Source: Nannobrachium achirus (taxonomy: Eukaryota > Chordata > Actinopteri > Myctophiformes > Myctophidae). Taken from it: DNA of 64,000 nucleotides. Positions within the stretch are counted from its first letter, which is position 1. Every line of letters begins with the position of its first letter. The notes beneath the pieces were generated by a model. That model was not told the origin of the DNA. It made no database searches and saw only the letters and a list, made by a program, of their open reading frames with translations. Below, in pieces: positions 1-64,000 of the stretch. The position numbers and the translations under genes are program-made. The stretch is from contig OY997640.1 of NCBI GenBank assembly GCA_963921795.1, positions 10,359,737-10,423,736 on the forward strand, written 5' to 3'.

Positions 1-68
1 ACTCATTTCTGTTTGTATTTTAAATGTGATGATGTGACTTGTGACGCTTCCATGATCTTTCTCTTCAG

Positions 69-157
69 ATGGTTGGCAGAAGTTGATGAGCAGTTTGTGC
101 ATTCATGGCATCCTCTCTGGTTTGATAGTGAATTCCGCCATCTTGTGGCAAAATAAA
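69..157 (+). other. possible 3'-terminal exon with poly(A) signal
   Basis: A pyrimidine-rich stretch ending in AG (67-68) is followed by an open frame of about 29 codons that ends in TAA at 154-156. An AATAAA overlaps the stop at 152-157. This could be the last exon of a plus-strand gene that begins upstream of the window. It is too short to recognise, and the segment around the stop resembles dispersed fish repeats, so chance is quite possible. Confidence 0.15.
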
Positions 158-405
158 GCAACTACATACAGTCATACTATGGTTTCATCTGAGTCTTATG
201 CTGTATACACAACTTTTACCTCAGTCTTTGAAATAGACTCATACCTAAAATAATAATTATTAATTTGTTTGTGTTGATTATGAATAGCAGAAACCCATTT
301 CAGTTGTAAGTTAACCCATATGGTATTTTGTCAGTTAATCTCAGACAATGTCTAAGGTTTGGATAGATGGACATTCATCACCATTACAAAGTCATATCAT
401 TTAGA

Positions 406-720
406 GCAGGTGTCTTTTTCAGGCCAAGGACCCCTTAGCTGAGAGAGAGAGATGAAGCAGGGACCCCCCAACTACATGTTAACTACTACCATCAATACGT
501 TGTAAACTTGACCTTTGGCTCGTCTGACTTGGTCTGCTCTTTTTCCCCCTCTTCGCCAAAAATAGCCGGTCTACAAGCTCACAACGCTCATAGATACGTT
601 GTGAGATCAGCTACTTTAGGCCAATGTTCTCTCAGGAACAGGGATGGGAGGGATCACATGGTTAATGTAAAAAAATATATAATAAAACTAATTTAGACCC
701 CCTGATTTAGAGAAAACAGT
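406..720. mobile_element. degraded hAT-like non-autonomous element
   Basis: It begins with a GGTGTCTTTTTCAGGCCAAG-type end and has runs of GGACCCC at both ends. The organisation matches the better-preserved element at 2204-2676, including the central hairpin cassette. No clear target duplication is visible, so the ends are approximate. Confidence 0.4.
479..665. repeat. degraded foldback element with central hairpin, TTAA at both ends
   Basis: TTAA is present at 479-482 and 662-665. The middle carries a decayed copy of the hairpin cassette (AATAGCCGGTCTACAAGCTC at 561-580, a decayed complement up to about 616). It shares the stretch around 510-545 (ACTTGACCTTTGGCTC, then CTGCTCTTTTTCC) with the elements at 2362 and 5676. 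Confidence 0.45.
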
Positions 721-941
721 GTCAGACCTACAACAAATACTGTTAATCACACAATGTAATTTGTTATTTAGATAGATATATTTACATGAGACCTTTGCTA
801 GTTTCACTGCTAATTGATATTGTCGGTGTGTCACAGTATAAAGTGCAAGTAATGGATGGGGAGGAAAATAACATCAGTATTCAACTGGGACGTTGTCTAG
901 TAGTGGAGGAGCAGGCAGGTTGTTCACAGCAGGAGACTGCA

Positions 942-2031
942 ATGATAATAAATAATAATACATTTTATTTGTAACGCATTTTATATTTGTGACAAATCTC
1001 AAAGTGCTACATTCAAAAGGTCAACGAAACAAAGCTAAAAACATTTAAAAGGATACAACTCAGAAAGGCATTAAAAGCAGTCTTTCTAGGCAAATGCCTT
1101 GGTAAAAAGAAACGTCTTTAGTCCCCTTTTAAAAGCCTCGACTGACTGTGGTGCTCTCAGGTGGTCAGGGAGGGCATTCCTAGCAGAGGAGCAGCTGAGC
1201 AGAATGCCCGGTCCCCCATTGTCCAGAGGTTAGTCTTTTTGCCCTTTAGTGAGTTTGTATTTCCAGAGCGAAGGGAGCGGGTGGAGGTCGGGGGTTCAAT
1301 GAGTTCTTTGAGATAGGAGGGAGCGTTGCTGTGGATGCATTGGTGGGTAAGGAGGCAGACCTTGTATAGAGGGTATGCGCGTGACATCACTGTTGCTGGA
1401 AGTTATGTGGGAAGTGGGAACACGCCTACTGAGTGGCAAAACACTAATTTCTGCCATTGACAGCCCATACATCCAAAAAGAAAAGTCCTATCTGATTGTA
1501 TTAAACAAAGTTAACTCACCAACATTGCGGCTGTACTGAAAGCTTGAATTATCTTCTTTCTATCTGCAAAGTTTTTGTCACATAAAAATCCACCATAGGC
1601 ATGCAATGAGCTACTTTCTGTCAATACATTCTGTGCAGGTTTTTATTTTTCCAAGTGTCAGAGTTTGGAAGCACTCGTTTTCTACAACACAACATCCTGC
1701 TGCCTCCTGCATTATGTGCAAATTAGAAGCAGGTGCTATGCAGGGCCGTTGAGTGATTTGCAACTAGCACTTCCAAACTCCAATGCTCCATGCTGCTCAA
1801 TGTTTTGCCACTCAGTCTAGATTAGGGGGGACGGGTCCCAGTGGACATGCATACCCTCTATTCTATCCTGAAGGTGACAGGGAGCCAGTGTAGGGAATGA
1901 AGTAGGTGTGATGTGGTCATGTTTCCGCACTCTCATCAGGATCCTAACTGCACTGTTCTGGATGTACTGGAGCCTCTGGATGCTCTTGCTAGGGATCCCG
2001 ACGACAAGTGTGTTGCAGTAGTCTAGCCTTG
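942..2031 (-). mobile_element. L2-like LINE, 5'-truncated, with target-site duplication
   Basis: The minus strand encodes the C-terminal end of a LINE ORF2: RLDYCNTLVVGIP, then RLQYIQNSAVRI, DHITP and LHWLPV, continuing (after an inserted MITE) as YKVCLLTHQCIHSNAPSYL. This is the conserved region after the reverse transcriptase in L2/CR1-type elements. The 3' end has an ATT-rich tail near 942-965. An 11-bp target duplication, AGGAGACTGCA, is present at 931-941 and 2032-2042. The copy is 5'-truncated and frameshifted, so it is inactive. It lies inside a candidate host exon. Confidence 0.8.
1369..1858. mobile_element. 490-bp MITE inserted in the LINE, TA target duplication
   Basis: It interrupts the LINE frame exactly between the two halves of an E-Y codon pair. 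TA flanks it at 1367-1368 and 1859-1860, and the terminal inverted repeats begin GAGGGTATGC. A second inverted pair, CTGAGTGGCAAAACA, lies internally at both ends. There is no coding capacity. TA duplication is seen with mariner-type and some other DNA transposons; I cannot assign the superfamily. Confidence 0.7.
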
Positions 2032-2203
2032 AGGAGACTGCAGTTCAGGGAGGAGAGAGATGTTCATCAGCTCCCGGAGTACTTTCTCTTGACCACCTAG
2101 AGGAGAGGGAACATGAGCATTAGTATTCATACCATACCCATCACATAGCCATGCCCGACTAACCTTCTATCACCTGTGTGGGGGAATGCCTAGTATTCTA
2201 GTG

Positions 2204-2676
2204 CAGGGGTCTTCAACGTTTTCAGGTCAAGGACCCCTTAGGGGAATGAGAGACGAAGCAGGGACTCCCACAACATGTTCATAGATTCCATATAGTTCCA
2301 TTGTTTGACAGCACGATCATCAGTGTATTTCGGATTCACGTCAATATGTGTTTTCAGATATTTAACCACTTGAACCGTCAATATTTAACGAACTTGACCT
2401 TTCACTCTGTACTTAGTCTGCTCTTTTTCCACTCTACACCAAAGCTCTTTGCTGAAAATAGCCGATCTACAAGGTCACAACGCCTCGCAGCGTGAGGCGT
2501 TGTGAGCTTGTTGATCGGCTAGTTTTGGCTAAAGTTCTCGATTATGGACGCTAGGGTTCAAGTGGTTAATATAAAAAAGGAGAAAACAAACTTTATATCA
2601 CTCAAAGATTTGGAGGACCCCCTGTACTAACTCCGAGGACCCCCTAGGGTCCCGGACCCCCTCTTGAAGACCCCTG
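2204..2676. mobile_element. non-autonomous hAT element with 8-bp target duplication
   Basis: The ends are CAGGGGTCTTCAA and its complement TTGAAGACCCCTG. The perfect 8-bp duplication TTCTAGTG is at 2196-2203 and 2677-2684, which is diagnostic of the hAT superfamily. There is no transposase. A TTAA-ended foldback element with a strong hairpin occupies its middle (2362-2569). Confidence 0.85.
2362..2569. repeat. foldback element with hairpin cassette, TTAA ends
   Basis: The ends are TTAACCACTTGAACC and GGTTCAAGTGGTTAA. At 2455-2526 there is a long hairpin: the outer stem is AATAGCCGATCTACAAGGTC and its complement, and the inner stem is CACAACGCCTC / GAGGCGTTGTG around a short loop. The same stem family recurs at about ten places in this window. 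Confidence 0.7.
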
Positions 2677-2937
2677 TTCTAGTGTTCTAAAACTGTCCGT
2701 GAGTTCCAGTTTAGAAAAAAAAAGGGGTAAAAAAATAACTGTGCTTCCGGTAGTTGGTTCCGGTTGGCGTTGCATTGTTGCATTGTTGTTGTTGTTTTCT
2801 TTGCAAATCAATTAGTTTAGTCTTGCTAGTCGTGCAACACTAGAGAGTGGCAGAGTTGTTTGTGTTTTCATTTACTGTACTGTCGTACAGTTATCAAACA
2901 GTTTTATAAAGTATCGACTTCCAAATGCCTTTGTTTA

Positions 2938-3393
2938 CAGGGTTCCCACACACTTTACTAATGAATTTCCAAAACTTTTCCAAACTTTTCCAGAATATTT
3001 AACCCAATTTCCAGGACTATATAACAATAATTCAGCTCAATAACAGGTTGCTTACTCCTATGCGCAATGCCCAAAGACAGGTAGTGTATACCAGTGGCCC
3101 TGACGAGCACTAAGAGTTGAGGAATTTTGTATAACACTGTTCTATTGTCAAAATAGCAGATCTACATGATCGGCTATTTTCACAATTTCTGCCTCTAATA
3201 TTTGACAATTTGGCCCATGTTTAATTTGTCATTTCAGAGGTATTAACAAAATCAATAACCAAAGACAACGCATAGCTATTTTTTCCAGGACCTTCCAGGA
3301 CCCTTGATGAATTCCAAAACTTTTCCAGTACTGGAATTTTTTATCTTCTAATTTCAAAATATTTCCAGGAATTTCATGACCGTGGGAACCCTG
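2938..3393. mobile_element. non-autonomous hAT-like element (CAGGGTTCCCAC ends)
   Basis: The terminal inverted repeats are CAGGGTTCCCAC and GTGGGAACCCTG, followed internally by repeats of the TTTCCAGGA / AACTTTTCC type. TGTTTA is duplicated at 2932-2937 and 3394-3399; an 8-bp duplication would be usual. A short copy of the hairpin cassette lies at 3147-3181. Confidence 0.75.
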
Positions 3394-3408
3394 TGTTTAG
3401 CAAATTAC

Positions 3409-3498
3409 CTGGAGCTCTGTTTTCCACTCGTTGACGACCTCTACATTCTCTAAGATGTGCTGCATGATTGGCTGTAGGTCGAACTGCTCTGTAGGAGT
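3409..3498 (-). CDS. orphan 90-nt coding-like exon
   Basis: It is bounded on the minus strand by GTGTTACAG and by CAG|GTAATT. One frame is open throughout: 30 residues beginning TPTEQFDLQPIMQHILENVE and ending NEWKTELQ, with amphipathic helical character. A second frame is also open. It does not match GTPBP4, whose first exons lie upstream on the same strand. It may belong to a different, partly lost gene together with the candidate terminal exon at 2096-874. The donor lies only a few bases from the hAT element at 2938-3393. I do not recognise the family. Confidence 0.35.
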
Positions 3499-3509
3499 CT
3501 GTAACACAT

Positions 3510-4620
3510 GAAGCAAAAACAACTAGAAGCATTCATTCATTCAATATTTATTTATTCTCAAAATTACAACTGAGTCGTTAGACTCATTTACAGTGTCGTC
3601 GAGCAGTACATTAGAAGTAAAACATCAACAACATCAATGTTGATAAACAAACAAAACAAAAACACATTACATTTAGAAATTGAAATATGGAACAAACAAA
3701 CACTGTTTAAAATACTGCTTGCAAATACAATTCCATATACTCTGCTACATCCTTTATTTTAACCACAGACAGGTTCACTGAACCTGTGTTCACTGTCAGC
3801 CCAAATCTGATTATTATTATTATTATATCCAGAATGGAAATAATTAGCATCATGGAATCATCAGATATAATTTGGTCGAGTGAAATGTGATTTAAAATCT
3901 GATTACTAAATGTGTGTTTCAATTTACAATTTAGGCATTTCGCAGACGCACTTAAAGGGGAGAACCATCCATTTTCAAATTGAACTGTCATTAATATACC
4001 TTTGAGTTGTTATGTGGAAATAAGAAAAAAGTCCCCCCCCCCCCTTCTGTGTTGCCTAGAACTGGAGGATTGACTGGAGGGTTGCTATTATACAGTATTA
4101 GATATTATCATTCATTGTTCATCATTATGTGTTGCATTCCTAAAACATCACAATACTTCTCTGCTCTATTGATAAATTGGATTCGGGAAATGTTGGATAA
4201 TCACACCGTTACTAGTCAAATAGAAAATCATTTATTATAAAAGAATCATGTCAAATTGAGGACCGATGCAGCATACAATCACATTGATGTATATGTAGCC
4301 TCAATCAGATTCAAAGCCTTGTTGTATCTGTTAATGAAGCTTCCTAGCAACAAATAGACAATCTCAGAGCAGTAAATTATGCATGGCTCACTGAATACAA
4401 AACACACTGGGAGGATTTTCTACCAGTGCAACTAGACAACGAGGGCAATTTAAAAGAAATGTAATAAAGTATTACACTACACGGAGGAAAATATTGTACT
4501 TCTCCATTACAATTCTTTGAGAACTTTAGCTACTAGTTACTTTGTAGATTTTGATTACTATTACAAAACATACACTATAATGAGGGAAAACTGAAAGTGG
4601 AGTCGAATTTATTTGTATAG
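3510..4620. other. no gene seen; AT-rich sequence with repeat scraps
   Basis: I see no gene here. It contains a short ATT run (3812-3826), a poly-C tract (4031-4044) and a scrap of the common fish repeat containing GCATTTCGCAGACGCAC (3936-3952). Confidence 0.4.
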
Positions 4621-4623
4621 CCC

Positions 4624-4916
4624 TTAACAAACTGACTTTTCTTGCCTATCGATTACTCACCGCATGGAGACTTTTCGAGAATTCATGGATTTTTTGGGTT
4701 TTGTCGCATTCCTTTGCCAATAATTTGATCTCCATAGGGATTAGGGAACAAAGCAGGCTCTTTGTGTTTCCATAAGGAACCACTGCTGGTCATCAAATTA
4801 TTGGATTAGGAATGCAAAAAATATACATATATCCATGAATTCAAGTCTGCATGGGGTGAGTAATCGATAGAAAATAAGTTATCTTTGGGGTAAACTACTC
4901 CTTTAACCACTCACAT
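4624..4916. mobile_element. foldback MITE, TTAA type (copy 1)
   Basis: Inverted arms carry ATCGATTACTCACC and GGTGAGTAATCGAT. The right end is AAACTACTCCTTTAA and the left end is diverged. It is the same family as the element at 59951-60299. Confidence 0.6.
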
Positions 4917-5299
4917 GAAAGGTAGAGAAAGGAGAGGGGTAGACTTTGTGTCTTTTAATTTAACTTACAGTACATCCAGCCTGGGGAAGTCGTGAGGATT
5001 TGGGCGTGTCTGTCAAGGTAGTTCTGACTCTCCGCATGTACTGTAGAAGTGTAGAATGCTGGATCTGGTAATGTTTGTGCACCACTGTGGGAGTCTTCCG
5101 CTGAGTTTTAGATAAAGTCAAGTCGATGAACTCCTGTATGGAGGAAGGAGAGCAGCATTAGATGGATAGATACATACCTTTATTAGATGGGTGACAATGA
5201 TGCTTGTTGCTGTCCCGGTGAACAACTAGCAATGCTGAACAGCAGCTACCACTTTATGTCATGGTCAGAGCTCATGATTTACATTTAATCTGAAAATGT

Positions 5300-5960
5300 A
5301 CAATTACAATTTACAATGTAGGCATTTAGCAGACGCTCTTGACTTAATCCAGAGCAATTTACAATAAGCAGGTAATACATCAATATAACAAGCAAGATAA
5401 TATGTCAGTACATGTCATCAACAGCAATACAACAAATGCATAGGAATATCAATCTAGAAAAACAAAAACATAGGTAGACCACGCATGTAAGCAGTAAAAA
5501 ATACTTTTCTAAAACCTAAAAAATGCTATCTAACTTCATGTGTGGTCATCGAGGGAAGGGAAGGGTTACAGTAGTGCTATGGGTTTAGTTTGGAGTCTGA
5601 AGAGGTGAGTCTTCAGTCCACGGCGTAAGCTATGGAGTGAGTCTGTAGTTGTAAGTGCGACAGGGAGTTCCACAGTTAACCACTTGAACCGTCAATACTT
5701 AATAAACTTGACCTTGGCTTTCACTCTGTACTTAGTCTGCTCTTTTTCCCCTCTACACCAAAGCTCTTTGTCAAAAATAGACGATCTACAATTCCACAAT
5801 TTGGGGGCCAGGAGGGCAAATTGTCTAGGATGAGTGGATTTTTGTCCTGGGTTTTTAGAGAGGATTCTGTCAGCATCCCTGTGTTGGAGTTTACATCTGT
5901 AGTTTCCACCTTTCCAACATTTTGCAAGCATAGGAGTGGGCTCATAACTGCTGTAATAAA
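5300..5960. repeat. dispersed fish repeat with GCATTTAGCAGACGCTC motif
   Basis: It contains a motif common in teleost genomes (GCATTTAGCAGACGCTCT at 5324-5341) and a downstream unit with TTCCACAATTTGGGGGCCAG. The second unit is split by a half copy of the hairpin foldback element (5676-5791). There is no intact coding region. The family assignment is uncertain. Confidence 0.5.
5676..5791. repeat. half copy of the TTAA hairpin foldback element
   Basis: It starts TTAACCACTTGAACCGTC and stops at AATAGACGATCTACAA, just where the second arm of the hairpin would begin. It is flanked by TTCCACAG (5668-5675) and TTCCACAA (5792-5799), a 7/8-bp match that suggests insertion as this short form or a repeat-mediated deletion. 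Confidence 0.55.
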
Positions 5961-6499
5961 CACGTACATTTGATGCTCTTTTTATTCTCTCTTTGCTCTA
6001 ACATTATTATGCTATTGTTATTATCTAAGCTGCTGCATTGTCTGAAGGAAGCCAAACCAAAATAAGTTTTACTCTTATGTACCAGTATTAAGATGTAACA
6101 ATAAAGTACAACTTTGATAACTCGTAAGTGTCATAAGTGGACAACAGACACCCAAAATGTGTGTAAAAAAGACCTCAATGTTCAATGGTTATAATTTAAT
6201 GTACAGTCTGTATACCAATACTGGAACCCAGTTGGAACACATTTTTGAGTATGTATATTAAATGTTTGAGTCCGTTTGCATTTAGCATGCCACAGGATCT
6301 TTGATGATGTTTGTGTGTGTAATACTGTGTATGAGTGTGTGTGGATATTATTATATACACAACATAATTCAACATCAATAACCGATCTGAGAATTTAAAC
6401 CATAGCTACTCTATTACATGTTTACAACACAGTCAAAAGCCACATCATTAGACAGCATGGCATGCCACTACATTGAAGTTATACATTTCAGCCATTTGG

Positions 6500-6553
6500 A
6501 AATAGATAATCTACAAGCTCACCAGCGTTGTGAGCTTGTGGATCTGGTATTTT
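6500..6553. repeat. hairpin cassette copy
   Basis: The arms AATCTACAAGCTCACC and TGAGCTTGTGGAT form an imperfect stem around a short loop. It belongs to the same family as the hairpins at 2455 and 7390. The sequence up to 6812 holds a dispersed fish repeat rich in TACTTTTACTTGAGTAAG-like motifs, ending TTTTCCCACCACTG. Confidence 0.55.
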
Positions 6554-7389
6554 TGAAAAATGTATCATTTTTGGAAAACTTGAAATGGAACATTATGCAC
6601 AATGAGTACTTTATCTTTTGGTACTTTAACTATATTTTATGCACAATGAGTACTTTATCTTTTGGTACTTTAACTATATTTTGATGCCAATACTTTTGTA
6701 CTTTTACTCACATATATTTTGAAATCCGAACTTTACTTGAAACAGTACTTCTACACTGCATGATTGATACTTTTACTTGAGTAAGACATTTGAATACTTT
6801 TCCCACCACTGTTTAAACATCAGTGTGTTTCAAAGTGGATTCCAGGGACTCTGTGGGTTCCTTTAGCAGGGTCTAAATTGACCCATACAAGTCTGTAACT
6901 CTGACAGTGTACAAATAGAAACATTGGTTCCATGTCCATGTGTAGGCTACACTGTCAGAGTTAAGGGGAGACCTTGGAATGTAAACGTTTGAGATACACT
7001 GGTTTAAACGTCCGTTCACATCAACGCACTGATGATATGGTGTGTAATAATAATGTGTCACAACACTGGTCTGTGTCTCAGCTGAGCTCTGATGACATCA
7101 CAGGCATTTAATCCACATAAAGACCGTTCAAATTACAAAACCAACGCAGCGGCATCGCCTCCGCCGCGGTCTACGAAACGCCAGTGCGAACGAAACAACG
7201 TACCTTTGCCGTGGAAACCACCATAATCTTCTTGAAGTTGTAAAGTTGTGCCATGTTGTTGTCAGGACTGCGTGGCCTGCCTGTCAGCTGTTGTTGTTGT
7301 CCTGACCGGAACACAGAGGAGCGGAGGAAGCGGGGTGTTAGGGTTTCCCTGCACTGCCCCCTGGTGGACATATAGTTTGGAAATGTATA

Positions 7390-7496
7390 GAAAATAGAAG
7401 ATCTACAAGCTCAACATATCACTTCGCGAAGCATTGTGAGCTTGTAGATCTGCTATTTTCAAATGGCCGAAATGCATACAGGGCTGAAGTGGTTAA
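7390..7496. repeat. hairpin cassette with one TTAA arm
   Basis: The hairpin at 7390-7460 has a stem of GATCTACAAGCTCA and its complement with a TTCGCGAA palindrome at the apex. The right side runs on to CTGAAGTGGTTAA (TTAA at 7493-7496). The left outer arm is missing. Confidence 0.65.
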
Positions 7497-7499
7497 TGT

Positions 7500-7810
7500 A
7501 TTTTTTGTAATAATAATCAAAATCTACAAAGTAGTCTACTAGTAGCCTACTTTGTAACTACTAAAGCAAAAAAAAAAAAAAAAAAAAGTGAAACAAAAAA
7601 GTACAATATTTTTGTCTCTGAGTGAGCCTAGTTACTTTTCCACCACTGGGTAAAAAGGCCAATCTGTTTTAGTTATTAACATACATTATGAATCAATGAC
7701 CCTATCATAAAATCTAAATATACAGGTAATATCAATCTGTTTTAGTTATTAACATACATTATGAATCAATGACCCTATCATAAAATCTAAATATAAAGGT
7801 AATATCAAAC
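7500..7810. repeat. dispersed repeat end and a roughly 80-bp direct repeat
   Basis: 7500-7647 ends TACTTTTCCACCACTGGG, typical of a dispersed fish repeat. Then 7660-7730 and 7731-7806 are near-identical tandem copies (CAATCTGTTTTAGTTATTAA at the start of each). There is no gene. Confidence 0.6.
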
Positions 7811-7839
7811 CACTTTCAAAGTGTTTCAGATCGTCATGA

Positions 7840-8110
7840 ACCTGACAGTTTGCGAGCTTTTGGAGCGGACCAATGAGCGTGACGCGCGAGCCAGCCGCGC
7901 GCACGCTGATTGGCTCTGCGCTGCGTATAAACTCCGCTCAGACGCAGAACGGGCAGTCGCGCAGTTGATCGCAAGCCCCCAGAACCCAGGGCTAGATTTG
8001 AAGCAGCCCCGATGGTGGCCAAAGTTGGAACTGCAGCCTAAACGCGCATTTTGGTCCCGCCCCCTCCACTCCTTCCTGTGAGCGGAGAGCAGCGTGACGT
8101 CATTTGTGGT
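7840..8110 (+). promoter_or_regulatory. promoter-like CpG-rich module 1 (CCAAT, TATA, CRE)
   Basis: CCAAT is at 7870-7874, an inverted CCAAT at 7909-7913, a TATA-like GTATAAA at 7925-7931 and a perfect CRE TGACGTCA at 8095-8102, all in CpG-rich sequence. The spacing suits a plus-strand start near 7955. The GTPBP4-like exon 1 starts about 600 bp away on the other strand, so the region could be bidirectional. Confidence 0.55.
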
Positions 8111-8259
8111 CTCGAATAGTGGCCAATTTCCCCCAGAATGCACCTGGATTAGCTACATGCTAGCACGTAGCCGTTGCTTCAAAACGCCACTGAGCACTTG
8201 CATTGAAATGATAGTGGGGGCGGGGCTCGTCCGCTCTCTATTTTATATATACTCTATGG

Positions 8260-8315
8260 TTGATCGGACAGACGGCGGCCGCGCGCAGCAGCAGCAGCAG
8301 CAGCAGCTGCAGCAG
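8260..8315 (+). repeat. short CAG repeat in the presumed 5' UTR
   Basis: (CAG)n occurs at about 8286-8315, interrupted by CTG, between the promoter module and the candidate 5' exon. It would give polyserine or polyglutamine in two frames, but there is no supporting gene structure. Confidence 0.6.
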
Positions 8316-8528
8316 ATCAACAACATACCGTTATATCAGCACAGTCGACGAAATCAATGACATAACGTCTCTGTTGTCTAGAAACCTCATCTCCAAGCTT
8401 CAAATTTGGATTTTCCCCCCCCCCCCCCCTGCCTTTTCCCTGCTTCATCACACAAGACTGTCTCACAAAAGTAGTGAAAACAGCAGATCTACACTTCCCC
8501 CCTCCACTAGTTTAAATCATTTTTTAAA

Positions 8529-8747
8529 ATGATAAAAACGAACGGTTTTGGACTTGATTTCCACCCCGACAACAACGATGTCCTCCGGCCTCCGACCATC
8601 AACTTGAACTCCTGAAGGGATGAACGATGCAACGGCTCGTCTCTCCACTGTCGCCAGCAGAGGGCCCTCCAAGCGTAGGAATCAATCGACGCTCGTTCAC
8701 TTGGCTACTAGACCTGTGAAATTCACATTTTGGTCACAACTAAACAG
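8529..8747 (+). other. candidate 5' exon of an unidentified plus-strand transcript
   Basis: It lies downstream of promoter module 1. It contains a 28-codon ORF (8529-8615; MIKTNGFGLDF...) that could be an upstream ORF. A second ATG at 8620 opens a frame (MNDATARLSTVASRG...) that stays open to a good donor, AACAG|GTAAAT, at 8747/8748. I do not recognise either peptide and no matching second coding exon was found. The next plus-strand exon-like segments with good acceptors are those of the tandem array from 12.7 kb on, so this may be the first exon of a non-coding transcript. Confidence 0.35.
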
Positions 8748-9159
8748 GTAAATACTAGTTTTTGTTGTTGTTGTTGTTAGGAATTCGGCACGTTTATGGT
8801 TTATGGTTATGTGGTGTTTGTGTGTTTACATTTAATGCTAGTAATTTAGCCTTGGAGGCCACACATCACCATCGACTTTTCAGTTGATCACGGTCATCTA
8901 TCTGGTCGTGTGATTCGTGTCATATTTAGCTTAGCTAGCTAGCAGTTGCTGCCGTAAACAATCACGTTCAACTGTCGTCCCCATTGATTCCCAAAGCCTA
9001 TTTAAAACAAGACAACTGATCTCTGTGTTGAAACCCGGAAGTTAAACGACAAAACGTTATTATTTTTTAACAACATTGATTTAATTAGCCTAATAAATGT
9101 TAATATTTAACGTCAGTTGTAATAATATCAACGTAAACGTAACACTTTCAAAACGTCGC

Positions 9160-9340
9160 AGGGGCCCGTTGCTTAGTTGCTATGGTTACCGCACCGTGTG
9201 TGTTTTTGAACTTGGCGGACCAATGAGAGTGACGTGCGCCGCGGTGACGTCACTGCGGTGAAGGTTCGGGAAACTCCGGGCGCTTCCGGTCACAACGGGT
9301 CGGGTTGCCATGTCCCCTTATTGTAAGCGACGTTGGACTT
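9160..9340 (+). promoter_or_regulatory. promoter-like CpG-rich module 2 (CCAAT, CRE)
   Basis: CCAAT is at 9220-9224 and CRE TGACGTCA at 9245-9252. The stretch GCGGACCAATGAG-N-GTGACG is shared with module 1 (one mismatch). It is followed by CGCTTCCGG, an ETS-type motif. The pre-insertion sequence continues across the LINE at 9574-10865. No gene is recognised. Confidence 0.4.
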
Positions 9341-9573
9341 GTTTTTCCTGTACATTTTGTAAATGATTGGTACTTGTTAAGTTGTTATTTTTCAAAAGTG
9401 TGAGCTTGTTTGATTGGCTGTTTATCTTCAAAGCGTTCGCGTTTCCGCGGGCCGTTGCGCCGTTGCTATGGTGGTTGCTATGTACAGTACGTCACTTCAT
9501 GTGGCCTGTAGTCGCTTGTTTTCGTGGACTTGGTTGCTTATTTCACCAGCTAAATCTGGCAAGTAACGCTGAG

Positions 9574-10865
9574 GAGGGCGCGGCGTGATGATGGAGTCGG
9601 AGTCAGAGAGCGAGATTCAAACTGAAGAAGATTCAAGAGGAAATGAAAATAAAAGGAAAAGAGAAGGAGAAAGCGCAGCAAGTGATGGAAATGACGCGGA
9701 AGAAAGTTATGTTGTTGGAATGAGAGCTGTCAAGAAAGTGGATGGGATCTTTAGGGATCGGCACAGTGTTTCAATGTTTGTCGGGAAGAAAATAGGAGAG
9801 GTGAAATCTGTTCGAATTGCTAGAAGTGGATTTGTAGTAATAGAGTGCAAGTCAGAAAGGCAAATGGCGAAGGCATTTGATAACATTAAGAAGTTTGATG
9901 GACACAGAGTTGACTGTTTTGAGCTTGGTGGAAAAGCAAGGAGTGTGGGCGTCATAAGTGGTGTGCCGCTCTCAGTGGAGTTGGATTCATTTCGTGACCA
10001 GATAATCGTACACAAAGTAAGGAGAATGAAACGTTTCAGAGAAGGGAAAAGTGAGGACAGCCTGTCGCTGTACATTGAGTTTAACGAGGAGCTGCCAGAA
10101 AGGATGTATATTGACTATGTTGTATACAAAGTCAGGCCATTTGAGAGAGGCCCTCTCAGATGCTATTGTTGCCAGGCCTACGGTCATGCTGCGGCCGTAT
10201 GTAGAGGAATCAGGAAATGTTCGAGATGTGGAGAAGAGAAATGCAAGGATGAGTGTACAACAGAGAGGAGCGAGCCAACATGTATACACTGTAAAGGGAA
10301 GCACTATGCAGGGGCATCAGTTTGCCCTAAAAGAAGAAGGGAAGAAAGTATAAAGAAGATCCGAGTTGGAAAGGGAATTACCTACGCAGAGGCAGTAAAG
10401 AGAATGGAGGAAGGAAACAAAAGGGTGATTGAACATGAGGAGGAAAGAACAAAGAGAGCAGAGCAAATTTGCATGGATAGGAAGCAGTTTCTGGCGTTTA
10501 TCGCCATGGTGGTAAATTGCGCAATGGAAATTAAAGGCAAAACGGAAAGGATCAAGATGATACTAGAGGCAGCCAGGAGATTCTTGAAGATAGATGACAT
10601 AAGTGGAGAGGACTTGGACAACCTATTGAGGGAAGGATTTGCTCCAGCCCAGGATGCTGGGTCTGGGGTAAATATGGACTAAATATGGAAGAGGATAAAG
10701 GGACTTTGGGGGGGATGTTATCATTGGACAGGTTTTTGAAACGTGTCGCATAATAGTACTCAGCTATAAATAGTAGTGCAAGGAGTGCACTAGATACTCC
10801 GGTATAGTAGGTGGCGGTATACACCTTACGGTTGTCACCCGCCATTAAACCAAAAGAAGAAGAAG
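9574..10865 (+). mobile_element. I/Nimb-like LINE copy lacking ORF2, with 13-bp target duplication
   Basis: The 13-bp duplication AAGTAACGCTGAG is perfect at 9561-9573 and 10866-10878. The element therefore starts 11 bp before the ORF1 start codon and ends in an (AAG)n tail. The 3' untranslated part has GGTGGCGGTATACACC and CCCGCCATTAAACC, the tail style of teleost I-group (Nimb-like) LINEs. Only about 180 bp separate the ORF1 stop from the tail, so the whole endonuclease/reverse transcriptase ORF2 is absent. Confidence 0.85.
9585..10682 (+). CDS. LINE ORF1 protein with CCHC zinc knuckles, 365 aa, intact
   Basis: ORF1 proteins of I-group LINEs bind the element RNA and form the ribonucleoprotein used for retrotransposition. 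The N-terminus (1-45) is acidic and lysine-rich. Residues about 45-185 look like the RRM-like region of this protein type. A canonical CX2CX4HX4C knuckle lies at about 193-206 (CYCCQAYGHAAAVC), a cysteine-rich variant at about 212-224 (CSRCGEEKCKDEC) and a third at about 233-247 (CIHCKGKHYAGASVC). The motif ITYAEAVKRME follows. A lysine- and arginine-rich C-terminus ends the protein. The frame has no stop or frameshift, which is unusual for a fish LINE copy that has lost its ORF2. The start could be any of the first three Met codons. Confidence 0.85.
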   Translation: MMMESESESEIQTEEDSRGNENKRKREGESAASDGNDAEESYVVGMRAVKKVDGIFRDRHSVSMFVGKKIGEVKSVRIARSGFVVIECKSERQMAKAFDNIKKFDGHRVDCFELGGKARSVGVISGVPLSVELDSFRDQIIVHKVRRMKRFREGKSEDSLSLYIEFNEELPERMYIDYVVYKVRPFERGPLRCYCCQAYGHAAAVCRGIRKCSRCGEEKCKDECTTERSEPTCIHCKGKHYAGASVCPKRRREESIKKIRVGKGITYAEAVKRMEEGNKRVIEHEEERTKRAEQICMDRKQFLAFIAMVVNCAMEIKGKTERIKMILEAARRFLKIDDISGEDLDNLLREGFAPAQDAGSGVNMD

Positions 10866-10938
10866 AAGTAACGCTGAGACCACGGTAGCCATAATGAAGG
10901 GAAAATAATCAAAATATTAAGCATCTACTCGTTTAAAT

Positions 10939-11135
10939 CCACTGGTTCTCAAACTGTTTCATGTCAAGGACCCCCAAATTGACAATTACTAGCCCCCATG
11001 TGAAAAGATAAGCCAGGGACCCCCATAAGAGAAGATTTTTACAGCTCTAGCAGTGATTCTCAACTATTTCAATTTCATGGATCCCCAGTTTGACATGCTT
11101 TAGGCTACGCTACGGACCCCCATTTAAAGGTAGCC
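10939..11135. mobile_element. hAT-like element fragments (GGTTCTCAAAC ends)
   Basis: Two GTTCTCAAACTG / GATTCTCAACTAT ends, each followed by CAAGGACCCCC-like runs, suggest nested or tandem hAT-type fragments. I see no clear duplication. Sequence to 11690 holds no gene. Confidence 0.45.
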
Positions 11136-11691
11136 TATTTCTATTTTTGGGACACCAATTTATATTGTAAAATCAATGTTAATTCAACTCTGAGAGTGCA
11201 CTACAAACGAAACCAAATGGACGCTAACCCATTTGGTTCCATTCGTATCTGGATCTGCTCGTTTGACCAGTGGAGGGCGTTAAAGTTCTCACTTGTGTCA
11301 CGCTAGAAAAATGCTAATAACAGTTGTGCTGTAAGACTTTTTAGTTGGTTAAGATCTTATTAATGGTTGGTTGTTGGACATGGTTAAATTAGTTTGGAAT
11401 CGTTGAGATCCTCTTAACGGTTGGTTGTTTGTTTGACATGGTTAATGTGTTGTTGAGGCTAGATTAATGGGTCATATTTAATCTTTATGCATGATTACAT
11501 TTTTAACAATGGTTTTCATGTTGTTTTCAAATGTTCATTTTGTTATCTTTGTCTTGTAATCTGTACCTAATTAATGTTTCCCTTTTATCTGTATTGTGCT
11601 GGTGTTGTACTGTCATTATAGATGATATTTGTATTTAGGCTATAACCCATTTAGAACGGGTACACATTATAGTGTATCATTATGTTATGCT

Positions 11692-12206
11692 TTAACTATT
11701 GAAAAATAGCAGATGTACAAGCACACAGCACGGCACCGAGTGCCGTGCTGCGAGCTTGTAGATCTGCTATTTTTGAAAAATAATGAAAATTTGAATTTTG
11801 ACCTGATTCTATAAGTGTCTTTTGAATCCTTCTAAGGTTTTTGGAAAAACCCTATGTTTCTATGTCAGCAATCTGGCTAGCCATCGTCAAAGAAAAGGTC
11901 CTTTTCACATAACTGGAGCTCAGTTAGTCTGTTCTCGAGAGACTGCTAGGTCAGTGGTTCTCAAAGTTTTTCATGTGAAGGACCCCCAAAATGATATTTA
12001 TTTGGCCACGGACCCCCATCTCAAAATATTTAGTTCCAGGGACCCCCCAGAAGCAACATTTGAGTTACAAACTTTGAAAATACATATATTCAAAGATTTG
12101 CACACATTTTCATGACTTTTTCCAAAAATATCAGATCTACAAGCTCGCAGCGCGGCACTTGGTGCCATGCTTTGAGCTTGTATATCTGCTATGTTTCAAT
12201 AGTTAA
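11692..12206. mobile_element. composite foldback element with two hairpin cassettes
   Basis: The outer arms TTTAACTATTGAAA (left) and TTTCAATAGTTAAA (right) carry TTAA at 11692-11695 and 12203-12206. A hairpin cassette sits just inside each end (11701-11774 and 12124-12193). The apices differ: CAGCACGGCAC/TGCCGTGCTG in the first, CGCGGCAC/GTGCCATG in the second. A hAT-type sequence starting CAGTGGTTCTCAAAG lies between them at about 11952. Confidence 0.7.
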
Positions 12207-12219
12207 AGCAGTCAATAAT

Positions 12220-13294
12220 TCTAGGCCTAAAGGGTGTTATTGGTATTATGATGATGGAGAAAAGTTGGGGTATAATCTGAAGGCATTGAGATCATTTCAA
12301 GCCCTCATTACAAGGTCAAATAAAAGCTGATGGCTGACATGTTCCCAAGGCCAAAGTTAATTTCAGATGAATATTTTATAATGCCACATTCTAGCTTGAA
12401 AACTAGTGGGAAACAATATCTTAACTGTGTTGTTTTTAGACAACAATAAGTTAGACAGTAGACACTTATTTTTATAATGAGTCATAGTTTGTTAACTGGT
12501 AATTATGAAAACGTTTCCTTTCAATACAGTACTTGATTTATTTCTATGTAGGTGTGATCTAGGTACGGTATGAAACAATGTCCACTTAACTGTATTGTTT
12601 TCAATAGTAGGCCTATATTTGATTGTGTTTTGTGCTTGCGGTGTCTGTTCGTAATGTGTTTTATAATCATTTCATTTTGTGTCATTTTACAGGCAGAAGC
12701 TGAAATAGAGAAGAAGGGAAGCTGAAAGATGGAAGAGGGGAAGCTGAAAGATGGAAGAGGAGTATTGAAATTGTGACGAGAACTTGAATATGGAGAGAAG
12801 TCGAGGTATTAGTTAGATCTGAAGGCATTGAGATCATTTCACTCCATCAGACAAGGTAAGCTAAAAGCTGATCTCTGACATGTTCACAAACGCAGCCTGG
12901 GGTCGACGTCAGCAAGGAAATGCGGTCGCAAAAGGCCCCTTATTGTAAATGGCTCTGGATTAAGAGCGTTTGAAAATATGTTCTTTGATCTGCATTTGAA
13001 TGTGTTTGTAACCTATGTGTATAGCTTTGGTGTAGATTATTGATGTTTGGATTTCATAGATTTTTATGAATAGGTTCTTGGTTTACCTACATTTTTAGTT
13101 GACTACTTCTAGGCATTTGATATGTGGCCGCCCTGGTGTCGCGGTTAGAGCACACGCCTTTCCCATCATGGGATCAAACGAGGCCGGGGTAGACGCCAGC
13201 AAGGAAATGCGGTCGAAATGGCCCCTTATTCTAAATAGTTTGAAAATATCTTCTTTGACTTCTTTTATTACTTCTAGGCATTTGATATGGGGCC
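12220..13294 (+). repeat. tandem array, diverged left edge
   Basis: It starts with an old copy of the array block (GGCATTGAGATCATTTCAAG at 12282-12301; TTTTTAGACAACAATAAG). A D-type exon-like segment follows (12693-12855), then two decayed tRNA-like units (about 12890-12965 and 13124-13225). A third begins at 13286 and is broken by the BEL/Pao LTR at 13295. Confidence 0.7.
12693..12855 (+). other. exon-like segment D (first copy)
   Basis: It is flanked by CATTTTACAG and ACAAG|GTAAGC, a strong acceptor and donor. The body is GA-rich (GCTGAAATAGAGAAGAAGGG). Later copies start at 19137, 21823, 25457, 30034, 36902, 41477, 45112, 47242, 49890 and 52336, each about 141 nt. A last copy near 59083 has lost the acceptor. 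No frame is open throughout, so if it is spliced it is non-coding. Confidence 0.5.
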
Positions 13295-13754
13295 TGTAGA
13301 TTAACTACGTTCAAAATGAATAATTCCACAGGAGGACGTAAAATAATGTAATAGAAGTCTTTGCTTTATATAGGAAAAAAGGGTAACAAGAAAAAAAGGT
13401 ACAGAGATCCTTTGTAAATAAATCTTTTGTTGGCTTTCTAGTTCTGATGCTCTGCTGCTACTCAGTTAAGAGTCAGGAAGTAATCTCTCTAACTCCCGGT
13501 CTTTTTACGCTACGCCTTATGGGAGTTGAAGTTCTAGACAATTCAAGCAAATAGAAAATCGGTCTCAGATCCTTTTAACCCAAACACTGGATTATGAATT
13601 CAATTCCTTTTAACTGTAAATAGCAACATTTAACTAAAGTAAATATAAATAATTAATAGCAGCTTTTTAACTCAATGCCATGTCATGAAATATAATCACA
13701 ATGAAATATTATAAGCATAAATGAACTTAATTAACTCACTAATACGTTACAACA
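13295..13754 (-). repeat. BEL/Pao 3' LTR (element on minus strand)
   Basis: In element orientation it starts TGTTGTAACG and ends TTAATCTACA (TG...CA). A purine tract (GGGGGGGAGGA, element sense) lies immediately upstream at 13755 onward, as expected for a 3' LTR. It is inserted into a tRNA-like unit of the array after GATATGGGGCC. Confidence 0.75.
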
Positions 13755-14027
13755 TCCTCCCCCCCATGAACTACTGTTCATTAAATCTCAAGACAGTACA
13801 GTAACTGAACAGGTCTCCTTAGCAAAGTCGGACCATGCACGACCTGACAAGTCCATCTCGGCCTGTAAACAGTTCTGTGATTCTTCCCAGTTTCCAGGTT
13901 TGTCTGTCTTCTCTGATGAGCACCACGTCACCCACTTTCACTGGGGTGGGTGTCAGTGTGGCACAGCGGTGCGCTGACTTCAGGTCTAACAGGTAGTCCT
14001 TACGCCAGGCATTCCAAAAGCTGGTTG

Positions 14028-14888
14028 TTAGTCTCTGCCTGTACTTCCATCTTCAAGTGATCTCTGCCTTGTTGGCAGTTGGGTGCTGTGTGTCAGCAGG
14101 GAAGGAGAGGTCAGTCGTTTTCCCACCAGGAAGTGGGCTGGGGTCAGTGGCTGTGGTTCATCCACTTCATTGTTCACAAAGGTCAGCGGCCTTGAGTTTA
14201 CGATAGCCTCCACTTCGGTCAGTACTGTGCACATCTCTTCAAAGTTTAGTGAGGCTTTCCCAAGGACTTTCTTCAGGCAGGTTTTTACTGATCGGACGAG
14301 TCTCTCCCAGAATCCACCCCACCAGGCTGCTCGCTCTGCGATGAACTTCCAGGTGACGCCTTTTTCTGAGAAGAACTCTAGTAGCTGGGGTTCTTTGATA
14401 GCTTTCCACAGCTCTTTGAGGTCCTGATCAGCTCTCTTGAACGTTCTGGCATTGTCTGAGTAGATTATTTTGCATAATCCTCTTCTCGCGATGAATCTCT
14501 TAAGCGCTAACAGGAATGGCTCTGTTGACTGATCTGTGACCAGTTCCAGGTGTACTGCTCTGGTTACAGCACAGGTGAATAGTGCAATGTATAGCTTCTT
14601 CACAGAGTCATCTGCCTTCACATAAAGCGGCCCTGCAAAATCCACACCTGTGACTTCGAATGGTGGGGATTGAGTTATTCTGTCTTTGAGCAAGGGCACA
14701 GTAATCTGCTGTGCAGCTTTTGCTTTGAATCGTTTACATCCGGCCACAGTGCTCTTGACTAGCTGCCTGGCACGCAGGATCCAGTATCTCTCTCTCACTT
14801 GTACAAGAGTGTCTCTCACTCCTGAGTGCATCACTTTTTCATGACAGCTCTGTATCAGCAGTTCTGAGTATCTGTTTTTATTGGGCAT
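14028..14888 (-). pseudogene. BEL/Pao integrase domain, remnant
   Basis: The 286-residue frame has the H2C2 zinc-binding region (HEKVMHSGVRD...C) and the catalytic D,D-E core: Asp in TGVDFAGPLY, Asp in IYSDNARTF and Glu in WWGGFWERLVRSVK. NSRPLTFV and LTPAHFLVGKRL follow, typical of BEL/Pao integrases. The zinc-binding second Cys appears as Arg (GCKRFKA instead of CxxC), and the frame breaks near the C-terminus (after LPTRQRSLEDG). The surrounding polyprotein has stops, so it is not a functional gene. Confidence 0.85.
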
Positions 14889-15127
14889 AATTCATGGATG
14901 CTGCTCTCTCTATGTGAAGTCGGATGCTGCAGCCTTCCTCCCACACTGAGCAGCTCGTGCTCATCCAGGAAAGGTTTGAGTTCTTTGATTTTACAGTCAT
15001 TGTGAAGGGCCTTTTCTGTCTCCAGTTGTTTTATTTCTTGGCTGAAGCTCTGTTTCTGTGTTGTCTTGATCCAGTATTTTTCTGGTTCACTGGTTCAGTG
15101 GGGTCTGTGTCGTTGGCAGCAAGCTGC

Positions 15128-15911
15128 ACAGTGATCTGTTGGCTGGACTTTAGTTCTGCATTCACTGCAACATAGTCGTGTTCAGTCTCCTCTGACTGAT
15201 CAGGTGATGTCAGAACGCTGGGCCCGTTCCACCATAGCTGGTTCTGTATCAGGCTCTCAACACTTTGTCCTCTTGTGGGGAGGTCAGCTGGATTGACCTT
15301 TCCTGCGATGTGAGACCACGTCTCAGGGTTGGATCTCGGTCACTCTGTTTGCAACAAACTGTTTCCACTTCTGAGTTGAGCTGCAGATTTTCACGTAAGT
15401 ATTAACTGAGTAAGTATGGAAAGATTTCCCCTTTACTTTACAGGTAATATACAGTTGCAGTGCATCCAGGAGATGATTTCTACATGATATTGTAAATGTT
15501 CATTATTTATGTTTTAGATTCAGTGATCTGTTGGCTGGACTTTAGTTCTGCATTCACTGCAACATAGTCGTGTTCAGTCTCCTCTGACTGATCAGGTGAT
15601 GTCAGAACGCTGGGCCCGTTCCACCATAGCTGGTTCTGTATCAGGCTCTCAACACTTTGTCCTCTTGTGGGGAGGTCAGCTGGATTGACCTTTCCTGCGA
15701 TGTGAGACCACGTCTCAGGGTTGGATCTCGGTCACTCTGTTTGCAACAAACTGTTTCCACTTCTGAGTTGAGCTGCAGATTTTCACGTAAGTATTAACTG
15801 AGTAAGTATGGAAAGATTTCCCCTTTACTTTACAGGTAATATACAGTTGCAGTGCATCCAGGAGATGATTTCTACATGATATTGTAAATGTTCATTATTT
15901 ATGTTTTAGAT
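15128..15911. repeat. 393-bp tandem duplication spanning the BEL/array junction
   Basis: 15128-15520 and 15521 to about 15911 are nearly identical. Each copy holds the 5' part of the BEL fragment plus adjoining array sequence. The duplication therefore happened after the BEL insertion and shows that the array kept expanding. Confidence 0.85.
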
Positions 15912-17729
15912 TCTTTGATATGGGGCCGCCCTGGTGTCGCGGTTAGAGCACACGCCTTTCCCGTCGTGGGTTCAAACGCAACCGGGGTCGACGTCAGTGT
16001 GGAATTGCGGTCGCAACGGGCCCCTTATTGTAAGATGAAGATGAAGAAGAGAAGAGGAAATAAGAAGATGAAGAGGGACATAATGAAGAGAATACAATGA
16101 TGAAGAGGAGGTTGTATGCGTGCCTGATTTTCACGTAAGTATTAACTGAGTAAGTATGGAAAGATGTCCCCTTTACTTTACAGGTCATATACAGATGCAG
16201 TGCATCCAGGAGATGATTTCTACATGATATTGTAAATGTTCATTGTTTATGTTTTGGATTCTTTGATATGGGGCCGCCCTGGTGTCGCGGTTAGAGCACG
16301 CGCCTTTCCCGTCGTGGGTTCAAACGCAGCCAGGGTCGACGTCAGCAAGGAAACGCGGTCGCAAAGGGACCCTTATTCTATAGGGGCCGCCCTATTGTAG
16401 CTGTTTGAGCACACGCCTTTCCCGTCGTGGGTTAAAACGCAGCCGGGGTCGACGTCAACGTGGAATTGCGGTCCCTGCGGGCCCCTTATTGTAAGATGAA
16501 GATGAAGAAGAGAAGAGGAAAAAAGAAGATGAAGAGGGACATAATGAAGAGAATACAATGATGAAGAGGAGGTTGTATGCGTGCCTGATTTTCACGTAAG
16601 TATTAACTGAGTAAGTATGGAAAGATTTCCCCTTTACTTTACAGGTCATATACAGTTGCAGTGCATCCAGGAGATGATTTCTACATAATATTGTAAATGT
16701 TTATTATTTATTTTTTACGTTTTTTGATCTGTATTGTAATGTGTTCGTTTGATAGGCATCCTATCGTCAGACGAACATTTTATAATTCTTCCTTCTAGCT
16801 TGTTAACAAGGTAAGTGGGAAATAATCTGTCTTTAACTGTATTGTTTTTATTATTGTTTTTAGACAACAATAAATGTTTTTCTTTTGTTATAATACCTCC
16901 TACTGTAGCTTGTTAACTGGTAATCATGAATATGTTTCCCTTCACTACAGTACTACGCACCTGCTTTATTTTCATCTAGGTATAATCTAGGTATGGTATG
17001 AAACAATGTTTACTTGACTGTATTGTTCTAAATTTCATTTCTGACTTGTTGGATTCTTGTTGTTTTTAATATATAGTGTATCTAATCTACTTTCCTTTTC
17101 TTTTTTTTACAGGTTCCTCTCCGAAGGAACCATCACCTTATCGTGGTGGAGAGGTTTGCGTGCCCCAATGAACCTGGGAGCTGTGTTGTCTGGTGCCTAG
17201 TGCTCCTGGAAGGGTCTCCCATGGCAAATTGGTCTCTGGCGAGGGGCCTGACTAAGAATGGTTCAAGAAGACCCAAAGAGGATGAGATCATTTCACTCCA
17301 CCAGACAAGGTAAGCTAAAAGCTGATCTCTGACATGTTCACAAGTCCAAAGATAATCTCAGACAAACATCTGATATTTGATATGGGGCCGCCCTGGTGTC
17401 GCGGTTAGAGCACACGCCTTTCCCGTTGTGGGTTCAAACGCAGCCGGGGTCGACGTCAGCAAGGAAACGCGGTCGCAACGGGCCCCTTATTGTAAGATGA
17501 AGATGAAGAAGAGAAGAGGAAATAAGAAGATGAAGAGGGACATAATGAAGAGAATACAATGATGAAGAGGAGGTTGTATGCGTGCCTGATTTTCACGTAA
17601 GTTTTAACTGAGTAAGTATGGAAAGATGTCCCATTTACTTTACAGGTCATATACAGTTGCAGTGCATCCAGGAGATGATTTCTACATGATATTGTAAATG
17701 TTCATTGTTTATGTTTTAGATTCTTTGAT
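15912..17729 (+). repeat. tandem array, left edge with GA-rich units and first B segment
   Basis: The tRNA-like units here have the older form CCCTGGTGTCGCGGTTAGAG, followed by a GA-rich stretch (AAGATGAAGATGAAGAAGAG) and GATTTTCAC|GTAAGTATT. The first B exon-like segment begins at 17113 after a pyrimidine tract. Two further tRNA-like units follow from about 17384. Confidence 0.75.
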
Positions 17730-18356
17730 ATGGGGCCGCCCTAGTGTTGCTGTTAGAGCACACGCCTTTCCCGTCGTGGGTTCAAACGCAGCCGGGGTCG
17801 ACGTCAGCAAGGAAACGCGGTCGCAATGGGCCCCTTGTTCTGAATAGGGGCCGCCCTAGTGTAGCTGTTAGAGCACATGCCTTTCCCGTCGTGGGTTCAA
17901 ACGCAGCTGGGGTCGACGTCAGCGTGGATTCGCGGTCGCAACGGGCCCCATATTGTAAATCGCTCTGGATCAAGACCTGCTTGATTTTCACGTAAGTATT
18001 TTAATGTGTTCGTTTGATAGGCATCCTATCTTCTAGGCATGTGATATGGGGCCGCCCTAGTGTTGCTGTTAGAGCACACGCCTTTCCCGTCGTAGGTTCA
18101 AACGCAGCCGGGGTCGACGTCAGCAAGGAAACGCGGTCGCAATGGGCCCCTTGTTCTGAATAGGGGCCGCCCTAGTGTTGCTGTTAGAGCACACGCCTTT
18201 CCCGTCGTGGGTTCAAACGCAGCTGGGGTCGACGTCAGCGTGGAATTGCGGTCGCAACGGGCCCCATATTGTAAATCGCTCTGGATCAAGACCTGCTTGA
18301 TTTTCACGTAAGTATTTTAATGTGTTCGTTTGATAGGCATCCTATCGTCAGACGAA
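17730..18356 (+). repeat. 316-bp dimer array, group 1 (about 2 monomers)
   Basis: Each 316-bp monomer carries two tRNA-like units. Unit 1 ends CAGCAAGGAAACGCGGTCGC and unit 2 ends TCAGCGTGGAATTGCGGTCG. The closing part is GATTTTCAC, then GTAAGTATTTTAATGTG. The group ends with the hairpin GATAGGCATCCTATC followed by GTCAGACGAAC. Confidence 0.85.
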
Positions 18357-18676
18357 CATTTTATAATGCTTCCTTCTAGCTCCATATCAAGGTAAGTGAG
18401 AAATAATATGTCCTTAGCTGTATTGTTTTAATTATTTTTAGACAACAATAAATGTATTTTTTAATGCCTCCTACTGTAGCTTGTTAACTGGTAATCATGA
18501 AAATGTTTCCCTTCACTACAGTACAACACAGGCTTTATTTTTATCTAAGTATAATCTAGGTAAGGTATGAAACAATGTTTACTTAACTGTACTGTTTCTA
18601 AATTTCATTTCTGACTGTCTGATTCTTGTTGTTTGTAATATACTGTATATCTAATCTACTTTTCTTTTTTTTACAG

Positions 18677-18904
18677 GTTCCTCTCCGAAGGAACCATCAC
18701 CTTAACGTGGTGGAGAGGTTTGCGTGCCCCAATGAACCTGGGAGCTATGTTGTCTGGTGCCTTGTGCTCCTGGAAGGGTCTCCCATGGCAAATTGGTCTC
18801 TGGGGAGGGGCCTGACTAAGAATGGTTCAAGAAGACCCAAAGAGGATGATGAAGAGTATTAGTTCGATCTGAGGCATTGAGGTCATTTCACTCCATCAGA
18901 CAAG
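18677..18904 (+). other. exon-like, hairpin-rich segment B (representative copy)
   Basis: It is preceded by a pyrimidine tract and TTTTTTACAG and closes with ACAAG|GTAAGC. It begins with two adjacent hairpins, GGTTCC...GGAACC and CACC...GGTG. All copies carry an open frame (VPLRRNHHLNVVERFACPNE...). Between edge and core copies I count four amino-acid changes (I/N, G/E, C/Y, A/G) and one silent change (CTA/CTT), which does not suggest protein selection. Other copies start at 17113, 21363, 24997, 27756, 36442, 39201, 44652, 46782, 49430, 51876, 53838, 55716 and 57408 (14 in all). I do not know the family. Confidence 0.5.
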
Positions 18905-19470
18905 GTAAGCTAAAAGCTGATCTCTGACAAGGCCAGATGATTTAAGGCGAACATTTTTATAATGCCTCCTTCTAGCTTGATAACAAGGTAAGTGGGAACT
19001 AATCTCTCCTGATGTAGGTGTGATCTAGGTAAGGTATGTCCACTTAACTGTATTGTTTTCAAATGCATATTTGATTGTGTTTTGTGCGTCTTTAATGTGT
19101 TTTCTCATAATCATTTCATTTTGTGTCATTTTACAGGCAGATGCTGAAATGGAGAAGAAGGGAAGCTGATTGATGGAAGAGGAGAATTGAAATTGTGACG
19201 AGAACTTGAAGATGGAGAGAAGTTCAGTATAAGTTCCATCAGAAGGCATTTGAGATCATTTCACTCCATCAGACAAGGTAAGCTTGCTTTTCACTTAAGT
19301 ATTAACTGAGTAAGTATGGAAAGATGTCCCCTTTACTTAAGGTAATTTACAGTTGCAGTGCATCCAGGAGATGATTCCTACATAATATTGTAAATGTTTG
19401 TTATTTATTTTAAAAAATTGGTTCTTGGTTTACCTACGTTTTTAGGTTACTACTTCTAGGTATGTGATAT

Positions 19471-21044
19471 GGGGCCGCCCTAGTGTTGCTGTTAGAGCAC
19501 ACGCCTTTCCCGTCGTGGGTTCAAACGCAGCCGGGGTCGACGTCAGCAAGGAAACGCGGTCGCAATGGGCCCCTTGTTCTGAATAGGGGCCGCCCTAGTG
19601 TAGCTGTTAGAGCACACGCCTTTCCCGTCGTGGGTTCAAACGCAGCTGGGGTCGACGTCAGCGTGGAATTGCGGTCGCAACGGGCCCCATATTGTAAATC
19701 GCTCTGGATCAAGACCTGCTTGATTTTCACGTAAGTATTTTAATGTGTTCGTTTGATAGGCATCCTATCTTCTAGGCATGTGATATGGGGCTGCCCTAGT
19801 GTTGCTGTTAGAGCACACGCCTTCCCCGTCGTAGGTTCAAACGCAGCCGGAGTCGACGTCAGCAAGGAAACGCGGTCGCAATGGGCCCCTTGTTCTGAAT
19901 AGGGGCCGCCCTAGTGTAGCTGTTAGAGCACACGCCTTTCCCGTCGTGGGCTCAAACGCAGCTGGGGTCGACGTCAGCGTGGAATTGCGGTCGCAACGGG
20001 CCCCATATTGTAAATCGCTCTGGATCAAGACCTGCTTGATTTTCACGTAAGTATTTTAATGTGTTCGTTTGATAGGCATCCTATCTTCTAGGCATGTGAT
20101 ATGGGGCCACCCTAATGTTGCTGTTAGAGCACACGCCTTTCCCGTCGTAGGTTCAAACGCAGCCGGGGTCGACGTCAGCAAGGAAACGCGGTCGCAATGG
20201 GCCCCTTGTTCTGAATAGGGGCCGCCCTAGTGTAGCTGTTAGAGCACACGCCTTTCCCGTCGTGGGCTCAAACGCAGCTGGGGTCGACGTCAGCGTGGAA
20301 TTGCGGTCGCAACGGGCCCCATATTGTAAATCGCTCTGGATCAAGACCTGCTTGATTTTCACGTAAGTATTTTAATGTGTTCGTTTGATAGGCATCCTAT
20401 CTTCTAGGCATGTGATATGGGGCCGCCCTAGTGTTGCTGTTAGAGCACACGCCTTTCCCGTCGTAGGTTCAAACGCAGCCGGGGTCGACGTCAGCAAGGA
20501 AACGCGGTCGCAATGGGCCCCTTGTTCTGAATAGGGGCCGCCCTAGTCTAGCTGTTAGAGCACACGCCTTTCCCGTCTTGGGTTCAAACGCAGCTGGGGT
20601 CGACGTCAGCGTGGATTTGCGGTCGCAACGGGCCCCATATTGTAAATCGCTCTGGATCAAGACCTGCTTGATTTTCACGTAAGTATTTTAATGTGTTCGT
20701 TTGATAGGCATCCTATCTTCTAGGCATGTGATATGGGGCCGCCCTAGTGTTGCTGTTAGAGCACACGCCTTTCCCGTCGTAGGTTCAAACGCAGCCGGGG
20801 TCGACGTCAGCAAGGAAACGCGGTCGCAATGGGCCCCTTGTTCTGAATAGGGGCCTCCCTAGTGTAGCTGTTAGAGCACACGCCTTTCCCGTCGTGGGTT
20901 CAAACGCAGCTGGGGTCGACGTCAGCGTGGAATTGCGGTCGCAACGGGCCCCATATTGTAAATCGCTCTGGATCAAGACCTGCTTGATTTTCACGTAAGT
21001 ATTTTAATGTGTTCGTTTGATAGGCATCCTATCGTCAGACGAAC
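19471..21044 (+). repeat. 316-bp dimer array, group 2 (5 monomers)
   Basis: Five monomers run head to tail at exact 316-bp spacing (equivalent points at 19521, 19837, 20153, 20469 and 20785). Differences are a few point changes, for example GGTTC versus GGCTC in the second B-box. Confidence 0.9.
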
Positions 21045-22156
21045 ATTTTATAATGCTTCCTTCTAGCTCCATATCAAGGTAAGTGGGAAATAATATGTCC
21101 TTAGCTGTATTGTTTTAATTATTTTTAGACAACAATAAATGTATTTTTAATGCCTCCTACTGTAGCTTGTTAACTGGTAATCATGAAAATGTTTCCCTTC
21201 ACTACAGTACAACACAGGCTTTATTTTTATCTAAGTATAATCTAGGTAAGGTATGAAACAATGTTTACTTAACTGTACTGTTTCTAAATTTCATTTCTGA
21301 CTGTCTGATTCTTGTTGTTTGTAATATACTGTATATCTAATCTACTTTTCTTTTTTTTACAGGTTCCTCTCCGAAGGAACCATCACCTTAACGTGGTGGA
21401 GAGGTTTGCGTGCCCCAATGAACCTGGGAGCTATGTTGTCTGGTGCCTTGTGCTCCTGGAAGGGTCTCCCATGGCAAATTGGTCTCTGGGGAGGGGCCTG
21501 ACTAAGAATGGTTCAAGAAGACCCAAAGAGGATGATGAAGAGTATTAGTTCGATCTGAGGCATTGAGGTAATTTCACTCCATCAGACAAGGTAAGCTAAA
21601 AGCTGATCTCTGACAAGGCCAGATGATTTAAGGCGAACATTTTTATAATGCCTCCTTCTAGCTTGATAACAAGGTAAGTGGGAACTAATCTCTCCTGATG
21701 TAGGTGTGATCTAGGTAAGGTATGTCCACTTAACTGTATTGTTTTCAAATGCATATTTGATTGTGTTTTGTGCGTCTTTAATGTGTTTTCTCATAATCAT
21801 TTCATTTTGTGTCATTTTACAGGCAGATGCTGAAATGGAGAAGAAGGGAAGATGATTGATGGAAGAGGAGAATTGAAATTGTGACGAGAACTTGAAGATG
21901 GAGAGAAGTTCAGTATAAGTTCCATCAGAAGGCATTTGAGATCATTTCACTCCATCAGACAAGGTAAGCTTGCTTTTCACTTAAGTATTAACTGAGTAAG
22001 TATGGAAAGATGTCCCCTTTACTTAAGGTAATTTACAGTTGCAGTGCATCCAGGAGATGATTCCTACATAATATTGTAAATGTTTGTTATTTATTTTAAA
22101 AAATTGGTTCTTGGTTTACCTACGTTTTTAGGTTACTACTTCTAGGTATGTGATAT

Positions 22157-24679
22157 GGGGCCGCCCTAGTGTTGCTGTTAGAGCACACGCCTTTCCCGTC
22201 GTGGGTTCAAACGCAGCCGGGGTCGACGTCAGCAAGGAAACGCGGTCGCAATGGGCCCCTTGTTCTGAATAGGGGCCGCCCTAGTGTAGCTGTTAGAGCA
22301 CACGCCTTTCCCGTCGTGGGTTCAAACGCAGCTGGGGTCGACGTCAGCGTGGAATTGCGGTCGCAACGGGCCCCATATTGTAAATCGCTCTGGATCAAGA
22401 CCTGCTTGATTTTCACGTAAGTATTTTAATGTGTTCGTTTGATAGGCATCCTATCTTCTAGGCATGTGATATGGGGCTGCCCTAGTGTTGCTGTTAGAGC
22501 ACACGCCTTCCCCGTCGTAGGTTCAAACGCAGCCGGAGTCGACGTCAGCAAGGAAACGCGGTCGCAATGGGCCCCTTGTTCTGAATAGGGGCCGCCCTAG
22601 TGTAGCTGTTAGAGCACACGCCTTTCCCGTCGTGGGCTCAAACGCAGCTGGGGTCGACGTCAGCGTGGAATTGCGGTCGCAACGGGCCCCATATTGTAAA
22701 TCGCTCTGGATCAAGACCTGCTTGATTTTCACGTAAGTATTTTAATGTGTTCGTTTGATAGGCATCCTATCTTCTAGGCATGTGATATGGGGCCGCCCTA
22801 ATGTTGCTGTTAGAGCACACGCCTTTCCCGTCGTAGGTTCAAACGCAGCCGGGGTCGACGTCAGCAAGGAAACGCGGTCGCAATGGGCCCCTTGTTCTGA
22901 ATAGGGGCCGCCCTAGTGTAGCTGTTAGAGCACACGCCTTTCCCGTCGTGGGCTCAAACGCAGCTGGGGTCGACGTCAGCCTGGAATTGCGGTCGCAACG
23001 GGCCCCATATTGTAAATCGCTCTGGATCAAGACCTGCTTGAATTTCACGTAAGTATTTTAATGTGTTCGTTTGATAGGCATCCTATCTTCTAGGCATGTG
23101 ATATGGGGCCGCCCTAGTGTTGCTGTTAGAGCATACGCCTTTCCCGTCGTAGGTTCAAACGCAGCCGGGGTCGACGTGAGCAAGGAATCGCGGTCGCAAT
23201 GGGCCCCTTGTTCTGAATAGGGGCCGCCCTAGTGTAGCTGTTAGAGCACACGCCTTTCCCGTCTTGGGTTCAAACGCAGCTGGGGTCGACGTCAGCGTGG
23301 AATTGCGGTCGCAACGGGCCCCATATTGTAAATCGCTCTGGATCAAGACCTGCTTGATTTTCACGTAAGTATTTTAATGTGTTCGTTTGATAGGCATCCT
23401 ATCTTCTAGGCATGTGATATGGGGCCGCCCTAGTGTTGCTGTTAGAGCACACGCCTTTCCCGTCGTAGGTTCAAACGCAGCCGGGGTCGACGTCAGCAAG
23501 GAAACGCGGTCGCAATGGGCCCCTTGTTCTGAATAGGGGCCGCCCTAGTGTAGCTGTTAGAGCACACGCCTTTCCCGTCGTGGGCTCAAACACAGCTGGG
23601 GTCGACGTCAGCGTGGAATTGCGGTCGCAACGGGCCCCATATTGTAAATCGCTCTGGATCAAGACCTGCTTGATTTTCACGTAAGTATTTTAATGTGTTC
23701 GTTTGATAGGCATCCTATCTTCTAGGCATGTGATATGGGGCCGCCCTAGTGTTGCTGTTAGAGCACACGCCTTTCCCGTCGTAGGTTAAAACGCAGCCGG
23801 GGTCGACGTCAGCAAGGAAACGCGGTCGCAATGGGCCCCTTGTTCTGAATAGGGGCCGCCCTAGTGTAGCTGTTAGAGCACACGCCTTTCCCGTCGTGGG
23901 TTCAAACGCAGCTGGGGTCGACGTCAGCGTGGAATTGCGGTCGCAACGGGCCCCATATTGTAAATCGCTCTGGATCAAGACCTGCTTGATTTTCACGTAA
24001 GTATTTTAATGTGTTCGTTTGATAGGCATCCTATCTTCTAGGCATGTGATATGGGGCCGCCCTAGTGTTGCTGTTAGAGCACACGCCTTTCCCGTCGTAG
24101 GTTCAAACGCAGCCGGGGTCGACGTCAGCAAGGAAACGCGGTCGCAATGGGCCCCTTGTTCTGAATAGGGGCCGCCCTAGTCTAGCTGTTAGAGCACACG
24201 CCTTTCCCGTCGTGGGCTCAAACGCAGCTGGGGTCGACGTCAGCGTGGATTTGCGGTCGCAACGGGCCCCATATTGTAAATCGCTCTGGATCAAGACCTG
24301 CTTGAATTTCACGTACGTATTTTAATGTGTTCGTTTGATAGGCATCCTATCTTCTAGGCATGTGATATGGGGCCGCCCTAGTGTTGCTGTTAGAGCATAC
24401 GCCTTTCCCGTCGTAGGTTCAAACCTAGCCGGGGTCGACGTCAGCAAGGAAACGCGGTCGCAATGGGCCCCTTGCTCTGAATAGGGGCCGCCCTAGTGTA
24501 GCTGTTAGAGCACACGCCTTTCCCGTCGTGGGTTCAAACGCAGCTGGGGTCGACGTCAGCGTGGAATTGCGGTCGCAACGGGCCCCATATTGTAAATCGC
24601 TCTGGATCAAGACCTGCTTGATTTTCACGTAAGTATTTTAATGTGTTCGTTTGATAGGCATCCTATCGTCAGACGAACA
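22157..24679 (+). repeat. 316-bp dimer array, group 3 (8 monomers)
   Basis: Eight monomers (equivalent points at 22207, 22523, 22839, 23155, 23471, 23787, 24103 and 24419). The order of private point changes (for example CTTGAATTTCAC in monomers 3 and 7) is repeated in groups 5 and 7, so whole groups were copied as blocks. Confidence 0.9.
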
Positions 24680-25789
24680 TTTTATAATGTTTCCTTCTAG
24701 CTCCATATCAAGGTAAGTGGGAAATAATATGTCCTTAGCTGTATTGTTTTAATTATTTTTAGACAACAATAAATGTATTTTTTAATGCCTCCTACTGTAG
24801 CTTGTTAACTGGTAATCCTGAAAATGTTTCCCTTCACTACAGTACAACACAGGCTTTATTTTTATCTAAGTATAATCTAGTAAGGTATGAAACAATGTTT
24901 ACTTAACTGTACTGTTTCTAAATTTCATTTCTGACTGTCTGATTCTTGTTGTTTGTAATATACTGTATATCTAATCTACTTTTCTTTTTTTTACAGGTTC
25001 CTCTCCGAAGGAACCATCACCTTAACGTGGTGGAGAGGTTTGCGTGCCCCAATGAACCTGGGAGCTATGTTGTCTGGTGCCTTGTGCTCCTGGAAGGGTC
25101 TCCCATGGCAAATTGGTCTCTGGGGAGGGGCCTGACTAAGAATGGTTCAAGAAGACCCAAAGAGGATGATGAAGAGTATTAGTTCGATCTGAGTCATTGA
25201 GGTAATTTCACTCCATCAGACAAGGTAAGCTAAAAGCTGATCTCTGACAAGGCCAGATGATTTAAGGCGAACATTTTTATAATGCCTCCTTCTAGCTTGA
25301 TAACAAGGTAAGTGGGTACTAATCTCTCCTGATGTAGGTGTGATCTAGGTAAGGTATGTCCACTTAACTGTATTGTTTTCAAATGCATATTTGATTGTGT
25401 TTTGTGCGTTTTTAATGTGTTTTCTCATAATCATTTCATTTTGTGTAATTTTACAGGCAGATGCTGAAATGGAGAAGAAGGGAAGCTGATTGATGGAAGA
25501 GGAGAATTGAAATTGTGACGAGAACTTGAAGATGGAGAGAAGTTCAGTATAAGTTCCATCAGAAGGCATTTGAGATCATTTCACTCCATCAGACAAGGTA
25601 AGCTTGATTTTCACTTAAATATTAACTAGTAAGTATGGAAAGATGTCCCCTTTACTTAAGGTAATTTACAGTTGCACTGCATCCAGGAGATGATTCCTAC
25701 ATAATATTGTAAATGTTTGTTATTTATTTTAAAAAAATGGTTCTTGGTTTACCTACGTTTTTAGGTTACTACTTCTAGGCATGTGATAT

Positions 25790-27438
25790 GGGGCCGCCCT
25801 AGTGTTGCTGTTAGAGCACACGCCTTTCCCGTCGTAGGTTCAAACGCAGCCGGGGTCGACGTCAGCAAGGAAACGCGGTCGCAATGGGCCCCTTGTTCTG
25901 AATAGGGGCCGCCCTAGTGTAGCTGTTAGAGCACACGCCTTTCCCGTCGTGGGCTCAAACGCAGCTGGGGTCGACGTCAGCGTGGAATTGCGGTCGCAAC
26001 GGGCCCCATATTGTAAATCGCTCTGGATCAAGACCTGCTTGATTTTCACGTAAGTATTTTAATGTGTTCGTTTGATAGGCATCCTATCTTCTAGGCATGT
26101 GATATGGGGCCGCCCTAGTGTTGCTGTTAGAGCACACGCCTTTCCCGTCATAGGTTCAAACGCAGCCGGGGTCGACGTCAGCAAGGAAACGCGGTCGCAA
26201 TGGGCCCCTTGTTCTGAATAGGTACCGCCCTAGTGTAGCTGTTAGAGCACACGCCTTTCCCGTCGTGGGCTCAAACGCAGCTGGGGTCGACGTCAGCGTG
26301 GAATTGCGGTCGCAACGGGCCCCATATTAGATAGATAGATAGATAGATAGATACCTTTATTATCCCAAGGGGGAAATCGAGGGGGAAATCAAGGGGGAAA
26401 TTGTAAATCGCTCTGGATCAAGACCTGCTTGATTTTCACGTAAGTATTTTAATGTGTTCGTTTGATAGGCATCCTATCTTCTAGGCATGTGATATGGGGC
26501 CGCCCTAGTGTTGCTGTTAGAGCACACGCCTTTCCCGTCGTAGGTTAAAACGCAGCCGGGGTCGACGTCAGCAAGGAAACGCGGTCGCAATGGGCCCCTT
26601 GTTCTGAATAGGGGCCGCCCTAGTGTAGCTGTTAGAGCACACGCCTTTCCCGTCGTGGGCTCAAACGCAGCTGGGGTCGACGTCAGCGTGGAATTGCGGT
26701 CGCAACGGGCCCCATATTGTAAATCGCTCTGGATCAAGACCTGCTTGATTTTCACGTAAGTATTTTAATGTGTTCGTTTGATAGGCATCCTATCTTCTAG
26801 GCATGTGATATGGGGCCGCCCTAGTGTTGCTGTTAGAGCACACGCCTTTCCCGTCGTAGGTTCAAACGCAGCCGGGGTCGACGTCAGCAAGGAAACGCGG
26901 TCGCAATGGGCCCCTTGTTCTGAATAGGGGCCGCCCTAGTCTAGCTGTTAGAGCACACGCCTTTCCCGTCTTGGGTTCAAACGCAGCTGGGGTCGACGTC
27001 AGCGTGGATTTGCGGTCGCAACGGGCCCCATATTGTAAATCGCTCTGGATCAAGACCTGCTTGATTTTCACGTAAGTATTTTAATGTGTTCGTTTGATAG
27101 GCATCCTATCTTCTAGGCATGTGATATGGGGCCGCCCTAGTGTTGCTGTTAGAGCACACGCCTTTCCCGTCGTAGGTTCAAACGCAGCCGGGGTCGACGT
27201 CAGCAAGGAAACGCGGTTGCAATGGGCCCCTTGTTCTGAATAGGGGCCGCCCTAGTGTAGCTGTTAGAGCACACGCCTTTCCCGTTGTGGGTTCAAACGC
27301 AGCTGGGGTCGACGTCAGCGTGGAATTGCGGTCGCAACGGGCCCCATATTGTAAATCGCTCTGGATCAAGACCTGCTTGATTTTCACGTAAGTATTTTAA
27401 TGTGTTCGTTTGATAGGCATCCTATCGTCAGACGAACA
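25790..27438 (+). repeat. 316-bp dimer array, group 4 (5 monomers, one with a GATA stub)
   Basis: Monomer 2 is interrupted at about 26329-26400 by (GATA)n plus TACCTTTATTATCCCAAGGG, resembling the 3' stub of a fish retroposon. The same insertion marks groups 6, 8, 9 and 10, showing common descent of these blocks. Confidence 0.9.
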
Positions 27439-28492
27439 TTTTATAATGCTTCCTTCTAGCTCCATATCAAGGTAAGTGGGAAATAATATGTCCTTAGCTG
27501 TATTGTTTTAATTATTTTTAGACAACAATAAATGTATTTTTAATGCCTCCTACTGTAGCTTGTTAACTGGTAATCATGAAAATGTTTCCCTTCACTACAG
27601 TACAACACAGGCTTTATTTTTATCTAAGTATAATCTAGGTAAGGTATGAAACAATGTTTACTTAACTGTACTGTTTCTAAATTTCATTTCTGACTGTCTG
27701 ATTCTTGTTGTTTGTAATATACTGTATATCTAATCTACTTTTCTTTTTTTTACAGGTTCCTCTCCGAAGGAACCATCACCTTAACGTGGTGGAGAGGTTT
27801 GCGTGCCCCAATGAACCTGGGAGCTATGTTGTCTGGTGCCTTGTGCTCCTGGAAGGGTCTCCCATGGCAAATTGGTCTCTGGGGAGGGGCCTGACTAAGA
27901 ATGGTTCAAGAAGACTCAAAGAGGATGATGAAGAGTATTAGTTCGATCTGAGGCATTGAGGTAATTTCACTCCATCAGACAAGGTAAGCTAAAAGCTGAT
28001 CTCTGACAAGGCCAGATGATTTAAGGCGAACATTTTTATAATGCCTCCTTCTAGCTTGATAACAAGGTAAGTGGGAACTAATCTCTCCTGATGTAGGTGT
28101 GATCTAGGTAAGGTATGTCCACTTAACTGTATTGTTTTCAAATGCATATTTGATTGTGTTTTGTGCGTCTTTAACTCATTCCCCGCCTCCCCCGATAGTC
28201 CCGAGAAAATCCCAATGTCGCTCCCCGCCAGGCCCGATAGTCCCGAGAATTAGCTTTTATATAATGTAATGTTTAATTACATTCTCCCCCTGCTCGTGAC
28301 AAATTCTGAGCCTTTTATCTTAAAGGGAACCTAAAATATCACACATCAAAGTAAGTGTGTTTGAAAAAAAGACTGTAATAATGTACAAATTGCAATACAA
28401 ATGTATAAATATCCCCAACCACAGTTAATTGGCAAAAGACGCATTTGAGCTCAAAAGGCTGGCAGCCGAAAAAAAAGAGAAGAAAAAAACAG

Positions 28493-28493
<1 letters not shown>

Positions 28494-28541
<48 letters not shown>
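28494..28541. repeat. (TG)24 microsatellite
   Basis: 48 nt here, against 46 nt in the duplicate at 39939-39984. Confidence 0.9.
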
Positions 28542-28542
<1 letters not shown>

Positions 28543-29223
28543 ACATCTCTTAGCTGGCTGGTGGTCCACGACCACTGTCTGTTTCAGTGGTCCCCCTGTC
28601 CTAATCAGCACACAGTCCCATAAAGAAATAGTGCTATCAGAGTCTCTGATTCAGAGATCTGTCTCTCTCTCTCTCTCTCTCTCAAGACACAAAAAAATTA
28701 TAATTCGCCATATAAATGCTTCTAAAACATACCTGAGAATGATGATGGTTGATTAGTATCCACAGGTTACTGTATAATCCATATATCCAGGCTATAATAT
28801 ATTGTTTTGTAATGGTCCACAAGCAGCCAAGCAGGCCATTGTCAACAGGCGGTCCTTTGCAAAAGGGGGTCCCTGGGGGGTCCGCGGGCTCAACGCTTCG
28901 CTCAGCAGAGCAGTGGGAACACGATAATCAACTCTTACAAAATCAATCAATAAAACTGCCCGATTACATAAAGTTCACACGACGCGATCCAGTTGATTCA
29001 GAGACAAGTGAAGTGGTCCCTGAAAGGGGGTCCGTCCTCTCACTACCCTGCCTGGTCTCCAGCCAACACTTCTCAAGGGTGGTGGTCGTGGACCACCACC
29101 AAAACTCCCACGCTCCTCCAAAAAAGCAAGAGATCAACTAGTGTTGATTACTAACGAGCAAAGACGCAGAGGAGCTGTTTAGCAGGGCAGTGCAGAGGAT
29201 TTTTTTAGGGGCAGGGGGAGACA

Positions 29224-29360
29224 TTTTTCTAACATGTCCTAGAATGTGAAAATAGCAGATCTACAAGCTCTACAAGCTCTCAATGTGTCACAGAGCGATG
29301 TGTTGAGCTTGTAGAGCTTGTAGATCTGCTATTTTCACATTCTAGGACATGTTAGAAAAA
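29224..29360. repeat. long hairpin, arms about 56 bp perfect
   Basis: The left arm starts TTTTTCTAACATGTCCTAGA and the right arm ends TCTAGGACATGTTAGAAAAA. Inside are AATAGCAGATCTACAAGCTC and its complement, then a duplicated TACAAGCTC step. The complement is perfect for about 56 bp, with an imperfect apex. Confidence 0.9.
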
Positions 29361-30367
29361 AGACTCATGCCCCCTTTGATGTCTATTTGTGTGTGTGCAC
29401 CTGTACAGATCAAAACCCATCCGAGACCGAAAACAGACACATAGAGACAGAGAGAAAGCGCCCCCAAGTGGGGGCTCACATAAATGCTCACATAAATACT
29501 GCAATATACAGTAGTATATATGTGAAATTGCTGAGTGTATGGTCAGACATAGCCAATAAAAATATGTTTCTCTGCATTTTTCTAAACAGAAAATTAAAAA
29601 AAAAAGAAATCCTATTACATAATTACATTAGTACACTTATCTGATAATGCCTGAAGCCATAAAGACAAATATCAAGTGAGTTATCCACTTGAAAAGCGAT
29701 CGATCACAAAAAGGTCAATATTTCCAGTTGTTTCAATTATAGCTGGATTTTGGTCAAAAATGGCTATTTTGAGATGGCTGCAACTATAGAAAAAAAAGCT
29801 TTTTATTTATTTGTTTTATTTTTTGGTGAGACTAGAGGTGGTCCTGTTTCAATTCAGGTCCTGTATGACACAAAATACAGAATACAGAATTTAGGAAAAA
29901 TGTCAATATAAAAAAAATATATCAATTTTTTCATTAAACAAAATGGCAGGGGAGCCAAACAGTCAATGTTAAAATGGCGGCCAATGAGTTAATGTGTTTT
30001 CTCATAATCATTTCATTTTGTGTCATTTTACAGGCAGATGCTGAAATGGAGAAGAAGGGAAGATGATTGATGGAAGAGGAGAATTGAAATTGTGACGAGA
30101 ACTTGAAGATGGAGAGAAGTTCAGTATAAGTTCCATCAGAAGGCATTTGAGATCATTTCACTCCATCAGACAAGGTAAGCTTGCTTTTCACTTAAGTATT
30201 AACTGAGTAAGTATGGAAAGATGTCCCCTTTACTTAAGGTAATTTACAGTTGCAGTGCATCCAGGAGATGATTCCTACATAATATTGTAAATGTTTGTTA
30301 TTTATTTTAAAAAATTGGTTCTTGGTTTACCTACGTTTTTAGGTTACTACTTCTAGGTATGTGATAT

Positions 30368-32889
30368 GGGGCCGCCCTAGTGTTGCTGTTAGAGCACACG
30401 CCTTTCCCGTCGTGGGTTCAAACGCAGCCGGGGTCGACGTCAGCAAGGAAACGCGGTCGCAATGGGCCCCTTGTTCTGAATAGGGGCCGCCCTAGTGTAG
30501 CTGTTAGAGCACACGCCTTTCCCGTCGTGGGTTCAAACGCAGCTGGGGTCGACGTCAGCGTGGAATTGCGGTCGCAACGGGCCCCATATTGTAAATCGCT
30601 CTGGATCAAGACCTGCTTGATTTTCACGTAAGTATTTTAATGTGTTCGTTTGATAGGCATCCTATCTTCTAGGCATGTGATATGGGGCTGCCCTAGTGTT
30701 GCTGTTAGAGCACACGCCTTCCCCGTCGTAGGTTCAAACGCAGCCGGAGTCGACGTCAGCAAGGAAACGCGGTCGCAATGGGCCCCTTGTTCTGAATAGG
30801 GGCCGCCCTAGTGTAGCTGTTAGAGCACACGCCTTTCCCGTCGTGGGCTCAAACGCAGCTGGGGTCGACGTCAGCGTGGAATTGCGGTCGCAACGGGCCC
30901 CATATTGTAAATCGCTCTGGATCAAGACCTGCTTGATTTTCACGTAAGTATTTTAATGTGTTCGTTTGATAGGCATCCTATCTTCTAGGCATGTGATATG
31001 GGGCCGCCCTAATGTTGCTGTTAGAGCACACGCCTTTCCCGTCGTAGGTTCAAACGCAGCCGGGGTCGACGTCAGCAAGGAAACGCGGTCGCAATGGGCC
31101 CCTTGTTCTGAATAGGGGCCGCCCTAGTGTAGCTGTTAGAGCACACGCCTTTCCCGTCGTGGGCTCAAACGCAGCTGGGGTCGACGTCAGCCTGGAATTG
31201 CGGTCGCAACGGGCCCCATATTGTAAATCGCTCTGGATCAAGACCTGCTTGAATTTCACGTAAGTATTTTAATGTGTTCGTTTGATAGGCATCCTATCTT
31301 CTAGGCATGTGATATGGGGCCGCCCTAGTGTTGCTGTTAGAGCATACGCCTTTCCCGTCGTAGGTTCAAACGCAGCCGGGGTCGACGTGAGCAAGGAATC
31401 GCGGTCGCAATGGGCCCCTTGTTCTGAATAGGGGCCGCCCTAGTGTAGCTGTTAGAGCACACGCCTTTCCCGTCTTGGGTTCAAACGCAGCTGGGGTCGA
31501 CGTCAGCGTGGAATTGCGGTCGCAACGGGCCCCATATTGTAAATCGCTCTGGATCAAGACCTGCTTGATTTTCACGTAAGTATTTTAATGTGTTCGTTTG
31601 ATAGGCATCCTATCTTCTAGGCATGTGATATGGGGCCGCCCTAGTGTTGCTGTTAGAGCACACGCCTTTCCCGTCGTAGGTTCAAACGCAGCCGGGGTCG
31701 ACGTCAGCAAGGAAACGCGGTCGCAATGGGCCCCTTGTTCTGAATAGGGGCCGCCCTAGTGTAGCTGTTAGAGCACACGCCTTTCCCGTCGTGGGCTCAA
31801 ACACAGCTGGGGTCGACGTCAGCGTGGAATTGCGGTCGCAACGGGCCCCATATTGTAAATCGCTCTGGATCAAGACCTGCTTGATTTTCACGTAAGTATT
31901 TTAATGTGTTCGTTTGATAGGCATCCTATCTTCTAGGCATGTGATATGGGGCCGCCCTAGTGTTGCTGTTAGAGCACACGCCTTTCCCGTCGTAGGTTAA
32001 AACGCAGCCGGGGTCGACGTCAGCAAGGAAACGCGGTCGCAATGGGCCCCTTGTTCTGAATAGGGGCCGCCCTAGTGTAGCTGTTAGAGCACACGCCTTT
32101 CCCGTCGTGGGTTCAAACGCAGCTGGGGTCGACGTCAGCGTGGAATTGCGGTCGCAACGGGCCCCATATTGTAAATCGCTCTGGATCAAGACCTGCTTGA
32201 TTTTCACGTAAGTATTTTAATGTGTTCGTTTGATAGGCATCCTATCTTCTAGGCATGTGATATGGGGCCGCCCTAGTGTTGCTGTTAGAGCACACGCCTT
32301 TCCCGTCGTAGGTTCAAACGCAGCCGGGGTCGACGTCAGCAAGGAAACGCGGTCGCAATGGGCCCCTTGTTCTGAATAGGGGCCGCCCTAGTCTAGCTGT
32401 TAGAGCACACGCCTTTCCCGTCGTGGGCTCAAACGCAGCTGGGGTCGACGTCAGCGTGGATTTGCGGTCGCAACGGGCCCCATATTGTAAATCGCTCTGG
32501 ATCAAGACCTGCTTGAATTTCACGTACGTATTTTAATGTGTTCGTTTGATAGGCATCCTATCTTCTAGGCATGTGATATGGGGCCGCCCTAGTGTTGCTG
32601 TTAGAGCATACGCCTTTCCCGTCGTAGGTTCAAACCTAGCCGGGGTCGACGTCAGCAAGGAAACGCGGTCGCAATGGGCCCCTTGCTCTGAATAGGGGCC
32701 GCCCTAGTGTAGCTGTTAGAGCACACGCCTTTCCCGTCGTGGGTTCAAACGCAGCTGGGGTCGACGTCAGCGTGGAATTGCGGTCGCAACGGGCCCCATA
32801 TTGTAAATCGCTCTGGATCAAGACCTGCTTGATTTTCACGTAAGTATTTTAATGTGTTCGTTTGATAGGCATCCTATCGTCAGACGAAC
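30368..32889 (+). repeat. 316-bp dimer array, group 5 (8 monomers)
   Basis: It is monomer-for-monomer the same series as group 3 at an offset of 8211, including the private variants. Confidence 0.9.
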
Positions 32890-33094
32890 ATTTTATAATG
32901 CTTCCTTCTAGCTCCATATCAAGGTAAGTGGGAAATAATATGTCCTTAGCTGTATTGTTTTAATTATTTTTAGACAACAATAAATGTACTTTTTAATGCC
33001 TCCTACTGTAGCTTGTTAACTGGTAATCCTGAAAATGTTTCCCTTCACTACAGTACAACACAGGCTTTATTTTTATCTAAGTATAATCTAGGTA

Positions 33095-36000
33095 TAGCGG
33101 AGCGGCTAACTGCCCTTTTTCATCAGAATCTTTCAGTTCATGATACAAGCGTGAAAATTGGCATGAACAGTCTCCATGGATCACTTGACAAGAAAATTGT
33201 CCGAGGCAGTTGAAATTTCAAGATGGCGGCCATTTTTCAAGATGGCCACCACCGTAGTGAAGCAATTAAGTGATATAAGGGTTTATTTGATGATACAAGC
33301 ATGGAAATTGGCATGAGCAGTCTCTGTGGGTCACTTGACAATAAGCCACCCACAGCTACTTGAAAATTCAAGATGGCGGCCATTTTTCAAGATGGCCACC
33401 ACCTTAGGGGAGCACTATAGTGATATAATGGTTTATTTGGTGATACAAGCATGAAAATTGCCATGAGCTGTCTCAAAGGCTCATTTGACAAGAAAATGCT
33501 CACAGCCACTTTAAATTTCAAGATGGCAGACATTTTTTAAGATTGCCACCACCTAAATGGAGCATTAAGCAATATCATTGTTTAGTTAATGACACAAGCA
33601 TGCAAATTATTATGATCAGTCTCTATGACAAGAAATCACTTCCAGCCACTTGAAATTTCAATTTTCAAGATGGCTGCCCCCTGGATCCTCAAAAGATCCA
33701 TTTTCTCATAGAAATGTATTTATTTTTCATTAAGGACGATTTGGTGTCATTTTATTTTAGATTATGTTAAAGAACAACTTTTAACACATCACCAAAATAC
33801 AACATTTGTTGATCATAGATAGATTAGAAAAGAGTGAATATCTGCACTACCAGGGCACAAACCAGATGGTGTACAGATCGCACAGGATTTAAATGGCATG
33901 AATGATTGGATTAAGTGTAGGGTTAAGGCATGAACTTGGTTGTATCCCATACATCAAAGTGCCAGGTAAAAGGTGGTAAAAGGATGAACTACTGCTGCTG
34001 AAGACACCGACGATACCAAAGATATCCATGTCAAGAGGCCAAGAAGATCCCAGCCCTGCAAAAGCATTGTGCTTTATCTGTGAAGATGAGAGTGCAACGT
34101 CCCCCTTACAGGACACAAATATGTTTTACAAGGAACTTCTTGTCGCTTAGATTCCTGGCACATTCATTAACCCTTTTATTAAGTTTCATAATCATTGTGT
34201 CCTCTAAGGGGGACGCTGCACTGTGCTTTATCTTCACAGATAAAGCACAAAGCTTTTGAGGGCAGGGATCTTCTTGGCCTCTTGACATGGATAGTTTTGG
34301 TATCTTCGGTGTCTTCAGCAGCAGTAGATGCTCTCTTTTGGGCCCTTTCCAACTCTGTGTTGTTGAACTTAAGTTTACAGCTTGAATGATATTTTGCCCT
34401 GTCTTGTCAATGTGCTTTCTATGCCATCACCTTCATCTAGTCGGGTTGGATTTAGTAAGATAGGCAGAGCATTGATCTTATTTATAGTGACTCATAGAAT
34501 AGACTATGTGACAACCAGGAATAGTCTGGTGACCACCGGAGAGACGGGTGACAGCTGGAATGTAGACGGCATCCGGGAGCAGGTTGGGTTAGTGCCTCAG
34601 CTTGTGTCTTCCGTGAGGAAGAGGCTCAACAAACCCACGGTTAGGAGGGCCATTCAAGCCACAAGCGGAGCCTGCATGCGGCACCACCACCACCATTGGG
34701 CCAGGTGGAGCCTACAGTACCATTGCAGCTCAAGAATGTACCACTCCTGAGTGAAATGTCTGGGGCTGGAGTCTGGTGCAATGCACAGGTCCTGGACCAG
34801 GGTGAGACATAGGAGGGGCCCGGACAGGAGTCAATCCACAAAGCCTAGTCCCTCCATGCGCGAGATTTCCCTCTCCCAGTTTCGGCAGAGTAGTTCCGGA
34901 GCGGTGGAGTGAATGGTCCTGTCTTTCCCCAATGGGACTGATCATGGGTAGCTACTAGGACATAAGTCTTACTAACTTAATCAACCCCAGCTGGGTCACC
35001 TGAGGGGCATGATGTTGCGAGACCCGAAACCCCAATGAGCTTGAACTACATCACTGATGATACGTCCCAGGTGTATCCATGGGATGTTTTTTTGTTATGA
35101 AATAATGGAACATTTCTTGCAATGGTATCATAGCTTGCAATGGTATCATAACCAGTGCGATTGTGCTCTCTGCTGAATAAACTCTGCTAAATTAGTTTTT
35201 CCTCAGTGACCTATTAACAAATGAAACATCTGTCCCAGTTAGTTTTCTCAAGTGTTGTGATGGCTTCTGCCATGTCTTAGGCAGAGGCCGAGGGTTTATC
35301 CTTTTACCACCTTTTACCAAGCACTTTGATGTATGGGATACAACTATGTTCATGCCTTTACTTAACCCTACACTTAGTCCAATCGTTCTTCCAATGCCAT
35401 TTAAATCCTGCGCGATCTGTACACCATCCTTTTAATTAAACCCCCATTAACCATGGCTCGGCTCTCCCACACTGGCACAACCTGTCAATTGAGGTGCGGC
35501 TATCTAACTAGCTGACATTGAACCCCATTCTGAGTTTAACAGCAGTGATATATCACCAATGTGCCCTGGTAGTGCAGATACCTTTCTAAACCAATGTGCC
35601 CTGGTAGTGCAGATACTTTTCTAATCTATCTATGATCAACACTGTTGTATGATGAGGTGTTAAAAGTAGTTCTTTAACATAATCTAAAATAAAATTTCAC
35701 CAAATCGTCCTTAATGAAGAATACATACATTTCGATGAGACAATGGATCTTTTGAGGATCCAGGGGGCCATCTTGAAAATAGAAATTTCAAGTGGCTGGA
35801 AGTGATTTCTTGTCATAAAGACTGTTCTTACCAATTTGCTTGTGTCACTAACTAAACAATTACATTGCTTAATGCTCCATTTAGGTGGTGGCAATCTTGA
35901 AAAATGGCCGCCATCTTGAAATTTCAAGTAGCTGTGGGTGTTTTCTTGTCAAATGAGCCTTTGAGACAGCTCGTGGCAATGTTCATGCTTGTATCACCAA

Positions 36001-36324
36001 ATAAACCCTTATATCACTTAACTGCTCCACTAGGTGGTAGCCATCTTGAAAAATGGCCGCCATCTTGAAATTTCAAGTAGCTGAGGGTGGCTTATTGTCA
36101 AGTGACCCACAGAGACTGCTCATGTCAATTTTCATGCTTGTATCACCAAATAAACCCTTATTAATTGCTTCACTACGTGGTGGCCATCTTGAAAAATGGC
36201 CGCCATCTTGAAATTTCAATTGCCTCGGACAATTTTCTTGTCAAGTGACCCATGGAGACTGTTCATGCCAATTTTCACGCTTGTATCATAAATTGAAAGA
36301 TCGTAGCACCTAGCTGCTCCGCTA
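33095..36324. mobile_element. 3.23-kb DNA element with about 0.9-1 kb terminal inverted repeats
   Basis: The ends are TAGCGGAGC and GCTCCGCTA, flanked by GTA at 33092-33094 and 36325-36327; the empty array copy reads CTAGGTAAGG. The inverted arms (about 33095-33990 and 35280-36324) are made of roughly 150-bp subrepeats with TTTCAAGATGGCGGCCATTT. The centre has two inverted fragments of one decayed coding sequence (about 33990-34120 and 34198-34340) giving ALCFICED plus, in another frame, MKLNKRVNECARNLSDKKFL. A 0.9-kb segment (34390-35280) of unknown origin follows, with a possible LINE 3' end near 35040-35100. No intact transposase is visible. Confidence 0.75.
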
Positions 36325-37234
36325 GTAAGGTATGAAACAATGTTTACTTAACTGTACTGTTTCTAAATTTCATTTCTGACTGTCTGATTCTTGTTGTTTG
36401 TAATATACTGTATATCTAATCTACTTTTCTTTTTTTTACAGGTTCCTCTCCGAAGGAACCATCACCTTAACGTGGTGGAGAGGTTTGCGTGCCCCAATGA
36501 ACCTGGGAGCTATGTTGTCTGGTGCCTTGTGCTCCTGGAAGGGTCTCCCATGGCAAATTGGTCTCTGGGGAGGGGCCTGACTAAGAATGGTTCAAGAAGA
36601 CCCAAAGAGGATGATGAAGAGTATTAGTTCGATCTGAGTCATTGAGGTAATTTCACTCCATCAGACAAGGTAAGCTAAAAGCTGATCTCTGACAAGGCCA
36701 GATGATTTAAGGCGAACATTTTTATAATGCCTCCTTCTAGCTTGATAACAAGGTAAGTGGGTACTAATCTCTCCTGATGTAGGTGTGATCTAGGTAAGGT
36801 ATGTCCACTTAACTGTATTGTTTTCAAATGCATATTTGATTGTGTTTTGTGCGTTTTTAATGTGTTTTCTCATAATCATTTCATTTTGTGTCATTTTACA
36901 GGCAGATGCTGAAATGGAGAAGAAGGGAAGCTGATTGATGGAAGAGGAGAATTGAAATTGTGACGAGAACTTGAAGATGGAGAGAAGTTCAGTATAAGTT
37001 CCATCAGAAGGCATTTGAGATCATTTCACTCCATCAGACAAGGTAAGCTTGATTTTCACTTAAATATTAACTAGTAAGTATGGAAAGATGTCCCCTTTAC
37101 TTAAGGTAATTTACAGTTGCACTGCATCCAGGAGATGATTCCTACATAATATTGTAAATGTTTGTTATTTATTTTAAAAAAATGGTTCTTGGTTTACCTA
37201 CGTTTTTAGGTTACTACTTCTAGGCATGTGATAT

Positions 37235-38882
37235 GGGGCCGCCCTAGTGTTGCTGTTAGAGCACACGCCTTTCCCGTCGTAGGTTCAAACGCAGCCGGGG
37301 TCGACGTCAGCAAGGAAACGCGGTCGCAATGGGCCCCTTGTTCTGAATAGGGGCCGCCCTAGTGTAGCTGTTAGAGCACACGCCTTTCCCGTCGTGGGCT
37401 CAAACGCAGCTGGGGTCGACGTCAGCGTGGAATTGCGGTCGCAACGGGCCCCATATTGTAAATCGCTCTGGATCAAGACCTGCTTGATTTTCACGTAAGT
37501 ATTTTAATGTGTTCGTTTGATAGGCATCCTATCTTCTAGGCATGTGATATGGGGCCGCCCTAGTGTTGCTGTTAGAGCACACGCCTTTCCCGTCATAGGT
37601 TCAAACGCAGCCGGGGTCGACGTCAGCAAGGAAACGCGGTCGCAATGGGCCCCTTGTTCTGAATAGGTACCGCCCTAGTGTAGCTGTTAGAGCACACGCC
37701 TTTCCCGTCGTGGGCTCAAACGCAGCTGGGGTCGACGTCAGCGTGGAATTGCGGTCGCAACGGGCCCCATATTAGATAGATAGATAGATAGATAGATACC
37801 TTTATTATCCCAAGGGGGAAATCGAGGGGGAAATCAAGGGGGAAATTGTAAATCGCTCTGGATCAAGACCTGCTTGATTTTCACGTAAGTATTTTAATGT
37901 GTTCGTTTGATAGGCATCCTATCTTCTAGGCATGTGATATGGGGCCGCCCTAGTGTTGCTGTTAGAGCACACGCCTTTCCCGTCGTAGGTTAAAACGCAG
38001 CCGGGGTCGACGTCAGCAAGGAAACGCGGTCGCAATGGGCCCCTTGTTCTGAATAGGGGCCGCCCTAGTGTAGCTGTTAGAGCACACGCCTTTCCCGTCG
38101 TGGGCTCAAACGCAGCTGGGGTCGACGTCAGCGTGGAATTGCGGTCGCAACGGGCCCCATATTGTAAATCGCTCTGGATCAAGACCTGCTTGATTTTCAC
38201 GTAAGTATTTTAATGTGTTCGTTTGATAGGCATCCTATCTTCTAGGCATGTGATATGGGGCCGCCCTAGTGTTGCTGTTAGAGCACACGCCTTTCCCGTC
38301 GTAGGTTCAAACGCAGCCGGGGTCGACGTCAGCAAGGAAACGCGGTCGCAATGGGCCCCTTGTTCTGAATAGGGGCCGCCCTAGTCTAGCTGTTAGAGCA
38401 CACGCCTTTCCCGTCTTGGGTTCAAACGCAGCTGGGGTCGACGTCAGCGTGGATTTGCGGTCGCAACGGGCCCCATATTGTAAATCGCTCTGGATCAAGA
38501 CCTGCTTGATTTTCACGTAAGTATTTTAATGTGTTCGTTTGATAGGCATCCTATCTTCTAGGCATGTGATATGGGGCCGCCCTAGTGTTGCTGTTAGAGC
38601 ACACGCCTTTCCCGTCGTAGGTTCAAACGCAGCCGGGGTCGACGTCAGCAAGGAAACGCGGTTGCAATGGGCCCCTTGTTCTGAATAGGGGCCGCCCTAG
38701 TGTAGCTGTTAGAGCACACGCCTTTCCCGTCGTGGGTTCAAACGCAGCTGGGGTCGACGTCAGCGTGGAATTGCGGTCGCAACGGGCCCCATATTGTAAA
38801 TCGCTCTGGATCAAGACCTGCTTGATTTTCACGTAAGTATTTTAATGTGTTCGTTTGATAGGCATCCTATCGTCAGACGAAC
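37235..38882 (+). repeat. 316-bp dimer array, group 6 (5 monomers)
   Basis: Duplicate of group 4, including the GATA stub at about 37774-37845. Confidence 0.9.
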
Positions 38883-39615
38883 ATTTTATAATGCTTCCTT
38901 CTAGCTCCATATCAAGGTAAGTGGGAAATAATATGTCCTTAGCTGTATTGTTTTAATTATTTTTAGACAACAATAAATGTATTTTTAATGCCTCCTACTG
39001 TAGCTTGTTAACTGGTAATCATGAAAATGTTTCCCTTCACTACAGTACAACACAGGCTTTATTTTTATCTAAGTATAATCTAGGTAAGGTATGAAACAAT
39101 GTTTACTTAACTGTACTGTTTCTAAATTTCATTTCTGACTGTCTGATTCTTGTTGTTTGTAATATACTGTATATCTAATCTACTTTTCTTTTTTTTACAG
39201 GTTCCTCTCCGAAGGAACCATCACCTTAACGTGGTGGAGAGGTTTGCGTGCCCCAATGAACCTGGGAGCTATGTTGTCTGGTGCCTTGTGCTCCTGGAAG
39301 GGTCTCCCATGGCAAATTGGTCTCTGGGGAGGGGCCTGACTAAGAATGGTTCAAGAAGACTCAAAGAGGATGATGAAGAGTATTAGTTCGATCTGAGGCA
39401 TTGAGGTAATTTCACTCCATCAGACAAGGTAAGCTAAAAGCTGATCTCTGACAAGGCCAGATGATTTAAGGCGAACATTTTTATAATGCCTCCTTCTAGC
39501 TTGATAACAAGGTAAGTGGGAACTAATCTCTCCTGATGTAGGTGTGATCTAGGTAAGGTATGTCCACTTAACTGTATTGTTTTCAAATGCATATTTGATT
39601 GTGTTTTGTGCGTCT

Positions 39616-39937
39616 TTAACTCATTCCCCGCCTCCCCCGATAGTCCCGAGAAAATCCCAATGTCGCTCCCCGCCAGGCCCGATAGTCCCGAGAATTAGCT
39701 TTTATATAATGTAATGTTTAATTACATTCTCCCCCTGCTCGTGACAAATTCTGAGCCTTTTATCTTAAAGGGAACCTAAAATATCACACATCAAAGTAAG
39801 TGTGTTTGAAAAAAAGACTGTAATAATGTACAAATTGCAATACAAATGTATAAATATCCCCAACCACAGTTAATTGGCAAAAGACGCATTTGAGCTCAAA
39901 AGGCTGGCAGCCGAAAAAAAAGAGAAGAAAAAAACAG

Positions 39938-39985
<48 letters not shown>

Positions 39986-41435
39986 ACATCTCTTAGCTGG
40001 CTGGTGGTCCACGACCACTGTCTGTTTCAGTGGTCCCCCTGTCCTAATCAGCACACAGTCCCATAAAGAAATAGTGCTATCAGAGTCTCTGATTCAGAGA
40101 TCTGTCTCTCTCTCTCTCTCTCTCTCAAGACACAAAAAAATTATAATTCGCCATATAAATGCTTCTAAAACATACCTGAGAATGATGATGGTTGATTAGT
40201 ATCCACAGGTTACTGTATAATCCATATATCCAGGCTATAATATATTGTTTTGTAATGGTCCACAAGCAGCCAAGCAGGCCATTGTCAACAGGCGGTCCTT
40301 TGCAAAAGGGGGTCCCTGGGGGGTCCGCGGGCTCAACGCTTCGCTCAGCAGAGCAGTGGGAACACGATAATCAACTCTTACAAAATCAATCAATAAAACT
40401 GCCCGATTACATAAAGTTCACACGACGCGATCCAGTTGATTCAGAGACAAGTGAAGTGGTCCCTGAAAGGGGGTCCGTCCTCTCACTACCCTGCCTGGTC
40501 TCCAGCCAACACTTCTCAAGGGTGGTGGTCGTGGACCACCACCAAAACTCCCACGCTCCTCCAAAAAAGCAAGAGATCAACTAGTGTTGATTACTAACGA
40601 GCAAAGACGCAGAGGAGCTGTTTAGCAGGGCAGTGCAGAGGATTTTTTTAGGGGCAGGGGGAGACATTTTTCTAACATGTCCTAGAATGTGAAAATAGCA
40701 GATCTACAAGCTCTACAAGCTCTCAATGTGTCACAGAGCGATGTGTTGAGCTTGTAGAGCTTGTAGATCTGCTATTTTCACATTCTAGGACATGTTAGAA
40801 AAAAGACTCATGCCCCCTTTGATGTCTATTTGTGTGTGTGCACCTGTACAGATCAAAACCCATCCGAGACCGAAAACAGACACATAGAGACAGAGAGAAA
40901 GCGCCCCCAAGTGGGGGCTCACATAAATGCTCACATAAATACTGCAATATACAGTAGTATATATGTGAAATTGCTGAGTGTATGGTCAGACATAGCCAAT
41001 AAAAATATGTTTCTCTGCATTTTTCTAAACAGAAAATTAAAAAAAAAAGAAATCCTATTACATAATTACATTAGTACACTTATCTGATAATGCCTGAAGC
41101 CATAAAGACAAATATCAAGTGAGTTATCCACTTGAAAAGCGATCGATCACAAAAAGGTCAATATTTCCAGTTGTTTCAATTATAGCTGGATTTTGGTCAA
41201 AAATGGCTATTTTGAGATGGCTGCAACTATAGAAAAAAAAGCTTTTTATTTATTTGTTTTATTTTTTGGTGAGACTAGAGGTGGTCCTGTTTCAATTCAG
41301 GTCCTGTATGACACAAAATACAGAATACAGAATTTAGGAAAAATGTCAATATAAAAAAAATATATCAATTTTTTCATTAAACAAAATGGCAGGGGAGCCA
41401 AACAGTCAATGTTAAAATGGCGGCCAATGAGTTAA
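39616..41435. mobile_element. 1.8-kb TTAA-flanked element (copy B)
   Basis: Same element as at 28171-29992, at the same site within its higher-order unit, so it was copied by segmental duplication and is not an independent insertion. Confidence 0.8.
40667..40803. repeat. long hairpin, duplicate copy
   Basis: Duplicate of the hairpin at 29224-29360; both arms are preserved. Confidence 0.9.
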
Positions 41436-41810
41436 TGTGTTTTCTCATAATCATTTCATTTTGTGTCATTTTACAGGCAGATGCTGAAATGGAGAAGAAG
41501 GGAAGATGATTGATGGAAGAGGAGAATTGAAATTGTGACGAGAACTTGAAGATGGAGAGAAGTTCAGTATAAGTTCCATCAGAAGGCATTTGAGATCATT
41601 TCACTCCATCAGACAAGGTAAGCTTGCTTTTCACTTAAGTATTAACTGAGTAAGTATGGAAAGATGTCCCCTTTACTTAAGGTAATTTACAGTTGCAGTG
41701 CATCCAGGAGATGATTCCTACATAATATTGTAAATGTTTGTTATTTATTTTAAAAAATTGGTTCTTGGTTTACCTACGTTTTTAGGTTACTACTTCTAGG
41801 TATGTGATAT

Positions 41811-44332
41811 GGGGCCGCCCTAGTGTTGCTGTTAGAGCACACGCCTTTCCCGTCGTGGGTTCAAACGCAGCCGGGGTCGACGTCAGCAAGGAAACGCGGT
41901 CGCAATGGGCCCCTTGTTCTGAATAGGGGCCGCCCTAGTGTAGCTGTTAGAGCACACGCCTTTCCCGTCGTGGGTTCAAACGCAGCTGGGGTCGACGTCA
42001 GCGTGGAATTGCGGTCGCAACGGGCCCCATATTGTAAATCGCTCTGGATCAAGACCTGCTTGATTTTCACGTAAGTATTTTAATGTGTTCGTTTGATAGG
42101 CATCCTATCTTCTAGGCATGTGATATGGGGCTGCCCTAGTGTTGCTGTTAGAGCACACGCCTTCCCCGTCGTAGGTTCAAACGCAGCCGGAGTCGACGTC
42201 AGCAAGGAAACGCGGTCGCAATGGGCCCCTTGTTCTGAATAGGGGCCGCCCTAGTGTAGCTGTTAGAGCACACGCCTTTCCCGTCGTGGGCTCAAACGCA
42301 GCTGGGGTCGACGTCAGCGTGGAATTGCGGTCGCAACGGGCCCCATATTGTAAATCGCTCTGGATCAAGACCTGCTTGATTTTCACGTAAGTATTTTAAT
42401 GTGTTCGTTTGATAGGCATCCTATCTTCTAGGCATGTGATATGGGGCCGCCCTAATGTTGCTGTTAGAGCACACGCCTTTCCCGTCGTAGGTTCAAACGC
42501 AGCCGGGGTCGACGTCAGCAAGGAAACGCGGTCGCAATGGGCCCCTTGTTCTGAATAGGGGCCGCCCTAGTGTAGCTGTTAGAGCACACGCCTTTCCCGT
42601 CGTGGGCTCAAACGCAGCTGGGGTCGACGTCAGCCTGGAATTGCGGTCGCAACGGGCCCCATATTGTAAATCGCTCTGGATCAAGACCTGCTTGAATTTC
42701 ACGTAAGTATTTTAATGTGTTCGTTTGATAGGCATCCTATCTTCTAGGCATGTGATATGGGGCCGCCCTAGTGTTGCTGTTAGAGCATACGCCTTTCCCG
42801 TCGTAGGTTCAAACGCAGCCGGGGTCGACGTGAGCAAGGAATCGCGGTCGCAATGGGCCCCTTGTTCTGAATAGGGGCCGCCCTAGTGTAGCTGTTAGAG
42901 CACACGCCTTTCCCGTCTTGGGTTCAAACGCAGCTGGGGTCGACGTCAGCGTGGAATTGCGGTCGCAACGGGCCCCATATTGTAAATCGCTCTGGATCAA
43001 GACCTGCTTGATTTTCACGTAAGTATTTTAATGTGTTCGTTTGATAGGCATCCTATCTTCTAGGCATGTGATATGGGGCCGCCCTAGTGTTGCTGTTAGA
43101 GCACACGCCTTTCCCGTCGTAGGTTCAAACGCAGCCGGGGTCGACGTCAGCAAGGAAACGCGGTCGCAATGGGCCCCTTGTTCTGAATAGGGGCCGCCCT
43201 AGTGTAGCTGTTAGAGCACACGCCTTTCCCGTCGTGGGCTCAAACACAGCTGGGGTCGACGTCAGCGTGGAATTGCGGTCGCAACGGGCCCCATATTGTA
43301 AATCGCTCTGGATCAAGACCTGCTTGATTTTCACGTAAGTATTTTAATGTGTTCGTTTGATAGGCATCCTATCTTCTAGGCATGTGATATGGGGCCGCCC
43401 TAGTGTTGCTGTTAGAGCACACGCCTTTCCCGTCGTAGGTTAAAACGCAGCCGGGGTCGACGTCAGCAAGGAAACGCGGTCGCAATGGGCCCCTTGTTCT
43501 GAATAGGGGCCGCCCTAGTGTAGCTGTTAGAGCACACGCCTTTCCCGTCGTGGGTTCAAACGCAGCTGGGGTCGACGTCAGCGTGGAATTGCGGTCGCAA
43601 CGGGCCCCATATTGTAAATCGCTCTGGATCAAGACCTGCTTGATTTTCACGTAAGTATTTTAATGTGTTCGTTTGATAGGCATCCTATCTTCTAGGCATG
43701 TGATATGGGGCCGCCCTAGTGTTGCTGTTAGAGCACACGCCTTTCCCGTCGTAGGTTCAAACGCAGCCGGGGTCGACGTCAGCAAGGAAACGCGGTCGCA
43801 ATGGGCCCCTTGTTCTGAATAGGGGCCGCCCTAGTCTAGCTGTTAGAGCACACGCCTTTCCCGTCGTGGGCTCAAACGCAGCTGGGGTCGACGTCAGCGT
43901 GGATTTGCGGTCGCAACGGGCCCCATATTGTAAATCGCTCTGGATCAAGACCTGCTTGAATTTCACGTACGTATTTTAATGTGTTCGTTTGATAGGCATC
44001 CTATCTTCTAGGCATGTGATATGGGGCCGCCCTAGTGTTGCTGTTAGAGCATACGCCTTTCCCGTCGTAGGTTCAAACCTAGCCGGGGTCGACGTCAGCA
44101 AGGAAACGCGGTCGCAATGGGCCCCTTGCTCTGAATAGGGGCCGCCCTAGTGTAGCTGTTAGAGCACACGCCTTTCCCGTCGTGGGTTCAAACGCAGCTG
44201 GGGTCGACGTCAGCGTGGAATTGCGGTCGCAACGGGCCCCATATTGTAAATCGCTCTGGATCAAGACCTGCTTGATTTTCACGTAAGTATTTTAATGTGT
44301 TCGTTTGATAGGCATCCTATCGTCAGACGAAC
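41811..44332 (+). repeat. 316-bp dimer array, group 7 (8 monomers)
   Basis: Duplicate of group 5 at offset 11443, and of the group 3 series. Confidence 0.9.
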
Positions 44333-45444
44333 ATTTTATAATGCTTCCTTCTAGCTCCATATCAAGGTAAGTGGGAAATAATATGTCCTTAGCTGTATTG
44401 TTTTAATTATTTTTAGACAACAATAAATGTACTTTTTAATGCCTCCTACTGTAGCTTGTTAACTGGTAATCCTGAAAATGTTTCCCTTCACTACAGTACA
44501 ACACAGGCTTTATTTTTATCTAAGTATAATCTAGGTAAGGTATGAAACAATGTTTACTTAACTGTACTGTTTCTAAATTTCATTTCTGACTGTCTGATTC
44601 TTGTTGTTTGTAATATACTGTATATCTAATCTACTTTTCTTTTTTTTACAGGTTCCTCTCCGAAGGAACCATCACCTTAACGTGGTGGAGAGGTTTGCGT
44701 GCCCCAATGAACCTGGGAGCTATGTTGTCTGGTGCCTTGTGCTCCTGGAAGGGTCTCCCATGGCAAATTGGTCTCTGGGGAGGGGCCTGACTAAGAATGG
44801 TTCAAGAAGACCCAAAGAGGATGATGAAGAGTATTAGTTCGATCTGAGTCATTGAGGTAATTTCACTCCATCAGACAAGGTAAGCTAAAAGCTGATCTCT
44901 GACAAGGCCAGATGATTTAAGGCGAACATTTTTATAATGCCTCCTTCTAGCTTGATAACAAGGTAAGTGGGTACTAATCTCTCCTGATGTAGGTGTGATC
45001 TAGGTAAGGTATGTCCACTTAACTGTATTGTTTTCAAATGCATATTTGATTGTGTTTTGTGCGTTTTTAATGTGTTTTCTCATAATCATTTCATTTTGTG
45101 TCATTTTACAGGCAGATGCTGAAATGGAGAAGAAGGGAAGCTGATTGATGGAAGAGGAGAATTGAAATTGTGACGAGAACTTGAAGATGGAGAGAAGTTC
45201 AGTATAAGTTCCATCAGAAGGCATTTGAGATCATTTCACTCCATCAGACAAGGTAAGCTTGATTTTCACTTAAATATTAACTAGTAAGTATGGAAAGATG
45301 TCCCCTTTACTTAAGGTAATTTACAGTTGCACTGCATCCAGGAGATGATTCCTACATAATATTGTAAATGTTTGTTATTTATTTTAAAAAAATGGTTCTT
45401 GGTTTACCTACGTTTTTAGGTTACTACTTCTAGGCATGTGATAT

Positions 45445-46460
45445 GGGGCCGCCCTAGTGTTGCTGTTAGAGCACACGCCTTTCCCGTCGTAGGTTCAAAC
45501 GCAGCCGGGGTCGACGTCAGCAAGGAAACGCGGTCGCAATGGGCCCCTTGTTCTGAATAGGGGCCGCCCTAGTGTAGCTGTTAGAGCACACGCCTTTCCC
45601 GTCGTGGGCTCAAACGCAGCTGGGGTCGACGTCAGCGTGGAATTGCGGTCGCAACGGGCCCCATATTGTAAATCGCTCTGGATCAAGACCTGCTTGATTT
45701 TCACGTAAGTATTTTAATGTGTTCGTTTGATAGGCATCCTATCTTCTAGGCATGTGATATGGGGCCGCCCTAGTGTTGCTGTTAGAGCACACGCCTTTCC
45801 CGTCATAGGTTCAAACGCAGCCGGGGTCGACGTCAGCAAGGAAACGCGGTCGCAATGGGCCCCTTGTTCTGAATAGGTACCGCCCTAGTGTAGCTGTTAG
45901 AGCACACGCCTTTCCCGTCGTGGGCTCAAACGCAGCTGGGGTCGACGTCAGCGTGGAATTGCGGTCGCAACGGGCCCCATATTAGATAGATAGATAGATA
46001 GATAGATACCTTTATTATCCCAAGGGGGAAATCGAGGGGGAAATCAAGGGGGAAATTGTAAATCGCTCTGGATCAAGACCTGCTTGATTTTCACGTAAGT
46101 ATTTTAATGTGTTCGTTTGATAGGCATCCTATCTTCTAGGCATGTGATATGGGGCCACCCTAGTGTTGCTGTTAGAGCACACGCCTTTCCCGTCGTAGGT
46201 TAAAACGCAGCCGGGGTCGACGTCAGCAAGGAAACGCGGTCGCAATGGGCCCCTTGTTCTGAATAGGGGCCGCCCTAGTGTAGCTGTTAGAGCACACGCC
46301 TTTCCCGTCGTGGGTTCAAACGCAGCTGGGGTCGACGTCAGCGTGGAATTGCGGTCGCAACGTGCCCCATATTGTAAATCGCTCTGGATCAAGACCTGCT
46401 TGATTTTCACGTAAGTATTTTAATGTGTTCGTTTGATAGGCATCCTATCGTCAGACGAAC
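45445..46460 (+). repeat. 316-bp dimer array, group 8 (3 monomers)
   Basis: A shortened relative of groups 4 and 6, with the GATA stub at about 45984-46056 in monomer 2. Confidence 0.88.
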
Positions 46461-47575
46461 ATTTTATAATGCTTCCTTCTAGCTCCATATCAAGGTAAGT
46501 GGGAAATAATATGTCCTTAGCTGTATTGTTTTAATTATTTTTAGACAACAATAAATGTATTTTTTAATGCCTCCTACTGTAGCTTGTTAACTGGTAATCA
46601 TGAAAATGTTTCCCTTCACTACAGTACAACACAGGCTTTATTTTTATCTAAGTATAATCTAGGTAAGGTATGAAACAATGTTTACTTAACTGTACTGTTT
46701 CTAAATTTCATTTCTGACTGTCTGATTCTTGTTGTTTGTAATATACTGTATATCTAATCTACTTTTCTTTTTTTTTTACAGGTTCCTCTCCGAAGGAACC
46801 ATCACCTTAACGTGGTGGAGAGGTTTGCGTGCCCCAATGAACCTGGGAGCTATGTTGTCTGGTGCCTTGTGCTCCTGGAAGGGTCTCCCATGGCAAATTG
46901 GTCTCTGGGGAGGGGCCTGACTAAGAATGGTTCAAGAAGACCCAAAGAGGATGATGAAGAGTATTAGTTCGATCTGAGTCATTGAGGTAATTTCACTCCA
47001 TCAGACAAGGTAAGCTAAAAGCTGATCTCTGACAAGGCCAGATGATTTAAGGCGAACATTTTTATAATGCCTCCTTCTAGCTTGATAACAAGGTAAGTGG
47101 GAACTAATCTCTCCTGATGTAGGTGTGATCTAGGTAAGGTATGTCCACTTAACTGTATTGTTTTCAAATGCATATTTGATTGTGTTTTGTGCGTTTTTAA
47201 TGTGTTTTCTCATAATCATTTCATTTTGTGTCATTTTACAGGCAGATGCTGAAATGGAGAAGAAGGGAAGCTGATTGATGGAAGAGGAGAATTGAAATTG
47301 TGACGAGAACTTGAAGATGGAGAGAAGTTCAGTATAAGTTCCATCAGAAGGCATTTGAGATCATTTCACTCCATCAGACAAGGTAAGCTTGATTTTCACT
47401 TAAATATTAACTGAGTAAGTATGGAAAGATGTCCCCTTTACTTAAGGTAATTTACAGTTGCACTGCATCCAGGAGATGATTCCTACTTAATATTGTAAAT
47501 GTTTGTTATTTATTTTAAAAAAATGGTTCTTGGTTTACCTACGTTTTTAGGTTACTACTTCTAGGCATGTGATAT

Positions 47576-49108
47576 GGGGCCGCCCTAGTGTTGCTGTTAG
47601 AGCACACGCCTTTCCCGTCGTAGGTTCAAACGCAGCCGGGGTCGACGTCAGCAAGGAAACGCGGTCGCAATGGGCCCCTTGTTCTGAATAGGGGCCGCCC
47701 TAGTGTAGCTGTTAGAGCACACGCCTTTCCCATCGTGGGCTCAAACGCAGCTGGGGTCGACGTCAGCGTGGAATTGCGGTCGCAACGGGCCCCATATTGT
47801 AAATCGCTCTGGATCAAGACCTGCTTGATTTTCACGTAAGTATTTTAATGTGTTCGTTTGATAGGCATCCTATCTTCTAGGCATGTGATATGGGGCCGCC
47901 CTAGTGTTGCTGTTAGAGCACACGCCTTTCCCGTCGTAGGTTCAAACGCAGCCGGGGTCGACGTCAGCAAGGAAACGCGGTCGCAACGGGCCCCATATTG
48001 TAAATCGCTCTGGATCAAGACCTGCTTGAATTTCACGTAAGTATTTTAATGTGTTCGTTTGATAGGCATCCTATCTTCTAGGCATGTGATATGGGGCCGC
48101 CCTAGTGTTGCTGTTAGAGCATACGCCTTTCCCGTCGTAGGTTCAAACCTAGCCGGGGTCGACGTCAGCAAGGAAACGCGGTCGCAATGGGCCCCTTGCT
48201 CTGAATAGGGGCCGCCCTAGTGTAGCTGTTAGAGCACACGCCTTTCCCGTCGTGGGTTCAAACGCAGCTGGGGTCGACGTCAGCGTGGAATTGCGGTCGC
48301 AACGGGCCCCATATTGTAAATCGCTCTGGATCAAGACCTGCTTGATTTTCACGTAAGTATTTTAATGTGTTCGTTTGATAGGCATCCTATCTTCTAGGCA
48401 TGTGATATGGGGCCGCCCTAGTGTTGCTGTTAGAGCACACGCCTTTCCCGTCGTAGGTTCAAACGCAGCCGGGGTCGACGTCAGCAAGGAAACGCGGTCG
48501 CAATGGGCCCCTTGTTCTGAATAGGTACCGCCCTAGTGTAGCTGTTAGAGCACACGCCTTTCCCGTCGTGGGCTCAAACGCAGCTGGGGTCGACGTCAGC
48601 GTGGAATTGCGGTCGCAACGGGCCCCATATTAGATAGATAGATAGATAGATAGATACCTTTATTATCCCAAGGGGGAAATCGAGGGGGAAATCAAGGGGG
48701 AAATTGTAAATCGCTCTGGATCAAGACCTGCTTGATTTTCACGTAAGTATTTTAATGTGTTCGTTTGATAGGCATCCTATCTTCTAGGCATGTGATATGG
48801 GGCCGCCCTAGTGTTGCTGTTAGAGCACACTTCTTTCCCGTCGTAGGTTAAAACGCAGCCGGGGTCGACGTCAGCAAGGAAACGCGGTCGCAATGGGCCC
48901 CTTGTTCTGAATAGGGGCCGCCCTAGTGTAGCTGTTAGAGCACACGCCTTTCCCGTCGTGGGTTCAAACGCAGCTGGGGTCGACGTCAGCGTGGAATTGC
49001 GGTCGCAACGTGCCCCATATTGTAAATCGCTCTGGATCAAGACCTGCTTGATTTTCACGTAAGTATTTTAATGTGTTCGTTTGATAGGCATCCTATCGTC
49101 AGACGAAC
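47576..49108 (+). repeat. 316-bp dimer array, group 9 (5 monomers, one half-deleted)
   Basis: Monomer 2 lacks about 109 bp. Its first unit (ending AAGGAAACGCGGTCGC) passes straight into the end of a second unit (AACGGGCCCCATATTG) near 47985, as expected for recombination between its two tRNA-like halves. The GATA stub is at about 48631-48704. Confidence 0.88.
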
Positions 49109-50223
49109 ATTTTATAATGCTTCCTTCTAGCTCCATATCAAGGTAAGTGGGAAATAATATGTCCTTAGCTGTATTGTTTTAATTATTTTTAGACAACAAT
49201 AAATGTATTTTTTAATGCCTCCTACTGTAGCTTGTTAACTGGTAATCATGAAAATGTTTCCCTTCACTACAGTACAACACAGGCTTTATTTTTATCTAAG
49301 TATAATCTAGGTAAGGTATGAAACAATGTTTACTTAACTGTACTGTTTCTAAATTTCATTTCTGACTGTCTGATTCTTGTTGTTTGTAATATACTGTATA
49401 TCTAATCTACTTTTTTTTTTTTTTTACAGGTTCCTCTCCGAAGGAACCATCACCTTAACGTGGTGGAGAGGTTTGCGTGCCCCAATGAACCTGGGAGCTA
49501 TGTTGTCTGGTGCCTTGTGCTCCTGGAAGGGTCTCCCATGGCAAATTGGTCTCTGGGGAGGGGCCTGACTAAGAATGGTTCAAGAAGACCCAAAGGGGAT
49601 GATGAAGAGTATTAGTTCGATCTGAGTCATTGAGGTAATTTCACTCCATCAGACAAGGTAAGCTAAAAGCTGATCTCTGACAAGGCCAGATGATTTAAGG
49701 CGAACATTTTTATAATGCCTCCTTCTAGCTTGATAACAAGGTAAGTGGGAACTAATCTCTCCTGATGTAGGTGTGATCTAGGTAAGGTATGTCCACTTAA
49801 CTGTATTGTTTTCAAATGCATATTTGATTGTGTTTTGTGCGTTTTTAATGTGTTTTCTCATAATCATTTCATTTTGTGTCATTTTACAGGCAGATGCTGA
49901 AATGGAGAAGAAGGGAAGCTGATTGATGGAAGAGGAGAATTGAAATTGTGACGAGAACTTGAAGATGGAGAGAAGTTCAGTATAAGTTCCATCAGAAGGC
50001 ATTTGAGATCATTTCACTCCATCAGACAAGGTAAGCTTGATTTTCACTTAAATATTAACTGAGTAAGTATGGAAAGATGTCCCCTTTACTTAAGGTAATT
50101 TACAGTTGCACTGCATCCAGGAGATGATTCCTACATAATATTGTAAATGTTTGTTATTTATTTTAAAAAAATGGTTCTTGGTTTACCTACGTTTTTAGGT
50201 TACTACTTCTAGGCATGTGATAT

Positions 50224-51555
50224 GGGGCCGCCCTAGTGTTGCTGTTAGAGCACACGCCTTTCCCGTCGTAGGTTCAAACGCAGCCGGGGTCGACGTCAGC
50301 AAGGAAACGCGGTCGCAATGGGCCCCTTGTTCTGAATAGGGGCCGCCCTAGTGTAGCTGTTAGAGCACACGCCTTTCCCGTCGTGGGCTCAAACGCAGCT
50401 GGGGTCGACGTCAGCGTGGAATTGCGGTCGCAACGGGCCCCATATTGTAAATCGCTCTGGATCAAGACCTGCTTGATTTTCACGTAAGTATTTTAATGTG
50501 TTCGTTTGATAGGCATCCTATCTTCTAGGCATGTGATATGGGGCCGCCCTAGTGTTGCTGTTAGAGCATACGCCTTTCCCGTCGTAGGTTCAAACCTAGC
50601 CGGGGTCGACGTCAGCAAGGAAACGCGGTCGCAATGGGCCCCTTGCTCTGAATAGGGGCCGCCCTAGTGTAGCTGTTAGAGCACACGCCTTTCCCGTCGT
50701 GGGTTCAAACGCAGCTGGGGTCGACGTCAGCGTGGAATTGCGGTCGCAACGGGCCCCATATTGTAAATCGCTCTGGATCAAGACCTGCTTGATTTTCACG
50801 TAAGTATTTTAATGTGTTCGTTTGATAGGCATCCTATCTTCTAGGCATGTGATATGGGGCCGCCCTAGTGTTGCTGTTAGAGCACACGCCTTTCCCGTCG
50901 TAGGTTCAAACGCAGCCGGGGTCGACGTCAGCAAGGAAACGCGGTCGCAATGGGCCCCTTGTTCTGAATAGGGGCCGCCCTAGTGTAGCTGTTAGAGCAC
51001 ACGCCTTTCCCGTCGTGGGCTCAAACGCAGCTGGGGTCGACGTCAGCGTGGAATTGCGGTCGCAACGGGCCCCATATTAGATAGATAGATAGATAGATAG
51101 ATACCTTTATTATCCCAAGGGGGAAATCGAGGGGGAAATCAAGGGGGAAATTGTAAATCGCTCTGGATCAAGACCTGCTTGATTTTCACGTAAGTATTTT
51201 AATGTGTTCGTTTGATAGGCATCCTATCTTCTAGGCATGTGATATGGGGCCGCCCTAGTGTTGCTGTTAGAGCACACGCCTTTCCCGTCGTAGGTTAAAA
51301 CGCAGCCGGGGTCGACGTCAGCAAGGAAACGCGGTCGCAATGGGCCCCTTGTTCTGAATAGGGGCCGCCCTAGTGTAGCTGTTAGAGCACACGCCTTTCC
51401 CGTCGTGGGTTCAAACGCAGCTGGGGTCGACGTCAGCGTGGAATTGCGGTCGCAACGTGCCCCATATTGTAAATCGCTCTGGATCAAGACCTGCTTGATT
51501 TTCACGTAAGTATTTTAATGTGTTCGTTTGATAGGCATCCTATCGTCAGACGAAC
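50224..51555 (+). repeat. 316-bp dimer array, group 10 (4 monomers)
   Basis: Last homogenised group, with the GATA stub at about 51079-51151. The following B copy at 51876 carries CTTAACTTGGTGG instead of CTTAACGTGGTGG. Confidence 0.88.
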
Positions 51556-52669
51556 ATTTTATAATGCTTCCTTCTAGCTCCATATCAAGGTAAGTGGGAA
51601 ATAATATGTCCTTAGCTGTATTGTTTTAATTATTTTTAGACAACAATAAATGTATTTTTTAATGCCTCCTACTGTAGCTTGTTAACTGGTAATCATGAAA
51701 ATGTTTCCCTTCACTACAGTACAACACAGGCTTTATTTTTATCTAAGTATAATCTAGGTAAGGTATGAAACAATGTTTACTTAACTGTACTGTTTCTAAA
51801 TTTCATTTCTGACTGTCTGATTCTTGTTGTTTGTAATATACTGTATATCTAATCTACTTTTCTTTTTTTTTACAGGTTCCTCTCCGAAGGAACCATCACC
51901 TTAACTTGGTGGAGAGGTTTGCGTGCCCCAATGAACCTGGGAGCTATGTTGTCTGGTGCCTTGTGCTCCTGGAAGGGTCTCCCATGGCAAATTGGTCTCT
52001 GGGGAGGGGCCTGACTAAGAATGGTTCAAGAAGACCCAAAGAGGATGATGAAGAGTATTAGTTCGATCTGAGTCATTGAGGTAATTTCACTCCATCAGAC
52101 AAGGTAAGCTAAAAGCTGATCTCTGACAAGGCCAGATGATTTAAGGCGAACATTTTTATAATGCCTCCTTCTAGCTTGATAACAAGGTAAGTGGGAACTA
52201 ATCTCTCCTGATGTAGGTGTGATCTAGGTAAGGTATGTCCACTTAACTGTATTGTTTTCAAATGCATATTTGATTGTGTTTTGTGTGTTTTTAATGTGTT
52301 TTCTCATAATCATTTCATTTTGTGTCATTTTACAGGCAGATGCTGAAATGGAGAAGAAGGGAAGCTGATTGATGGAAGAGGAGAATTGAAATTGTGACGA
52401 GAACTTGAAGATGGAGAGAAGTTCAGTATAAGTTCCACCAGAAGGCATTTGAGATCATTTCACTCCATCAGACAAGGTAAGCTTGATTTTCACTTAAGTA
52501 TTAACTGAGTAAGTATGGAAAGATGTCCCCTTTACTTAAGGTAATTTACAGTTGCAGTGCATCCAGGAGATGATTCCTACATAATATTGTAAATGTTTGT
52601 TATTTATTTTTAAAAATTGGTTCTTGGTTTACCTACGTTTTTAGGTTACTACTTCTAGGTATGTGATAT

Positions 52670-55600
52670 GGGGCCGCCCTAGTGTTGCTGTTAGAGCACA
52701 CGCCTTTCCCGTCGTGGGTTCAAACGCAGCCGGGGTCGACGTCAGCGTGGAATTGCGGTCGCAACGGGCCCCTTATTGTAAGATGAAGAAGAGAACAGGA
52801 AATAAGAAGATGAAGAGGGACATAATGAAGAGAATACAATGATGAAGAGGAGGTTGTATGCGTGCCTGATTTTCACGTAAGTATTAACTGAGTAAGTATG
52901 GAAAGATGTCCCCTTTACTTTACAGGTCATATACAGATGCAGTGCATCCAGGAGATGATTTCTACATAATATTGTAAATGTTCATTATTTATGTTTTAGA
53001 TTCTTTGATATGGGGCCGCCCTGGTGTCGCGGTTAGAGCACACACCTTTCCCGTCGTGGGTTCAAACGCAGCCGGGGTCGACGTCAGCAAGGAAACGCGG
53101 TCGCAAAGGGACCCTTATTCTATAGGAGCCGCCCTAGTGTAGCTGTTTGAGCACACGCCTTTCCCGTCGTGGGTTCAAACGCAGCCGGGGTCGACGTCAG
53201 TGTGGAATTGCGGTCGCAACGGGCCCCTTATTGTAAGATGAAGATGAAGAAGATGAAGAGGGACATAATGAAGAGAATACAATGATGAAGAGGAGGTTGT
53301 ATGCGTGCCTGATTTTCACGTAAGTATTAACTGAGTAAGTATGGAAAGATTTCCCCTTTACTTTACAGGTCATATACAGTTGCAGTGCATCCAGGAGATG
53401 ATTTCTACATAATATTGTAAATGTTTATTATTATTTTTTTTACGTTCTTTGATCTGTATTGTAATGTGTTCGTTTGATAGGCATCCTATCGTCAGACGAA
53501 CATTTTATAATTCTTCCTTCTAGCTTGTTAACAAGGTAAGTGGGAAATAATCTGTCTTTAACTGTATTGTTTTTATTATTGTTTTTAGACAACAATAAAT
53601 GTTTTTCTTTTGTTATAATACCTCCTACTGTAGCTTGTTAACTGGTAATCATGAATATGTTTCCCTTCACTACAGTACTACGCACCTGCTTTATTTTCAT
53701 CTAGGTATAATCTAGGTATGGTATGAAACAATGTTTACTTGACTGTATTGTTCTAAATGTCATTTCTGACTTGTTGGATTCTTGTTGTTTTTAATATATA
53801 GTGTATCTAATCTACTTTTCTTTTCTTTTTTTTACAGGTTCCTCTCCGAAGGAACCATCACCTTATCGTGGTGGAGAGGTTTGCGTGCCCCAATGAACCT
53901 GAGAGCTGCGTTGTCTGGTGCCTAGTGCTCCTGGAAGGGTCTCCCATGGCAAATTGGTCTCTGGCGAGGGGCCTGACTAAGAATGGTTCAAGAAGACCCA
54001 AAGAGGATGAGATCATTTCACTCCACCAGACAAGGTAAGCTAAAAGCTGATCTCTGACATGTTCACAAGTCCAAAGATAATCTCAGTCAAACATTTGATA
54101 TTTGATATGGGGCCGCCCTGGTGTCGCGGTTAGAGCACACGCCTTTCCCGTCGTGGGTTCAAACGCAGCCGGGGTCGACGTCAGCATGGAATTGCGGTCG
54201 CAACGGGCCCCTTATTGTAAGATGAAGATGAAGAAGAGAAGAGGAAATAAGAAGATGAAGAGGGACATAATGAAGAGAATACAATGATGAAGAGGAGGTT
54301 GTATGCGTGCCTGATTTTCACGTAAGTATTAACTGAGTAAGTATGGAAAGATGTCCCATTTACTTTACAGGTCATAAACAGTTGCAGTGCATCCAGGAGA
54401 TGATTTCTACATGATATTGTAAATGTTCATTGTTTATGTTTTAGATTCTTTGATATGGGGCCGCCCTGGTGTCGCGCCCTGGTGTCGACGTCAGCAAGGA
54501 AACGCGGTCGCAAAGGGACCCTTATTCTATAGGGGCCGCCCTAGTGTAGCTGTTTGAGCACACGCCTTTCCCGTCGAGGGTTCAAACGCAGCCGGGGTCG
54601 ACGTCAGCGTGGAATTGCGGTCGCAACTGGCCCCTTATTGTAAGATGAAGAAGAGAAGAGGAAATAAAAAGATGAAGAGGGACATAATGAAGAGAATACA
54701 ATGATGAAGAGGAGGTAGTATGCGTGCCTGATTTTCACGTAAGTATTAACTGAGTAAGTATGGAAAGATTTCCCCTTTACTTTACAGGTCATATACAGTT
54801 GCAGTGCATCCAGGAGATGATTTCTACATGATATTGTAAATGTTCATTTTTTATGTTTTAGATTCTTTGATATGGGGCCGCCCTGGTGTCGCGGTTAGAG
54901 CACACGCCTTTCCCATCGTGGGTTCAAACGCAGCCGGGGTCGACGTCAGCAAGGAAACGCGGTCGCAAAGGGACCCTTATTCTATAGGGGCCGCCCTAGT
55001 GTAGCTGTTTGAGCACACGCCTTTCCCGTCGTGGGTTCAAACGCAGCCGGGGTCGACGTCAGCGTGGAATTGCGGTCGCAACGGGCCCCTTATTGTAAGA
55101 TGAAGATGAAGAAGAGAAGAGGAAATAAGAAGATGAAGAGGGACATAATGAAGAGAATACAATGATGAAGAGGAGGTTGTATGCGTGCCTGATTTTCACG
55201 TAAGTATTAACTGAGTAAGTATGGAAAGATTTCCCCTTTACTTTACAGGTCATATACAGTTGCAGTGCATCCAGGAGGTGATTTCTACATAATATTGTAA
55301 ATGTTTATTATTTATTTTTTACGTTCTTTGATCTGTATTGTAATGTGTTCGTTTGATAGGCATCCTATCGTCAGACGAACATTTTATAATTCTTCCTTCT
55401 AGCTTGTTAACAAGGTAAGTGGGAAATAATCTGTCTTTAACTGTATTGTTTTTATTATTGTTTTTAGACAACAATAAATGTTTTTCTTTTGTTATAATAC
55501 CTCCTACTGTAGCTTGTTAACTGGTAATCATGAATATGTTTCCCTTCACTACAGTACTACGCACCTGCTTTATTTTCATCTAGGTATAATCTAGGTATGG

Positions 55601-58470
55601 TATGAAACAATGTTTACTTGACTGTATTGTTCTAAATGTCATTTCTGACTTGTTGGATTCTTATTGTTTTTAATATATAGTGTATCTAATCTACTTTTCT
55701 TTTCTGTTTTTACAGGTTCCTCTCCGAAGGAACCATCACCTTATCGTGGTGGAGAGGTTTGCGTGCCCCAATGAACCTGAGAGCTGTGTTGTCTGATGCC
55801 TAGTGCTCCTGGAAGGGTCTCCCATGGCAAATTGGTCTCTGGCGAGGGGCCTGACTAAGAATGGTTCAAGAAGACCCAAAGAGGATGAGATCATTTCACT
55901 CCACCAGACAAGGTAAGCTAAAAGCTGATCTCTGACATGTTCACAAGTCCAAAGATAATCTCAGACAAACATTAGATTTTTCATATGGGGCCGCCCTGGT
56001 GTCGCGGTTAGAGCACACGCCTTTCCCGTTGTGGGTTCAAACGCAGCCGGGGTCGACGTCAGCAAGGAAACGCGGTCGCAAAGGGACCCTTATTCTATAG
56101 GGGCCGCCCTAGTGTAGCTGTTTGAGCACACGCCTTTCCCGTCGTGGGTTCAAATGCAGCCGGGGTCGACCTCAGCGTGGAATTGCGGTCGCAACGGGCC
56201 CCTTATTGTAAGATGAAGATGAAGAAGAGAAGAGGAAATAAGAAGATGAAGAGGGACATAATGAAGAGAATACAATGATGAAGAGGAGGTTGTATGCGTG
56301 CCTGATTTTCACGTAAGTATTAACTGAGTAAGTATGGAAAGATTTCCCCTTTACTTTACAGGTCATATACAGTTGCAGTGCATCCAGGAGGTGATTTCTA
56401 CATAAGATTGTAAATGTTTATTATTTATTTTTTACGTTCTTTGATCTGTCTTGTAATGTGTTCGTTTGATAGGCATCCTATCGTCAGACGAACATTTTAT
56501 AATTCTTCCTTCTAGCTTGTTAACAAGGTAAGTGGGAAATAATCTGTCTTTAACTGTATTGTTTTTATTGCGACCGTAAGTCGCATTTACTACCAAAACC
56601 TCCACAGGCTGTCTGTGAGTGAGTGAGTCCGTCACACTTTTGCCCTGCTCATATCTCCCCCATCCATGCCAAATTTTGCACACACACTCCTTACCTGCCA
56701 AACCTGCCAGGTCCCTGGGGGACCCCCAGGTGTAAAAAATGTCCGTCCGTGAGTCATACGTCACACGTCACACTTTTGCCCTGCTCATATCTCCACAACC
56801 GTTGCCTCCATCCATGCCAACTTTTGCACACACACTCCTTACCTGCCAAACTACTACCTCCAAGGACCCCCCGGAGCTCCAGGGACCCCCAGGTCCCTGG
56901 GGGACCCCCAGGTGTAAAAAATGACCAAATGTGCAAAAATGACCACCCCCACGGAGCTGCTCACGGGGAATTCCTGGGGACCACCCACTTCTGGTGCTCC
57001 AGAACGGATGCAAAAGTGGTGGCGCCCTCCACTGCAGCTCACATAAAATGCCCTAACTTTGCCTAGGAGCGTCCGGGAGAGCCGGGGCCGGTACCTATTC
57101 GTCCACCTACGGTCGCTTATCTCCCGATTAGGGAGTCTTACTGGTTATTGTTTTTAGACAACAATAAATGTTTTTCTTTTGTTATAATACCTCCTACTGT
57201 AGCTTGTTAACTGGTAATCATGAATATGTTTCCCTTCACTACAGTACTACGCACCTGCTTTATTTTCATCTAGGTATAATCTAGGTATGGTATGAAACAA
57301 TGTTTACTTGACTGTATTGTTCTAAATTTCATTTCTGACTTGTTGGATTCTTGTTGTTTTTAATATATAGTGTATCTAATCTACTTTTCTTTTCTTTTTT
57401 TTTACAGGTTCCTCTCCGAAGGAACCATCACCTTATCGTGGTGGAGAGGTTTGCGTGCCCCAATGAACCTGAGAGCTGCGTTGTCTGGTGCCTAGTGCTC
57501 CTGGAAGGGTCTCCCATGGCAAATTGGTCTCTGGCGAGGGGCCTGACTAAGAATGGTTCAAGAAGACCCAAAGAGGATGAGATCATTTCACTCCACCAGA
57601 CAAGGTAAGCTAAAAGCTGATCTCTGACATGTTCACAAGTCCAAAGATAATTTCAGACAAACATTTGATATTTGATATGGGGCTGCCCTGGTGTCGCGGT
57701 TAGAGCACACGCCTTTCCCGTCGTGGGTTCAAACGCAGCCGGGGTCGACGTCAGCAAGGAAACGCGGTCGCAAAGGGACCCTTATTCTATAGGGGCCGCC
57801 CTAGTGTAGCTGTTTGAGCACACGCCTTTCCCGTCGTGGGTTCAAACGCAGCCGGGGTCGACGTCAGCGTGGAATTGCGGTCGCAACGGGCCCCTTATTG
57901 TAAGATGAAGATGAAGAAGAGAAGAGGAAATAAGAAGATGAAGAGGGACATAATGAAGAGAATACAATGATGAAGGGGAGGTTGTATGCATGCCTGATTT
58001 TCACGTAAGTATTAACTGAGTAAGTATGGAAAGATTTCCCCTTTAATTACAGGTCATATACAGTTGCAGTGCATCCAGGAGATGATTTCTACATGATATT
58101 GTAAATGTTCATTATTTATGTTTTACATTCTTTGATCTGTATTTTAATGTGTTTGTTTGATAGGCATCCTCTCGTGAGACGAACATTTTATAATTCTTCC
58201 TTCTAGCTTGATAACAAGGTAAGTGGGAAATAATCTGTCTATAACTGAATTGTTTTAATTATTGTTTTTAGACAACAATACATGAAACTATTTTTGTTTT
58301 ATAATGCTTCTCACTAGCTGGTAATCATGGTGAGCATGTAGATTGGCTATTTTCACAATTTCTGCCTCTAATATTTGAGAATTTGGCCAATATTTAATTT
58401 GTCATTTTAGAGGTATTAAAAAGTCCTTACATTTTCCCTTTAGAAATGTCTATATACCCTCTATACACTA
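52670..58470 (+). repeat. tandem array, right edge (older type)
   Basis: Unit structure mirrors the left edge: tRNA-like units with CCCTGGTGTCGCGGTTAGAG, GA-rich tracts, GATTTTCAC|GTAAGTATT, and B segments at 53838, 55716 and 57408. A Helentron-like insertion lies at 56570-57144. The last 150 bp (58320-58440) include a half hairpin cassette that matches 3165-3250. Confidence 0.8.
56570..57144. mobile_element. Helentron-like non-autonomous element
   Basis: It is inserted next to TT in an array copy (GTTTTTATT / TTATTG). GCGACCGTA at the left end is matched by its complement TACGGTCGC at 57108-57116, which lies inside the right end. Beyond it is a hairpin (CTCCC-GATTA-GGGAG) and then TCTTACTGG. 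Asymmetric inverted repeats plus a terminal 3' hairpin and no longer target duplication fit Helentron-type rolling-circle elements. An internal segment (CACACTTTTGCCCTGCTCAT) is tandemly repeated. There is no coding capacity. Confidence 0.5.
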
Positions 58471-58953
58471 TTAAAGCTATACTGTGTAAGTTGCTCAACT
58501 AGTGGTCAGTAGCTCTATAGCAAACCGCGGTCGCGTCCGCGTCTTTCGGCCGTTTTTCGCCGCGGCCTCACACCCCCGTGTCTGCCTCCACCTCGCCGAG
58601 ATCTATCTTTAGAGGGGTCCCTGGTTCTTGTGCGTTCAGGCATTCCGGAGAAACGGACTCCTTCACCCGAGAATATGCTGTTGTTTTGTTGAGGCAAGCT
58701 ACTTCCTGAGAAGTCAGCAAGATGCGCTGTGATTGGCCGGCAGTGTATAACCCTCGCTGTGATTGGCCGGTAGTGTATGATGACGTAATTTTTCCGCCAA
58801 AACCGGACCCCGGCGAGGATCACAGAAAACATATAAAGAGAAGGCTTTAGAAGCTGAAAATAACGGAGTGGGTGTTCTAAAACTTTCGCAATTTAACAGT
58901 TAGGACAATTTTAAGATTTGTTTTATAAAAAAAGTTACATGGTATAACTTTAA
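58471..58953. mobile_element. 483-bp TTAA MITE with promoter-like GC-rich core
   Basis: The ends are TTAAAGCTATACTGTGTAA and its diverged complement TTACATGGTATAACTTTAA. The interior is CpG-rich with two GATTGGCCGG (inverted CCAAT) motifs. A 23-nt poly-C tract follows at 58963-58985. Confidence 0.75.
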
Positions 58954-58985
58954 GTTAATCATCCCCCCCCCCCCCCCCCCCCCCC

Positions 58986-59430
58986 AACTGTATTGTTTTC
59001 AAAAGCATCTTTGATTTCTTTTTTGCTCGCTCTTTGTAATGTGTTTTCTCATAATCATTTCATTGTGCGTGTCATTTTAAAGGCAAAAGCTGAAATAGAG
59101 AAGAAGGGAAGCTGAATAATTGAAGAGGGAAGCTGAATAATGGAAGAGGAGTATCGAAATTGTGACAAGAACTTGAAGATGGAGAGAAGTTCGGTATTTG
59201 TTCGATCTGAATTCTGAAGGCATTTGAGATAATTTCACTCCATCAGAAAAGATAAGCTAAAAGCTGATCCTTGACATGTTCCCAAGGCCAAAGATGATTT
59301 CAGATAAACATTTTTATAATGCCTCCTTCTAGCTTGATAACAACGCGAGTGTGAACTAATCTCTCCTTTAATTTGTACTGTAGGTTTGATCTTGGTAAGG
59401 TATGAAACAATGTCCATTTAACTGTATTGT
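58986..59430 (+). repeat. tandem array, terminal right fragment
   Basis: A decayed D block: CATTTTAAAGG replaces the acceptor CATTTTACAGG, and TCAGAAAAGATAAGC replaces the donor. The last recognisable array sequence is near 59430. Confidence 0.7.
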
Positions 59431-59781
59431 TCTCAAAGTGGGGTCCGGGGACCCCCAGGGGTCTTTGAGGGAGTTCCAGGGGGTCCAAAGTAGTCAATAT
59501 AGCATCACAATCATTTTAACAACTTTATCCTTAATATGTCGGATATTCAAAAACTGTTATTCTGTTATTTAAATCTGTTATTTAAAAAACATATTGAAAA
59601 TGTTTGAAACATTTTGAATTTGTCATTATTATTATTGATTTATTCCATAAAACTTAATATCTGTGGAGTGGGGACCCTGGGACAACACATTTTCAGATGG
59701 GGGTCCCTGGAACAAATCATTTTCAGTGGGTGTCCTCGACCAAATAAACTGCTTAGTGCTTACAGCTTGAACCACTGCTTT
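59431..59781. mobile_element. hAT-like element fragment
   Basis: It begins GTTCTCAAAGTGGGGTCCGG with GGACCCC runs and ends CTTGAACCACTG, a hAT-like end pair. The target duplication is not resolved. Confidence 0.5.
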
Positions 59782-59945
59782 AGAGCACGGTCACACCACA
59801 CTTTTATTCTACCCATGTATTTCAATGGGAATGGAGCCATTTGTAGATTCATGCACAAAAATGTTCCGTTCCCATTGAAATGCATTGGCAGAATCCGCCC
59901 TAAAAAAGTAGAATAAAAGTGCGGAGTGCCCTTACACATGCTTTA
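59781..59945. mobile_element. short foldback MITE
   Basis: The arms CACTTTTATTCTAC (left) and GTAGAATAAAAGTG (right) are inverted, and inside them CATTTCAATGGGAA-type sequence is again inverted. About 165 bp. Confidence 0.55.
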
Positions 59946-59950
59946 ACGTC

Positions 59951-60299
59951 TTAAAGGTGTAGTTCTCCCCCAAAATGACTTCTTTTCTATTGATTACTCA
60001 TGCCATGGAGACTTGAGTTCAATAATATTTGTTTGTATTCATCACATTCCTAAGACAAAAATGTGATTATTATAAATGTATCCCCACGGATGGGGACTCG
60101 AATGCATGGCCCTGGTTGGGGACCCGAATGAATGTCAGAGGATGGGGAAACCGTCAAGGTACTTTTTTATTTCATTTTATTTTTTACATTTTTGTCTTAG
60201 GAATGCGACAAAAACCAAAAGATATTATTGAACTCAATTCTCCGTGGCGTGAGTAATCAATAGAAAAAAGGTAATTTTGGGGGTGAACTACTCCTTTAA
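59951..60299. mobile_element. foldback MITE, TTAA type (copy 2)
   Basis: TTAAAGGTGTAGTTC and GAACTACTCCTTTAA at the ends, TTAA at both borders, and long inverted arms (ATTGATTACTCA / TGAGTAATCAAT type). Same family as 4624-4916. Confidence 0.75.
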
Positions 60300-60486
60300 T
60301 CACTGTAATACTTGGAATAGAGTTGAAGAGAAGAGCATCATTGATCACTCATGCTCTACCCCAAGGTATAGTTTAGTTTTAGTTTCATATTCTCCTTATT
60401 TTTCCTTATATATATGATATATCCAACTTGATTTAAGCTGTTAATGATTTATGGTCTGGCTGATGCATGTTGAAGGTAAACAACCA

Positions 60487-60559
60487 GACATACTCTGGTG
60501 CACTAGGTGGCGGTCAAGGTGGCGGTATAACCTGTAAATAAAAGAAGAAGAAGAAGAAA
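60487..60559 (+). mobile_element. I/Nimb-like LINE 3' tail fragment
   Basis: GGTGCACTAGGTGGCGGT and GGTGGCGGTATAACC followed by (AAG)n, the same tail style as the LINE at 9574-10865. It ends directly at the SMIM26 promoter. Confidence 0.65.
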
Positions 60560-60600
60560 CGCTTCCGGTTCGAGCTGTCATGGCGGCGTCCTGCCCTTGA
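60560..60600 (+). promoter_or_regulatory. SMIM26 core promoter motifs and 6-codon upstream ORF
   Basis: CGCTTCCGGTT (ETS-type) is at about 60560-60570 and GTCATGGCGGCGTC (YY1-like) at about 60577-60590. The ATG inside the YY1-like motif (60580) opens a six-codon frame, MAASCP, that stops at 60598-60600, about 80 nt before the main start. TATA-less housekeeping promoters often use this motif pair. Confidence 0.5.
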
Positions 60601-60678
60601 ATAAATGTTTCTGTCTTCGATCCATCAAATACATTTAATGACAGTTTATACAAACTATTTAAGTGATACATCATCACC

Positions 60679-62389
60679 ATGCAGATCAAAGACTACGCCA
60701 AATGGAATGCCAGGGTGTCCATTGTGTACGCTATAGGCGTGTGGACCATGTTAGGCTCTTTGGGATATTTGAAATACACAGGTCGACTTGATGTACCCCC
60801 ACCCCCAGGTAACTTGTTGTCCTCCTTACTTTTTCCATGCATTATTATATTATGTGCTAAAACGGGAGGTAGATCCTTGCATCCATTGGTGGAAGAGGTG
60901 TTTAGAATTCACTTAAAAGTAGCAATACCATAATATTGAAACATTCTGTTTTTGATAAAATAATATTTGATTTGTGTAAAGCATTTATATTACAGCAAAT
61001 TCGGATTTAGTCCTAGTCTTTTGAATAACACATTTAGTTTTAGTCTTCCTTAGTCTTAGTCGACTAAATAGCAAACATAGTATTTAGTCTAACACTTAGT
61101 CTTTTTCAACAAAATCAACACTGCTTGAAGTAGCCATTAAAATGTACTTCAGCTCAGCATAATACACAGTAATACACACACACACACACACACACACACA
61201 GCCACGTGGGCATGAATATATTTCCTGTTTAGCGTGAGGCAGTTTGATGTACAAGTACTGTATGCCCCCTGGACATGATAGTATGTCCCCCAATCGATCC
61301 AACATTCAAGCAGGGAGGCGTTGGGTCACATTTTTATAGTATTTGGTATGAACTGCTGTGAATTGAGTACAAAGGACCCCAATGGAAACACCATAGGCTT
61401 TCTTGGGTTTAAAATCCTCTTGGCAGACCTTGTATTGAACTTAGCTCTGGTCCATAGCGCTATGGACCAGAGCTATATTGAACTATACTTTCCTGTGCTT
61501 TCTTTTGCAAACTGCTAATAAAGTATTCAGTCAAACAATCACCCTAATACAAACAAGGCCATTGAGCTGGTTATTTTGAAACGTAATGTAAAGTAAAAGT
61601 ATCTAAAAATGTTATTTAAGTACAGAGTAAATGTGGTTACTTTCCCCTAGGGTTGGGATACATTACTGAAATGTGTCACTAACTGTTTAGGACTAAATAA
61701 GTGCTCACAAAATGTGAGTAGACGTTAGAATGACCCCAAACATACTTGAAAGTGAAATATCCTTTAACCGATTTTAACCTTTTTGAAATTAAGTGCAATG
61801 TTTTTATTTCCTAGATAGTCTGTGTGCCATAACATATATTTTAATGACATGCCATCAAACATTCTGACATATTTTGATTTTCAGGACATTGTTATAACGA
61901 TCATTAGACTCTAGCTACAGTAGCATTAATCCACCTATCCCCCCCGACACCCTCCCCAGTCAGAGTTGTGTATTAATTAATGTAGAATTATGTGCATGAT
62001 AAAAAATGATTTTAAAATAAAAATCCTCTTTCACACTTCTGCCCATGTGCCAGTGATCACCCTCCCCTGTGCCAATGTTGGCACCCGTGCCTAAGGTCTC
62101 CTACCCCTGGGTTAAACGTTGACCGAAAAAGGTCCAAATGCCCGTCCCTACTTTCCACTAATGCTCGATTGTAACTGAATCAATACATTCTTGTTACTCC
62201 TCCACTTTAGCAAAGAAAGAAGAAGATGAGGAGGAGGAGCCTAAAAACCCAAACCAGGTGGTGTACGAGACTGGACACATGAAGTCTACCATCATCTACA
62301 AAGAAGGCTGGGTTCCTTACACAACACGCATCTACAACTTCATCCAGTCCTTCAGCGGAGAGGAACCTGGGACAGGGCACGACAAATAG
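60679..62389 (+). CDS. SMIM26: small integral membrane protein 26, two exons, 102 aa
   Basis: SMIM26 is a small mitochondrial membrane protein; work on the human protein links it to respiratory complex I. Exon 1 (60679-60808) encodes MQIKDYAKWNARVSIVYAIG onward, with one membrane segment at about residues 13-34 (VSIVYAIGVWTMLGSLGYLKY). It ends at CCCCCAG|GTAACT. Exon 2 (62211-62389) follows CTCCACTTTAG, joins in phase (G|CA gives Ala) and runs from KKEEDEEEEPK to a TAG. The C-terminal motif IYKEGWVPYTTRIYNFIQSF and a GPGT-like end match the vertebrate family, which is near 95 aa in human. The acidic stretch after the membrane segment is longer than I expect. The gene looks intact. Confidence 0.88.
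61174..61200. repeat. (AC)n microsatellite in SMIM26 intron
   Basis: 27 nt of AC repeat. The rest of the 1.4-kb intron shows no gene; a dispersed repeat end (CATTGGTGGAAGAGG) lies near 60883. Confidence 0.9.
61442..61475. repeat. perfect 34-bp palindrome in SMIM26 intron
   Basis: TAGCTCTGGTCCATAGC is followed at once by its exact complement GCTATGGACCAGAGCTA, with no spacer. Confidence 0.95.
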
Positions 62390-63270
62390 CTGTCCTCTGG
62401 ATGAGAATGGACAGCACCTGGACTATGATGTCTCAACACATGTACTTATTTATAAAATAATGTTCTCAAACATTTTCATGTCATGGACCTACACATTGAC
62501 ATTTACTTTGGCCATTCATTGGCCACAGACCCCCATGTGAAAATATGGGAACCCCATAAGAGAAGATTTGATTCAAAGTCTCTCAGAATTTGTTGAGATT
62601 TGAAAATGGCGGATCTAAAAGTTTGTGAGGAAGGCTATTTCGGAAGTATAAACTGGGGTTAAAGTGATTAAACTGATGTTGATGCTATTATTATTACCTA
62701 ATTTAGCTGGGCACCTCCTGGAACACCCCCAGACCCCACTTTGAAAACCACTAATGTACAGACAGTTGGCTTGGCCAGTGCACAAGTGATCTTGGCGATG
62801 CACTGGGAATGTGACTGTTCAAGGACACATCCCTTGGGAAAGAGGCTCCATTTCAGTGACCATGGTTTGTTGTAGAAGGATGCGTTGCTAATTATGGACA
62901 GAACAGGATAACACACTGTACTGAACAATCCACGCCACATACAGATAACATCTTAGATACAGTTAAACATTTAGTGTATATAGATAAAATTACAATAAAT
63001 CTGCCAAGCATTGGAGTGTATGTTTGTTATTAATGTGACTGTAAATGCGTGCTGTACAAGTACAATTCATTATCCGTATGAAGGTTAGTTTGTGATACAG
63101 GGGAAGAATGCATAATGTGTACGTACGGCTATGTATGTGTGATGCACTTTATGTTCAGAGACTAAAGAAGGCAAACTCGATCTATCTAAACCTTGTTTAA
63201 TGTACAGCATTACAGTCCAAGAACCCATAAAATAATAAAATGGCCTTTACGCTTGCCTTGTAAATAAACA
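62390..63270 (+). other. SMIM26 3' UTR region with candidate poly(A) signals
   Basis: AATAAA occurs at 62994-62999, 63234-63239 and 63263-63268, so the 3' end could use any of these. A hAT-like element lies in the proximal part. Confidence 0.45.
62461..62752. mobile_element. hAT-like element in the SMIM26 3' region
   Basis: The ends are TGTTCTCAAACATTTTCATG and TTTGAAAACCACT. Its interior carries GGACC / GACCCCC runs and a decayed half hairpin (AAAATGGCGGATCTAAAAG at 62602-62620). Confidence 0.6.
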
Positions 63271-64000
63271 TTGTTTTATGTGGTCACTGGGAATTGGTGG
63301 TGTCCTTGCTATAAACATAGGCTGCGTACATTGCAAGACAGTACAATTTTATGTTGTCCCATTGGTATAGTATTGAGAATGCAGTGCAGGTTTTGATAAT
63401 TAGATAACACCATTATATGTTGCAGTGCAGAAGAGGACACTTAGTTATTAAAATTGTCAAAACATTTCTTTTCCTCATACAAGGTGTGATCCGTGTGTTT
63501 ACATTGATTTTCGGTAGCAAAACCCTGTTTCTTTGGCAAGTTGACAACACTGACTGGCACATATGAGCATGAATACAGTCCATTCCAGTTTCACTATCAC
63601 TATGACACTATCACTTCATGTATATACAGTATGTAAGCACATATGACTGAGTATATTCCATTAACAACACATTTAATATTGAGTATCTGCCGCTAAGTGC
63701 AGCTAAATGTTACTTGCAGGGACTGAGGTACAGCTTATGTTTATGTAGGTGTATTTGGTAGTTACATTTTGGATTGTTTTACTTTTTTTTATTATTAGGA
63801 TGTATTGTTCTTTGTCCCTGCATTCTCTGCAAGGTAAACATTACTCTTTCACACACGTAAACATCTCTTTTACTCATGTGAACATCTGACAAAATATGAA
63901 CTTGGAAGTACAGGGAACATGGAAGACGCGCTACCATTTTTTCCGCCGGCAGAGGGCGACAAAAGCCGCATCCAGATTTAAAGGGGCAAGGCAGAAGTCG
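63271..64000. other. no gene seen
   Basis: AT-rich sequence without convincing exons or repeats on either strand. The last 80 bp turn GC-richer (TTCCGCCGGCAGAGGGCGAC), possibly approaching another feature outside the window. Confidence 0.4.

Follow-up and report, generated by a model that had tools for sequence, protein, structure and literature searches.

The stretch of DNA analysed here, which we call the window, is 64,000 nucleotides long and comes from Nannobrachium achirus (GCA_963921795.1, contig OY997640.1, 10,359,737-10,423,736, forward strand). Tandem arrays with periods of 316 and about 115 bp occupy 15.9-58 kb of it. Upstream of them lie two gene remnants on the minus strand and a putative transcription start on the plus strand. 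The features of the window are:

4985..5133, minus strand: gtpbp4 exon-2-like fragment, frame-shifted and decayed (from its translation)
7204..7254, minus strand: gtpbp4 exon-1-like fragment, MAQLYNFKKIMVVSTAK followed by a GT donor (from its translation)
7856..7950, plus strand: promoter 1, with GGACCAATGAGCGTGACG, an inverted CCAAT (ATTGG) and ATAAAC
8570..8747, plus strand: predicted exon 1 (5′ limit presumed), with a CTCF-like core at 8654 and the donor AG/GTAAAT at 8748
9176..9285, plus strand: promoter 2, with X-box-like GTTGCTATGG at 9176, CCAAT at 9218 and the CRE TGACGTCA at 9245
9491..9563, plus strand: conserved block, end of the promoter module
9574..10865, plus strand: insertion with a LINE ORF1-like zinc-knuckle frame (9576-10682, by eye)
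10866..12219, plus strand: predicted first intron
12249..12314, plus strand: predicted exon 2 (start presumed)
12693..12855, plus strand: left-most D exon, acceptor CATTTTACAG, donor GACAAG/GTAAGC
12874..57903, plus strand: 123 tRNA-like, apparently SINE-derived units, mostly 316-bp dimers (period analysis, profile search)
17113..17309, plus strand: B exon, first of 14 (probe search)
18677, 21363, 24997, 27756, 36442, 39201, 44652, 46782, 49430, 51876, 53838, 55716, 57408, plus strand: starts of the other B copies (probe search)
18976..18987, plus strand: microexon C, example (CTTGATAACAAG/GTAAGTGG)
19137..19277, plus strand: array D exon, example (probe search)
21823, 25457, 30034, 36902, 41477, 45112, 47242, 49890, 52336, plus strand: starts of the other array D copies
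59073..59253, plus strand: right-most D copy, decayed, donor GT lost, near the array end

Composition of the array

A profile search finds 123 tRNA-like units in the window, 121 of which are at least 90 bp long and form 57 dimers. Ten groups of at least five units each together hold 106 units. A preliminary description of this DNA had counted about 53 monomers in ten groups; the groups and the figure agree with half of these 106 units, and the count for the whole array is 57 dimers. Its 14 exon-like B segments and 12 D segments were recovered in the same numbers by probe search, the D matches covering most of the length of D; ten further short D matches are the tail that B and D have in common. 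Segment C gives 27 matches, part of them partial. All probe matches in the window lie on the plus strand, and no inverted near-identical copies were found within it. Near-identical duplications of 8 kb occur inside the array, at 24.9-44.5 kb.

The label 'tRNA-like', taken as a statement about structure, does not hold. ARAGORN reports no tRNA genes, Rfam gives no match at gathering score over the window, and its tRNA family yields none at E 5 (15-24 kb) or at E 10 (57.6-58.0 kb). The folds of five units are hairpins, not cloverleaves. The units carry the tail of a dispersed short repeat: of 188 tail matches in the sequence examined, 4 have no head within 300 bp, and 3 of those lie outside unit arrays. 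This TTGTAAATCGCTCTGGAT...GCGTCTGCTAAATG tail, present in isolated copies, presumably belongs to a family of tRNA-derived SINEs of fish; a full-text literature search with its letters returned no match. The units look SINE-derived. They share with tRNA-derived fish SINEs this tail and tRNA-like A- and B-box strings (by eye), but those SINEs are dispersed singly, whereas the window units are dimerised and amplified within a satellite unit. Two other assignments were rejected. The match between unit U and promoter 2 is just 14 bp, which, according to the pair compared, 0 to 23 of 200 shuffles also reach, and is better explained by the shared dispersed tail; scores for the C/D snoRNAs sR5/sR20 are weak and far under gathering.

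A start module shared by at least 20 loci

The module upstream of the array recurs at 20 or more places on 8 contigs of the animal's own 1.66-Gb genome, at 65-100% identity (40 of 129 candidates scored; a longer query was also run). Thirteen modules were seen together with an array (the window, C3 4.9, 5.1, 6.4 and 6.7, C2, C4, C9 49.3, 56.5, 57.4 and 57.7, C17 and C20), and in 13 of 13 the array lies downstream on the same strand; 7 other modules were not read downstream. All five array 5′ ends that were aligned begin with the module in the same orientation, and its inner part was also read at C9 49.3 and C17. The bodies that follow differ by locus: B/D/SINE units in the window, D-C-M units at C17, an M minisatellite at C9 and a 786-bp unit at C20, with array lengths, as far as seen, from less than 10 to about 120 kb. 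As long head-to-tail arrays, homogenised within a locus and found at several chromosomal places, they have the character of satellites or macrosatellites. In the block of exon 2, donor and microexon, C17 and C20 agree at 97% of 185 bp. The B core has 376 matches in the genome and its reversed control 0. Among the listed genome matches, none places a module at the B array at C3:10.914 (5′ end not read) or at the M arrays of C13 and C18. The 3′ end of one other locus has just short scattered repeats in common with the right flank of the window. The window is one of at least 20 related loci and not a single locus. This is new; among paper listings, no description of such a family was found.

The promoter-like region and predicted 5′ exon that had been proposed upstream of the array stand: the donor CAG/GTAAAT is found at 8748, and the module is conserved at other loci. 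Of six loci read through this site, five keep AG/GTAAAT despite local indels; C10 is without it. Promoter 1 is largely conserved in C3_5.1, C3_6.6 and C4, its CCAAT reading CCATT in C3_5.1. In promoter 2, GGACCAATGAGAG and TGACGTCA (CCAAT and CRE) are identical in 7 of 7 loci. The seven promoters represent about four lineages, four of them being close relatives, so the agreement in orientation and the sharing of motifs are partly inherited. Positions 7600-9573 hold both CREs of the window, both X-box-like sites and its only plus-strand CTCF core; CTCF cores lie at 8654, in the module, and at 7367, and none lies in the array. C17 is without a CTCF core, and the exon-1 part of C10 does not align. 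Downstream, the 9574..10865 insertion has an empty site in the C3_5.1, C3_6.6, C4 and C2 copies, and the first intron is wholly or partly homologous in six other 5′ ends (C3_5.1, C3_6.6, C4, C2, C9 and C17). The exon-2 donor is weakened to ACAAG/GTCAAA in the window, C3_5.1, C3_6.6 and C2; it is GTAAGC in C17 and C9 and GTAAGA in C4.

The gene remnants suggest where the module comes from. We take the translation of 4985..5133 to be gtpbp4, judging by the NOG1/GTPBP4 sequence. The best NOG1_N (PF17835) exon lies at the C5 locus L034, to which the surrounding 4911-5317 can be aligned at 77%; for 7059-7449 the alignment, at 78%, is with the sequence that precedes gtpbp4 on C5 (L040). In several family copies the promoter is still flanked, in head-to-head orientation, by a decayed gtpbp4 5′ end, and decayed copies of gtpbp4 exon 2 stand head to head with the module in 4 of 4 cases. 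The preliminary description had offered a spliced transcription unit or a satellite with a captured gene fragment; the neighbouring fragment proves to be a decayed gtpbp4 5′ end, and the evidence combines the two readings.

Splice signals and constraint within the arrays

Splice sites were scored with position weights, on one cycle per unit type compared with shuffles. The type-I cycle has 7 strong donors on the plus strand and 0 on the minus strand (shuffle mean 0.6, maximum 2), and one acceptor on each strand, which is no excess (shuffle mean 1.5). The type-II cycle has 2 plus and 1 minus donors and 3 and 0 acceptors, within the shuffle range (maxima 3 and 4). The plus-strand splice bias described earlier is therefore partly upheld: the named acceptors and donors exist and the donor bias is clear in one unit type, but acceptors show no excess. 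Across 78 B copies from 8 loci, 76 acceptors read ACAG and 2 CCAG; 76 donors read GTAAGC, 1 GTAAGG and 1 GTAACG. Microexon C is not as well preserved in this sample, with AG in 74/78 and GT in 73/78, and between the two B types it differs at a mean of 3.8 of its 12 sites. Some old copies, including several peripheral D copies, have lost their splice sites.

Decay of the splice sites at the pace of the remaining array had been named as evidence against a functional spliced locus. Unique substitutions within arrays fall on 40/1703 sites of exon B and 36/1669 of the B intron, and on 7/423 of exon D and 9/465 of the D intron, with subgroups of fewer than 3 copies dropped (5/79 B copies, 2/25 D copies). 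Exon and intron densities are thus equal, and variation is higher in the final 25 bases of the B intron, next to the acceptor (10/171), than in the remainder of that intron. Between C17 and the window, D exon and intron diverge alike (88% vs 94% identical). This result cuts against function inside the arrays.

Nor does the repeat appear to encode a protein. The frame of exon B is open in several lineages, but in its first 56 codons, compared among 9 lineage consensuses, 5 of 7 variable codons change the amino acid (one of these also varies synonymously), 1 is synonymous and 1 becomes a stop in one lineage; Pfam gives no match for exon B. The longest reading frame of a model transcript, 78 codons, is equalled by 16% of 300 shuffles, and D has stops in three frames (by eye). 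A structured RNA was also rejected: the fold of exon B has z -0.2 and -0.4, and no Rfam family matches at gathering score. Searches of viruses, phages and prokaryotes (exact patterns; distant search of phages) gave 0 matches to exon B.

Origin and nature of the family

On balance, the window probably belongs to a multi-copy noncoding transcription unit that arose beside gtpbp4, was spread by segmental duplication and had its internal exons amplified locus by locus; its transcription and splicing are predicted from the DNA. The family would have originated on the upstream side of gtpbp4, and segmental duplication would often have carried the first gtpbp4 exons along as a decaying passenger. Each copy would bring the same start: promoters that have CCAAT, CRE and X-box-like sites, joined by CTCF-like sites in most copies read, then an exon with the AG/GTAAAT donor, an intron, an exon ending in ACAAG (best before GTAAGC) and a 12-nt microexon before GTAAGTGG. 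Downstream of the module, unequal crossing-over may have turned internal exon/intron blocks into arrays, with different blocks at different loci, the window block having taken up the SINE dimers and the B exon. The plus strand would be transcribed by RNA polymerase II, and splicing would join B, C and D in a long noncoding RNA rich in repeats.

A lesser but serious possibility is that the whole family is a non-functional, neutral macrosatellite, in which a duplicate of the gtpbp4 upstream side had its fragments expanded by unequal exchange and the promoter and splice signals are ancestral relics. The equal exon and intron mutation densities, the unprotected B acceptor region, the equal divergence of D exon and intron, the variable microexon, the old copies with lost splice sites, the 8-kb duplications, the missing coding constraint and the arrays without a detected module all agree with it. 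It is opposed by the start module: CCAAT and CRE are identical in 7/7 copies where deep-end similarity is 65-80%, the first donor is preserved across indels, and identity between the window and C4 is clustered, with 19 runs of at least 18 against a shuffle mean of 5.9 and a maximum of 15 in 300. Insertions of uneven age could contribute to this clustering.

More tentatively, the module may be a duplicating start cassette which, at its 20 or more places, heads differently expanded arrays and repeatedly gives rise to new noncoding genes, whose long RNAs would have one head in common and unlike repetitive bodies, that head being under selection. The blocks concerned would be B with SINE dimers, D-C-M, M alone and exon 1 itself.

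A family of germ-line piRNA precursors, in which conserved divergent promoters drive freely changing bodies and the long RNA is cut up and not built from exons, is improbable. CCAAT, CRE, X-box-like and MYB-like sites may be marks of germ-line promoters, and mammalian pachytene piRNA loci keep divergent promoters while the transcribed body changes fast. The family resembles them in its conserved start with unlike bodies, in its divergence from a coding gene fragment and in the sites of its module, which include 9 MYB-like strings against a shuffle mean of 2.6 (equalled by 4/500 shuffles). The MYB string is short and degenerate, however, tandem exon-bearing arrays are untypical of those loci, and the splice-site-bearing repeat is left unexplained. 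A transposable element that moves module and array as a unit, with the SINE-like dimers as a structural part, would account for the many places on 8 contigs and the dispersed repeat tail, but is very unlikely, as the gtpbp4 exons at the outer side of copies and their unlike left limits fit segmental duplication and the 3′ flank was not shared in the one pair compared.

Among known loci, transcribed macrosatellites such as DXZ4 and D4Z4 likewise consist of kilobase units that contain promoter elements, repeated head to tail over long distances and homogenised within the locus. Each of their units has its own promoter, whereas here one module heads each array and splice sites and SINE dimers are found in the units instead. 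The preliminary description had likened the locus to FIRRE. FIRRE and other lncRNAs with local exonic repeats (PMC4820808) combine many exon-like repeat copies with intronic repeats in one transcription unit, an arrangement predicted here; the 14 copies of B and 12 of D, which bear splice sites within a single locus, fit. The repeats of FIRRE belong to one X-linked locus and are rare elsewhere (PMC4820808). Here they are not confined to one locus, as the genome-wide B core matches and the recurring module show: arrays on many chromosomes stand behind copies of one promoter, with a body that varies by locus. The R0 repeat of FIRRE is said not to seem to hold a canonical CTCF motif (PMC4820808).

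If the favoured reading of a multi-copy noncoding transcription unit is true, the acquisition of repeats by lncRNAs could be watched at some 20 loci of a single genome, which have one head in common and bodies expanded in different ways. The origin of repeats in FIRRE and XIST has mostly been reconstructed from single, old loci. The family would show what kinds of exon block are expanded, if selection acts on length or on sequence, and whether the promoter is conserved for the sake of the RNA or of transcription as such. If the loci are silent, they would be a clear example of how the surroundings of a gene, promoter included, become a macrosatellite, and would call for care in annotating lncRNAs.

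The family of arrays and its shared start

The array in the window is a member of a multi-locus family. Tandem Repeats Finder gives periods of 316 bp and about 115 bp from 15.9 to 58 kb of the window, and profile searches return 123 tRNA-like units (121 near full length) forming 57 dimers, with 14 copies of the exon-like segment B and 12 of the exon-like segment D; the counts and limits in the preliminary description hold. Ten groups of at least five tRNA-like units hold 106 units together. The orientation is head-to-tail, with every probe match in the window on the plus strand, and no near-identical inverted copies were found within it. Within a 1.66-Gb assembly, the window occupies C3:10,359,737–10,423,736. 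Elsewhere in the assembly, B recurs in arrays on contigs C2, C3 and C4 among the matches listed, and the other arrays read have the same kinds of parts in unchanged order. A 30-bp core of B, with at most two mismatches, has 376 genome matches (196 plus, 180 minus) and its reversed control none. The locus had been likened to FIRRE; the plan is indeed similar, but the restriction to one locus described for FIRRE (PMC4820808) fails here, given these matches. Homogenisation is shared with macrosatellites, but each array here has one promoter module.

This module is the region upstream of the array, with putative promoters 1 and 2 and predicted exon 1, whose donor AG|GTAAAT lies at 8748. Window positions of about 7,640–9,573 and 10,866–12,862 are homologous, in pieces and at about 70–96% identity, to sequence upstream of the arrays at 5.1 and 6.6 Mb on C3 (C3 5.1, C3 6.6) and on C4; the C2 array has upstream homology to the window as well. 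The window copy also carries an insertion:

9,574–10,865: LINE-like insertion, absent from the other four copies aligned (C3 5.1, C3 6.6, C4 and C2)

An open frame of 368 codons with zinc-knuckle motifs (9576–10682, plus strand) is LINE ORF1-like by eye and has no Pfam match above the cut-off.

All five array starts compared begin with the module, and its inner part is also present at C9 and C17. Long matches place the module at 20 or more sites on C2, C3, C4, C9, C10, C17, C19 and C20, a lower bound from 40 of 129 candidates scored (40 of 133 with a longer query); identity to the query is 91–100% at eight places and 65–77% at 12. Each of the 13 places (of 20) where an array was seen has it downstream of the module and on the module's strand; at one of these, C3:6.43, about 59 kb separates the module from the nearest array sequence read. 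In the match list there is no module for the B array at C3:10.914–10.924, whose 5′ end falls outside the sequence read, or for arrays of a minisatellite, M, on C13 and C18. The right side of the window (14.6 kb) and the 3′ end of C3 6.6, the sole other 3′ end compared, share seven short scattered repeat matches of at most 112 bp. Among the papers listed in searches of the open-licence literature, none describes a family like this one.

Conservation of the module and of the array body

Seven module copies were aligned: window, C3 5.1, C3 6.6 and C2, which are close relatives, and C4, C17 and C10, the last only 65–70% like window, C4 and C17. All seven share GGACCAATGAGAG and TGACGTCA without a change. 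The donor AG|GTAAAT is kept in window, C3 5.1, C3 6.6, C4 and C17, across local indels in at least two copies; C10, in which the exon-1 part fails to align, lacks it, and the C2 piece read does not cover its site. A CTCF core is found in four of the six copies spanning its place (missing from C17 and C10). The 2-kb module contains the window's only plus-strand CTCF core, both of its CRE and both of its X-box-like sites, and four of its ten CCAAT matches; MYB-like strings are enriched (9 versus a shuffle mean of 2.6, with 9 reached in 4 of 500 shuffles). Identity between window and C4 is clustered, with 19 runs of at least 18 against a shuffle mean of 5.9 and maximum of 15 (300 shuffles), to which insertions of different age could contribute.

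Judging from its pattern of change, the array body is probably not constrained base by base. Unique substitutions within arrays are equally dense in exon B and its intron (40/1703 versus 36/1669) and in D and its intron (7/423 versus 9/465). Variation is higher in the 25 bases immediately preceding the B acceptor (10/171), and the donor hexamer varies about as much as the rest (B 1/48, D 0/18). Exon B has one indel event and its intron 17, a contrast tempered by the T-rich nature of the intron, where indels are expected. The two B types differ on average at 6/170 exon and 25/284 intron sites, and at 3.8 of the 12 sites of the predicted microexon C. Between C17 and window, D (123/140 identical sites) and its intron (101/108) have diverged to a similar degree, as they have in most of the eight pairs compared. 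Most copies retain intact splice signals, in about the proportion that so low a divergence would give; some peripheral copies have lost them. C17 and C20 have exon-2/donor/microexon blocks of 97% identity, which could reflect constraint or exchange between loci. Its pattern of change marks B as noncoding, and B is not unusually structured.

The claim that the best splice signals lie on the plus strand stands in part. With the position weights used, strong donors of one type-I cycle number seven on plus and none on minus (shuffle mean 0.6), but the acceptors of this cycle, and both donors and acceptors of a type-II cycle, are within the shuffle range. On plus, T exceeds A in most 2-kb steps of 14000–58000, except 28–30 and 40–42 kb, and G exceeds C in nearly all; most steps in the flanks show less of either skew or none. 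The skews fit plus-strand transcription but may reflect no more than the composition of the units.

Two 8-kb segments, 24877–33094 and 36322–44537, are nearly identical, with 4,599 bp at 100% identity (28496–33094 and 39939–44537); they reflect either duplication in the very recent past or a fault in the assembly. At the array start, 14028–15339 (minus strand) matches Integrase_H2C2 (3.2e-8) and rve (8.5e-7), pieces that we take, by eye, to be BEL/Pao-like. Similar DNA (93%) is present in the C3 6.6 copy. They adjoin and partly overlap a 392-bp tandem duplication (15129–15913) that also contains an array intron.

Origin of the units

The tRNA-like units match no tRNA model tried, and the five that were folded form hairpins, so the tRNA-like structure was not borne out. 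The 3′ part of the unit corresponds to the tail of a repeat that also occurs on its own elsewhere: of 188 tail matches in the sequence compared, four lack a head within 300 bp, and three of these (window 5330–5370 and two other stretches of the genome, L025 and L012) are a dispersed repeat. The array contains 54 matches to a 26-bp sequence at 5343. In our reading the unit is a SINE-derived spacer that has dimerised, with A and B boxes recognised by eye; the tail resembles that of tRNA-derived SINEs of fish, which suggests a fish origin. A GATA microsatellite at 51079–51150, within a dimer, carries a cctttattatcccaagggggaaa piece; a similar piece at 5159–5185 matches ten array places, one at 26336, and was therefore copied along with the units.

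Decayed exons 1 and 2 of what we take to be gtpbp4 adjoin the module in the window on the minus strand. On C5, three exons match NOG1_N and seem to belong to the intact gene. Its other matches are four single copies of exon 2 (one on C17, three on C9), every one of which faces a module copy head to head. The sequence upstream of the gene on C5 holds old D/C fragments, 73–97% like those of the window, with splice sites partly lost; the 8 kb read there has no clear module, only one weak match (E 5e-4). Given the exon copies beside modules and these D/C fragments, the most likely origin of the family is the upstream side of gtpbp4, from where segmental duplication would have spread it. A frame adjoining gtpbp4 on C5 (4010–5120 of stretch L040) looks Kelch-repeat-like by eye.

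The bodies differ between loci. At C17, behind a module 67–80% like that of the window by the measure used, a unit made of D, microexon C and M is repeated with a period of 747 bp; neither B nor a SINE-like unit was found in the 4.5 kb read. At 49.30 Mb on C9 the module is followed by the exon-2/donor/microexon block and then by M, which looks unrelated. The C3 6.6 B array likewise has M at its 3′ end (89% identity), and M therefore counts as part of this family. Copies of the exon-2 block extend over 41 kb of C20, often at 786-bp spacing, and three further C9 modules lead D copies commonly 749–755 bp apart; in the searches behind these results 40 of 1112 and 40 of 580 candidates were scored. 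A repeat of the module's exon-1 part itself, with a period of 1,413 bp, lies at C3:9.2599–9.2643 Mb. In the simplest history, the ancestral unit would be D, C and M, with SINE dimers and B joining later in the C2/C3/C4 branch.

Predicted transcription of the locus

Transcription, splicing, the 3′ end and the role of the locus are matters of prediction. Most likely, promoter 1, promoter 2 or both would start a plus-strand RNA. Exon 1 would be spliced to an exon ending ACAAG, and C, B and D copies would then be spliced in from the array, with the SINE dimers left within introns or long exons. The number of copies, and now and then the type of unit, would change through unequal exchange.
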